From NCBI GenBank assembly GCA_947034885.2, contig OX344749.2, positions 49,133,682 through 49,197,681 on the forward strand: a DNA stretch of 64,000 nucleotides, read 5' to 3'. The stretch comes from Thuidium tamariscinum (Eukaryota > Streptophyta > Bryopsida > Hypnales > Thuidiaceae). The translations under genes and the position numbers were made by a program. This document shows, piece by piece, positions 1-64,000 of this stretch (positions are counted from its first letter, which is position 1; every line of letters begins with the position of its first letter). Under the pieces are notes generated by a model, which did no database searches, was not told the DNA's origin, and saw nothing but the letters and a program-made list of their open reading frames with translations.

Positions 1-447
1 GGGAGCCGTTACTTTGAAAATTTATAGAAATTACATACTGCATCCAAAAAATTTAGATTTAAAAAATATTCATAGTTTTCACTCGCTAATACTATAAAAA
101 TATTATTTTTACAAAAAAATGCCTCCAACTAATGTGGGTACATCTAAAAGCGCACTGTTCCTAAAAGCACCATCTACAATCGATGTACATTTCCAAAATC
201 AGTAATGTATGCAGGCTGTAGATGGCGCTTTTAGAAACAAACTTTGACCTTTAATAACTTTTGCATATTGTATCCAAATGTTGCATTCTTTGGTGCATTG
301 GAATGTGCTTTCACTTGCCAACAAGAGTGTATGAAAATTTGAACAACCTAATCACAATAACTAGGCACAATATGAATAAGTGACGCTTTTAGGTGTACCT
401 ACCTTATGCTAAATTGCTTAAACTGACGGTTTTAGGTGTTTCCACTA
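1..447. mobile_element. TA-I mariner-like MITE, copy 1 (left part cut by window edge)
   Basis: This matches the right two thirds of the copies at 19698-20085 and 29014-29373: the same run from 'gggagcc' through 'ttttcactcgctaatact' and 'gcctccaacta' to the terminal GACGGTTTTAGGTGTTTCCACT. The right end is followed by TA (448-449). The element is interrupted at 132-404 by a TA-H element. The left end lies outside the window. The terminus (consensus CAGTGGAAACACCCAAAAC read inwards) and TA target are of Tc1/mariner type. No coding capacity. Confidence 0.75.
132..404. mobile_element. TA-H mariner-like MITE, copy 1, nested in TA-I
   Basis: A 273-bp element with TIR consensus AGGTGGGTACACCCAAAAG, flanked by TA (130-131 and 405-406). 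It has an inner hairpin made of GCACCATCTACA and TGTAGATGGCGC. It sits inside TA-I copy 1. The uninterrupted TA-I copies at 20031-20060 and 29321-29350 read 'ccaactatg' through the same point, so the pre-insertion site and the TA duplication can be read directly. Three more copies lie at 13331, 47241 and 60025. Confidence 0.85.
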
Positions 448-449
448 TA

Positions 450-1200
450 AAGGAGTCCAAACATAAAACACGGAGAAATCAACCAAGCAATCAACCAAGC
501 AATCAAGCAGGTGCTCTTCAGTTGTTTTCAGGCCAAGTAAATCAGCATAGGTTTGCTAAATGAGCTCTGTTTTTCAAGCCTAACTTAGGTGCCTTTTCAG
601 GGCGGGCCTGTCAACATGTCCTCTACTTCATTCTCAAGTCAGGTGGAGCAAGTGAGTTTCTCAGGTTGGATGCAGCAGGTCATCTCTTTTGAAAGATGGG
701 TAAGCATGCTCTAAGCTTACATTAGTGTCCTTTTTTTTCTTTTTCTTTTTGGCCCTTTTCTCTCTTTTTCTTTTCCTCTCTTTGAAAGAGACTGCAACAT
801 TCAGTCTGTTGTCTGTCCGGTCCCAAGTCTGCCTCCTGCCATGCCATGGGCTTTGTTGGAAGGTACTCTCTTTTTGCAATGAAATAGCTCTTTCATATGC
901 TCCCAAAAAACAGAAAATCAAACTGAAGAGACTGACATCATTTTTGGATAAGGAAAGTTGTACCTGTAATTTTAATGAAAACTAGGTTTGGAACCAGTCC
1001 TGAAAACATAAAAGTAAGGAAATCTTTGGCAACTGAACTTGGTAATGATGGGTAAAGCTGAGTCTAGAGGTACAAGCTTCATTAATAAATAAATAAAAAT
1101 GGGGGTTCATTAGAGTCTCCATAACATTCAGTAGCCCATAGAAGGACGGCCTTTCCCTTTGTGAAGTCCCCATCACTTAATTTCATCTTACATTTCTTCA
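450..1200. other. No gene seen; unique AT-rich DNA
   Basis: Contains a short direct repeat of 'aaccaagcaatc' (480-510) and a T-rich tract (729-782) that creates spurious reading frames on both strands. No domain, splice pattern or repeat end was recognised. Confidence 0.5.
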
Positions 1201-1221
1201 AGTTTGCAACTTTAGTTACCG

Positions 1222-1303
1222 AATGGTGTGGAATATTTCACACCATTTTATCTACTAGATGGAATGGTGTGGGATATTCCACACCATTTCATCCGCTAGG
1301 AGG
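1222..1303. repeat. Two tandem 41-bp units, each with a 26-bp palindrome
   Basis: Units at 1222-1262 and 1263-1303. Each begins with an almost perfect palindrome, AATGGTGTGG then RATATT then YCACACCATT (1222-1247 and 1263-1288), followed by the spacer TTYATCYRCTAG. The period is exactly 41 bp. It could be a remnant of a small inverted-repeat element or a duplicated protein-binding site. No neighbouring gene favours either. Confidence 0.6.
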
Positions 1304-1438
1304 TAGTGTGACAGGCTGCTACTGAATGTTATGTCATTTGTTGTACCTTTCTTCAATCTCTTTAACTCTTAAACGATGGACCTATAACCACTGCTTTTAA
1401 GCCTCTCGGTTTGTTCAAATTTTGGAACTAGATATGTA

Positions 1439-1841
1439 AGGTAGAACCACCTATAACCAATCGGCACCTTATAGTCAACGTGTTGATGGATGTACTTTCA
1501 ACCAAGGCTAGAATGTGGGTTTCTTTTTCTCGTTTTGAAAGTTGGGACTAAAAGTTCATAGTACATGTCTCAAAGTAGTGTGCAAGAAAGTAGGAAGGAG
1601 TGGGTAAAAAAGTAGTTTTTTGTGTAATCAAAATTAGAAGACTCCATAGATTGGCATTTGGTCTAGCACACTTTTTGCCTTCCAAAATTCATAGTAAATT
1701 CAATTCATGTGACAAAATTACCAATTTTTTGCGATCCCCATCCTTTTTATCTTTGAACCTTTGAAAATATTTGTTTTGCCTTGCACTACACTAGATCATG
1801 CCTAGAATACCTTAAATGATTGGTTATGAGTGGTTCTACCT
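1439..1841 (+). mobile_element. TA-M MITE, copy 1
   Basis: TIRs are AGGTAGAACCACCTATAACC at the left and its near inverse (GGTTATGAGTGGTTCTACCT) at the right. The flanks are TA (1437-1438) on the left and CA (1842-1843, a decayed TA) on the right. An inverted, diverged copy lies at 38814-39194 with intact TA on both sides. The first four bases, AGGT, are shared with TA-H, suggesting the same mobilising transposase type. Confidence 0.65.
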
Positions 1842-1869
1842 CATGAAAAAAAAAATTTAAAATTTAAAA

Positions 1870-2335
1870 AAAATATATATATATATATATATTAGATATG
1901 AACTTACATGTGTCAATTCAATTTTCATGTCCTTCTATTATTGATATATAGTGGACATGGAAGATACAACCAAAGTTCAAACTACAATAAATTATTCAAT
2001 ATTACAAATTTTTCCAAAATTCCAATTGGAATAGAAACTATAATAAATGACCTTCATTTTGTTAGTTGGGCTCAAATTCAAAAAATGTCATTTCAAAGGA
2101 GAAATCTTAGGTTTAGAGCAAGGAGAAAAATACATTCAAATAACAAATTTTGCCATTTGTTTTTCTCACTAACTTCTTATGGGTCATTGGAAGAAACACT
2201 TCATGTTTTTGTCTCAAAAACCCAATTTTTTGGCATAGGACTAGCAGTCCTGCAAGATCCTACTAGTATTGCACATCTGCATTGCGCTTGTTGATGTTAG
2301 CTATTAATTTCGGGCACCTATAAATCTGGGCCATC
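1870..2335 (-). repeat. Repeat E, inverted copy
   Basis: Reads as the reverse complement of part of 23232-23700 and runs parallel to 33330-33430 ('attcaatattacaa', 'aaatgtcattt..aaaggagaaat'). It begins after a short (TA)n tract (about 1871-1892). A 128-codon open frame at 1908-2294 falls inside it, but this frame is not conserved in the other copies and resembles no known protein. Confidence 0.45.
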
Positions 2336-4130
2336 GATTAAGTACTATGTAGTACTACAGAGTGCCATGTAGTACTACTTAGGCCACTGCGAGTAGAAAA
2401 TAGCAAAAAAAGGGTATGCAGACCTTTTCATTTTTAGTAATTAAAAAATTAAATTTTTTTTAAATTTTTTAAATTTTTTTAAACAAAATTGTGTTCACAT
2501 TGCAATAAAAAATTCCTATAGGAAATTTTTTCCCTCTTCATAGCCTTTGTACCTAGGATGGTCACTTTGACCCCATATGTGCAATAGACATGTTGCTAAT
2601 TTCATAAAAACTCATCGCCACCCCTTGTAATGTTAATAGACCTCCAACTTGTCCAATTTGTGGCTTCAAATTTGGATTTTTGGGTCAAAAATAGGACTAA
2701 AAACCTCCAAATTGGCCAAAGTAGACACCCAATTGGAAGCAGGTTAAAAATAGTAAAATAATTTTAAGAATTCCGAAAAAAAATTTTAACATCTAAAACT
2801 TTTGTGTGCACCTTCATTCCAAATTTCGAGCTAATTGAACAAAACATGAAAAAGTTATGCACAAAGAACTACATGTTAGAGGTCTAGGGGACAAAAAATA
2901 GAAGTGTTTCTTGCAATCACCCTCATTAGCATGAAGACAAACACTAGTAAGACTACAAACTCAATTACTCTTCATACTCCTCCATGGAAGATCAACAAGC
3001 AAAAAATGGATGAAAAATGTTTTTAGTCTCTCTCTCTCTCTTTCTCTCCAAATCACTTTTTACTCATCCAAGTGCCAAAATTTGGTGTTGGCAGCATTTA
3101 GGGATTAATCCTTAATGCAAGTTCAAGTCTGTCATCTGGAGACTATACAAACAAGATGTAAAAATACAAGTGACATTTTGGGTAAGGGAGGAGATCCATA
3201 AAATGCCCATTTAAGAGTTGAAGCTGAATTTTGGGGAAGTAAAACATCTTGAATTATTTTTTAGTAATTTTTTCTTAAAAGACAAGTGGAATTGGCATCT
3301 AACTCAAATTTAGTTTCATGTATGAAGTTTCATATTTTTTGGAGCTATGTAGAATTAGTTACAAAATTTTGAAGTCAAAATGGCATAGGGCTCTAAAACC
3401 ACTTACTTCCTCAAATGTACATTGTTTGTACATTCTTATAAAGACAAAAAAAGTAGCATGTACAAACAATTTACATTTGAAAAGGTGGGCAATTTTAGAG
3501 CCTAAGCTATTTTCAAGCCTCCTTTCTTAGCATAGAATGTTATACAAGGTAGCCTCATAAGAACAATAGGAAAGCATGTTGCAAAATTTGCAAAATTTTT
3601 GAATATATGGAGAGAAGTCATTGCAAGTAGAATGAAGACATTCCGACACAAAATGAATTTTTTGTGATTTTTCAAAGTTTGTTGGGACTAAATTGGTAAA
3701 GTGTGGGTAGCCCCATGCTAAACCAAACACTAACATATCTGCTCCCCAAGTGCAATGTCATGATGTTAAAAAGTTACTAAAACTATGGTAATAGGTAGAT
3801 GACTAATATACATGAAAGGATGCTATAGATGTTGGAATCAAGTGACTTACAACATTGGGTTGTTCTACTTTGGTTGTAGATTTGGCTAAAAGTCATTTCA
3901 AAATTTAGATTTTTTTGTAGGGGAAAACATCAAACATAATAAGTTCCTAAAAATTAGGTGTCAAAAAATATGATATATTGTCTCCCAAGTGAAAAAGGCT
4001 CTTGGTCATAATTGTTTGAAGATTGAGGATTAGTTATAGCTTTTATATTGTATAAAAATAGACATTGTGATCCATGTGGGCATTACGGGACAAAATTGCC
4101 ACCTAATAATGAATTTGATGGAACTTATTT
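2336..4130. other. No gene seen; AT-rich DNA with repeat ends
   Basis: Contains a short palindromic cluster of 'tagtacta' words (2341-2381), a CT microsatellite (3031-3051), a terminus like the two-copy 720-bp family (TTGCAATCACCC at 2911-2922), and a terminus identical to the TTAA-F left end in inverse orientation (GCATTTAGGGATTAA, 3093-3107). No coding sequence recognised. Confidence 0.5.
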
Positions 4131-4560
4131 TTTTTATATATATATATGAACATGAAAAAGTAAATTAGAGTTGGTAACACCAATATTTAGAATAGACAAA
4201 GGTTTGTTCCTAAGAAGATTTATGGCTAGTTTATAAGACTACAAGTTCCCAAATGCTTGGAATGTTGTGGGAACATTATGAGCACTATACTAATGTGGTG
4301 GAACGACTGCCACGTCAGAAAATATAAATTAATTAATTATTAAATATTTTTATTTAAAAAATGAATTAAAAAATCATTTTCTTTCTTTTTAATACATTCT
4401 AAAGTTTTTTGAAAGAAAAGATTTTTTTTTTCTTCAAAATTCAAAACTTTAGATCAATAGGGGTCTGGTTTACAACAATGGGAACAATTTGAGGGAATAA
4501 CCCTAAAATTGTCTTCCAAGGGCCCAAAAATCCTCTTATGTCTATGTACTTTTGATTAGG
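4131..4560. repeat. Diverged dispersed repeat R, copy 1
   Basis: Shares order and wording with 43090-43400: 'ctacaagttcc', 'gggaac..tgggaaca', a 'gccac' motif, a TAAT-rich middle, 'aaaattcaaaa' and 'aaccc(t/c)aaaa'. Boundaries are unclear and both copies are heavily diverged. Confidence 0.35.
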
Positions 4561-4842
4561 CTTTTCTTCTCTCTATCTCTCTTTGTTCAACTTATAAGCT
4601 TGGTCATTGTATTTTTTTATATGGCAATTGAATTTCTATTTGTTTAAAAAAATTAAAATTTAATTAAAATATTTTTTAAACTATGATTGACCTTTGGACC
4701 TAGCCTTTGAAGTGGTCAACAAGTGATTATATAATTTGTAGCTTTTGTATTAGTATTCATACATTTGTAGGATATGAATATGTCAATACTATTCTTTAAA
4801 TATTCAATAATTCACCAAGTAAGACTCTAAACATTTTTTGAC

Positions 4843-5591
4843 TTAACCCCTAAAGTCCTGAGTTGTGTTTTTTGGCAACATAGAAATTTTGGGCAGCTCA
4901 CTACGAATGGAGTTTTTATTTTTTTTTCTTCGAAATTTTCACACAACATGTGTTCAAGGAGTAGCTTCAAGACCGAACAATTTTCGTAACTTTTGACTAC
5001 ACAGTTAAAAAGTTGTGGCATGATATGTCATTTTGTTTGAAGTGAGGGCAACCCGGGCAGCTGAAAAAACTTCTTTAAAAAAACTTTTTTTTGAAAAGTG
5101 AAATTTCAAATTGATTCTTTAGGTTTTTACAGACTTCAGAAGATTTGTTTCATCCCATTTGGATTAAGGAGTCAAAAGTTATGAGGAATTTTAGTTTGCG
5201 GGTAAGTATGGAGTTTTTGAAAACCATACCTACCCACAAACTAAAATTCCTCATAACTTTTGACTCCTAAATCCAAATGGGATGATTCAAAGCTTCCTAA
5301 GTCTGTAAAAACCTAAAAAATCAATTTGAAATTTCACTTTTCAAAAAAAAGTTTTTTTAAGGAAGTTTTTTCAGCTGCCTGGGCTGCCCTCACTTCAAAC
5401 AAAATGACATATCATGCCATAACTTTTTAACCGTGTAGTCAAAAGTTACAAAAATTGTTTGGCCTTGAAGCTACTCCTCGAATACATGTTGTGTGAAAAT
5501 TTCAAAGAAAAAAAATAAAAACTCCATTCATAGTGAGCTGCCTGAAATTTCTATGTTGCCAAAAAAAGCAGCTCAGGGCTTTAGGGGTTAA
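4843..5591. mobile_element. TTAA-A fold-back element (741 bp between TTAA sites)
   Basis: TTAA at 4843-4846 and 5588-5591 enclose two arms, 4847-5211 and 5224-5587, that are reverse complements at roughly nine positions in ten, separated by only 12 nt. Outer ends read CCCCTAAAG inward on both sides. The arm sequence equals the right end of longer TTAA-A copies (for example 19270-19635), so this copy looks like an inverted duplication of one end. A transcript would fold into a hairpin of about 365 bp, a likely small-RNA source. There is no transposase; the 60-65-codon frames here are incidental. Confidence 0.8.
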
Positions 5592-8500
5592 AAGAAATCA
5601 ATTGGTGTAAAAATCATTAATTTTCAATTTACAATTAGTCTTAAGAGAATTTTCAATCTTTGATTTTACATACAATACTATAAAAGCATATTTCACCATA
5701 GTTCTATACAATACTATAGAAGCATATTGTCTTATGTTTTGTAAACTATTGAATAGTTGCAAAGATGATTTTGAGAAGCCATAGTATGCAAACATTTAAA
5801 AATTCAAAGCAAATTTTTGAAAGATACAAAGATGGATTGAGTTGTATATAATGAAAATGATTCAAAAGATTATAACAATAAAAAAGGATTAATAAGGTAA
5901 AAATTTCTTTGAAGTGCTAAATATTGTTAAAAAGTAATCAAAAATTCTAAAAACAAGATTTTGTAATACATTCTTCTTCATCCTAGTAGATAAAAATTCC
6001 TACATTCTTCTTTCAGTGAACACGTTTCTTTCAAACCAATAATTTATACATTGCTACAAAATCTTGTAATGAGATTGCTCTTTTTTTGGATAATTATCTA
6101 CACTATGAAGTTAATAAATAGGATATAATCCATATTTGTATGTTTTTTAGATGTAAATAGGTTCATCACTTTAGGAAAAATTAATATCAAGGCATTGCTT
6201 GGAATAAGTGAAATAAACACCTGACATAGGCAATCCTATGTCAGTTGTTACAAAATGCTTGAGCCAAAGACTATAATATGAATTTGAAAAAATCAAATGC
6301 ATTCTAGTAACTCTCCTAAAATGCCTATATCATTGGTTTATATAGAATACATTCATTTCTTAATTGAAATATTATATTATCTTCTTTAAAACTTCCTCAA
6401 TGAATATTAATCTCTAAAGGATTGGAGGTGTTTGAGCATAATTTTTGTTTTCTTGACTAGCTCTTGCAACAAGCATAATTGTTCATTTATGTGGAATAAC
6501 TTTGATGATTTCCACCGTTAAAATGAAAGAAGGCTTTTGTAGCTTGCCTTTACAAAAAATATCAACAAAATTGCACAAATTTTGATAATATGCCGTTGCT
6601 GGCAAGATTGATGAAAGATATTCGTTTAGGCAAGTTGATGAAAGATATTCGTTTAGGCAGTACTTTGTATATATGCCAAAATTATAATGTTGAAATTGGA
6701 ATGCTCAAAAGTGCTCCCAAAACTTTGATTTTTTTCCTCATGGGTACATATCATTGTATTATTCATGTATAATTTTTTCAAATCATTTTGTAGTGTGAAA
6801 AAAAAAATGAGAATGCAATATAATGGCCTATCTAAGTGCCTTTTCCATTTTCAAAAAATTCACCAAAAATCACACACTCAATCATTTCTTGATCAAATAG
6901 TACTAATGGATTCATCAAAAAAATCACCTAGGGGCTCTTTCTTGTTCATAGACAATTAGAGAAGTTCACATTTCAAATTTTCTTCATATGTAGTTGTGGA
7001 AATCATGTAGTGGTCAAAGTTTGAGATTGATGGTGCTTATATAATAGTAGTCCTATGAGTCTTCTAAGATAGAGATTCCTTCTTGCATTTGGAGATATAT
7101 GTAAAACTTGCTTGATATTCGGAATGTAGATTTTGAAATGCATGATGTAACCAAAGTAATTTCAAGTTTTTAATCTCTAAATATGAATTCAAATTTTCAA
7201 ATTTTATTATTTACAATAAATAACTTGTTCATACATTTCTACTAAAGGAAACAAATTTGGAATTGTGCTACAAATTTTTGCCTTCACAAAAGGGATTATA
7301 GGCCTAATTTTGTATGAAGTGGTTTCTCTAAGGTAATTACACCTAATTGTGCCCTTGTTCTCAAATTGATTGGTATATATTCTTGCCTAAAATATATTCC
7401 TATTCACAAGAATTAAGGTCAATATAGAATATAGTTATTTTTAACTTTTTTAATATCCATTGTTTATTCATATGTGTGAAAAAATGCAAAAGAACAAATT
7501 ATAAAATACTCTTTCAACTTCCAACGATATTTATAAAAATTTAGCAATTTGATAACATGATCATTACTCAATTGCTTATATAGACTAATTTGTTAGGTGT
7601 AGTTACTTTAACTATGGAATACTAGATTGGTCATCATTGAAATCATCTTTCTTGTATTTTGTAAATCATTTGTCTCATAAAAAGTAAGAGTATTATTAAA
7701 GGTCAAATAACATGCAAAACCTCTTCTTTCGATAAAAAATTCCAAGGATGAACATGTGCACTTTTGCCTTCCATAGAAGGATTTTTTTAATCATTTGTTA
7801 GACTATTTAAAGGAACCATGTTGTTAGAACTTCACCACCTTGGTGCGTCAAAAATGATATGCCAAAGTGGTTTCCAAGAATACATTATGAGGCTTGGGTC
7901 CATCATCAAAGACCTCCCTTACACACAAACCTTTTCACATTCTACATTGTAGAGGTAGCTCACTTCCTTTATCAATTCTTGTGCCACTTTCTTTGGCCAC
8001 ATGGCTGCCCAAGGAGATCACTCTTTGTAATTTGAAATAAGAGGGTATTTGATGTAGGTCTATTTATCTTCATTATAATATTTAAGATGAAAATATTTTT
8101 ACATATAAAGATACCAAGGGTATATTTTTAATATCCTATGATTTTTTAATGAATTCAGTCATGTTTTTTTTAATTTTATAGTTGGGCTATCTTATATACA
8201 AAACTTACATGTCTAATTTTTTTCATACCCATATACAATTCACACCATAAAACTAATGTCTTACATGTACACTTATTTTTTTTATACATGCACTACTAGT
8301 ATTATAGGACAATTTCAAATGACAAATAACATATTGTCACATTGTTGGTGCATTTATGGAAGGATTGTTTTGAATAGGCTAGAATTATTTGACAGCTACA
8401 ACAAATCTCAAGAAAAAAATCCCTATAATTACTAGATTGTGTAGATTTTATCATTCACTTAAAAAAGTTTGTCTACATCTATACTCAGTGTACCATAAGA

Positions 8501-8915
8501 AATTTGTATGGACCCTATTTGTAAAGGCTAAGGTATCAATAAAACTTTCAACTAAATGATGTTTTTACATAGCCTAATTTATATATAATAGGATATGTAG
8601 TATTTCAAGGACCCCATAGTAGCTTTACATATTATATAAATTTTTCCCCTTTGAATTAAATAAAGCCTATCTTTTCTCTCATGTATTTTTCTAAAAATTA
8701 AGAGTAATCATTCTAAGCATGGCTATTAAATATATTTTTCATACTACCTCTATTACCTACTAATGTTGTAGAGTTATTTTTGTTTTGTTTTTAATTTTTA
8801 GAGTGTATTCATAACAAGTTTGACAATGAGATTTAGAGACCTCGATCATTGAAGAGGCTATCAACTATTGCATGGCCAAGCCATTTTTTTAAAAACTGTG
8901 AGGGCATGTTAGGCA
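5592..8915. other. No gene seen; AT-rich intergenic DNA
   Basis: Over 3 kb with no recognisable gene or repeat boundary. It includes one 27-bp tandem duplication listed separately. Reading frames here are short and have no recognisable motifs. Confidence 0.5.
6606..6659. repeat. 27-bp tandem duplication
   Basis: The phrase 'ttgatgaaagatattcgttt' followed by 'aggca' occurs twice head to tail with only one difference near the start. A recent local duplication; it lies in a short open frame with no recognised product. Confidence 0.7.
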
Positions 8916-8917
8916 AG

Positions 8918-9112
8918 ACATTAAATCCTACCATCAAAGGTAGGTCTAGTGAGGTAAATTTTGGGTTCTTTGGGTAATAGTAGAAAAAAAATCCAAAAAG
9001 AAACCACAATTGTTTTGGATTGTGTCAAGGATATGTTCTAGACCTCTCCTAGCTAATGAGGGGGTGGGAGGGGGGCTTTGATTGCCCAAATATGAATTCG
9101 GAATCCTAAAAA
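8918..9112. repeat. Dispersed repeat Q, copy 1
   Basis: Matches 32245-32420: 'aaatcctaccatcaaaggt', 'tttttggttct', 'tagacctc.c..agctaat' and 'ccaaatatg.attc.gaat' occur in the same order. Superfamily not determined. Confidence 0.45.
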
Positions 9113-11305
9113 AAATTACAAACCTGCACTCCCTTCCAAAACCCCTCGTTTTTCCCTAAGGGAGGACACTCCCCCTACATTTGGGGGACCTACGTATAGT
9201 GGAGGGGTATTTTTTGGGGCCTATTTACCTCCTAGGCAACATTAAGAGGGCCCCTATCATTACCTAATGCACACAAAATTCTTGTATAATCATCCATATT
9301 ATTTCTTATAATATGTAGGTCAATGCAATTTTTTTAGCCTATATTTTTTCTAAGTAAAAAAACTAAATAAAAAACTAATGAGAAAATTAAAGTGACAAGG
9401 AAAAAGTTCATAGAAAAGAAGATTAAATTTCCGAACACCAATTAGTATGCATGAATCAAACACAAAACATTAGAATTGAAAGCCATACTCAACAATTAGA
9501 AGTCATGTGAAGAATGTGTTAAAAAACACAGAGCTAAAGTCAATGAAAGTACTAAATATGCAGAGTACTAAAAATATGCCTCAATGTCAAAATGCGGACA
9601 AGAAGAAATGTAGGCTAGCAAATGAAAAAACTACAACATGAACACCCTATTGCATTTTTGATAGACACTTGCGCATTTTAAAAAAACCAAATATTTTCAA
9701 TAATGTTTGTTCTCTATTTTCTTCCTATTTATTTTATTTCAAAAATAAAAATATTGTTTTCTACAAATCTTTTACCTTACAAATTAGTGGAAGGTGCTGC
9801 AAATCTAATAAGACTATTCAAAGATGTATAAGATGGACTATCAAGGAAAAAAACTCATTGAAATTTCATACAATCTAACACTAGAATGACCATAGAAAGA
9901 GGTTTCAGATGTTTAAAAGGAAGATGGAGGATTTGATGTGCTACTAATTTACAAAATTGATTTATGCCAAAATATAAAATGATTTGGATTAAATGCCAAA
10001 TTCAACTTTATTCTTCCTACAATTTTTGAAAATTGTTTGAAGGAGCTCAACTTTTTTGAAAAGTCAAAGATCTTAAATGGTAGCTTGAGAAGTAGACTAC
10101 CATATTTTGCTAAAACTATTTTGAAACATAGAAATAGAATACAATTCCAAATGTTGTGTTCTTTGATCTATAGGAAATTCCTTTCACATCCCAACAATGA
10201 AATAGAGAAATATGAACTATTTTTAATGGTAACTTTTAGCAAGTAAACAATTAAATTTATTCAAATCATCATACTACTAAAATCATAACTCCCTCTCTAA
10301 TATCACAAATGCTACCATTAATACTAGGGGCTGATGCTTGGTATGCTATGCATTCATTGTATCACATATTAATAAAAAAATTATATATTTGAATAAAATG
10401 CATGATATTTATTTCAATAAGTCCTTAAAATAATTATTTTAAGTATTTTATAAGAATGTTTTCAATCATGAATACATGAAAATCTTATTGTCACACAATG
10501 TGATATTATAGAAAAGGAGTAGCAATTTGCAATCACTTTTGTAATATCACTTTTTTCAAAGAGTGATATTATAAAAATAATGTAGTTGTTGCAATGAAGG
10601 TGATATTAAAGAGGATCCACAAGAAGATATAATAGAGGTAGCAAATCCATTGGTTTTCTTGGCTAAACGCTTCTTTGCGCTTCTATGATTTAGTACTTTT
10701 GTAAGATTTGAGCTTTCATGATATCAATTTTCTAAATTCTAATGATGATTGCATAGCATAGCAAGCACCAACCGCTAGTAGTTAAATAAAATAAAAACAC
10801 TCTTTAATTTAACCATTTGAGGATAATTTAATTTAATTTATAAAAAATTATTATGTTATTATTATTAGAATTAAAATTATTTAAATAATAATTTGAACTA
10901 ATTTTATTTAAATTAAAATTATTAAAATTAAAACTCATATTCCTTGCATTACCAACCCACCAAATAGAACCAATGATGCATCACAATCGGCATGTATGCA
11001 CAAGAACCAAGCTTTGATATTGACTACAGAAGCAAAAAGCCGCTTCAACACAAACAAGCAAGAAAAGTAATAGAGATTTTAAGAAAACAAAAATGAAGTT
11101 TAAAATATTGAAGGTAGAGATTTCTTTGATCCAACGGAGGAGCCCAATCTGGCTCTAGATGGGAGTTCCAACCACCACAAACCTCGTCCCAATTACTTCC
11201 TTGGGGTCGGATGGTTTGGTGCCAAAACCATGCCGCCTAAGATGATACACAGGATAAGATATAGTTCTAGCCGACCCAAAGTATAAAATCCTTAGGTTGG
11301 ATTTG
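9113..11305. other. No gene seen; AT-rich intergenic DNA
   Basis: No coding sequence recognised. The stretch 10790-10940 is almost entirely A/T with short 'aatttaatttaa' repeats. Confidence 0.5.
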
Positions 11306-11308
11306 GAG

Positions 11309-11499
11309 CACTACAAGAGAAAGGGGTGTTTTAAGTAGTGTCCTAGACATCACGTCTTTTAAGTAATGTCTTTTAAGTAAGGTTTTAAGTAAAATTCTAC
11401 TAAAAAGACTGTCTTTTTAGTAAAATTTTACTTAAAAGACATTACTTAAAAGATGCGATGTCTAGGATACTACTTAAAACACCCCTTTCTCTTGTAGTG
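11309..11499. mobile_element. CACTA-type hairpin MITE (191 bp) with GAG target duplication
   Basis: Ends are CACTACAAGAGAAAGGGGTG and its inverse; CACTACAAGA is the diagnostic terminus of CACTA (En/Spm, CMC) transposons, which make 3-bp duplications. GAG stands directly outside both ends (11306-11308 and 11500-11502). The whole element is a near-complete inverted repeat (11309-11409 against 11411-11499) with essentially no loop; the left arm carries about 10 extra bases. Internal 'ttttaagta' words repeat on each arm. No coding sequence. Confidence 0.9.
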
Positions 11500-11502
11500 G
11501 AG

Positions 11503-12149
11503 AAATTGAGTGATCCTATTGGTTCAAACTTGGAAGGTTCTGGCCGGCCTTCAATCCGGCCCCAAGTATAAACCGCCCCTTACTTGCTTGTTTGGGATTT
11601 GTCCATAAATGCCCTCAGATGGCTGGGCAACTTCATTCTATTTTGTATATTTTATATATTTTATATTTTTATATATTTTTTGAACAAATGAAAAGTACCT
11701 TACCACTACATCTAATTTTGATAAGTTTATTTGGGATGGACTGGAAGTGATAGGGATTGTCACAGCACTTCCAAAGTCCTCAAAATTCTATAAGAAAGAG
11801 TACGTAGTGCACCGGGAGCGAAAGGGGGACGTGAAATTCTCAGATAAATCAGAGTGTCGTTTCTTCTCCTCTGCGGGTGAAGAAACAGCATTTTTGAAAA
11901 ATTTCTCATGGAATTTCTTGAAGTCTTTAGTTTGATGCAAGTATTGGAGCTCTTGACCTAGCTGTGTAAGTCAGAATTTTTTGCAGAATCGCTGTGAACA
12001 ACATAAAGGGGGGTCACGACTCCTTCATGCGGAACGGCTCACAGTTGGCTCCAGTTTTGCCTTGTTAATTTCTCCGACTTCACAAAAATCTGGTTTTCGG
12101 AAGAGCCGTGACTATCCTTGATGAATTATCAGTGCCCCACTTGCTTTGC
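11503..12149. other. GC-richer unique DNA, no gene recognised
   Basis: The base composition rises from about 11530 and stays higher to about 13080. Open frames (for example 11747-11935) show no familiar motif. Part of the increase comes from the GC-rich elements that follow. Confidence 0.4.
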
Positions 12150-12152
12150 TAA

Positions 12153-12581
12153 GAGCATCACCACTCGTCCTGCATTTTGGATGACTTCTCTAGGCCGATC
12201 CCCAAATTCGCCCCACTCGTCTTGCATTTTGGATGGCTGGCTTATCCCACCAGCCTGCAAACTTGTATCGGTTGGCATGTCAGGCCCATTTTGCCAGCCA
12301 CCCTCCGGCCTCTTAGCCGGCCTGTAAGACAGTATAGGACAAATATGTTGTGACTCTCCACAACTTCGTGGGGGCTTTCCGCAACTTCAGGATGCAAATT
12401 CAGATCTAAACCACTTCGTAGCCTTCAATTTCGGTACTTATCATTTAATTTTAACCTGTCAAAACATTCGAACTCAGCCTGCTAAGAGGCCATCGGTGGG
12501 GCGTTCTGGATGCAAACTAGATGGTTGGCATAATGCTAGCCAAAGCACCACCCGCATTTTGCCAGGTGGACGGTGATGCTC
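12153..12581. mobile_element. Tourist/PIF-Harbinger-like MITE L1 (429 bp)
   Basis: TIR GAGCATCACCAC at 12153 and its inverse (GGTGATGCTC) ending at 12581, with TAA outside both ends (12150-12152 and 12582-12584). A TWA duplication with GAGCATC-type ends is typical of plant Tourist elements. The element is unusually GC-rich for this window. Inside, 'ccactcgtc(c/t)tgcattttgg' occurs twice (12160 and 12211 regions). Confidence 0.75.
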
Positions 12582-12584
12582 TAA

Positions 12585-12916
12585 GAGCCAGACTCCATCG
12601 AGCAGTCATAGGTCCAGTTTCCGGAGGAAATCAGACCTCCAGGCCGGACCCTCCGGCACCCTCCATTCAAGTTGGACCTCCGGGCCGGACCGTATCGTTG
12701 ACTTACCTGCTGTAAAAAGACTGGCAAGCGAAAACACTGGTGGGCTTGTGTCGCGTAGTGCCTCCGGCAACCCTCCGGCACCTCCAGGATTGTAATTCCA
12801 CTTTGCACGCATTGGAGGCTAGAGGTCCAGGCCGGAGGTCCAGCGTTCAACAATATGCCTGATGGAGCCTCCCGGAGCTCCGATAATCGGACCTCTGGGC
12901 CGATGGAGTCTGGCTC
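12585..12916. mobile_element. Tourist/PIF-Harbinger-like MITE L2 (332 bp), abutting L1
   Basis: TIR GAGCCAGACTCCATCG at 12585-12600, with its exact inverse at 12901-12916. TAA lies on both sides; the left TAA (12582-12584) is shared with L1. The interior is rich in 'ggacctcc' and 'ccctccggcacc' words in both orientations, so the element folds back on itself. The reading frames on both strands come from this GC-rich palindromic sequence. Confidence 0.8.
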
Positions 12917-13330
12917 TAATAAGTTACATAACCCTGGATGCCTTTAACCCTCCCACCAACTTTATATTATTATCCGAACAAACAAAAAATCTTCATATTA
13001 TTATTAGACCCTACATACATGGGGGATGCCAATTGCCAAGTGCTGTGGTGACGGACAGAACTTCATTATTAGGTTAAGCTTATCTCATTTTCCAACCATG
13101 TGCAGACAAACCAGTTGCAAATTTCTATTCCAGGAGGTGTGCTGGAATGATATTTCCACCTTCTCAATGGAATTTGTCCATGTGTTTAAAAATAAAATTT
13201 AAAAATAAAATTTCCACCTTCTATTTTGATTTCCATCAAAAATAGCGGGGTGCACTGCATCTGATGGCTTTGACCTATGAATCGCATGCTACAGGAAATG
13301 CAGGAGTTTGTGGATTCTAATAAATGCACA

Positions 13331-13606
13331 AGGTGGGTACATCCAAAAGTGCCACAAATTGGTACAATGCCTAGTTACTGTTATTATTTAGTTGTTCAGG
13401 TTTTCATATTGTCTTGTTGGCAAGTGAAAACCTGTTCCAGTGCACCGAAGAACACAACATTCGGATACAATATGCACAAGTTATTAAGGGTCAAAGCTTG
13501 TTTATGAAAGTGCCGTCTATAGTTTGTGTACATAACTGATTTTGGAAATGTACACAAACTATGGATGGTGCTTTGAGGGTAGTTGCGCTTTTGGGTGTAC
13601 CCACCT
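13331..13606. mobile_element. TA-H MITE, copy 2 (inverted relative to copy 1)
   Basis: AGGTGGGTACATCCAAAAG at the left and its inverse (CTTTTGGGTGTACCCACCT) at the right end. The right flank is TA (13607-13608); the left flank is CA (13329-13330), read as a decayed TA. The body matches copies 1, 3 and 4 in reverse orientation. It directly abuts a TTAA-C element whose TTAA overlaps its right flank. Confidence 0.85.
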
Positions 13607-13609
13607 TAA

Positions 13610-14183
13610 TCCTAGAGCGTCTCGAATCATGTCCATAATTGACAATTTGGAAAAAATCAGTATAAAGTACTATTTGGAAGAATATTTTGGAATTGTAATA
13701 CAATTAAAAGTTGTCAATTTTGAATTTTAGATTCCATCCGTACGGTTAGATTCTCCAATGCTTTCACCAATATTTTCTATAAATTCTGAAAGAAAAATTT
13801 CAAAATTCCTTCAAAATTCAATTACAAGCAAAATATTACTGTATCATTTTTCAAGTAAAACTTGTTGGAGTGGGTTTGAAATGAGCTTCTCTTCACATGG
13901 TGATTTTTTGAAATTTTTTTGTTCTTTAATTCTTTGACCTCATTTTTGCAAATTTGGTTTTGAACTACAGTCAACGCAAGTCAACCACTTGACGTACTTC
14001 CACATTTGTAATTTAAAAAAAATTATGTACTTTAGAAATACCAAATCCAACCCTTGGATAGAACAAAAACTTCATAAAGAATTTCTCAAAATTAGGATGA
14101 CTTCCATCTCAGCAATAACGAGACAGAAAAATAATTTTGAATCTGTTCAATGCTTAGAAATTGGACGTTGACGCACTTCAGGG
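13610..14183 (+). mobile_element. TTAA-C element, copy 1
   Basis: Bounded by TTAA at 13606-13609 and 14184-14187. The left end TCCTAGAGCGTC and right end GACGCACTTCAGGG are imperfect inverted repeats (consensus CCCTRAAG-CGTC). The whole 574 bp aligns with 26318-26883. In both places it is followed at once by a TTAA-B element, sharing the TTAA. Confidence 0.65.
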
Positions 14184-14187
14184 TTAA

Positions 14188-14460
14188 ATAGCCCCTAGCA
14201 GAAAATTTCCCTTCCATTGTACTTGTACACAATATGCCCTTGAATGTCAAGGGTGTACATTTTGTCTCTAATGAATGATAAAAAAATCTTTCCTTGTAGG
14301 AAAGAAGTGCAACTATTCATCCTCAGTACTAGGGGTGGAAAGGGGACATTTTCTACAAAACTTGGACTTCCAATGAGTATATTTGGCTGATTCAAAGTAG
14401 ACAATGTCACATGGTATCAAAATGCATGATTTGGACGGCCATTAGTCCTTCTTTCAAGGG
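14188..14460 (+). mobile_element. TTAA-B element, copy 1
   Basis: Bounded by TTAA at 14184-14187 and 14461-14464. The right end is TTCAAGGG; the left end is decayed. The interior words 'gcaactattcatcctcagta', 'gacttccaatgagtatattt' and 'tatcaaaatgcatgattt' are shared with copies at 21326-21547, 26888-27116 and 39340-39517, which places it in one family of about 220-270 bp. Confidence 0.65.
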
Positions 14461-14464
14461 TTAA

Positions 14465-14987
<523 letters not shown>

Positions 14988-15339
14988 ACTACAATGACCG
15001 TTGATGATGCTATTTATTTTAGGCATCATTATGCTCTTTAGATGTACGACCAATCAAACAAAATTAATATATAACATGAGCATGTTAACATCAAATGACA
15101 ATTGACACTTGAGCTTCTTTATGTGCATATTGTTCAAACTATTCCCCATTATTCTTTTGTGGTAAGAGAAATTTGATCGTAATCACAATTGAAATCATCT
15201 TTTGGATAGGGTATGAATCATCTACTTATGTCATTTTCATTGATCTCAACACAACCCATCACCTAAAAAAATCTTTGAAAACCAATTTTAAAAAAATTAA
15301 AATTATTTTCTTACATTTATATAGATGCAAAAAGTTTTG

Positions 15340-15820
15340 AATCATTTCGTTTTGATTAATGAGATGAAAGCTATGATGGGTTTTAGTTTTCGGACAATTA
15401 TAGAATCTCTATTTGTGAACAAACTTTGAAGCCTTGTATTTAACTCAATTTTCAATTTAAAAAAAAAATCAAAGAATGTAGATTTTTATTACAATGTTAC
15501 AACCATAATTACAATTGGCATTTTTCAATCCTATAACTTAATTCTTAACAATTTAGTATTTTGAATGATTGTCAATTTTTGTTTTTATGAAAAGTAATTC
15601 TTTTAATTTGCCTAAGCTACCCAAGTTCAGAAATAAACAATATATCATGCAATAATTTTTTAACCATGAAGTCAAAAGTTACGAAAATTATTGGACTTTA
15701 AAAATATTCATTGTTCATACCTTTTATTAAAGTTTGATTCCAAAACATAAAAATATCTAGTCACATATACTTGTCCCAAATTTTTATGTTGCTAGAAAAG
15801 GCAATTTGGTCCTTTAGAGG
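15340..15820 (+). mobile_element. TTAA-A, right-end copy
   Basis: Matches the right half of TTAA-A ('ttttaaccatgaagtcaaaag', 'tatgttgc..aaaaggca', 'ggtcctttagagg') and ends at TTAA 15821-15824. The next bases are CCCTAAC, so another element may start at the same TTAA. The left limit is unclear; 14827, after TTAACCCT, is a possibility. Confidence 0.5.
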
Positions 15821-15824
15821 TTAA

Positions 15825-17570
15825 CCCTAACTTCTAGGAAGTACTTGTGACCACTGACTAGCAGCTTCACTATCCATAACTGTGATTGCTGCCATTTTTC
15901 AATTAGGTTGACAAAGTCACCATCCTTATTTTTAAAAAACAATGACTAGATATAAATGAAAAAGTTTTATATTTATTTTTTAGAAATGAAATCACATGTT
16001 CAATAGAAGCTATAAAATTTCAACCTTTTCAAGAGAACTTTGAAATGACTATGAAGTATGAACTTCTTAAGAAAATAATGAAGAAAAAACATATCAAATA
16101 CAGAATATACTCAAAAAATCTAAAATTTCCCTATAGATGTATTGATGTAGTGCATAACATCTTGGTATAAACCAAAGTTATCTTTTGTCATTATAGAATT
16201 AGAAAATCAACAAACTATGATTATAGGCCCAGAGTTCATATTGCCATAAAATATGAAGACTTAAGAATTTTTCAAAATTTTCAGTTATTATAGAAAGTGA
16301 AATTAATAAGCTTTATTTTTTTGGTTGATTGTGAGCTTCCATTTCGTCACCTAGGATTCACTGTTCATTTTTTCTAATTATTTGCAAAATGAAATGTGGA
16401 AAATAGTGCAAAAAATCCAAAAAAGATTGTAAAATCAAAATAAATATATTACATATCAATATAGTATTTGGTCATATTTTAGAACCAGATTGCGTCTATA
16501 AATAGATTAAAAACCACAAAATCATGATATTTAGCAACCTTTAATAGAATTGTTCAAAATGGTATAGCCTACTATGCACGTGACAAAAAATGACTAAATT
16601 TGTTAGAAAAAACTTGGTGAAAATCCTAGAGCCTAATTTCATGAATAGGATTCAAATTCCTAGTCAAATTCTTAGATTTTGTAGAAACCCCAATTATTAA
16701 TTTGTAGGTTGAAGAAATTCACGATAGACTAGTAGAAGGAATTTACAACTAGAAGATGATATTTTAGGACTAAAACTACACTAGGAATTCAAACAAGAAA
16801 TTGCTTTGCCAAGATTCTTTTTTGTATAAAAGATTTTTTGAAATTCAATAATGGAAGGAGGTAGCAAGATTTATTTCACCATTGACAATCATGCAGAAGC
16901 AAGGAGATGGGCTTGCACATCCTTTGTGAAATTTTGTGAGAGATTCCACAAAAAAATTTAAATTTCTAATACTCAAAAGATGTTTTTTCAGATGGTCAAC
17001 TACTTTAACTTCCGATGGGAAATTCCTAGAATTTACCCTGGTTGCAATAAAATCTCACTAAAAATTAGAGTAGCTTTTTTATATTAATAATATGCTCCAA
17101 TAAATTTCAAAACATTCCAATAGCCAAAAGTGCCCAAATTGGCAAGATTCTCCAATTATTGGCAAATTTAAAGATTATGATAGAGTTTGACAAACACTTT
17201 GAAAGCATACAAAATTAGAATGAGGTCAAAGTGGGGTCTTCTCTTACCCCCTCATACCTACAAAAGATCCTAGACTAGTTACTTTTCTCAGAAAAGTCAA
17301 ACTTCAATAGTTGGATATTCACCACTTTATGGGGTTAAATTGGCATCAAGTTCCATTATGTTTTTTGTGATGAAAATGGAGGAGAGAGGTCTTTAGCACC
17401 AAAAATGGCCTTCTAAAGCCAATGGCACAATCCATTTGTATTTTGGACTCTTTCTCTAAAAGTAAAATTTTTGGTCCAATTTAGAAAGTCAAAATTAATA
17501 ATTTAGGGTGAAAATCCTAAATGATAAGATTACTACAAAGAAATGAGAGGAGGCAAATGCCCTTGGGAGA
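15825..17570. other. No gene seen; AT-rich intergenic DNA
   Basis: No recognisable coding sequence. 'cactttatggggttaaattggcatcaag' (17321-17348, split here only for description) resembles 20433-20460, a short shared fragment of unknown nature. Confidence 0.4.
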
Positions 17571-17980
17571 GTATTTAAGGTCACCCCTTCTCCTCTCTTT
17601 TCACCCTTTGTGGCCATTTTTTGGCATTCTAACACCATGGTCCATTCCTATGAACTTTTTGGCTATTTTTGAGGCAAAGTTGCAAACATGAGCATATTTG
17701 GAGCATTTCAAGTTTTATTGTTTGTGTTTTTGCAAGATTTGAAAGACATCACGGTCCCTTCAAATCCTACTAACCTTTGTTGTTTTTTGTTGTGCTTTAT
17801 TTTCTAACTTGTTGAAGTCCTTGCAAGTTTTTGTTGAAGTTTTTGTGCATTGACTTCAACCGTTTTGTTGAAGTTGTGTTTTTGGTTAAATTGTGTACAA
17901 ATCCTAGAATTTACCCCCCCCCCCCTTTACCTTGGTGATGTCACTTAGGGGGGGGTCTCTAGTGCTTGATTTTGAAGTGT
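17571..17980. other. T-rich stretch with TATA-like start and C/G tracts
   Basis: 'gtatttaagg' (17571-17580) followed by a pyrimidine-rich run resembles a plant core promoter, but no open frame follows. A C tract (17917-17927) and a G tract (17949-17956) could pair around a 21-nt loop. Confidence 0.25.
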
Positions 17981-17981
17981 T

Positions 17982-18110
17982 TTTGTACTAACAAACTTGT
18001 GCTAGTATGTGTTTGTACGTAAATTTCACATCAACATTTTGAACTAATAAACTTGTACTAATTCGTGTTTGTATATAAAATTTATACCAACATTTTGTAC
18101 TAATAAATGT
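17982..18110. repeat. 56-bp tandem repeat, two full units and a partial third
   Basis: Units start at 17982, 18038 and 18094, each opening with TTTG(T/A)ACTAA(C/T)AAA and containing 'gtgtttgta'. The second differs from the first by scattered substitutions, and the third is truncated. Confidence 0.6.
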
Positions 18111-18407
18111 TGTAGTTCTTCAATATTTGTACTAATACTTGTTTTGTCGAGCTTTGTATTTAGTTTTTTGTAAGTCCAATTTGGGACAATGAAGTTTTAA
18201 TCTTAAGACTCGGATTTGTTGTAGAATTCTTGTGATTTTCCAAAATATGGCGAAGCTTCAACTTATAGAACAAATCCCAAGATAATAGTAGACATAAATT
18301 ACAATTAGAATCTCATTTAGTTTTGAAGAGTTGAGAAGAGAAACCAAGATAGTATGAGTTTTTTATACTGAAATTAGAATTCCATTGGCATTCAAAGCTT
18401 TAATTAA

Positions 18408-19635
18408 ACCCTAAAGGTATTAGAGGATTTTTGAGGCCATTAGAAGACTGCGGGTGTCCGGACTGTAGGAAAACAGTTTCTGTCGTGTGAATAGAAATCC
18501 AACGTGGTCGAGAGAGTGCCACGTCATTATTATTATTTTTTTTGAAAATTTTTTGGACTTTTTTTTTCATATTTCTGGTCCCCAATTTTTTTTTTTTTGA
18601 AATTTTTTTGGGTAAATGCTGGCCTAATAGCGGCCAGCAATTACTGGAACAGTTTTGGGGAACAGCCCCGAAACGGCCCTTTGGAGGCCTCAAATCCCCT
18701 CTAATGGTTTTTGACTATGTTTTCACCAAAACCGCTCCTAAACTATCATTTCTAGGACAACTACCAAATTTTTGGAAAAAAACATTTTTGGAATAATGTG
18801 ACGGTAAAAACTTTTAGTGCACTAGTTTAACAACATGAGAAAAAATTTCTGAAATTTTCATCATGTAGATTGCAAGATATTAGTGTTAGAAGTTACAAAA
18901 ATCCTTTTTTTACCATTGTGGAAATCCGGGCAGTTGTATTTCAAAAGGTCACAATTGTATGAAAAAATGTCCAAAATGATTGTTACTCTTTAGATTCATT
19001 CTTTAGTTCAAGTTCGCTACATGCTTTAAAATTTTCAAATCATTTGAAATTGTACAACATATACGAAAAAAATAGTAAGTAGAAAGTAGAGAATGATTCA
19101 AAATACTAAATTGTTAACAACTTACTTATTAAATTCAAAATTGCCAATAGCAATGGTTGTAATGTTGTAATAAACAATCTACACACAATATTTTTATTTT
19201 TTTGCAAAAATATTAAAAATTGAATTAAATAAAGGACTTCAAAGTTTATTTTAGAGTAGACATTCCATAACTTTCTACAAATTACCCACAAACTAAAACT
19301 CATAACTTTCATCTTATTAATTCAAATGGCATGATTCAAAGCATTCCATGTCTATATAAATCTGAAGAACAAGTTTTGAATTTTTATTTCAAGAAAAGTG
19401 ATTTTAAGAGAAGTTTTTTAAGCTGTCCAGGCTGCCTGCTAAATAGAAAAAATCACATATCATGCAATAACTTTTTAACCATGTAGTCAAAAGTTGTGAA
19501 AGTTGTTGGAACTTAAAGCTACTCCTTGGGCGGATGTTTGGAAAAAATTTCAAAGAAAAAAAAGAAAAACTCCATCCATAGTGAGTTGCCTAAAGTTGCT
19601 ATGTTGTCAAAAAATGCAGTTTGGTCCTTTAGGGG
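18408..19635 (+). mobile_element. TTAA-A long copy (about 1.23 kb)
   Basis: TTAA at 18404-18407 and 19636-19639; ends ACCCTAAAGG and GGTCCTTTAGGGG. Three modules: a TTAA-D-like segment (18408-18714) with a local hairpin around 'ggccagcaatt'; the common TTAA-A left body starting 'ttttgactatgttttcacc' (18709); and the right end that forms both arms of the fold-back at 4847-5587. The interior is shared with 25574-26240, 23930-24690, 32505-33033 and (inverted) 33460-33972. It has no intact coding sequence. Confidence 0.7.
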
Positions 19636-19697
19636 TTAAAACTACTCTAAGTTGTGCTTTTAGTTCCCAAAAGTTTTAGAAGAATACCACCCTAGTA

Positions 19698-20085
19698 AGG
19701 TAGAAACACCCATTTCCGTCCCTGTACCTATTCTTGGATTCTAGAGTACCACTAAATCTGTCCATAAGCATTCATTAAAGCGTCCGACAAATGTTGAATT
19801 CTAATTTGCTGACGCAGTTGTAAGACACATGTACAGTTTTCATTCACTGACAACTGATTTCAGCAGGTGTTCAATTAAAGGTACACCTATGGGATGGTTC
19901 CAGTGGTCTTGGGAGCCAACACTTTGGAAATTTATAGAAATTACATACTGATTCTGAAAATTTCAATTTTTTTTTTAATATTCATGATTTTCACTCGCTA
20001 ATACTAGAAAAATAGTCAGTTTTAGAAAATGTTGCCTCCAACTATGCTGAATTCCTTATTTGGACGGTTTTGGGTGTTTCCACTG
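19698..20085. mobile_element. TA-I mariner-like MITE, copy 2 (388 bp)
   Basis: TA on both sides (19696-19697 and 20086-20087). The right terminus read inward is CAGTGGAAACACCCAAAACC; the left is AGGTAGAAACACCCATTTCC. Complete and uninterrupted, so it supplies the empty-site sequence for the TA-H insertion in copy 1. Confidence 0.8.
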
Positions 20086-20209
20086 TAGTGTGTTTTTTTA
20101 ATTCAAAATTTTGGGTGCAAACCCATAAACGTTTATGTTAGCACTGAGTCTTCAAAAATATTACTTTAAAGTTGACCTTTCATATTCCACAAAAATCAAT
20201 AAAAATATA

Positions 20210-20420
20210 TGAACTAGGATCGGAAGCAGTTGCGGCCAATCGGACTGAACCAGTAACCTGGCTTACCGGCCAAAGGAAGCCACTCAGTACGGTCCAGCAA
20301 GGAAGTGCAGTTGTTTCCCCCACCTAAGCACCCAGTCAGCAACCCACGGGAGGGGTTCGTCCATTGAAGAGCCTCCACGTCATCAACTAATTGGAAGTCG
20401 CATCCATATAGTGGTGCATC
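20210..20420. other. GC-rich patch of unknown nature
   Basis: About 200 bp clearly richer in G/C than its surroundings. It contains 'ggggttcgtcc', faintly like a tRNA B box, but no matching A box, cloverleaf or open frame was found. Confidence 0.3.
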
Positions 20421-20429
20421 AATTCAAAG

Positions 20430-21130
20430 TCGACACTTTTATGGCTTAAATTGACATCAAGAGTAAATAGCAAGAAATGACCCCAACACTATTGACAAAG
20501 GTGATTTGAGGATCAACCATCTTCTTTATGAAGAAGAAATATTCCATTTTGAGAGTTAGCAATTCATATAGAAGAAATATGACTACAAACAAAATGCCTG
20601 GTTATGGGATCAAGATGATCAATAAGATCTTGTTACGAAATGTTTCTATATGTTTTTTTAAACTTAATTTATTCAAATTTGAATAAGATTGCATTTAGAC
20701 AATGCAAAACTTCACTTAATGATGCTTTCCTTCAAATATAACTAGTATTATACAAAATCACTAAAATTGATAATTTCAACCAAACCAAATTCATGTAGCT
20801 ATTCCAACCACTAAATGAAATTGGAAGAAATAAAACACTCTTTGCAGGATTGAAAGGATTAGGTAAGGTAGCTTGATTCTATACCAATCATTGACCTAAT
20901 ACTACTCAAATGTAGGACCCTCATTGATTTTAGAGTGAGAATCTATTACAGTAGAATATGCCTTAGCTTCACATTAGAAGGCATGTACTACTATCATAGA
21001 TTTCTTTTCTAGAATCAACAAGGGTTTTATATTTTAGTGATATTAGATCAATGTTTGGTGTTAAGTTAAATTGCATTAGATTGATATGGATCATGCAATA
21101 AATTAACCTGTAAACATTGACACAAACATT
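20430..21130. other. No gene seen; AT-rich DNA
   Basis: Contains a fragment (20866-20925, 'cattgac.taatac..ctcaaatgtagg') also present at 63598-63656. Otherwise nothing recognised. Confidence 0.4.
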
Positions 21131-21139
21131 TAGTGTCCA

Positions 21140-21321
21140 ATGCCAATGAATTAGTATCTTTCTAGGTGGGACGAAAGTGCAAATAATTATTCTCTAAATT
21201 TTGTATAGATAGGGGAGATCTTTTATAGTAGTTTGCCTTCCAATGAGTGTTTTCTAATTTCTTAAACCAGTGATTCTCATGGCATCAAAATTGATGATTT
21301 TTGTAGTCATTAGTTTGTCCT
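21140..21321 (+). mobile_element. TTAA-B element, degraded copy
   Basis: Shares 'gcaaataattattctc', 'gccttccaatgagtgtttt' and 'catggcatcaaaatt.atgatt' with other TTAA-B copies. It ends at TTAA 21322-21325, which is also the left boundary of the next, better preserved copy, so the two stand head to tail. Confidence 0.5.
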
Positions 21322-21325
21322 TTAA

Positions 21326-21547
21326 CCCTTAAACGTCAAGGGAAACTTTTTGCGTCTAATGAATGACGAAGAATCTTCCCTTGTAGGACAGAAGTGCAAC
21401 TATTCATTCTGACTATGAGGAGTAAAAAGGAGAGATCTTCTACAGTACTTTGACTTCCAATGAGTATATTTGGCTTATTCAAAGTAGATGATGTCAAATG
21501 GTATCAAAATGCATGATTTCCACAGCCACCAATCCACCATTCAAGGG
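21326..21547 (+). mobile_element. TTAA-B element, copy 3 (222 bp)
   Basis: TTAA at 21322-21325 and 21548-21551; left end CCCTTAAACGTC, right end CCATTCAAGGG. The interior matches 26888-27116 throughout. Confidence 0.7.
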
Positions 21548-21551
21548 TTAA

Positions 21552-22265
21552 AAGTTAATTGGATCACATTCATTTAGCATTCATTTAGTCTAGCATTGTG
21601 ATGCCCCCACGAACACCCCCCTCAATAAGGTTGTGTCAATGAACCACATACCCAGATGATAAGCTTGGGATTATTCTATTTCTGAAAATATTAGAAAAAA
21701 CCTTGTGCTCAATACTCAATTGTTTTCATAAATAAGACTAGGCCAATGCTAACAAAACAAAACAAAATACGATAAATGATTCTCTTTTCCAATCCAATAA
21801 AATTTCCCCAATCATTTTTTGACATCTATTTGTAGAAACAAGTTTTTCACCTCACGTGCTCTCACCTACCAATATTAATAAGAACCCGTATTACGTGCAC
21901 CTGAAATTTTACGGTGACCTCGTGTACCAAACGTATTGATTTCCAGTGGCCATTTCACGCCCACTTACGGTCCTTGACGAGTACGCATCAATTTCCCTGT
22001 GCACGTTCCATGTGCCCGACCAGGATTTGTTTGTTTGTTGTTCGACTCGTCCAAAGTGACAACAACATATTTCCGCTCAAAGTTACGGAGTATTAAACCG
22101 ACCGCTCGGCTCGTCAGTAAAATTGGCAGGAATTGCAGCGAGATATGAAGGTGTCATGGTGTTCTGCGACACCGGACAGAATGTTTTGAAGGCCCGTGTC
22201 CTCGCTTTTGGTGGCCAGGACTGAAGGTGTTGGTTTTTGTTTTTGTTTTTTTGTGGTTTTTCATT
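21552..22265. other. No gene recognised; GC-richer patch at 21850-22240
   Basis: The 21850-22240 stretch has ACGT words (CACGTG at 21853 region, TTACGTGC at 21892 region) and balanced composition like a promoter or 5' region. The frames after possible ATGs close within a few codons, so no gene is called. Confidence 0.3.
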
Positions 22266-22270
22266 TTTTT

Positions 22271-22322
22271 TAATATTTTTAATATTTTTAATATTTTATA
22301 TATATATATATATATATATAAA
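22271..22322. repeat. AT-rich microsatellite
   Basis: Three 'taatattttt'-type units followed by (TA)n up to 22321. Confidence 0.7.
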
Positions 22323-22992
22323 ATTTTACAGAAATAAACGCAAACTTGACTGAAGTTTTTAACTTACCTGATGAACTTCAGTGAGGGAACAACATGAGTG
22401 GTGGCAGCACCTGCAGGAGGTTCTGGAGGAGTACTAGGATTTGTAACTTGTATGCCTTTTGTTATATTTTTATATTTTTTGGTATCTTGGAAATACAATA
22501 TGAAAAATAATTCATTTGTCCATTATTTCCAAACAAAATAATTCATTTGTTTTACATTCGGTTGCACTTGTATCTATTAATGGCCATAAACTATATCATA
22601 TAAAATTTACATTTCATGGAACCATCACGTGTGGATTCATAAAAGAATGGGTCCTAAACAAATGATGCACAATGATGATCTTGTTTGGGTTGGAAGTAAG
22701 AATTTCCAGATTCTCACATGTCTCCTCATCATAGTTTTAAGTTTCAATGCTAAAACAATCATTTGGGGTTTTAAGGTAAGGTATATTATGTGCACCTGAT
22801 TACAACAACCCCCTACATTTTTTTTATTTCTACACAAAAAAATAAAGGAAATATTTACTGCTGGATGACAATTACAAGACTCCAGCAGCACGTGGCCTGG
22901 GGCAATAAGTTAGTTATTTGTGTCCCAAAAAAGAAAAAAGAAAAGAGCCAATGTAAGTCGCTGTTAACTTAGAAGTCATCCTACAATGCAAA

Positions 22993-23168
22993 GGGGTGTT
23001 TCACACTATGGCCGTCTAAGTTGAAAGGCCGTCAATTCCACCAATTAGATTTGAGAAACAATGATTTTCTCCACGGTTTTCTCAAATCTGACTGGTGAAA
23101 ATTGGTGATGGTTTTAGTGTGAAACGCCCCTAAATTCAAATGGTGACGGCCATAGTGTGAAACACCCC
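22993..23168. mobile_element. Tourist-like MITE J, copy 1 (176 bp)
   Basis: TIR GGGGTGTTTCACACTATGGC at the left and its inverse ending at 23168. The right flank is TAA and the left flank AAA. The right terminus is partly duplicated in tandem ('gtgtgaaacgcccctaaattc' then 'gtgtgaaacacccctaaattc', each 21 bp, periods around 23117-23173). Related to 29381-29952. Confidence 0.7.
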
Positions 23169-23231
23169 TAAATTCGTAATACACTATTCATTTTGGATGA
23201 CTTCTTGTACAACATGGAATTTTTGTTTAAC

Positions 23232-24690
23232 CCCTAAGGAACGTCGTGCCATTCTTTGGTCTTTGGTAGGTTTTACAGGGACAAGAAGACCTCAATAGTA
23301 GTTCTTTCATTCACTTTTTTTTTTAATGACCTTTCATGTTGAGTTGTAAAGAGTCTTCAATTGAGTTTTTAGTCTAACTAATGTTTGTTTTCATGCAGTT
23401 GAGAAGTAATTAGAGAAAACGGATGGCAAAATTTGCCATTTTAGTGTACTTAAGAAATTGACTAAATCTGAAATTTCTCCTTGAAAATGACATTTTTTGA
23501 CAACTAATGAAATGAAGGTCCTCTGCTCTAGTTTCTACTCCAATTGAAATTTTGTAAAAATTTATAAAAATGAATATTTTATTGCATTTTGAACTTTGGC
23601 TGCATTTTTAATGTCCATAGCATCTTATTTGTAGAAATACATTGAAATTAAGTTTTCACCATGATGTTTATCATTATAACTATAATGTATACACATAGTG
23701 AAATTTTCAGATTTTTTGAGATAATTTTCTATTTGATATGATTTTTTCTTCATTTTTTCTTCAAAATTTTTCAGGAAAATCAATTTTATTAGAAAAAAAT
23801 CTAAGTTTTTTGTGAAGTATAGAAGACATGTACTTTCATCTCTGAAATTTCTTTAAAAAAAATTTCAGACATATTTGCTTTCAAAATGGTAACAAACTCA
23901 GTGACAAGCAAGGAGGCTTCAAACCAATGGTAATAGGTCCGTCCTCTAAGGTTCAACCTCTAAAGGTTTTTGACTACATTTTCTCCATGAATGTTCCAAA
24001 ACTACAATTTGTGATACAAGTACAATTTTTTTTCTTAAAACATTTTTTGACCCATATAACTCTAGGATCTTGTAGTACCCAGATTTTTAAAGATGAAGGA
24101 AAATTTTCAAAAATTTCCACCATGTACATAGCAAGATATCGATATTTTAGTTGGCAAGATCATTTTTGGGGTCCCTGCTAAAACTCAGGCACCTACACTT
24201 CACAAGGTTGTATTTATATGAAAAAATGTTCAAAATGGTTGTTACTTTATTTTGAAAAACAATCTTCACCTAATGTTTTAATTTTGTTTTCAAAAATATT
24301 AAAAATTGAATAAAATAAAGGTTTTCAAACTTTTTTGTAGAATAGAGATTCTATAACTACTTGCAAACTACCCCAAACTAAAACTCCTCATAACTTTTCT
24401 CTTATTGATCAAAATGGAATGATTCAAAGCTTTCTACATAGATGTAAATTTATTAAATCAATTTTAAATTTTTATTTATTGAAATATAAACTATAAAGAG
24501 GGTTTTTTTGGTTGCCTAGGTTGCTCGCCAAGCAATGAAAACTAAATATTATGCCATAACTTTTTTATTATGTACTCAAAAGTTATGAAAATTGTTGAAC
24601 CTTAAAGCTACAGCCTAGAAAAATGTTCTCTGAAAATTTCAAAGAAAAAATAAAAACCTTCATTCGTAATGAATTGCTTAAAATCATAAT
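23232..24690 (+). mobile_element. TTAA element with repeat E and TTAA-A modules, right end lost
   Basis: The left boundary is TTAA (23228-23231) plus CCCCTAAGG. 23232-23900 is repeat E (inverse copies near 1870-2335 and 33120-33450). From about 23930 it continues into the TTAA-A body ('ggtttttgactacattttctcc'). The homology fades near 24690 without a GGGGTTAA end, so the right end is deleted or decayed. No intact coding sequence. Confidence 0.5.
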
Positions 24691-24978
24691 TTGTATAGAG
24701 TTCAAAGGTTTGATGCAAAGAACTTGCATAGAGTTTTTAAAAATTGTATTTTCAACATTCTAGTAAATACAATTTGGCACTTTGATGTAATTGTGTTTTG
24801 AAGTCTTATCATCTACTAGGCCTAACTTATACAATAATGTCTCCAATAATTGGGTCTTAACAAGTAATTGCGCAAACCTATCCAATTGTGTTTTTCCAAT
24901 GAAAAAGAAACATGAGCTTATAATTATCTTCAATGAAGCAAGATTTAAAAACTCCAAATGTATATAGATGTTTAAAGA

Positions 24979-25081
24979 ACATTTCTCTTGTTATTGTTTT
25001 ACAATTCCTCTACAATTTTCACTCAAAATTGGTATGCATACTAATTGCAGAGGAATTGTAAAACAATAACAAGAGAAATGT
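24979..25081. ncRNA. Candidate small hairpin RNA precursor or micro-inverted repeat (perfect 33-bp stem)
   Basis: 24979-25011 is the exact reverse complement of 25049-25081 (33 of 33 pairs), with a 37-nt loop that itself holds 'caatttt' and 'aaaattg'. The size resembles a plant miRNA precursor, but perfect pairing without bulges is more typical of a young inverted duplication or a very short MITE. No promoter or conserved mature sequence can be shown. Confidence 0.45.
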
Positions 25082-25089
25082 AAATATCC

Positions 25090-25569
25090 TATTTTCAATA
25101 TATTTTCCCTCTACCCACAATGTTTGGGAAATTTTCATATAAGAGTTTTTTTGATTTGGAGGTGATACAAACAATTTGAAATTGTGTTAACACACTAATA
25201 AAAAACACTGAGTTCAAATGAAGAGCTATCAAATTCATTACATTATTCACCTTATAATTGTTGAAATGCAAATCTTTTACTAGTAGATATTGCAGAAAAT
25301 TCCAAATTAACACTTGCTTGTTTAAATTCTTAATAGTAAAAATCATGAAAACACTTTATTCTTTCTATTGTAATCACCTTCAAAGCAAATGGATAAATAC
25401 AACGTTTTAGATCTTAAATCAAGTGAAATTGGCAGCCTTTGTTCATTGCTACGAAATTAAGTAAAATTTATAAGCTTTGTTCTTCCATTGATGGCATGTG
25501 TGTATATGTATGCTTTTGAAGACCTCTCAAAAATAAAATATTTACCTTTTTCTAGTAAGTTTCCAATGC
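25090..25569. other. No gene seen
   Basis: AT-rich DNA between the hairpin and a TTAA-A element. The minus-strand frame at 25095-25346 has no recognisable motif. Confidence 0.4.
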
Positions 25570-25573
25570 TTAA

Positions 25574-26240
25574 CCCCTAAAGTTCTTTGACTATGTTTTC
25601 ACCAAAACCCCTCCAAAACTGCCATTTCTAACACAAGTACCAAATATTCAGAAAATATTGTTTTGGGGCACATATAACTATAGGATCTTGTAGTATTCAG
25701 GTTTGAGAAGACAAGGAAAAAATTTCAGAAATTTTCACCGTGTGGATTACAAGATATTAGTGTTTGAAGTTACAAAAATCATTTTTTTATCACTGCAAAA
25801 ATCCGGGCAGCTGCACTTTACAAGCTCACATTTGCATGAAAAAGAGTCCAAATTTGTAGTGCTTCTTTGGATTCATTCTCCAAGGCAAGTTGGTTACATG
25901 CTCAAAAAATTTCAAATCATTTGGAATTGGACAACATATAGAAAAAAAATAGTAAGTAAAAAGAAGTAGAGAATGATTCAAAATACTAAATTGTTAAAAT
26001 TTATTTCTGAAATTGAAACTTGCCAATCCCAATGGTTCAAATGTTGTAATAATCAACCTACACCCAATGTTTTTATTTTTTTCCAAAAATATTGAAAATT
26101 GAGTAAAATAAAGGACTTTAAAGATATTCCTCGTCCACACCTTCTATTAAAATTTGGTCCCAAAATATGGAAATCTCTAGTCACACGTATGTGCCCGAAA
26201 TAATTATGTTGCCAAAAAAGGCATGTTGGTCCTTTAGGGG
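25574..26240 (+). mobile_element. TTAA-A element, complete copy (667 bp)
   Basis: Intact TTAA on both sides (25570-25573 and 26241-26244), with ends CCCCTAAAGTTC and GGTCCTTTAGGGG, so CCCCTAAAG is the shared inverted terminus. The interior corresponds to the longer copy at 18408-19635 with an internal deletion after 'aaaataaaggacttta'. The best example of the family's boundaries. Confidence 0.8.
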
Positions 26241-26317
26241 TTAATCTTCAATATTGTTTGCAACTTTTTTAATACAATATACTGTTAGTCGCACAATTAC
26301 AAGTTACACCCTAAGCA

Positions 26318-26883
26318 TCTGGAATCATTTCCAGAATTGACAATTTGAGAAAAATCATTATAAAGTACCATTTGGAAGAATATTTTAGAATTGTGATACA
26401 AACAAAAGTTGTAGATTTGGAGTTTTAGACTCCCTTTGTGTGGTTCGATTCCCCAATGCTTTCACCAATATTTTTCTATAAATTTTCAAAGAAAATTTTG
26501 TAATTCCTTTGAAATTCAATTACAAGCAAATATTGTTATTTTTTTAGTAAAATTTCTTCGAATGGGTTTTAAATGAGGTTATCTTGATATGGTGATTTTT
26601 TTGAATTTTTGCATTCTTGAAATCTATGACCTCATTTTTACAAATCTCATTTTGAACTAGAGTCAACGCAAGTCAAACACTTGACATACTTCCATATTTG
26701 TAATTTTAGAAAATTATGAACTCTAGCAACACCAAATCCAACTCTTAGATAGGACAACTTCATACAAAATCTCTAAAAATTAGGATGACTTTCATCCAAG
26801 CAGTATCCAGTAAGAACTGAAAAGCAACTCTCAACTCTCAATGTGTTCATCATCCAGAAATTGAACGTAGGAGCACTTCAAGG
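26318..26883 (+). mobile_element. TTAA-C element, copy 2
   Basis: Aligns end to end with 13610-14183. Left end CCCTAAGCATCTGG (the flank TTACA is a decayed TTAA), right end GAGCACTTCAAGG, followed by TTAA 26884-26887 shared with the next TTAA-B copy. Confidence 0.65.
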
Positions 26884-26887
26884 TTAA

Positions 26888-27116
26888 CCCTTGAACAATG
26901 CCATGGACGTTTGCTGAATGACAAAGAATGTTTCCTTCCAAGACAGAAATGCAACTTTTCATCCTCGGTATTGGGGTGGAAAGGGAAGATCTTCTACAAT
27001 ACTTTGACTTCCAATGCATATGTTTGACTTTTTCAAAGTAGGTGATGTCACATAGTATCAAAATGCATGGTATCAAAATGCATGGTTTCCACGGCCACCG
27101 GTCCGTCCTTCAAGGG
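26888..27116 (+). mobile_element. TTAA-B element, copy 4 (229 bp)
   Basis: TTAA at 26884-26887 and 27117-27120; ends CCCTTGAACAATG and GTCCTTCAAGGG. The best preserved TTAA-B termini (CCCTTGAA). It also carries a short internal tandem duplication, 'tatcaaaatgcatgg' twice (27055-27085). Confidence 0.75.
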
Positions 27117-27120
27117 TTAA

Positions 27121-29010
27121 GTGAATGTCTACAACACCATGCTTCTATGTTGAGTTTGGTGGTTGAGAGCCTCACCAATTTGGAGTCACCTCTCCTTCTA
27201 CTAACTTGAATAGTTAATGAAATTATATTATAAATCCCGCATATACTAATAAACAAAGGACAAACAACAAATGAAGGGTTCTACTAAAATGCAAGAAGAA
27301 GGGATCCTGTTTTAATTTGCATTCATCAGGAGTGAATGCAGTTTTTTTTCTGCCTCATTATAATTATTCCAAAAGTCAGTTTTTATTTATCTATATTCAA
27401 TTTCCACTTTCATATTCAAAAAGGAAGTGTATATGGATTTTTCATCCAAATTTAGACCAAGTAGAGAGAATCCATTTTTGAACCTTGAAAATCATACATA
27501 AGAAGTATAGAATTTAGAAAGATGAAGATCTACAACAATTCCTTGCAATTGAATCAATCACCTAAGAAAAAGCAAATTTCCATTGAAATCAAGCATTTGA
27601 ATCATTGAACAAAAGATGAAGGTTGAAATGATAAAACAAATGGGAAACTTAAACTTGCACCTTTGAATATCAAATTTGAATTTTCTATATGTTTTCATCT
27701 TTTAATCTCTTAAAACTTTAATCATGTAACCCTAATGTTTAGTTTGACTAAGAATTTGAGTTTCTAAAAGCACAAATTAGTTTGTGGAAATAAAATCCAT
27801 TGCATCGAATTATCATAACTATTCATTTCTTATCAAATTTGTAATGCATATTGATGACAAGGCATCAATTAATTTTCATCTTTTAACCTTCATTTCTTTT
27901 GTCGATAATTGATTAGATTAAAGATTTGAGCTTGTAGTAGTACAATTACATTATGAATGTTGATACAATACCTTTTTTATATCAAGAAACCAAAACTCCT
28001 TCTAAAACTTGTTACAATACAATGCAATGATTTTATTAATTTTCATTTTTTTGAAAGTCCAATACTAATCTTTTAGCTAACTTGTTGAATTATGTTCTTC
28101 TAAAGTTTTACAATGAAAAACAATTGTGGGATCATAATGTGTAATTTGCAAAGGAAACAATATAGTCTCCAAGTTATTTCACAAAATATTATTAGATTCT
28201 AAAGTGAACATGTCCATTATTTGTTTCTATAGTTTTTTTGAAAGTAAATCATTGGACACTTTTAAGCCTCGCTGTCCTTTTATTCTGGAAATAAACTCCA
28301 ACAATAAAATATTTGATGTCCTTCTCAAAGGCATAATTTTATCGTTTAAAATCCCCAAAGAAGTTGAGTTCATATATTCCACAACTCAAGAAAGTTAATA
28401 TTATGTTGAAAAAGCAAGATGAGAATTTGTAAAAAGAACTAATTTACAAAGTCTTAAGTATACAGATACACTTGATGTTAAGAAAACCTAACAAAATCTA
28501 AATTATGAAGGGCTTTAATATGTAATTGAACAATGTTAATTTCTACAATTAGAATGTCTAAACAAGACATGTAAAGCTTGTCAACCTTTTCTTTAAATTG
28601 TAAAAGTTGGAATTCACATAAGTAAGATTTTATTTTTTACAAAGCAAGATCTTTCATATCTTTCATTGCATTTATATTTATAGGATGAATTAAAGCTTAA
28701 CTTAGATCTAGACAATATAAAAATTTGACAAGTCTCATAATAATAGTAAACATGATCGACAGAAGAAAAAAAATACTACTCTAGGGAGTCCCTACCTTAC
28801 AACCAAGAAAAATTCTCCCTTTTGGAGGAATAAGAAAAAAAAATTCTTAATCACCACCATTATGTGTATTTTTAGCAAGGACAAATAATAAATGAAATAA
28901 AGTGAATTTGATATTTGTATGTAAAGTTATCAAAGTTCAACTAGATACAATTTTAAAAATCCAAGCCCATGTAAGTTATTGAATGAACAATAAACAATGA
29001 GCATCTAGTT
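27121..29010. other. No gene seen; AT-rich intergenic DNA
   Basis: About 1.9 kb with no recognised gene, repeat boundary or RNA. The longest frame (28204-28398) has no familiar features. Confidence 0.5.
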
Positions 29011-29013
29011 GTA

Positions 29014-29373
29014 AGGGCAAAACACCCATTCCCGCACTTGTTCCTTGCAATGGAGTGTAGATTCACCCAAATGCATCAATAAAGTTCTCTTAATGTATTT
29101 GCCACATGTGTGATTGTAATTTGCTAACACAATTGAAGGACACATAGGAAAATCTAGTTGGCAGAGTACTGATTTTTGTAGGATTCAGTTCCACTGGTCT
29201 AGAGAGCCAACGCTTTGGAAATTTGTAGAAATTACATGTTATATCCAAAAAATCTACTTTTTTTTAATATTCGTGATTTTCACTCGCTAATACTAGAAAA
29301 TTATCATTTTTAGAAAATATTGCCTCCAACTATGTTGAATTTCTTATTTGGACGGTTTTGGATGTTTCTACTG
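29014..29373. mobile_element. TA-I mariner-like MITE, copy 3 (360 bp)
   Basis: TA on both sides (29012-29013 and 29374-29375). Ends AGGGCAAAACACCCATTCCC and, inward from the right, CAGTAGAAACATCCAAAACC. Complete, with no TA-H insertion. Confidence 0.75.
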
Positions 29374-29380
29374 TAATTAA

Positions 29381-29952
29381 GGGCCACTTCACACTATCAC
29401 CAAAGGTTGAGAGTCCGTCGGTTTCCACCAATCAAATTTCAAGAAACCATGAGTTTGGACTCTCAACCCTTCACACTAGGTGGCACAATCCAAAGTCCAT
29501 CAAAATTTGATGTCTCCAAAACTGCCTACATGGCAACCAAATGCTTACATGGCGACGGACTCTCGATTAGAGTTTGGGTCGAGCAAAAATGGAGACCCAA
29601 ACTCTAGTTGAGAGGCTGTGGGAGTTTTTTCATTAAAAATCACACTATGGCTGTCAAAGTTGAGAGGCCGTGAGAGTTCATTTTAAAGGGTTTGGACCTT
29701 TTGGACTTGGCCTTTGGAGACTTCACACTATGACCATCCAAGTTGAGAGGCCGTGGAAGTTCATTTTCAAGGGTTTGGACTTTGGACTTGGCCTTTGGAG
29801 GCTTCACACTATGACCGGCCAAAGGCTTTTAAATCCTATTTTTTTATTGCCTTTTAATAGCCCATTTCTTCAGACTCTCGCCAAAGTTTGGGTCACTCAC
29901 TCCCATGACCTCTTGGCCTCTCGACTTGGTCGGCCATAGTGTGAAGCGGCCC
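29381..29952. mobile_element. Tourist-like MITE J, copy 2, internally expanded (572 bp)
   Basis: GGGCCACTTCACACTAT at the left and its inverse (ATAGTGTGAAGCGGCCC) at the right, with TAA on both sides (29378-29380 and 29953-29955). It begins 7 bp after TA-I copy 3. Inside is an 82-83-bp tandem duplication (29641-29723 and 29724-29805), whose units start with the terminal motif CACACTATG, so part of the end has been multiplied. The frames within it are not conserved. Confidence 0.75.
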
Positions 29953-30349
29953 TAAAATTTATTAGGGCATTATACAAGGAACTCCCTCTGTAATGAGCCA
30001 GTGATCCTTCGTTAATCAGCCATTTAGAACTGTGCAGTTCTCTCCGTCCAACAGTGAGAACAAGATGGGCATAAGTAAATTTATGAAAACTTTACTGTGG
30101 GTATTTAAGCTGGCTATTTACTGACCGACGGTACTTTAATTTTAATTTTAAGTTTTAAAATCCGGAGATACTTTAAATTTTTTATTACGAATAGTTGATA
30201 CCTTAATCAATTGATAAATAATGATCAGACAATTAAACTACTCTAACTTTTTCAATCTAACTACTCTAATAATGATCTTATAGATTTGTTTATATGTAGA
30301 AAGCTTTGAATCTACAAAGGTACAAGGTATACTAGTGAAGTCTCAAATC

Positions 30350-30715
30350 AAGATGAAAAAAATAGAAGCTAATTGAAAGTCAAATAGAAGTAAAATCTAC
30401 ATAAAAGTAAGATTTGTTATAAAAAGTAAAAAGTAAATCAACATTAAAGCTAAATGAAAACTAGATCAATGTAAAAGCTAAATAAAAATTTAAAAAACTA
30501 AAAACTAAATGAAAACTAAAATAAAGTAAAAACTAATGGAAAACAAAATGAAACTAGAATAAAGTAAAAACTAAATAAAAACTAAAAAAAGTAAAAAGTA
30601 AATGAAAACTAGAATAAGGTAAAAAATAAATGAAAAAATAAACAACATAAAAGATAGATGGAAAATAGATCAATGTAAAAGATAGGTAAAAACTAGTTCA
30701 AAGTAAAAAATACAC
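30350..30715. repeat. A-rich degenerate tandem repeat upstream of the kinase copy
   Basis: Repeated words 'aaactaaatgaaaactag', 'aataaagtaaaaa' and 'agtaaaa' with variable spacing. Almost only A/T/G on the plus strand. It ends just before the TATA box at 30724 and so forms the distal promoter region of the kinase copy. Confidence 0.6.
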
Positions 30716-30723
30716 AACTCAAC

Positions 30724-30731
30724 TATAAATA
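30724..30731 (+). promoter_or_regulatory. TATA box of the kinase copy
   Basis: TATAAATA 65 bp before the kinase ATG, in the context 'caactataaatagcaagg', a standard plant core promoter. It predicts a start near 30755. A first ATG at 30770 then lies upstream and out of frame (17-codon overlapping frame), which would lower translation of the main frame. Confidence 0.6.
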
Positions 30732-30788
30732 GCAAGGCTCTACATTATTCTTCTTCTATTTTTGCTTTCATGAACGTTACTTTTCACA

Positions 30789-31682
30789 ATGATCACAATC
30801 AAATTCACGGACCTCTATACTAAAGGCAAGCAATTGGAGGCGGGTGCTTTCGGAGTGACATATTTGTGCACCCAAATTAGAACCAACAAATGTTATGCAT
30901 GCAAATGCCTATCAAAGAAAAACCTTGTCTCACTAAAACAACACGAAATGGTGACACGTGAAATTGACATCTTAAGGTTGATCAATCTTAATGAACACCC
31001 AAATATAGTGGCCCTCAAAGATGTTTTGGAAGACGATGATTATGTATACATAGTAATGGAGCTATGTGAAGGAGGCTCAATCTTCGATTATATGCTTTAA
31101 AATGGTATTTTTGATGAGCCAAGCGCCGCTCAAATAATCAAAGAAATTGCTAGTGCTATTAAAGCTTGCCATAGCTTTGGCATAGTGCATAGGGACTTGA
31201 AGCTTGAAAACTTGTTATTCCAAACCAAAGGCAAAGGTTCACACGTCAAAATGATTGATTTTGGATTGGCCCGATTTTTTGAGTTTGGCGAAATATTGAA
31301 TGATGTGGTTGGGACTCCACCATATACGGCTCCCGAAGTCATAAGAGGCATTCATGGACCCAAAGCCGACATTTGGAGCCTTGGAGTGGTACTCTATGCT
31401 CTCTTAACGGCACATGCTCCTTTTGGTGGTTACACATTTGCAAATGTGTATGAAGAAATTGCGAAGGACGAAGATTTGTTTGTGGAGAATCAATGGCCAC
31501 ACATCTCGAAGGGTGCCAAAGATCTCATTCAAAAAATGTTGAGACGCAATGTTAACAAACGTTTGAGTCCATCAAGGGTTTTGCATCATCCTTGGATTCT
31601 AGAAATGTCAAGTAGGTTAAAAGAAACTAAGTTAAGGCAAAGTGGGTGGAATCCCTTTAATTCTAAGACAATAATAGTTTAA
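30789..31682 (+). pseudogene. Intronless Ser/Thr kinase, CDPK/PPCK-like catalytic domain, one nonsense codon
   Basis: A complete kinase domain (297 codons including the internal stop) most like plant CDPK catalytic domains ('FGVTYLCT', 'YACK', 'VMELC'), with no EF-hands. In length it resembles PEP-carboxylase kinases. Visible: Lys39 of YACK, Glu58 in helix C, HRD at 134-136, DFG at 157-159, APE at 181-183. The Gly loop is altered (EAGAFG; the first Gly is Glu). Codon 104 (31098-31100) is TAA where relatives have a coding residue between lobes, probably from CAA; the frame is otherwise open to the TAA at 31680-31682. An in-frame TGA at 30771-30773 fixes the start. No introns, plus a good TATA box and AATAAA at 31810: either a retrocopy that gained a promoter or a recently killed single-exon gene. 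Confidence 0.8.
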
Positions 31683-31809
31683 ATGATGAATGTTTAGATT
31701 GATCTGCCTATGTGCATGTTTGAATAATTTCTGGAAATTGGTGGTCCCTTTCTACCATTATACTCTCTACAAAATAATTTAGTTGCACACTTTAATGTAT
31801 GGAAAATGA

Positions 31810-31815
31810 AATAAA
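31810..31815 (+). terminator. Possible polyadenylation signal of the kinase copy
   Basis: AATAAA, with a TGTA word 15 bp upstream, about 130 bp after the final stop codon. AATAAA is frequent in AT-rich DNA, so position is the only support. Confidence 0.3.
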
Positions 31816-32244
31816 AATGATTTTTGCATGTTAAATTCAAAAGAGACTAAAGCTACAAACACTATAGCAAGATTGTGCCATGCTTTCACATGTTGATTTG
31901 AATTTGAATTTTACAGTTTTTTTTAAGTTAGCAATTTGTGCAATCTACAAACTGGTAATATGAAAAGAGCATGAACCTTATTTGTCCTCAATGAACCATT
32001 CATGTCATCTCTCACTTGACATGAAAAAAATTGGTCTAAAAATTAACCTTCCTAGTTACTGTTGTTACAAACATCAAACTAGAACATGGTGGATTCTTGT
32101 AGTAAAAATGTCCTCTAGTAGTGTCAATTTAATTTTTTTTAAGTATAAAAGGTAAAAAAGTTAAAAAAAAATTTTAAAAAAATAAATTGATGGTAAGAGA
32201 AATTTTCACATAGAACTGTATCAATGTAGCCTTGAATTGGCAGG

Positions 32245-32495
32245 ATATGAAATACTGAAATCCTACCATCAAAGGTGGGCTGAGCCAACAGGGGAAATTT
32301 TTGGTTCTCTAGGATAAAAGTGAAAAAAGCCCCTATTTTAGTGTTGTACTTAGAGTGTGTTGTAGACCTCCCTCAGCTAATTTGGAGTCTCTGATTCCAA
32401 ATATGGATTCAGAATTTTGCAAAAAAAATTATTTGGAAAAATAAAAAATTCCTGAGTTTTCTCTTAAGATAAATCCATCTTGCTAGGCCCACCTT
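32245..32495. repeat. Dispersed repeat Q, copy 2
   Basis: Homologous to 8918-9112. It contains AAGGTGGGCTGAGC (32272-32285) and the inverse-like GCTAGGCCCACCTT (32482-32495), but homology with copy 1 extends left of this motif, so these are not proven termini. Confidence 0.4.
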
Positions 32496-32504
32496 GTTTT
32501 AAAT

Positions 32505-33033
32505 GTCCAAAATGGTCGATTGTCTTTAGATTGATTCTTCAAGGTAAGTTGGCTACGTGCTTGAAAATTTTCAAATCATTTGAAATTGTACAATATATAG
32601 GGAAAAAAAAATAAGTAGAAAGAAGTAGAGAATGATTCAAAATACTAAATTTTTAGGAATTTATTTATGGAATTGAAAAATGTCAATCCCAATGGTTGAA
32701 ATGTTGAACTAAAAAAAATCTACACTCAATTTTTTATCTCATCAATCAAAATGAAATGATTCAAAGCTACCTATATATATGAAAATCTAGAAAACCAATT
32801 CCATATTTTTTATTTCTTCAAAAAGTGAGTTTTTAAATCTACTTGGGCTGCCCGAGCTAGAAAAATAACTACATACTATACAAAACTTTTTTACTATTTA
32901 GTCAAAAAATATGAAAATTGTTATTTCTTGAAGCGAATCTTGGACCACATACTATGTGAAAACTTCAAAGAACAAAAACGGAAATTTCACTTGTGGTGAG
33001 CTCCCCAAAAAATATGTCTTGAGGCTTTAGGGG
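32505..33033 (+). mobile_element. TTAA-A, right-end copy
   Basis: From 'aaaatggtcgattg' onward it follows TTAA-A through 'agtagagaatgattcaaaat' to the end GGCTTTAGGGG, followed by TCAA (33034-33037), a one-base decay of TTAA. Confidence 0.5.
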
Positions 33034-33119
33034 TCAATTCTCAAAGGATGTAACCACAATTACAAGCCTCATTGCCCATCACTTAGTTTGCTTCTAGTTC
33101 CAAACTAGATATGTTTGAA

Positions 33120-33972
33120 AAGATTTATATTCATTTTTTAAAGATGAGGTTATATGCCTTCTTTAATTCACAAAGTTTTCAGATTTTCGTGAGGAAAATT
33201 GACTTTTATGAGAATTTTTGAAAAAAAAGTGAAAAAAAATCATATCAAATAGAAAACTATTTCAAATAATTTGAAAATTTCACCATACATGCATATTACA
33301 TTACACTAGAAAATACCATGGAGTGAACTTAATATTTGTGCCATTCTATAATTAGAATGTAAATAGACATTGAAAATACATCCAAAGCTCAAATTCCAAT
33401 AAAATATTCAATATTACAATTTTTTTCAAAATCCAAATATGAACTTTGAAGTCCTTTATTTTATTCAATATTTTTTGAAAAAATTAAAAATATTGGGTGT
33501 AGATTGTTTATTACAACATTTGATCCATTAGGATTTGCAAGTGTCAATTTCACAACAAATTCTTAACAATTTTGTATTTTAAATCATTCTTTACTTCTTT
33601 TTACTTACTATTTTTTCCTATATGTTGTACAATTCCAAATGAATTGCAAATTTTCAAGTATATAGAAAATGAATCTAAAAAAGCTCTACCATTTTGGACT
33701 TTTTTCATACAAATGTGAGCTTGTAAAGTGCAGTTGCCTACTTTTATGCAGGGCCAAAAAAAGAATTTTGGTCAATTCAAATGCTCAAATCTTGTAATCC
33801 ATATGGTAGAAATTTCTAAAATCTTTTCCTCATCTTCTCAAACCAGCACACTACAAGATCCTATGGTTACATGGGTCTAAAAATAATATTTTTCAAATAT
33901 TTGGTACATAGGTTAGAAATGGCAATATTGGAAGTTCTTTTTGGTAAAAACATAGTCAAAGAACTCTAGGGG
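33120..33972 (-). mobile_element. TTAA-A plus repeat E, inverted copy
   Basis: Read on the minus strand it begins (TTGA)CCCCTAGAGTTCTTTGAC and follows the TTAA-A left body ('catagtcaaagaac' at 33952-33965 is its inverse), then repeat E (33120-33450). With 32505-33033 it makes two TTAA-A-related pieces facing each other about 90 bp apart. Confidence 0.5.
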
Positions 33973-34397
33973 TCAAATAGAGGTACCTATTTTTGATAAC
34001 ATAAGCATTTTCACCTATGGGATATGGGAAATTCATTGAGAAATTGAGCTCAATGTATACAACATAAGAATGCAAAAGAATGCAAAAAAGAAAAGAATTT
34101 GTTTCCCAAGAATGAATATTTTATTCAACTTAAATGTAATTTTTTCATTCATACTCATTTTGATGTCATATAAGGTTGAGGCACCAAATGTCGATCACGC
34201 TTAGTAGCCAATCTGCAAGGGGCCCTATTTCCAATCAAGTCCAGAACATATTTCCAAACACACCTTGAATTGCATATTTTGGTCCTTTTTGAAGCCAAGA
34301 CTAATAAGGTAATGACACATGTCTAAATTAGTGAGAGGAAGAAGTGAATGGAAAGCAGTTAAAGCATTATCGGAATTAGGAGACTCTAGACATTGGC

Positions 34398-34500
34398 TGG
34401 TCTGGAGTACTTTTTGCTTCCCAAAATTCACCATAAATTCAATTTTGAGAAGAAGTTTTTGAAAATTTTGCTATCCCCATATTTCTTATCTTCCTGCATG
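34398..34500. repeat. Dispersed fragment N
   Basis: 'actttttgc.tcccaaaattca' and 'gctatccccat.ttttatct' match 1665-1755 in the same order. A short diverged repeat. The 141-codon frame over it (34393-34818) is not supported. Confidence 0.4.
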
Positions 34501-34819
34501 GAAAAAATTCCCACCACCTCATATTGTGCAAAATCTGCTCTGAAATTGCTTAAATGGTCACCTACTGGTGCCTCAACTTTATATTCACTTAGCATGGTTA
34601 GCTTTGTCACTTCTCCCTCCACTAAACAAGGAGGGAAGAAAAATGAGTGGACAAGAAGGTCCAAACACAAAATCTTTTTTCTCAATGAACAATGCATCCA
34701 ATTGTTGTTGTCAACCATACATCACCTTCTAAAACCATCATGGGGTGTTGTCGGAACTAGGTACTTCGACCTCAATCCTTCCAACGGGCAATTGAATTCC
34801 ACAACATGCTGCCTATGAG

Positions 34820-36225
34820 TGGATTTCTGCTGCTCTTCAGAAGAAAAACTCATAAAACCTTAACTTATCTCAAACATAACATGCAGAAGTAATGCGGTAT
34901 ACAATCAGTTTTGTAAGGTAGTGGCTGGAAATGCAGGGACTGCCTGGCTGGTCTGGATGAGTGTTTCCAGAATTTCCTTGGCCGTGGGTTGCAGACAAAA
35001 ATTTGCAACCCCATTTATTCATTAAAGTTTTTATTTTTTTTATTTTTTTTATTTTTTTATTTTTTATTTTTTAAAATTTATAAATTTGCAACCCCTTGTT
35101 CAATAAATAAAAAAATAAAAAAATGAGCTTAAATTTGTGAACCACAAAGCTAAGCAGCTGATTCCTGGTCCTCCATCTGTCCCTGATGTTGAGGAGACTC
35201 AGGGAAAGAGGGCAGAATTATTGCAGTAAGAGTTATTGGTACAGTTCCACGGAGGATGAAGCTCCCAAGACACTCTCATGCAATTATCTTATCTTAGATC
35301 CACAAAGCATGTACCTCAATGACTGAGTCTCCTGCCCTGCGGGGCAGTGTTTTTGATTACCTAAAAATCACCAAAATTCACCCACCATCCATGTATTTTG
35401 ATTTTACTATAGAAATATAGGAATTTAAGGAGTAGACATTTTATTTTTTCACCTAATTTCACTATTTTCTTATTATATTTAGCTATCTAGTCACATGCCA
35501 AAAACTCACATTGTCATTGAAATCAATAAGCACAAGTTTGTGGTTGTCTATAGTACTCTCACTATGGCCATACATTCCAAATAAAGTTGCCAAATTTTAA
35601 CCATCAAATCACATTTTGAGTTCTCACTACTATACTACATCTAATATAAAGATGGATATGTTCCTTGTTTGCTTTCTTATCAAAATCTCTGTATAGCCAA
35701 AATTCACTAATGTTCATTTCTTTAATGAAATGATTTTCTCCTAGAATGAATAGACACATTCACTTCATCAAAAGTTCATCCAAAATTATCACTTGTACTT
35801 TGAAAAAGGTAAATCACTAAAAAAAACGTTGCTCCGAAGAGGCTACTCTCACCTCAACTAAAGATGTTCATACTACTAGTTGACACCACATATTTTGCAT
35901 CGCATCACTATGTTATGAGGTAGTTTGGGAAGCCTTGACTAGAGTGGGGAGGTTGCAATTTGTTGTGCCTCAACTTGCAAATGGCATTACACACTCTACT
36001 TCCATTGTCTAGGCAAAACAATAGACGGGATGAATTGGCCCTCTTATTTCGCCACTCCAAGTAATTCCAAGGGTGTAATTAGAAAAAAAGTCCCCTCTTT
36101 TGTCCTTGAATAATTTACATGGCAAACTTCTTTTAGCTAATTGCAAGTATGAAGTCAAAATTTGCAAAAGATTTCATGGATCAAAAACAAAAGTTTAAGT
36201 ATTTTCTTGAGTGGCAAAGTGAGCG
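34820..36225. other. No gene recognised
   Basis: Contains a T-rich run of 'ttttatttt' units (35029-35090) and otherwise unremarkable AT-rich DNA. Confidence 0.4.
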
Positions 36226-36231
36226 TGTCAA

Positions 36232-36953
36232 GGGTGAATGCAAGAAACACTTGTACTATTTTCCGTCACAAGCTAAGTGCTGATCTGTTTTTTGGCCATG
36301 ACTTTTGCATTTTTTCTCGAAATGACTCAAGATTTCTAGAGAAGGTACTCATGTCTATCATACACCTTATATAATTTTTTCATAATTTTCAAAAATAGTT
36401 TAATACTAAAATAGTACTAGTGATTAAATGTCACAAATGAGAATTTGGAGGTTTTTAGTACTAAGGAGTACCTTTTTTTAATGATTTTGAAATGAAATTT
36501 GGATGAGATGGTCTTCTAGTACATTTACATCTCTCCACGTGAGGGATTTTGAAAAAAGTTATTTTTGTGTGGTGTAGAAGTCTACAAAGTGAGCTTCTTT
36601 CTGCTTGAATTTTGAAACATATAAAATATTATTTTGGTGTTTTTTTTGGTGAATGACCATCTCCATAGAATTGTTACAAATGGCCACTTTTTATTTTTTG
36701 AATTTAATTATTTTTACTATTTTTCCCAAATTAAAATATGAAAGTATGTATTTTCTTGAGGTTTGGCACTTTTTAAATTCTCCTACTTAGAGAATTTTTC
36801 TATCAATTTCCTTTGGTGAAAACCTTCATCTTAGAGGTCTATACATTGTTCATATTTTTCAAATTAATTTTCTAATTTTAAAGTACTCCAGAAAAAGTCA
36901 TGAGCATTGTAGTAAAACGCAACAAATAGTATAGGTGTTTCTTGCATTCACCC
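36232..36953. mobile_element. 720-bp MITE family G, copy 1 (722 bp)
   Basis: TIRs GGGTGAATGCAAGAAACAC at the left and the inverse (GTGTTTCTTGCATTCACCC, with one mismatch) at the right. TCAA stands outside both ends (36228-36231 and 36954-36957), a possible 4-bp duplication. Aligned over its whole length with 41942-42664. The superfamily is unresolved. Confidence 0.75.
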
Positions 36954-37369
36954 TCAATTCACCTGGACCCAAAATAGCTACTTATATAAAGGCAAGTTGT
37001 GGAAGTTGTAGTGTGCTTGTTCATAATTTGTTGGTTGTTTACTTGTCACCATGATTGCATTGTGCTAAGTAGGGAGGAGGCCACAACAAAGAACAATAAT
37101 TTGCATGGCATAGGCTTTTTTTAGTATAGTCTTTTCTTTTGCAGAGCCTTTAAAGATCCTAAGTACAATGCCAACCGCATCGACCTATGGCAATAAATTG
37201 TTGGCAAACTTGATTAAAGCCACACCAAAGATGCTCTAAGTTAGGACCTCCTACAATGTGTGCCAAGTGGGCAAAGTTTCTAGAAGAAGCTATAGCATCA
37301 AGCAAGAATTTGCACTAACATGTAGACCTAATAGGTGGAAAGAGATCAAATAAAAAAATTCCACATGTA

Positions 37370-37920
37370 GTGATTCCCTTCAACTTGACCAATCTCTACC
37401 AATGGGCTTGTCTACCAAGTTTGGTGGACCTTGAAATCCTCTTTCTATGCTCATGGAGGCTAGCAAGACAATTAGTTGGGTGTTTTTTGTCTTTTGGTGG
37501 GTTTTTTCACCGCCTAGTTCACATGGCAAAAGACCCTTATAAAGACTTGGTGAATGTTTTCATGAGGCCCTTGTGCACTAATTTAAAGATAGATTTAGTT
37601 CTTCATAAATCTTGATCCTTCTTTGGGATCCATCTTCAATAAATTTGACATGCCATTCTATAATTTCTATAAAAGTTGAGGAACTTCTACAATAGTATGC
37701 CCAAAGAGAAGACTAAGAGCACCTCTACCACATCAATGTAGGAAGGAATGTGAAAACCATTCCAAAGAGTGACATGGGTGAATTGCCATTTTATCTCTCC
37801 ATCTCTTTGAACTACCATAGTGCAATCCATGTGACATCCCTTGGCAACACCTTATCCAACTTTGTTTACATTATCAATGACATCATGAAAAAAAATGATT
37901 CCTCCATTGTCAAAGGGTGA
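37370..37920 (+). pseudogene. Decayed coding-like sequence, possibly with an Alba-domain fragment
   Basis: Two broken plus-strand frames read like former protein: 37370-37615 (81 codons, hydrophobic, unrecognised) and 37717-37920 (67 codons, closed by TAA at 37714-37716 and TGA at 37918-37920). The second has the pattern LPFYLSISLNYHSAIHVTSL then GNTLSNFVYIINDIMKKND, which resembles the strand-helix-strand order of Alba DNA/RNA-binding domains ('FYV..A..Y', 'V.L.ALG.AI...V...EI.K'). The match is weak and by eye only. Stops and frame breaks show that it is not functional. It lies between the two copies of MITE G. Confidence 0.3.
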
Positions 37921-38813
37921 GTCATTGATTGAACTCTTACGCCGGCAGAAAAGACCTTGAAAATGGCGTGGATGGAACTCTATAGCATTGACCAATAAAA
38001 CTAGAAAGCCTTTTGTGTCGATGCAGTGGAACCCTAAGTGTCACCTTCTTGCAACAATGGTATTTTTGTTTGCATTTCCAGCATCAATGCAATATAGAAG
38101 CCTTTGGACCAACTATTGTCTACACTATTGTAGAGCCCACCCATGAAAAACTTCTCTAGTACACATTTACCAAGTCAAAATACTAATTGGCAATGCCTAA
38201 ATAAGCACTCAAAATGCCATCTTCCTGAAACATTACAATTCTTTAGAGCACTTGTTTGACTATATGTTTTGTTACATTTTTTTGAATTGTACCTTCTATC
38301 AATGAGATGCAAAGCAACAATGGATATCAAAATATCATATAAAGATATGATGAGACACAGAATTTAGGGATTAAGTAGAACAATATGTATGATTATTTGC
38401 TCTAATTTTATAAAAAGTATCATTAACCTGATCATTAACCCAATAAAGATTAGGTCAATGACTAGTTGATGACTTTAGCTAAAATGATAAGTTTTCATTA
38501 GTAGTCACTTCAACTATTGATGAAAACATGTCATTTGTAGCCAAATATTCATTTGCAGTCATCGACCTCATCCTTAATGGGTAAAGACTTCATTTTAAAC
38601 CACTATTTAAAAAAAAATCTTTATAGCTACATAAATAATGTACAAATTTCACATAGTTTTTAGCTTCAAGCAAATTCTTGTAGCCAAGTGGCAAAAATTG
38701 AAGAAGAAAGATTGAATTGTATTTTTTTATTTTTTCCTTTTTTTTTAACAAATGTGACTAATTCTGATTTTTAGCAATAGAAGAAATTTAAAAATGATGC
38801 CACATACTAACTA

Positions 38814-39194
38814 AGGCGGAATCTCCTATAACTAATCATGATTTGGTGTTTCACAAGCCAAAGCAAATATTTTCAAAGGTACAATGATAGAAATGATGGA
38901 GATTGCAAAACTTTGGTAATTTTATGGCATGAATTGAAGCTACTATGAATTTTAAAGGGCAAAAAGTACGATAGACTCATTGCCAAAATCTAAACTCTTT
39001 TAATTCCAATCATTCAAAAAACTACTTTTCCACTTAGTGCTTCTGACTTTTTTGTGTACTACTTTGGGACATGAGCCATGAATTTTTAGTCCCAACTTTG
39101 AAAAGGAGAAAAAAAACCATTTTTGCCTTGATTGGAAATACACCAATCTATAGGTTGGCTATGGAATACAGGTTGATTATAGATGGTGCTACCT
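38814..39194 (-). mobile_element. TA-M MITE, copy 2 (381 bp)
   Basis: Ends AGGCGGAATCTCCTATAACT and, inward from the right, AGGTAGCACCATCTATAATC; TA on both sides (38812-38813 and 39195-39196). The interior is the reverse complement of 1439-1841 ('agttgggactaaaa.ttcat'). Confidence 0.65.
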
Positions 39195-39339
39195 TACAAT
39201 AAATGATATAAGAGAAATGTCATTGAAGTAACATTTTTTTGGTCTCTTCAATTGCATATCTTATTATTTGGCATGAGTGAACACCAAGTGCAAATCTTAT
39301 AACAGGATCCAATGGTTTATTTGTCATTTTAGAATGAAC

Positions 39340-39517
39340 TTCAAAAAGTTGATGTGCAGGACAAAAATGCAACCATTCACCATTGGAATTAGGGTGGAAA
39401 GAGAGGATCTTCTATAGTGCTTTGACTTCTAACGAGTGCTTTAAAAAAATTTTGAACCAATGATTTCCATGGTATCAAAATTCATGATTCAACAATCACC
39501 ATCTCATTGTTTAAGAA
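39340..39517 (+). mobile_element. TTAA-B element, degraded copy 5
   Basis: 'gcaaccattcaccattggaat', 'gacttctaacgagtgcttt' and 'atggtatcaaaattcatgatt' match other copies. The right end is 'gtttaagaa' plus TTAA 39518-39521, a decayed TTCAAGGGTTAA. The left end is lost. Confidence 0.5.
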
Positions 39518-39735
39518 TTAAGCTCAACTTATTCATGGTACATATGTGCCCATTTGTAGTACATACAATGTTTTTATATTTATTTATTTATTTTTGAAAC
39601 AAATGAAAATCTATTGCAAAACATAGAATATGGTAGGTGGTTCAAGTGACCCTCTTCTTCAAACAACCTTGTAGAGAGCTCTACAAAGGACACTAAGTGG
39701 TTCTAAAATGGACTACCAACAATGTGATAGTTTAA

Positions 39736-39902
39736 TCCCTAAATGTATTTGACTATGTTTTGCCAAAAACACTCCAAAACTACCACTTCTAGTACAAGAG
39801 CCAAATTTTTTTTTTAAAACATTTTAAGATCAATGTAATCGTAAGATCTTCTAGTATGCTAGTTTGAAAATATGTGGAAAAAATTTCAGAAATTGCCATT
39901 GT
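39736..39902 (+). mobile_element. TTAA-A, left-end fragment
   Basis: TTAA (39732-39735) then TCCCTAAATG and 'atttgactatgttttgcc', the TTAA-A left body, ending abruptly near 39902. Confidence 0.5.
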
Positions 39903-41935
39903 TTGTTTTATTACATTGCTTTTATCTACATGGTGTATCCATAACATGCTCATTGCAACTCCAGTCAAGGTACCAAATGATATGATTAGGATCTCTAATT
40001 TTAACTATATACATTTGATGGAACTTGGGACAAATTGATTGTCTAGAGTTGGTATGGACCTCCCATATTGTAAATAATGTTGCATGTAATCTCTTTAGTG
40101 TTACAATAAGAATGAGACAAATTTGTTGTTGGAGGAGAGAAAAGGCATGTGACATCTTTTGATATTGGAAATTTGGATGTTCTCAATTCCTTTACATGTT
40201 TGTTGATTAGAAATGGTAGAAAACATAGTAGATACTACACTCATGCAAATTGTCTTCTATAGGGATTTTGGGTGATTGCAAGAAAGGCCTTCCGTTTTTT
40301 GTCTCGTTTTGGAATAATACTCATTTTTTCTGGGAATACTTTAGAAATAGAAAAACAATTTTTTCTTACAATGAAAAATATGTTCAATGTATATTTCTTG
40401 AAGAAGAAGGTACCGTATGAAGGAAAAGTGAAGGCAAATTTTCTAAGTAGGTGAACTAGACAAGTGCAAAATATCATGAAAATGAGCACTTTTACATTTT
40501 TTTAAAAAATAATTTGTAAAAAATAGGAAAAAGACATTTGAAAATAAATAAAATTTGGCAATTTGAGAAGGACTGATTGTGATGAGATTTCACCAAAAAA
40601 ATGATTTTGAAAACATTTTCAATGTTTAGAATTGCATGCGCAAGATGTCCCTATTTGCATGAATGTAGAGGATATAAAATAATGTTTTTAAAATTCTTTT
40701 TGGTGAACAAATGAATCTCTAGTGTGGAAATAGACCACATAAATTTCAAGTCTACATCACTAATTTTGGATACTCCATAGTTCCAAAAAAACCGTAAATT
40801 GCAAAGTGTGACAAATTAGCTAAATTAAAATTTAATTAGAAAATAATTTTTGGAAATTTCTGAAAAATAATGAATCTTATTACTATCAAGTTGGCCATAT
40901 TCAATAAAAATTTCAAGTACATTTGAGTTATTCGTAAAGTACCCTATACCAGGGTTTAAACCCATAAGTTTTGTGAAAAAGCCAGTTGAGTTAAAAAAGT
41001 CGAAATAAAAGTGGGTATGAAACTTATCTTTCCATCAAAATGGTGCCTAAAAAAGTTTGGTCCCCACTTTTGAAGTTGTGTGACATAAGTATTTTGCAAA
41101 AAAGTTTGACACTTCAACTATAGTTGCCTTCTCAACTTCAAAAAAAGTCATGCCTAAAGGAGGGGGACTTTACAAATAACTAAATTGGCTTAATTCCCCA
41201 AAAGTTATAACCAATGGCATGAAAGTCACTTGGATTGTGATGCCAAACAATACCCCCCTTTCTTACAATCACTCTTTTTTAGTTTGAACAACACCAAGTT
41301 AATTCACATAAATCCACCAATTTCCTATAAAATAAAACATAAACAAAATGCATACATATCTAATAAAGTGTGTTGCAAACACAAGGATCAAGATAAATTT
41401 ATAAAAATTAATTCTTAATTTAGTAATCAATCTTTTAACAACCAAGTCATCCACATGAAGGAAATTCTTTATATACAAAAAAATATTGTTTGTTCATATA
41501 AAATAATCACCAAATGATAACCTACACATCAAAAAATTGCAAACTTCACATATTAACTCACCAATCATAATAGTAGATCTTTAATTTCTATAAGCCATAT
41601 GTTCTATAAACTTTGCTTGTAAATTAGAGACCAAACTATACACTTGACCAATTCAATGGCCATGTGAATTGAGAGGAACAACACATGTTTATGGATACTT
41701 GCTACTTCCAAAGTTGACATGTTGAATTTTTGCATGCATCCATCAAGAATTTATAGAAGTCATTTACCTCCTTGTTTGCATTGCATATCTTTTGGGATGA
41801 ATAATAATGTATAGAAAAATATTGAATGCAAAACCCAAGATCCTCATTTACGACATAGCTAGTTGCCAAACTTGCCTTAGGTTGTGCCCTTAGTTATCCC
41901 ACACTTACACTAAAAGAACTTCCATATACCTTTTG
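39903..41935. other. No gene seen; AT-rich DNA
   Basis: Includes a GGGTGATTGCAAGAAA terminus at 40270 like the left end of family G but with a different sequence behind it, and a palindrome GGGTTTAAACCC at 40964-40975. No gene recognised. Confidence 0.4.
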
Positions 41936-41941
41936 ATCTAA

Positions 41942-42664
41942 GGGTGATTGCAAGAAACACTTGTCCTATTTTGTGTCACATGTTGCATGCTGATCTGTTT
42001 TTTGGCCATGACTTTTGTGTTTTGGTTCCGATTGACTCAAGATTTGTAGGGAAGGTACTCATAACTATCATAAACCTTATGTAATTTTTTAATAATTTTC
42101 AAAAATATTTTACTATTCAAAAATAGACCCCAATTGGATGTCATACATGGCAGTTTAGGGTTTTTTAGTACTGGGGAATACCTTTTTTTAATGATTTTAA
42201 CATGAAATTTGGATGAGATGGTCTTCTAGTAGACTTATAGTTCTCCAGGGAAGGATTTTTAAAAATAGTTAATTTTATATGGTGTGGAGGTCTACAAAGT
42301 GAGCTCCCTTCTGCTTGTATTTTGAAACATATAAAATATTATTTTGGTGTTTTTTTTGGTGAATGACCATCTCCATAAAGTTGTTGCAAATGGACACTTT
42401 TTATTTTTTGAAAATATCTAGTTTTACTATTTTTTCCTAATTAAAACATGAAAATATATATTTTCTAGAGGTTTGGCACTTTTCAAGTTCTCCTACTTAG
42501 AGAATTTTTCTATCCATTTCCTTCAGTGAAAACCTTCATCCTAGAGGTATATACATTACTCATATTTTTCAATAAAATTTTTAATTAATTTTCTAATTTT
42601 AAAGTACTCCTGAAAAAATCAGCCAAATCCAACAAATAGGACAGGTGTTTCTTGCAATCATCCC
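41942..42664. mobile_element. 720-bp MITE family G, copy 2 (about 723 bp)
   Basis: Left GGGTGATTGCAAGAAACAC, right GTGTTTCTTGCAATCATCCC. Collinear with 36232-36953, including 'gctgatctgttttttggcc' and 'ggtgaatgaccatctccat'. The flanking bases (CTAA and CAAG) are not a clean duplication. Confidence 0.75.
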
Positions 42665-43089
42665 CAAGTAGTATCAATACATATAGACCAGTTTGCCAAT
42701 TGACTATTAGAAAATAGGACCCAAATCAACAATATTCAATTGATTCATACATCTTAATTTAGTCATTTTTAATATAGTTATATTGATTCAAACATCTTAA
42801 TTTTTAAAATTCAAGCTATGTTTTCTAAGTGATTGCAACTTCTTCTATCATACAGATGATAAGGCATGACAATGCATTAAAAAAAGGATAGGAAATACAC
42901 CTCAAATTTGGACAAAGTGTTAGCCTCGAATGTTTTTAAATCTTGGCTTCTGTCCACATGTGCTAAAATAGTATATCTATCCAAATGATGACTTTCTATA
43001 GTCTACATGCTAAATTTTGACAAATTGTGGTTGGAAGTATGTTATGCAAAAAAACATGATGGTTGGGGCTTTTTAGGCACTATATGAAA

Positions 43090-43400
43090 ATTGAAGGCAA
43101 GAAGACACTACAAGTTCCTAGATTGTGGGAACCATGGGAACAATGCCACATTAGCAATCTAACATGGTCAAGATTGCGCTACATCATATATTTTAATTTA
43201 ATTAGTTAATTTAAAAATAAATAAATAATATTATTATTATTATTATTATTTGAAATATTTGAAAAAACAATTATTTCTCTTTGAAAATTCAAAAAATTGA
43301 GCTATCTAGGTTGTTTCATAGTTTTTGGACAACATAGGGAATTGCCAAGAAAGCAACCCCAAAACAATCTCTTCTTGCCTTCAAATTTCATTTAATGCTA
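43090..43400. repeat. Diverged dispersed repeat R, copy 2
   Basis: Counterpart of 4131-4560. It contains an ATT trinucleotide run (about 43225-43252) in the AT-rich middle. Confidence 0.35.
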
Positions 43401-45885
43401 GATAATTTGTTGATGCTAACATGTTTCTATGAAATGGAGCTATTATTGATTGGTGCATGAGTGCATCTTTAAAAGCATGCTTCTCAAAGTTTGATAACAT
43501 ATAGATAAACTTGTAGTTCAAGATATATGTCCTAGCCTTTTTGTCAATGCAATTGCAAATTAAGAATTTTATTGTCTTTCTCCATATTATGATGCATCAA
43601 GGGGGTCCTTACCAAACAAACGCATCATGATATTTGTACATACAAAACATTCAAAGAATCTATAGTTGGTAGAAAAAAATTTAGTTCAATGATATTGCCT
43701 TCATTTTATGTCAAAAACAAGATTAAAAGAGTGGATAGACATTATGATGCTTGGTTACATATACATAATAAAGATCAAAATGCTTTCAATTCTTTCTTTG
43801 TTATGTAATGAAAGATATTAGACTTAGTTGTAATAAATATACATTTTCACATTTGAATTTTCTATAATGTTAAGTCAAATCGTACATAAATATTGGTTAA
43901 CGTTATTCAATAAGATTGAAACATTTTTAACGTCTTAAAATTCTTGTATTCAAAAATTGAATGAGCTCCTTAATAAACAAAATTCTACCTTTTAAATGAT
44001 TTGCTTTTGTAATTTTATATATTTCTACCAAAAGAAGATAATTACACCAATTCTAATTATATATAATTATTTGTTAGTTTGAAACTAAAATAGATATTGT
44101 GAATTATACAAATTCAAAATCTGAACTACTAAATATTTCAAAAAAAATCTAAATTTAGAATTTAGAAGATAATAGTAATTTTTGCCAAGAATTAATTTTT
44201 TCATTCTAACTTTAACTTTTAGAAAAAGGTTCACATTATTATAATGTGTCTAGAATTGATATTACTTGTTTCACATATTAAATAAAAAACTTTCAATAAA
44301 TATGTTATCTTCAACATTACTTTCTTGAGAATAATAAAAGCACTCATTAATATAGATGGGTACAAGAATAGGAAAGAAATCACATAATTATTTTGAAAAT
44401 GCTAGTAATCATAGAAGGGAATATGAATGGTATTATCACACAACTTTTAAATAAAGATTTGACAAAGATTAGTGAACTTTGTGCATATAGTACCTTTGGT
44501 TAAAAACAACAAGAAAACATTAATTCCAAAACAATTTTGAGATTATATGGCATTAATATAATGTGTACATGTCAACTATGTATCTATAAAATAATCCAAT
44601 ACTAATTTGCCAAAGTTATATTACAATAAAAAATTTGAAAATTCGAATTTTTATTGAAATATAGCTTTGGCTAATTCTTAATATAAACTTTGATTGAAAT
44701 AATTAATTATAATAGTATTTTATTAAATAAATATTGAATAAAAATGATCAATTCCAAATTTTTGTTTTAAAGTATATTGAATTTTTTTGAAAAAGCATTT
44801 CATACAAATAAATTTATAAACAAACTATTGTATACATAATTATATGATTTTTTTACTTGGAAATTTTTAAAAAACATTTAAATTATTTATAATTCTATTT
44901 TTCACATTTTTAATTTATAAGAAATTATAGCTAAAATTGGATTCATAGGATTTGTGATACATTTTAGCAAGTAGATTATGAAAATTTGAAAGAATTTTAT
45001 ATATTTGTAGGTATATAATTTTTATGAAATGAATTTATTTGGAAAGATACTATAAAATCATTGTTCTCTTATGATTTGAAACTCATTTCACCTAGAGATT
45101 TTATAAAATTGTTCATGAGCTTTAACATTTCTTAAAATTGCTACATCTAGTTAGTGGTATAGTTACAAACTATACATTCCCTTATTATGTATTCATCTTA
45201 TAAACATGTTTTATAGAATCATAAAAATGCTAAATTTATCAAATTTATATATTATTTATTTGTTGTCTTTAAACTTAATTTTAAAAAATTTCATCTCTTT
45301 TTCATGAAATGTATTTTGAAAAATTCTATACCTTTATAATGGCTTTGAAATTGAATGTACATTTGCATTTGCATTTGCAAGGTTGCAACTAATCCAAAAG
45401 AATGTATTTCACTTCATTTCTCAAACACATGAATTAAATTGAAAATTGAAGCTAGAATTCACTTAGTCCTAAATGAAAGAGTGTATTCATTGATTAATAT
45501 ACCATATTTAAAAGTCAAGGTTGACAAAAGAAAGGAGCAAAAAATTTGTAAAATAGATGTCAAAACTTTGAAAATCTTGTTGAATAAAAAAAAATTTGAA
45601 TAATAAAGTTTGTCATATCATTTTATTGACAAAAAATTAAATATTTAGTAGAAGATGTTAGCCTTGTCCACCTAACATAATGTACATTTATTCATAGCAA
45701 AAGAGTTAATTTTTGAAAAATTTATCAAAAGACTACATTAAAGATAATAGATGTATTTTGACTTAAAATTTGCAACTTTTGTTGTCAAGGGTATAAAAAT
45801 AAAATTATTTCTTTGATCTTTATGATAATATTTTATTCCATTGCACCTTAGGATGAATTTTACAATTATTTGTATTTTAGGACTT
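43401..45885. other. Extremely AT-rich stretch, no features
   Basis: The most AT-biased 2.5 kb of the window, without recognisable genes, repeats or RNA. Frames are very short. It could be old, fully decayed repeat DNA. Confidence 0.5.
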
Positions 45886-45889
45886 GAGA

Positions 45890-46200
45890 CTCAAGAGGGC
45901 TATTTTGAATTTATTCCCGAAATAGTTCCTAAATTGTTGGCTGCTATCAAGCCAACAATTACCAAAAAACTCAAAAAATTCAAAAATAAAAATAAGGGTC
46001 CTGAATTGTGAAAAAATTCAAAAAAAAATTCAATAAAATTCAATGGCAAGGCATAGGCTCAACCACGTCAAATTCTTGTTATTTTAGATTTACACAACAA
46101 TTTGCATGTTCCTGCGGCAATTTTTGTACTCATGTAGTTTGAGAATTCGCAGCCCTCTTTAGGCCTCAAATTTCATCTAATGAACTTGTTGAGGGCAACT
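45890..46200. repeat. TTAA-D-like repeat, degraded copy
   Basis: Shares the local hairpin around 'ggctgctatcaagccaacaa', the words 'cacgtcaaattc' and 'aggcctcaaatttcatctaat' with 18408-18714 and 56396-56537. Terminal TTAA sites are not preserved. Confidence 0.45.
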
Positions 46201-46559
46201 TTAATTTGAGAAGCTAATCTTCAATTCAAATACAATACAGAAGTTCACACTTAGCCTATAAAAGACAAATTAAATTCCAATCTCTTATTGGAGATTGGCA
46301 TAAATAAAGGCTTGTTGGTCCTGGTTTCCTATCTTTTCACTTACCTAATCATTTTGTTCTCATCAAGTTTGGAATTGGTAAATATTAAAGAAGTTTAGTT
46401 AATAGTTTGACTAGTTCTCAATATTTGAGCAAGTTTATTTCCAAAAAGTGGAAAACTAAAAATTGATCTCAGCAAACTTCACAAGGTTTCAATGTGCTAT
46501 TCAACATTCTATCAACGGTGCTAGTATGTGAGCATGTAAATGTGTGCATGCGAGCCTTG

Positions 46560-47240
46560 AGTATATATATATATAAGTAGATATACTACCACTATAGAAG
46601 GTGATTATAACATAGACACCCATAATATAGGTATCTATAATATAAATACACTATAATTATAGAAGATTTTTTTAATAAAGACTCTTATACTATAAGTGTA
46701 TAGTCTTCTAGGCTCATAGGCTTACACTTCTAGGCTCACATAATAGCAACCCTTGTCATCCTATAATGAAAATGCTAAACCCCTTTTTTTCCAAAAAAAT
46801 AGGTCACTAAATCTTGGGCAAATGGGCCCTTGTTGGGAACATGTTGTACACCATGTGATGCATGGAATGAAACTGAACAAGACAGGCTACTGGTTCAGTT
46901 TGTTCCGGTAGTTGGATGTTTTTTTTCTTAAGTTTTGCAATGAAATTCTATTTCATTTGCCCCCCCCCCCAAAAAAAACCAAACAAAACCCAAAGAAATT
47001 GTTTTCTGCCGGGGCTATTGCCTTAGGTTCTCTGTACTTTTTCTTTGCAATGGAATTTGTCTATGTGTCTCCAAAAAAAACCAAACCACCCCCCAACCCC
47101 CAACTCCAAAACCCAACCAACCTAGAGCAAAACATAACTTAGACTCAATTTTTGGAGTGACTATAAGCTTTGTTCAATGCAAATGTACAAATACCGTGCA
47201 TGGTCCAACTTTTGAAACAAGCCTATTGTCACAGTCAATA
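46560..47240. other. Simple-sequence DNA, no gene recognised
   Basis: Short TA run at 46564-46575, a cluster of 'tataat/ctataatata' words to 46710, and a C10 A8 tract at 46961-46978. The reading frames over these tracts are incidental. Confidence 0.4.
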
Positions 47241-47514
47241 AGGTGGGTACACCCAAAATGGGCACCTGACCTTAAAGCGCCATCTACAATGTGCATACAT
47301 TTCCAAAATCAGTCATGTACCCAGGCTGTAGATGGCGCTTTCAGAAACAGACTTTGACCACTAATAACTTTAGCATACGGTATCCAAATCCTCTGTTCTT
47401 TGGTGGGTTGGAACATGCTTTCACTTGCCAACAAGACTGTATAAAAATCTGAACAGCATGATAACAGCACCTAGGCACAGTAAGAATAAGTGGCACTTTT
47501 AGGTGTATCCACCT
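47241..47514. mobile_element. TA-H MITE, copy 3 (274 bp)
   Basis: AGGTGGGTACACCCAAAATG at the left and CTTTTAGGTGTATCCACCT at the right, TA on both sides (47239-47240 and 47515-47516). The inner hairpin AAAGCGCCATCTACA / TGTAGATGGCGCTTT is intact. Together with copy 4 the best preserved of the family. Confidence 0.9.
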
Positions 47515-47729
47515 TAGTGCCCAATTACTCCAGGCTCCAAAAAAAAAGGTGCCTAGGTAATATACCTTGCAACACTTGTGCAAAAAAAAAGGGGTTCAGA
47601 AGCCTGGTTGTCCTCCTGACCTGGTTCAGTTTCAGAGTTAAATTAATTTTTTTTCCCTTTTTTTTTTAACTGCCTGTCAATGATTTTCCATAAACAAGGG
47701 TCCTTGAAAAGGCTGTTATATCACTCTAG

Positions 47730-49180
47730 AGACTCGCATGGCCATGAATGATTTTCCCGTGTATAATTTCATGCCACCCCAATTATATATGACACAAAAT
47801 AACTCCCCCACATTACATGCTCTGCAATCCCATTGGCCCTATAATAATTCCTCTTCTTTAATGGGAGACTTTTCCGAAGCCTGCACCGGCACCCGGCCTC
47901 CATTAGTTACATCCCGTCGTCCCGGGGTAACTTATTCCAAGGCGTTTTGCATCAATTGCAGATTACTCCATGTTTTAAGAGAGACTATATTAACTTATTT
48001 AAGTTATAACCATCTACGATAACTTAGCATCAACTTCTGTCGTCCGCCGGCTCATGTGCTTGTCTGCTCAGTTGTTTGTACTTAACAAAACTTTTAAGGT
48101 ACTTACTTACTCAGAGATGGTGGTCGGTCGGTCCACAGTCCGGGAAGAAATTTTAGCTTAACCAGCTAAAAATCGTACATTTTCTTGCACCAACCGGTTG
48201 CTTGGAGAATACTCTCGACTAGGCCTTAAGAAAATAAAGAATGTTCCTTTTTTCCCCTCTAAAATGATCAATTTTTTCCTGATATTTTGAACTTCATTCG
48301 GAAATTCTGGATTTCAACCGGCTAACTTGTAACTAAATGCTGGTAAGTACTCCCGTTCATTGGGTCGGGCTGCAGGCGGACGCGAATTTTTACCGTCAGT
48401 GGTTTTGTCAAAGAAATTCATTTCATTTCAGGTAAATTGCTGAAGCTGTCATGAGCTTGGTGATTGATAAACATAGGATTGACAACCTAGGCATCCAGCC
48501 AGCAGCTAAAAACAAAGGGTACCCGCCTGGGAATCTGTGCGCAAACACAAACCCATTTAAGGGTGGAAGCTAATGATCATCAGTGGCAACTGCAAGGTCT
48601 TGGCGGACCTCATTTTTATTTTATTTTATTGGGGATCCCTGCAATGGAAATTGCCCATTTGCTTAAAAGAAAAAAAGAAAAAAGAAAAAAGTGGGTATAT
48701 TAACTCCCATTGAAACTGAAAACAGTTGGTAACTTATGCGGACCTCATTTCTCCCCAAAGTCACTGAATTTCCCATAAAAAAATAGTCAATCAATTGTAC
48801 AACTTATTTCCATCCCAGCATTCTTTTTTTTTTTTCAATTCTTTTGGGCATAATCCCATCCAATGATCCAGTGTTTTTTAATAAGTTTTTTAAAAAACCA
48901 ACAAGTACATCTTCTCCATTGCAACCATCAGATGTAACTTACCATGTGGTCCCATCCAAAGTTTCATGAAAATGTACTTTTTCCTTTATCTTTTTCTAAT
49001 TTTTTAATTTTACTTTTATTTTTATCATTGGAATTTGGTACATTTGTTTTCTAAGAAAATAAAAAAAATCGTGGATATATATTAATTAATTAATTTAGAC
49101 CCACTTGTTGCTCCCGGTCGGGACACCCCGCCCCAGCTCGACTAATTAAAGGCAGCTTCAACATTTACAACCTACAGAGA
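47730..49180. other. GC-richer distal upstream region of the RopGAP gene, no gene recognised
   Basis: The composition rises here and stays raised to about 54.8 kb. Frames (for example 47738-48022) have no recognisable motif. It may hold distal regulatory sequence or an unrecognised exon. Confidence 0.35.
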
Positions 49181-49185
49181 ATGAA

Positions 49186-49219
49186 CACGTGTCCGAAACG
49201 GAAGGGGCAAATGACGTGG
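49186..49219 (+). promoter_or_regulatory. Pair of ACGT (G-box/ABRE-like) elements
   Basis: CACGTG within AACACGTGTCC (49186-49191 core) and TGACGTGG (49212-49219), about 270-300 bp upstream of the likely TATA box at 49486. Closely spaced ACGT-core sites are bound by plant bZIP/bHLH factors and, as pairs, are typical of abscisic-acid-responsive promoters. Function is inferred from motif and position only. Confidence 0.4.
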
Positions 49220-49485
49220 GGGAAGGCTGTCACAACTAACTCCCAACCCCTGTAGCGTTTGGCTCCCTTAAAAGGAGGACGAGCGGGAGCTTCGAGAACT
49301 CCGAAAAGAACTCGGGGAACTTCCCGAGCCCGGGTTCTCCTCGCCCCCACCCCCGTGGCCCGTCCCTGTTTCTCTGGTGGTGAATTAAGTTACCCCCCTT
49401 CATTTACCACGTAGTAATTAGGCCACGCTGGACGGATGGGAATGTAGGTAGGTCCTAGGTACGACGAGTAGGCGAGCAATCCAGT

Positions 49486-49493
49486 TATTTATA
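49486..49493 (+). promoter_or_regulatory. Probable TATA box of the RopGAP gene
   Basis: TATTTATA in 'ccagttatttatagttcg', followed 25-60 bp later by a pyrimidine-rich run typical of plant start regions (49505-49560). It predicts transcription from about 49520 and a 5' leader of about 330 nt before the proposed leader intron. Confidence 0.45.
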
Positions 49494-49794
49494 GTTCGTC
49501 CAGCATACGTCCAGCTCTCCGTCGTCCCCTACGCCCCTTCCGTTCCGTCCCGCCACTTTCGTCTAAGTCGTGCCTCTCATAGGGGCTACTATTCTGCGCG
49601 CTCTGCAGGATTCTCGCTTTTTTAGTGCCCACTTCCCTGCTGCTGCTGGTTCGCTCTGGATCGGGCCGAGGTTGTCATCGTCGCAGAGGATATTTCTTGG
49701 AGCAGAGAGCCGCTCAGAGAGCGGCCGTGTCGTTTCCTCCATTGGTTTGTCGATTTTGCGGGAGTTTTTCCGAGTTTTTTCCGAGTTTTTTCCG

Positions 49795-49824
49795 ATGTTT
49801 TTCGAGTTCTTTGGGAGGAGGTAG
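49795..49824 (+). promoter_or_regulatory. Upstream ORF 1 in the RopGAP leader
   Basis: ATG plus eight more codons and TAG (MFFEFFGRR), closing 27 bp before the likely leader-intron donor. It follows a short tandem of 'ttttccgag' units. If transcribed it would be the first ATG of the message. Confidence 0.35.
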
Positions 49825-49850
49825 CGTGAAGGGGAGAACCGGCTGAGAAG

Positions 49851-50654
49851 GTATGGTTTCCGGGCAACGAAAGGAGCGTGTTGGAAAAGATTTTGTGCGC
49901 GCTGTGCTTAGGGGGGAGGCGTGATAGATTTGGAGGGATAAATGAGGGTATTGTTTATTAGTCGGCTTGTGTGTGGGAGATGGTGCAGGGGAGGTATCGT
50001 TGTGCGCCACTTTAGTGCTCTCTAGTCTTCTTTAAACTTACGAGGAAAATCCCTCGTTCTTGGTGGAGCCATTCGCGGAAGGTTTTTGAGGTATTTGAGG
50101 GAGGACGGTGATGTGAAGAGCTGCGGAGTTTCAGGGACATTGTTATTTGAGTTTATCGCATACACTGGAGTATCGTTTGTTTCCTTCCGCCTTGTTTGTC
50201 CGCGGCGTTAAGCGACACATTTTTGGATCATGGAAGTTTTTAGACTTTTGAGCTTATCGGAGATAGGGAGTTAGTTAGTAAGACTTACAGATGTTCGAGA
50301 AATGGCGAGATTTTTTAGGATTTTTGTGTGGTGAGATATGAACTGCAGAGAACGGATTTTTGGGAACGGGAAGATGATCAATATAGAAACTCTATTTTAC
50401 TAAGCGCATATGTGGTTCGTCCCTATATTGTAGCAAATGACTGTCGTCGAGAGGGGCAGGATTGTTTCTCCTCTGCAGGATGGATTTCTGTGATTTTGTT
50501 CGACACTCTGACCATCAGAGGAAATTTCGTGTGTCAAGATGTTTTTCCGTAGAAACCGCTTTTAATACGCATTGCATTGTTATGGGAGGGTTAAGGAGGA
50601 GAACTTCAATTTTGAAGATACTGTGCTAATTTTGGGTTTATCTGGTTTATGCAG
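49851..50654 (+). other. Predicted 5' UTR intron of the RopGAP gene (804 bp)
   Basis: Donor AAG|GTATGG at 49851 and acceptor TTTATGCAG ending at 50654 after a T-rich run. The enclosed sequence is T-rich and has many stops, unlike the flanking leader. Long leader introns are common in plant genes and often raise expression. This is a prediction from splice signals only; the alternative is one uninterrupted long leader or an unknown first coding exon. Confidence 0.45.
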
Positions 50655-50687
50655 GTGCAGAAATCATTTCTTATCATCTTTATTAGC

Positions 50688-50717
50688 ATGAGAAATAATT
50701 TTGAGCCCGGATCATAG
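50688..50717 (+). promoter_or_regulatory. Upstream ORF 2 in the RopGAP leader
   Basis: ATG and eight further codons (MRNNFEPGS), then TAG, ending 49 bp before the main ATG. It lies after the proposed leader intron and so would be retained in the mature leader. Confidence 0.35.
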
Positions 50718-50766
50718 CCTGACGTTACGAGCCTGACGGTGAACATCGACGTTTCGGGCTGAAGCT

Positions 50767-53229
50767 ATGACTGCGGTCCTCCATTCCCAAAGAAACGCTC
50801 GAGATTTTTCCAGCGACAGTGACGAATACGACTCTCCTTTGCAGTATTTAACAGACTCGGACACAGAGGGATACAGTGGCAATCACGCATCACCTCTCGT
50901 TGAGGAAGATGTTGCTGGCTTGAAGGGTAGTCTGAAACTCTCAGGCAGCTCTTCTTCACCGAAATACAGGACGACGAAAGTGCAGGACGCGGGAGCGCAG
51001 TTGTCGATGGTAGCGCTGGTATTGGCCACAGTTAGAAAGTCGCTTCTTACTTGCCAGACAGTGGAAGAAGTGGAAATTATAGGAGAGAGGGCGAGAGCCA
51101 CAGAGAAATTCAAGGAGAAGGAGAAAGGAAAGGGGAAGGAAGTCAAGATGAGCATGGATATCGGATGGCCGACAGATGTTGAGCACGTCGCGCACGTTAC
51201 CTTCGACCGCTACAATGGATTTCTTGGCCTGCCCGAGGAATATGAGCACGAAGTTCCTAGGCCAACTCCTAGTGCAAGGTTTGTTTATATCGTCTTTCTG
51301 TCTCAGATCTATGTCTGTGTTTCTGTGACTTTTTATTTACTCTTAAAAACTCTTTTCGGTTTCTTTACAATGTTCAATCATCGAGGAAGAAGCTCAAAGT
51401 TTCAGATATGTACCTGGCCAGTCCATCCCTTTTCATGGTCGTTTTAGATATATTTCGCTCATTAGGTGTCATGCAAATTCAGGCATGTTGCTAATCGATG
51501 GAAGGTTTACCGATATATCGATTCCTAATTTACTGTGATGACAATGTGCTCATTACTCAACCTTCGGTATGTGCAGCAAGAATGTGTTTGGAGTCTCAGT
51601 GGAGTCAATGCAATGCTCCATGGATAGTCATGGCAACATGGTCCCGACTATCCTCCTGCTCCTGCAGAGGCAGCTCTACGACCAACAAGGGCTCAAGGTG
51701 TGTCCCATTTGAGAATATGGGCTCAAATTATCATCCACTTCTGCTATCTGCGGACATTGAAAGGATGTTTACATGGTGCCCAATGCGATGGGATCGATTC
51801 AGCATGTGTTACGTCACCTTGGCAGTATTTTCTTTCGCTTGCCTGTTAACATGATGTTAGAATGTCTAGGTCATGAAGCTGATCTAACTAGAAACTTTCT
51901 TGTCTCTTCAGGCTGAGGGTATTTTCAGGATAAATCCCGAAAATAGTCATGAGGAGCATGTGCGGGAGCAGCTCAACAGAGGGATTGTCCCTCCTGACAA
52001 TGACATTCACGCCTTAGCTGGCTTGATTAAGGTTAGTGACTCTCATTGCATGTCGTGTTCTTGTGTGCCTCAGGAATCTGGAACACAGTGGACTGATAAA
52101 TGCTTGGATTTCCTGCCTTGTCTATAGACGTAGCACGTGGATTTCAATAATATGGTTTATCCTGAGAACTTTCCCGTTCCCTTACGTGTCTTTCAGTGGA
52201 CTTAGAAGATGATGGGATTCTGAATGCAGGCATGGTTCAGGGAGCTCCCATCAGGTGTTCTAGATTCATTGAGCCCAGAGCAGGTTCTTGCTTGCCACGG
52301 TGAAAAGGACAGTTTGGCTCTTATCAAGCAGTTGCCGCAGACAGAGGCTTCTCTGTTAGACTGGGCCATCAACCTGATGGCTGACGTTGTGGAGTTGGAA
52401 TCCCTCAACAAGATGAATGCCCGCAATATTGCTATGGTGTTTGCTCCTAACATGACACAGGTATTGATTGCTTTTGCAATGATCATGTCTTCTTGAAATC
52501 ATTTAGGCAGGAAGGTCGATATTTTGGATTGTTGACCTTTTGCTCATCTAATTTTAAAGTTATTCCCCGGTTTATTGCCTGCAGATGGTTGATCCGCTGA
52601 CAGCCCTGATGCATGCTGTTCAAGTCATGAACTTGCTTAAGACTCTGATTCTTCGCACATTAAAGGACCGGAAGGCTTCTTTGCTGGAATCCCATTCACC
52701 CCCCTCATCACCAGAAGTTCCCGAGGCAGAGGAGCCTGAACATGACGCCCAAGCTGCTCTGTGGGTTGAGGATAACAATGATGATGCATATGGGAGCAGG
52801 ACGTTCAATCGCCATGATCGTCAATTTTCCCAAACCTCCCAAAACTCGTCTGTGGGTCTCCTCCGAGGTCTTGACCGGACCAGCTCACAAAACTCACAAA
52901 GTGGTGTTTGGATGGGACATGAACGAAGCAGCTCACGGTATCCTCCTCTGTCATTTATGGGTGCTCAAATTGAACGTCAACCCACTCCTGTGTTTGGTCA
53001 ACCTCAGAAGTCCAATCCTTTCCTCAGGAGCAGCACCGAAGATATCCATGATCGGAATAGCCCACAGAGCTCCTTACTCAGTGGTCAAGTGCGCGGTAGT
53101 GAGGAGTCACAAGGAGACTTTAGTCCCTTCATGCTCTTCCCCCCAACACACAGCATGAAAGGTAAGGGCGCCAGTGGTCGCATGACCCCTTCTATAGATC
53201 AACGAACTGAGCGGGTGGAAGCTTGGTGA
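50767..53229 (+). CDS. ROP GTPase-activating protein (CRIB plus RhoGAP)
   Basis: Switches off plant ROP/RAC GTPases by stimulating GTP hydrolysis, mainly at the plasma membrane and cortex, in polar growth. Coding exons: 50767-51278, 51577-51697, 51912-52031, 52230-52460, 52585-53229; all introns are GT-AG (298, 214, 198, 124 bp) and join into 542 codons. An acidic Ser-rich N-terminus (about 1-60) precedes the CRIB motif at about 131-156 (DIGWPTDVEHVAHVTF), which binds ROP. RhoGAP spans about 172-350: arginine finger Arg217 in GIFR, and the conserved Asn325 in VFAPN. The tail (about 375-542) is Ser/Gln/Pro-rich and probably disordered; the protein is longer than typical 430-470-residue homologues. 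An in-frame TGA at 50740-50742 and the absence of other in-frame ATGs fix the start. The only clearly intact gene here. Confidence 0.93.
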
Positions 53230-54030
53230 TACGCTTTTTATGGCCTTTTTCCTTTCTTTTTTCCTGGACGTAGAGTTCTCTGTCCCTTTTGGGGGCGGGG
53301 GGGCTAAAAGGAGCCAGCACGAAGATCATACGGGGTTGCCTGCATGGATCAGATACTGATTCCGAAAGTGTGTGAGCCCGCATCATTCAGATTTCTTCTG
53401 AGGCGGTTTTTTTATCTGAAGTCTATCGAAATGAAGTGAAGATGGTATCCGCTGCATGGATGCACATCTTATTGGCAAGAGTAGGTGGAAAGAAGAGTAC
53501 ACTTGTTGCTGAAATCAACAAACTTTTCCGAAGGTGTCGGTCACAGTCACTTGGGCGTTTACTTTCTTGATTGTAGCAGAAAGGGGTTCTGCTGCTGCTG
53601 CTGCTGGGGTCAAGGATATCTCGAGGAGCTGATATCATTGCCGCGCATTATGGCACTCTTGTACACTAGCGTTCTGGATAGCTTAGTTCTCATACGGTAT
53701 ACATGCCGAGTGGCGGTGTCCACCCCAGGGCAGACTTTGCTCTCGAGGAGCAGAAAACTTAACCCATTCTTTGATGGAAGCCGCTTGCAGAAGAGGGCTT
53801 TTGTTCACAATTAAAGCCAAGCCTCTGTGCTTGGCGCATAGGGATGTGAATATGTCAGGTGAATTTATTTTCAGATTTTTCTCCCCAGTTGTTTTGACTT
53901 CAATCAAAAACCTTTGTCACTCGCCCTGTTCACTGGCAGGTCGTTCTCAGATTTGGCATTTGCCTTGAACAAGTGACTTTGTGCGTACCTCTGATGTCTC
54001 CTCTTTTGTATCTTTCTCTGTACATAGGTA
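53230..54030 (+). other. Probable 3' UTR of the RopGAP gene
   Basis: The composition stays gene-like after the stop. It includes a CTG run (53589-53605). A TGTA-rich, T-rich stretch near 54005-54030 ('cttttgtatctttctctgtac') is a plausible poly(A) near-upstream region. The exact end cannot be fixed; AATAAA at 54616-54621 is a later alternative. Confidence 0.35.
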
Positions 54031-54912
54031 GTTGGGATCGGACAGGAATTGGACTTCTTAGTTTCAGACAGGTGCCTTTCAGTATCGGGGTGAGGTACTG
54101 TAAATACTCATTCTCATTGCATGGATTCTCAATGAATTGTACTGTTATGTCTTGCTTCATTATGCACTGCACTCTACAGTATACACTAGAGGTAGTACAA
54201 TGGACGTTGCGGACGTCGTGCATTCTCGGCAATAGCAGTGTCCCATTGTTTGCTTATGATGTTTCTTCTAACCTGTGCGAAACCAATTGTCCCCTTAAAA
54301 ACTGTACGAATAACTTTTTTATTAATATGGAATTCGAATTCTTCATAGTTATGTCACATTAAATAGGCACAAGTGAAAACTTTAGATTCGGACATTTGAT
54401 GATCATGTGAACACTACTGTCTCACTTGTAAGCTTAGTTAGTGGTGGGGGCTCCAGTGTTTCAGACTTCTGTGCAGAGAAGAGGAATAATGTGAGTAATC
54501 ATGAATTCCTACAAGTGCTGCAAGGGGACTTTGAGGTCAAGTCATGCATAGTCAGATTTGGAAAAAAAACAAGCAGTCTTTTACCGTACCTGAAATTGCA
54601 AATTGTGAATCTCCTAATAAATAGGGTTTTTCAACTGATTAGTTCTATGAGGGCAATAATTTACCAAACTCACAATATTTGGAATATAATTGGTGTATGC
54701 TGAAGTAGTATTGTAGTATTGTAACAATTTTCACAAAAGTGCCCTTTTGTTACTTGCATTAAATTTTGTTGACACTAATTGTGCACCGCCACTAAATCAA
54801 AGTGGGTGCGGTCTTTTTGTTTAGCCTTTATGTAGTATGTAGTCTACCCTTTAATTGGAATTAGTAGCAGTTGCATCATTTGCACCACCTTATGTGGGTG
54901 ATAGGATTGACT
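54031..54912. other. Downstream flank, no gene recognised
   Basis: Intermediate composition between the gene and the next repeat. Frames at 53973-54362 and 54407-54703 show no motif. Confidence 0.35.
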
Positions 54913-54917
54913 TTTAA

Positions 54918-55899
54918 TCCCTAAATGCATAGGGCCATTTTGGGTTACAAAAATCATTGTTTTTGAAGTTTTATAAGTTTAAATGTTACTAAGGTACATA
55001 AATTTCAACAATACATTCTCATAGTGTATGTGTTTCTAGATGATGTGAATCTAATTTAGAGTGATTTGGTCACATAGATTGTAAGATTATAAATGTTTTT
55101 GTGTGGCAAAAGGATGTTGAAATTTTTCTAAGAAAATATTTGGAGGTGAAATTTGATTTCTAAACTTCTTTGAATGAAAAAGAAATTGAAACTATAAAGT
55201 ACTTCAAATTTAGTGTACAAGTACATTGGTGAAAATAAATACTTTGTACCATTCAAATGACTTGTATTTACTAAATGGCTTTCAAATGTCAAAAGATAGT
55301 GAAAAAAATGGCGAAAATTACATGTATGGTTGAACTTTGTGTATGGCTAAAATGTTTCTCCAACACTTGTAACTTTTGGGATCAATATTAAAATTGAATT
55401 ACAAGTTAGATTGGTATGTGCAACTTTTTTAATTTTTAAAAATTGAACATGGACATTGTATAAAGAAAAAACAAGTTGCCAAAGTTCACTATTATTCAAA
55501 AATGTTTGAAATTTGAACTTTGGATTACTTAGAAACCTTCAAAACAACTTGGATTGACATACAAAATTTACATCAATAATTAGAATTTTAAGGGAACAAA
55601 AACCCAACTAATTTGATTGAAAATGAATGTTGGATGAATGAAATACAAGCCTTTGAAGTTGCAACCATCGAAATGCAATTTGTTGAATTCAAATTGAACT
55701 TAAGAACTTTGAATGGCTTTTAAGAAATCAATACATCTTGGATTGATTTGAAAATTTTACAACATAGATTAGATGAGACAATGTAGATTTCTCAACAAGT
55801 TTTATAATATTCAAACGTTGAATGTAAAAGTTACAATACTTTAAATTGGACTTCCAAACTATGTAGAGATACTTTTGGTCCCATGGGGGTGCTTAGGGG
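54918..55899. mobile_element. TTAA-F element (982 bp)
   Basis: TTAA at 54914-54917 and 55900-55903. The left end TCCCTAAATGCATAGGG and the right end (inward) CCCCTAAGCACCCCCATGGG share CCCTAA and a following GC-rich block. The interior is AT-rich with no coding sequence and differs from TTAA-A/B/C. An isolated terminus identical to its left end occurs inverted at 3093-3107. Confidence 0.65.
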
Positions 55900-55903
55900 T
55901 TAA

Positions 55904-56391
55904 CGTACTCCAATTCATAATAAAATTGGAGCTACTTTCTCTCTCTATATGAAGATACATAGTGTATGTGGGACTTGACAAATTGTCTATGCCCGTCAAA
56001 GTTGAAGGATTTTTGCATTTAAGGTATGAAAATGTATGTTTACAAGTACTTATATTCTATATAAGTACACTAAAGAGATAATTGTATATAATTGATTGTG
56101 CTTGCTTTTCAAGGTGGATGGTAGTGAAAGACATGTTTAGGATTCAATGTCATAATAATTTGAACCACTAAGGCTAGAATGTTCATATTAATTTCTAATT
56201 TTTTTCTAATGCAATCAATTATTTGGTGTGTTTTGGGAATGGTGTTTTATGCAAATAACTTTTCATACTTTAAAATAATGCTTAAATCTAAAAAAAAGCT
56301 TTCTTTATAAGATTGAGGTTAATAATACATTTGTGCAAAGGTATATTAAGAATACCATAAAAATTTCAAAAAAGGTTTTAGGTAGTAGTCC
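55904..56391. other. No gene seen
   Basis: AT-rich DNA between two TTAA elements, without recognised features. Confidence 0.4.
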
Positions 56392-56395
56392 TTAA

Positions 56396-56537
56396 CCGTG
56401 GACTATAGCCAAGGCCAAGGCCAAGGCACATCAAATTCCTACAAAACCTTGTTCCTACTACAATTTCAACATTCCCATAGTCTACAAACTTGTAGTCTCA
56501 TAGAGGCCTCAAATCTCTTCTAATGGGTATTTAGAGG
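56396..56537. mobile_element. TTAA-D element, short copy (142 bp)
   Basis: TTAA at 56392-56395 and 56538-56541; left CCGTGGACTATAG, right GGGTATTTAGAGG. 'ggcctcaaatctcttctaat' matches 18691-18710 and 46154-46174. It contains three 'aaggcc' units in tandem (56411-56428). Confidence 0.5.
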
Positions 56538-56541
56538 TTAA

Positions 56542-59500
56542 TGACATCTTCTAGCCACCTCTATGTATACCCAATTGATCATTCCATGTCAATTCTAGCT
56601 GTGATTTGACACAATGTAGTTTCACAAAACTTTCATCTAATGCCAATAAAATGAATCTTTTCCACATATAAAATTTGAAAATTCATAGTTTATCAAGTGT
56701 ACACAAAAATTTACATTCTAAAAACCAATAGCACAAAAAGATGGCCATAAAATGTCCCTCCTTTTCTCAAGACTTTAAAGTTCTATAGTTTATTCATATC
56801 TTGTTTAAAAAACGATTTTGGCAAGATTAAAAAAATAATTCTTATTCTAAATACACTCACATAAAGTGTCCTTTGTATCTAAATAACAGAAAACACAATT
56901 GCCTTGAAAATTGAAAATATGCAAACTATAATTGTTGAAAAGGAGCCTAGAAATTACACTTATAATATGCATGAGTACTCAATTGAGACATTTGTGGTAA
57001 ATTTGAAAGCATCCTTCACAAAAACATACAAACATATTGCCAAATGATAGGCAATATGTCTTGGGCCTTATCAATGGAGATGATCCATTGTTCCAAATTA
57101 CACTAAGATTGCAAAATTTGGTGAAATCTAGTTAATGCAAATGCCTTCAATAAGGTTCGTATATAAATTGTATACTCCACTTTCTTAGACTATTTTCAAC
57201 TATTGAATCATAGTATTGAATTTAAAACTATAAATGTCTTATAAGATGAAAAAACTAGGTTTAGAATTTTTGCATTTGTCCATATATATATATATATATA
57301 TATATATTCATTTTCACTATATTGGTGTTGATAAGAAAAAAAAATCTATTGTCACTACTTATGTGACCAAGTTTAACATGTGTAAGAAGTATGCAATTGA
57401 TTTGATGTATGCAACATCAATGCATTACATGTGTAGTGCCTTATATATTTGTTGTGTACCAACAAAGTTTGAATTCTATTACAAATTGATCCATCGTGTT
57501 GTAAAACCAATACTACAAGGAATTGCCACACAAATTAAATAGAAATAGCATGTGTAAAAATAATGAGGAACAACTTTTTTGTTTGTCTATGAAATAGAAC
57601 TCACTTGCATGATCTCATACATGCATCAATCTAGTGTTCCCTCTCCATATTGATTGAATACCTTGGTATTTTTCAAAATGTATTTGAAAGAAGTTGAAGA
57701 GAGAAAAAACATACTTCTTTGTTCATCATTAAATTGTTTGTCATAGCTTCCCTACTTCTTGCTAATTTAGCACAAATTCTCCTTTTTGTGTTCAATCTTC
57801 TCATTGGAGAGAAAACATGCATGTTTGGAATTCCTTCCTTTTCCCATTTTCTCCTAAGATAAGGTGAGTAGGTGAGTGTGAGGCAATTTTAGTACAATTT
57901 TAGGTGGATCGAGAAGTAGGTGTGCCATGACTACTACAATAGTGATATTTTTTTATTGAATTATGCAAATGGGAAGATTTTTAAGTTCATAGGAAGTACA
58001 TTTATTGATGTTGTTTCAATTAAGTTGAGGAATCTAATAGATTGCAAAGCTTAGCTTCTTCATTACTTTTGGAATTTCATTATATACCATAAATGTGGGC
58101 TACAAAATTTCACTAGGATTGTAGAGGAGAACAAATTTGGAGCTTTGACTCTTCTCTCTTTAGAAAATTTTTACTAGACTTAGGATCATATTGTAATTTT
58201 GAAAACTATAAAGGCTACAACCAATGTATAAAAGCAACAAATTGCAATTTGTTAGTGTACACAATCAAGACGTAGGCTTCACAATAAAAAATAAATGTCT
58301 ATGAAATTTGAATAGAATGTAGGCTTGTAGTTGGTGTAAGGCTTCTTTGCACCTCTATTCTTCCTTCTCTATCTACTTCACTGCTAATGTTCTCTAATTG
58401 ACAATCAACTACCACTACTTGTTGAGCATTGTCTATCCTAGTCTTCCATTACATGTACCCATTGTCTAGCTTATTTAATTCTATTGCGTGTTTTATGTAC
58501 CTTAGTTAGAAGTCAAGATTGGTTTCTTTGCCCCCTTTACCTACAAAAAAAAGGTTGATTCTCTAAAGATTGCAATAAATTTTGAATCATAAACTCAATT
58601 GTCTTAAGAGTCATGTTTATATATAATTTATAGAAAAATGTCTCCCTTCAAGAAATTTTTAAGAAATTGAGTAAAAAAAAAGTGAGAGTATAAGCTTACT
58701 TGAATTGTATTTGGCCTCCTAAGGGAACAACAATTCTTTAGGGGTTAAAAAATTCATTTCTATATCTGAATTTTCTATGTGCCCCTAATTTCAATAGTTG
58801 AAAGGTAACTCCTATTTTGAACTCCCTCAATCTCCAAATGACCTTTGAGTTCCCCTTAATTTTATCTTCCAAAATGATCTTTTGGTTGGATGTTGTAATT
58901 TGTGAATTTGTAAGATCTAGATTTTTTTTGTTACCTAGGACTAATAAACATCTCAAGTTAGTAGTTTCCTTTTTTTGTGCAATCATCAATTGAAAAACAA
59001 ATGAAATAATTGAAGTGATCAATCAACATTGTTGGATGAAAGCACGATGATAGGAGTCATACGTGAACCTTATTGGAGTGCTTATGGAGGTCTTTATTGA
59101 AATATTCTACCAAAAATTGTTGCTAATTCATCTAAAATGCTCTTTAATTCATCCAAAATAAGTCTTTAATTCATCCAATAAGGCAATGGTTACAACTACA
59201 TTTTTGTCCTTTTAGTATTTATAAAATTAATATAATTATTCCATTTTTGTATTATGTCAAATAGCCATAACTAAAAAACAACGCACTTGAATTTTTTTTC
59301 CATATTTTAAGTGACATTCAAATCTTTGAATGAAGATTCTTCAAGAAAAAAGAATGGTTACACTCAACTTAGCTCCTACTAGTGCCTTTTCACCCTATTC
59401 ACTGTTGTTTGAAGGAAAGAAGTCTTCGACATCTTTAGAAACTTAAACAAACATCCACACATAGTCTACACATTGAACGAATGACGACCTTACACTCAAC

Positions 59501-60020
59501 AATTAACTGTCCATTGGTGTTGCCTTAAAAATTCCTTGAGAATTCTGTTCTATCCAAGAATATTCTATTTTTTAAGTATTCATAAATTACACTTTGAAAA
59601 GGGATTAAGAATTCAAAGTTTCAAGATGATAGGAATGCACTAAATGAGGTGGCCATTTATAGCTTGAAATAGGTTAAAATGTATTATTTTTAGTTGAATC
59701 CCAAACATTTTGTTCAAATAGAGATCATTTTGGAATGGAAGGAGTAAGAAAGTTGTAGCTTCTTTTCCAAAGATCAATTACAATAGCTACAAGTATGCAT
59801 GTTGAAAGTACACTCCTCAAAAAGATTCCTCCAATTTCATTTATTACAAATTCAATCCATTTGGATGGGCATGCACTTGTCCTTATTCATTTTCATTGAA
59901 CATTTAGAAGCAGTCTTCACTTTCAATCCAATTCCAATCTTTACAAATTAAAAAAGAATACCATCTTTCTCATACCACGTGGTGCTCTTGCAAATGTTGT
60001 AACAATTGTACTACTAGTGT
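56542..60020. other. No gene recognised; AT-rich DNA with one TTAA-A-like end
   Basis: Holds a (TA)n run (57281-57306) inside an unsupported 102-codon frame, and a TTAA-A-type right terminus CTTTAGGGG plus TTAA at 58736-58748 whose left partner was not found. The rest is featureless. Confidence 0.4.
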
Positions 60021-60024
60021 ACTA

Positions 60025-60297
60025 AGGTAGGTACACCCAAAAGTGCCACGTTCCTAAAAGGGCCATCTACAATGTGCATACATTTCCAAAATCTGCCATG
60101 TTCACATACTGTAGATGACGCTTTCGGAAACTGACTTTGACCGTTAATAACTTTTGCACACGGTATCCAAATCCTGCATTTTTTGGTGCATTGGAACATA
60201 CTTTCACTTGCCAACAAGATTACATGAAAAACTGAACAAGCTAATAACAGTAACTAGGCACTGTATGCATAAGTGGCGCTTTTGGGTGTACCCACCT
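60025..60297. mobile_element. TA-H MITE, copy 4 (273 bp)
   Basis: AGGTAGGTACACCCAAAAG at the left and CTTTTGGGTGTACCCACCT at the right. The left flank is TA (60023-60024); the right flank TC is a one-base decay. The interior is collinear with copies 1 and 3. Confidence 0.9.
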
Positions 60298-60352
60298 TCC
60301 TAGTATATCACAACATACAAACACTAAATTAGGACACAATAGACATCTCCTT

Positions 60353-60936
60353 AAACCCTAACAACTTTTGAATTCAATATCGAAATGCTGCAAAGTAGCG
60401 TAAGTATATGAAATTCCCGCTCATTTGCTATCACAACGGAATAGTTGGTTCCAGCAATGCGCATTCCTTGTGACAAACTTCTTCTTTTGCAGATTCGCGA
60501 GCGGCGAGCTCTTCGTGAAGAAGGCGGATATTGAATTCTGAATGTACTACCGGTCATGTGACTAATTAGGTCGCCATTTGGACAGCGCCAGTCATTTTGC
60601 GATGTACATTAGGTTTCCGCGAGAGCTGGAAACGCGATGATTTAGTCCAAGTTTGGTGAATCAGTCGCTGTCTGTGTAAGTATTGGTCACACTTCTTGCC
60701 GTTGTCGAATTACTTCAACAGCCAAAGGCTCTGTACTTTTTTTCCACGAGCTCGAGGAGAAATTTCCGACCGGTGGCAAAGCGTGACCGATTCTTAGGGC
60801 GGACGGATTCAACGCCAGGTTTGGAGCATCGAGGGAAGCACCGAAATGAATATCCCCTCCGACAAGTCGTGGGCCAACCATTTCACTGCCAGGTACGAGG
60901 TCAAGTTTTCAAACCCTAATTTTCACCAAACCCTAG
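60353..60936 (+). promoter_or_regulatory. Telo-box motifs around a gene start
   Basis: AAACCCTAA at 60353-60361 and 60911-60919, and AAACCCTAG at 60928-60936. Telo-boxes cluster near start sites and in first introns of plant housekeeping genes; here they bracket the proposed first coding exon at 60846. Confidence 0.45.
60846..60892 (+). CDS. Probable first coding exon of an unrecognised gene
   Basis: ATG at 60846 in a GC-richer island opens MNIPSDKSWANHFTA, followed by a strong donor (GCCAG|GTACGAG at 60893). Read without splicing it would stop after 34 codons. The upstream sequence is balanced in composition with few ATGs and telo-boxes flank it, all features of a plant gene start. I do not recognise the peptide. 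No convincing second exon is visible before the mariner remnant at 61880, so the rest may lie beyond the window or have been lost through the repeat insertions. Confidence 0.35.
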
Positions 60937-60992
60937 TTCTCGGTTAAGTTAATAATCGTCTACATCGTGTAACTTGACTCTTGGTTGTCTTT

Positions 60993-61490
60993 GAATTCTC
61001 TTCCATCACAGAGCAGGAGTTCTACCTTGCAAACTAGTAAGGTCGAGGTATGCATAATTGCCACTTTTAGCATAGTTCCTATTATTTGGAAAAAGAATGC
61101 TCTGTTAAAACATGAACGAGAATTTTAATGCATCAAAGAATGCATATTTGGATACAGTATGTAAAAAGTTTATCGAGGTTCAAAAACTTTGTTGGTCGAT
61201 GACCTAATTCTTTTTTTATCAAGTCAATACTCCGCCTTGCTCTTCGTCATTCTCTCTTTTGTAGAATTCTCTTCCACCATAAACACTGCTGAGAAGTTGT
61301 GCAAACTAGGAAGGTGAGGACACCACCTTTAGCGCTGAGTGTAGTTCCAACTATTACACTGGTCTGGTTAACAAATGAAAGAGAATTCCAACCCACCAAA
61401 GAAATTATCATTTGCGTACCGTATGCAGATGTTCTGAAGTTTCAGAGGTTCATTGGTAGATGCCTAAACTGCAAATGTTGAAGTCAACAT
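60993..61490. repeat. Tandem duplication (period 271 bp) containing TA-H-related ends
   Basis: 'gaattctcttcca' starts both units (60993 and 61264), each continuing to 'tgcaaactag' and then a TA-H-like terminus: AGGTCGAGGTATGC at 61040 and AGGTGAGGACACC at 61312. Behind each, words like 'aatgcatcaaagaatgcata..tggatac' correspond to the TA-H interior in inverse orientation. No right terminus is visible. Best read as diverged TA-H relatives duplicated together with flanking DNA. Confidence 0.4.
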
Positions 61491-62101
61491 CCTCTCAATC
61501 AGTATGTACAGATTTTCGGGTGGCGATTCGAATCAGTGGTGATTCTCGGGGTCTCTACCTTGTGGCAGTTTGCTATGGTCTTTCATAATCCCTTTCGTAT
61601 TATTCGCAGTCTGTAGGGAAGGATCCTCTGTATTCTGCTGCAGTATTCCGAGACTACTGAAGCTCTGTGCACTTATTATGAACTAGGAAATGCTTGAAGA
61701 GCTTGGAGGCTGGAGATCATCATCAGATTCTATTGCCAAGCCATTCTACTCAATCACGAATGTCCAGATCTGAACTTTTTGGTCTTAGAATGAGGAGGAG
61801 GATTGTAGGATTATAATCCTGTGTGACTAGTTGCCTTGAAGACTGGACTTGGCATCATGACCAAGTCCCATTGATCGTACAGTAGGGTCCAAAAATAATT
61901 CGAATTCTGTCTCCCGAGGTGAATCAGAACAAAAAACTTGAACTTTGTAAAGCTCCTGTAGGCTCAAGAATTCATCAATTCACAGGCTGTAAAGTGCATT
62001 GGAGAGATGGTACAGTCCTCTTTATTATAGAATAAGTTTACATTACGAAATTATGGTATCATATATTAATAACAGAAAAACATAATAGAACTGTCTACCA
62101 T

Positions 62102-62951
62102 CTAGTGCCAAATCGTTTTGCTGAAATAACTGTCTGCAATCTGTACATTCTGTGAGATACTTCTAATGATGGCATGGAGTTGCCTCAAAGATAATGAATC
62201 CCATATTGATTGAATAGTTTGCACTACTTCCCCCTTATTTGTTATTTGTTGATCTACAGCTGAAGGATGCCGTGTCATATCTTTGACAACCTTTTGTACA
62301 TTTTGCACAAGGTTCAAATTTGGAGAGTTTGAAGGCTAGATTCATTTTTGTCGCACATGAGCCTATCTCCTTTGTAATAGAAGTTAAGTTGTGGTGAACT
62401 AGAGTGCCATCCATGAGCCTATCTCCTTTGTAATAGAAGTTAAGTTGTGGTGAACTAGAGTGCCATCTTCTAGAAGTGTCAACAATTGTGTAAAATTGAA
62501 ATTCACTTAATAATCCCTCATAAACAAGATTTCACAAGAGGGCATTTATGAAAGTCATTACATGCATTCTAAATCATTATTGAAGTGTAGTTAGACTTGT
62601 AAGATGGTAATGTACAATTCCACACATATCTTCCATATCATGTTTGGTATACTTTAATTTGCCTTGACTTCTTCCCAGTTTCTAAGGATGATTCATCCAA
62701 CTAAATCCCATTGCATAAATCTTTAAAATTCCAACTTTCATAAGTCTAGGTAAATGCAAGCCTATTTCCTTTATACTTATCATTACAATAGGGCCTTTTT
62801 TTGGTGCAATGCAATCTTTGAAGCCCATCTCATGTAGGTATGACCATGTAGTGTTATGACATACATTCAAGTGGTTTGACATTTTCAACAATGGTTGTCT
62901 TTTATTGTTTGTTACAAAACATAGCAACATCCTAGCACGACAATGAAACAT
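62102..62951 (-). pseudogene. Tc1/mariner transposase pseudogene
   Basis: Broken minus-strand frames spell the order of a Tc1/mariner DDE/D transposase: a helix-turn-helix-like piece with NHLNV and YLHEMGFK (62682-62951); TYESW (62731-62745); LDESS with the first catalytic Asp (codon at 62695-62697); EDG-LVHH with the second Asp (62465-62467); SPNLNLVQN, where relatives have SPDLNPIEN, so the third acidic residue is Gln (62303-62305); and a C-terminal part ending IWDSLS and closing at 62102. Several stops and frameshifts, including the 56-bp duplication at 62356-62467, make it inactive. It belongs to the superfamily that could once have moved the TA-flanked MITEs, but its end sequence differs from theirs. 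Confidence 0.8.
62356..62467. repeat. Perfect 56-bp tandem duplication inside the transposase remnant
   Basis: 62356-62411 and 62412-62467 are identical. 56 is not a multiple of three, so the duplication shifts the frame. Its perfection implies that it is much younger than the decay around it. Confidence 0.9.
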
Positions 62952-63305
62952 TTTTCAATGCCCACTACATTGACTTTTCAAGGACTCTTTGGACCTTCTA
63001 AATTGTCAAAACAATGGAAATGGTCTAGCATAGCCTATTCAAGACTACTCAAGTGTCCTTGCTTTCATTCCACCCTAGTGCATCTCTACATCATGATTCT
63101 TCTCCTCAACACTCAACATTTTATCTCTCACGGTGTTCAATCCAACTTCTCAAGAGTTCGTCAATTGATCTTGTGACAAATGAAAGAGAAGTCAGAGTCT
63201 TCTTGTACAACCAACAAAAATAAAATCTATGCAAGCTAACTTCTCGTTAATGTTGTTTACTATAGTACAATGAAATTTGATGTCTCACTCTTTGGACCTT
63301 TAAAT

Positions 63306-64000
63306 ATGATGAAGTGCAATGAACAATTGCCATAGAAGCATCACAAGTGGCTTAAAGAGCCCAATAATTTAAAAAATCTATTTCTAAGTTTATGGCAAGA
63401 CATTCTACTAAATCTAGTCCTATTCTTTATTTTGACACATTTTTCTTATGATTGATTGGTAAAAAATAATGACCAATGAGGACTTGACAAGTTACAATTA
63501 GTTTGTTGGAAAGGTAGTTCAAATCAAGGGACCTAGAGTTAGTTGAACAATGTGCCTTTCGATGAACATCAAAACCTCTCCAACCAAATTTGAATTAAGG
63601 TAGGCGAACTCAATACCAACCATTGACTTAATACCATTCAAATGTAGGACCCTTGTTGATTAATCTAATTGTCTTAACTTCATAATCCAACAACCATACT
63701 ATAGACTTTTTACTTTACTATTCAAAGAATTGTACACAACATAGAATACAATTGGCATTTTTTGGGTCTCTAATTAACATTCAGTTCCTACACAATCCCA
63801 TTCAAACATATCAAGTTTCAATTCCTCAAAACCAAAACTCAACATTTGGTTAATTTCTAATTTAATTTTTTCATAGTTTTATTTGATAATTGATCAGAAA
63901 AAAACTTGGTGATAAATTTTTCTTAATTGTTTTGCATAGATATGAAGGAAGCAATTGTATACAGAATCTTTCAAAATACCCTCCTTCCATTAAGTAATAA
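63306..64000. other. No gene seen to the window end
   Basis: AT-rich DNA. 63598-63656 repeats a fragment also found at 20866-20925 ('cattgact.aatacca.tcaaatgtagg'). Nothing else recognised. Confidence 0.4.

Follow-up and report, generated by a model that had tools for sequence, protein, structure and literature searches.

The piggyBac superfamily is old and known mainly from animals, where piggyBac is a workhorse of transgenesis. Its ends start with CCC, as do the ends of the moss elements described here. The three DDD residues of the piggyBac transposase have catalytic roles, and many members of the superfamily have a C-terminal Cys-rich domain that binds zinc. Tourist and Stowaway MITEs of plants are short, non-coding and high in copy number, with inverted ends and a 3-bp (TTA or TAA) or 2-bp (TA) duplication. 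In contrast, the moss MITEs have piggyBac-type ends and what we read as a 4-bp TTAA duplication.

The closest described systems are piggyBac of Trichoplusia ni and piggyBat of Myotis lucifugus. T. ni piggyBac has a TTAA target and a Cys-rich domain, like the moss elements (PMC8086355), and piggyBat has the same target (PMC11707139). The moss transposases resemble the T. ni protein in the catalytic stretches, the DDD motifs and the Cys-rich tail, and solved structures match in two catalytic stretches, the best being piggyBat (9c0f, E 3.2e-27), followed by piggyBac (6x67, 1e-22). However, the moss host is a plant, and the five moss frames that we compared are 845-1,212 aa long (four of these lengths being counted mechanically from a TTG) versus 594 residues in the 6x67 chain. 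The moss transposases are likewise diverged from piggyBat in sequence, host and length. A paper on the ciliate Blepharisma, to judge from its title, places MITEs in a piggyBac context (PMC9942856), as is the case here; the present system differs in belonging to a land plant and in having several MITE families with open autonomous elements alongside.

A 2017 paper on Physcomitrella states that insect piggyBac had been used in rice and was still untried in that moss (PMC5505980). A fern repeat table labels piggyBac traces (1,230 entries, 122,417 bp; PMC6890710), and a grass repeat table contains one piggyBac element of 75 bp (PMC8319324). A Niphotrichum paper was rejected as a prior report, its matches being to the word "piggybacking". 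In the open-access literature on piggyBac and bryophytes, mosses or Sphagnum (including PMC10619864), as far as its text was accessible, native moss piggyBacs are undescribed; Repbase and most subscription papers lie outside this scope. Nor did the open literature that we searched yield a land plant with a large native piggyBac population that was recently active and accompanied by candidate MITEs in the thousands.

Here we analyze a stretch of 64,000 nt from the moss Thuidium tamariscinum (the window; contig C1, 49133682-49197681) together with the rest of its assembly. We conclude with high confidence that three MITE families, A, B and C, and probably a fourth, F, are non-autonomous piggyBac MITEs residing beside many full-length piggyBac elements in the moss nuclear genome. 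The superfamily is already known; what is notable is the host, the scale, the diversity and the signs of very recent movement.

Results

Inverted ends of the window elements

The elements in the window and their additional relatives are:

4843..5591, no strand assigned: A1, A-family MITE, near-palindrome; TTAA on both sides, each arm derived from the right end of A
18404..19639, plus strand: A2, A-family MITE, 1,236 bp; TTAA on both sides, left end TTAAACCC
25570..26244, plus strand: A3, A-family MITE, 675 bp; TTAA on both sides
15260..15824 (15260-15584 and 15592-15824), no strand assigned: additional A-family relative; end at 15812-15824, TTAACCTCTAAAG, on the minus strand
23955..24684, no strand assigned: additional A-family relative; approximate boundaries
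32501..33976 (32501-33005 and 33436-33976), no strand assigned: additional A-family relatives, fragmented
21322..21551, plus strand: B1, B-family MITE, 230 bp; TTAA on both sides
26884..27120, plus strand: B2, B-family MITE, 237 bp; left TTAA common to the upstream C-like copy
14237..14464, plus strand: additional B-family copy; its right end, at 14464, reads TTAACCCTTGAA on the minus strand, and the left boundary is approximate
13606..14187, plus strand: C1, C-family MITE, 582 bp; TTAA on both sides
26305..26887 (approximate), plus strand: C-like copy, 79.6% identical to C1; right TTAA common to B2, left end degraded
54914..55903, plus strand: F1, F-family candidate, 990 bp; TTAA on both sides

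The first-pass annotation of this DNA had described TTAA edges followed by CCC-type inverted ends, and these are present at both edges of 7 of 7 intervals (A1-A3, B1, B2, C1 and F1). Three left ends have imperfections: A2 (TTAAACCC), C1 (TTAATCC) and F1 (TTAATCCC). The 7-base motif TTAAYCC is not enriched, with 32 occurrences in the window versus 27.6 expected, a number reached in 23 of 100 shuffles. The enriched ends are 12-13 bases long: TTAACCCYTWAA with at most one mismatch occurs 23 times (4.1 expected), and TTAACCCCTAAAG with at most two mismatches occurs 21 times (2.8 expected), and 0 of 100 shuffles reached either count. Relatives of the listed elements make up 8,196 of the 64,000 bases (12.8%).

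A1 is 749 bp long and 91.8% identical to its own reverse complement. Its two inverted A right ends between TTAAs suggest that two right ends may suffice for mobility. A3 is without about 245 bp carried by its relatives in the genome, which have a form of roughly 930 bp. The arrangement of C beside B occurs twice in the window, at C1 and at B2. Further piggyBac-like end motifs lie at 3097, 17327, 23227, 38363, 39732, 56530 and 58737. When five piggyBac transposases from the genome were compared with the window, the best match had an E-value of only 0.41.

The window also contains a separate repeat of ~280 bp, with copies 78-83% alike at 130-418, 13326-13608 (which stops where element C1 starts), 47239-47529 and 60021-60298, and a ~730-bp repeat pair that is 83% identical (36230-36957 and 41940-42667). 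Protein kinase frames at 30774-31682 and a frame with a P21-Rho-binding (CRIB) domain at about 50767-51447 are probably plant genes, the latter presumably a plant RopGAP. Scans of the whole window for tRNAs and Rfam families were empty, and one piece of the window compared with each of the plasmid and phage collections gave zero matches.

MITE relatives in the moss assembly

The genome searched was the window's own assembly, of 363,211,507 bp in 19 contigs. Eleven contigs, C1-C11, have the size of chromosomes (17.5-54.2 Mb). Contig C18 (103,123 bp) has tRNA genes at its start and frames that we take to be mitochondrial rps1 and atp8, and contig C19 (115,000 bp) has group II introns and frames that we assume to be plastid rps7 and ndhB. 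A 209-aa piece of plastid PsaB has as its top structure matches chains 7ksq, 6l35 and 8htu, from Physcomitrium photosystem I, by a narrow margin (482.8 bits versus 478-481 for the following chains); plastid PsbC was not discriminating, with 9i4t ranked first and 5xnl second. A mitochondrial genome of ~103 kb is usual in mosses.

First-look searches returned 8,397 candidates for A, 3,158 for B and 2,817 for C, which are unvalidated candidate counts and not copy numbers; 40 were scored in each family. In the A family, the 39 scored copies other than the window copy are 94-97% identical to A3. Junctions were read in the first 20 of these 39 after the window copy, with none skipped and with one end placed by reading the letters directly in four of them; 19 of 20 have TTAA at both edges, and the twentieth has CTAA in both places. 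Although a single case, this is the pattern expected if four bases were duplicated at a variant target.

In the B family, 20 of the 39 other scored copies were fetched whole. TTAA is present on the left in 20 of 20 and on the right in 20 of 20, with differing flanks, and the left-end count leans towards TTAA because three top matches starting at query positions 2, 3 and 6 were passed over. Pairwise identity among these 20 copies is 87-97%, with a median of 92.6%. TTAA is also on both sides in 10 of 10 C copies, taken from the 39 other scored copies with one (match 1-580) passed over. The TTAA fractions hold for well-preserved copies, since the copies examined were among the best scored. Among the fetched loci, F has only partial relatives with ill-defined ends.

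Full-length elements with a piggyBac transposase

The PF13843 (DDE_Tnp_1_7) profile gave 659 first-look candidates in the moss genome and matched 0 of 14 control genomes. We scored 116 of the candidates, and all 116 are above the curated cut-off (best E 5.7e-80). The scored matches lie on each of contigs C1-C10 and include open frames of 408-1,214 aa; some are interrupted by stops. In viral and prokaryote collections, each examined by pattern scan and tblastn, no relatives were confirmed. On contig C8, two piggyBac transposases of equal score, at C8:23933884 and C8:23941055, lie in opposite orientation about 7 kb apart, which suggests that the sequence was duplicated locally in inverted form or that the pair stems from the assembly.

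We fetched 20 stretches of 9.9 kb around transposases, and 11 of these hold a family that we call fam1, chosen as 10 matches with one common E-value in the PF13843 search and the neighboring eleventh. fam1 is 5,096 bp long, and its 11 copies differ from one another at 0-3 positions: eight are identical over the whole 5,096 bp, two others depart from these at one position each and the last at two, and 10 are 99.92-99.96% identical to the reference, L009. All 11 copies have TTAA at both edges with differing flanks. The inverted ends are TTAACCCTGAAACGCCGG and TTAACCCCTAAACGCCGG, and the transposase frame extends 1,009 aa from an ATG. We regard near-identity at dispersed sites as a sign of very recent movement.

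Paired TTAA-CCC ends are also found in L021 (5,616 bp), L022 (5,615 bp), L023 and L024 (5,094 bp each), L025, L026, L027 (7,936 bp) and L028. End-to-end lengths are equal or nearly so within the pairs L023/L024 and L021/L022. Inverted ends starting with CCC after TTAA were recorded for 14 ends of 7 autonomous elements, those of fam1 being defined by copy boundaries and the others having been found by seeking such ends around the transposase.

The DDE_Tnp_1_7 domain was found in 5 of 5 transposases compared (Pfam E 1e-73 to 1e-80). Four of them are 26-43% identical to that of fam1 over the whole length and 34-53% identical in the catalytic region. All five share three Asp residues (D661, D766 and D882), which lie in VDES/CDE-, TD/CD/VD- and GVD-type contexts and align to the motifs of 9c0f and 6x67. 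Six Cys and one His are invariant in the C-terminal tail of all five, and from its sequence this tail is a Cys-rich domain with putative zinc-binding activity. The catalytic domain begins at residue 354-729, and in L010, L022, L023, L025 and L027 it is preceded by a long, poorly conserved stretch that is partly Gly/Arg- or Ser-rich. An AlphaFold model of the catalytic region from five sequences was poor (mean pLDDT 46.6) and was discarded.

Comparison of MITE ends with transposon ends

We compared positions 5-18 of the MITE ends (14 positions) with 13 of the 14 autonomous ends, the two ends of L021 being identical over 20 bases. Controls were the 1,037 other TTAA sites in the window, which still include ends of other family copies among the top scorers (for example, those at 14464 and 15824). 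The right end of B2 matches an end of L027 at 13 of 14 positions, and 0 of 1,037 controls reach 13. The remaining three B ends score 10 of 14, which 5 of 1,037 controls reach. The A ends (8-11 of 14), C ends (9-10) and F ends (9-10) resemble autonomous ends largely through the shared TTAACCC core, and the score of 8 for the A2 left end is equalled by 32 of 1,037 control sites. For A, C and F, none of the full-length elements examined carries the family's exact left and right ends. On these results, a candidate mobilizer can be named for B, and the other three families can be assigned no further than the superfamily. By similarity of ends, the best candidate mobilizer of B is an L027-type element.

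Empty sites and nested insertions

To look for empty sites, the two flanks of a copy were joined with one TTAA and aligned to fetched DNA; the sites are paralogous, not orthologous. The 39 joined A and B queries gave 11 junction-spanning matches, and 6 were accepted, each with one 4-bp site. B83 interrupts another B copy, relatives of which mostly read TCAA at that position. A40 interrupts another A copy, and its empty site is TTAA in L028 and L014 and TTGA in some others. The empty site of B90 is TTAA (L011:9531 and L027:7015), that of B96 is TTAG (L041), that of A55 is TTAA (L010, 76.5% over 98 bases), and that of A57 is TTAG (L013 and L015). The spanning matches of A41, A42, A46 and A50 were rejected, each having aligned to its own flank, and that of B89 was rejected as AT-rich. 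Another 25 joined queries, from 18 autonomous copies and the 7 window elements, gave two spanning matches. One was accepted, for the fam1 copy in L009, where a local paralogue reads CTAA once; the other, for B1, was rejected as a neighboring tandem copy. Thus, the joined flanks of the 7 window elements gave zero valid empty sites in the fetched DNA, element C1 being without a spanning match.

Several elements are nested or tiled end to end. The left TTAA of B2 is the right TTAA of the C-like copy, and elsewhere two C copies in opposite orientation have four bases in common (C3:28287935-28287938). The fam1 copy in L011 sits inside the terminal TTAA of an A MITE, another fam1 copy interrupts locally duplicated sequence, and one B copy adjoins DNA that reads as an L023-type end.

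Discussion

The assignment to piggyBac in the first-pass annotation stands for families A, B and C, and F is left as a candidate with partial relatives. Autonomous relatives, which were postulated there without having been seen, do exist: there are 116 scored DDE_Tnp_1_7 matches and several families with TTAACCC-type ends. Of the follow-up checks proposed there, that of genome-wide copies gave TTAA edges for A, B and C, as described above. Whether a transposase-bearing element shares the MITE ends was answered in part, for the right end of B2 and not for A, C or F. Duplication of TTAA relative to empty sites was likewise borne out in part, with a single 4-bp site at loci paralogous to the insertions of six MITEs (A or B) and of one autonomous element, and not for the seven window elements. 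In the copies and elements examined, none of the outcomes named beforehand as evidence against piggyBac was seen for A, B or C, whether variable flanks, empty sites without a single target copy or a relative from another superfamily with identical ends.

We propose that full-length elements of about 5-8 kb make a piggyBac transposase with a DDD triad and a C-terminal Cys/His-rich domain. This transposase would recognize paired TTAA-CCC ends, both on the element that encodes it and on related ones, excise the element and join it to TTAA, duplicating 4 bp. MITEs that retain just the ends would have been moved in trans. Because every insertion would leave TTAA at both edges, the ends of resident elements should remain targets, and elements would tile. 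We infer this mechanism from the known piggyBac reaction combined with the ends, the duplication, the empty paralogues, the open frames and the near-identical copies, which together suggest that transposition may continue at present.

Among plant MITEs, the Harbinger type is the common one with a TTA/TAA duplication, and the MITEs described here might be PIF/Harbinger (Tourist-like) elements with a 3-bp TTA or TAA duplication that merely lie in TTAA contexts. The A and B empty sites are compatible with a 3-bp TAA duplication and do not separate 3 bp from 4 bp, because TTAA is palindromic and a TAA duplication gives the same site. However, the CTAA at both edges of a single A copy is directly explained by a 4-bp duplication, the CCC after TTAA is also seen in this genome's piggyBac elements that carry a transposase, and the right end of B2 closely matches one of those elements. 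We therefore consider a Harbinger origin very improbable. The chance that the piggyBac transposases are contamination from an insect or fungus, or recent foreign DNA unrelated to the MITEs, is negligible in our view. The first eight transposase loci do have a GC content of 41-51%, versus 33% in the window, but matches occur on each of contigs C1-C10, and the nested fam1 copies and the B copy beside an L023-type end described above count against it as well.

It is also unlikely, although less so, that the MITEs and piggyBacs are relics, effectively extinct and without present movement. The moderate divergence of the MITEs (a median of 92.6% among the 20 B copies and 94-97% to A3 among A relatives) and the stops in part of the transposase matches would fit such a history. 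In contrast, the eight identical fam1 copies at different sites, with their open 1,009-aa frame, and the L023/L024 and L021/L022 pairs of equal or near-equal length argue against it. We think it probable, from sequence comparisons, that the moss has a native and presently transposing piggyBac system, with several deeply diverged autonomous lineages, at least one of them mobile now, driving thousands of MITEs.

If this is true, then piggyBac MITEs would account for a considerable part of some regions of the moss genome, as in the window, and TTAA-specific transposition would have an endogenous source in a plant. Native near-identical copies imply that plant cells support the piggyBac reaction in nature, and the moss elements offer plant-adapted transposases and ends. 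It can now be tested whether land-plant genomes have piggyBac as a component of their own or mosses acquired it by horizontal transfer.
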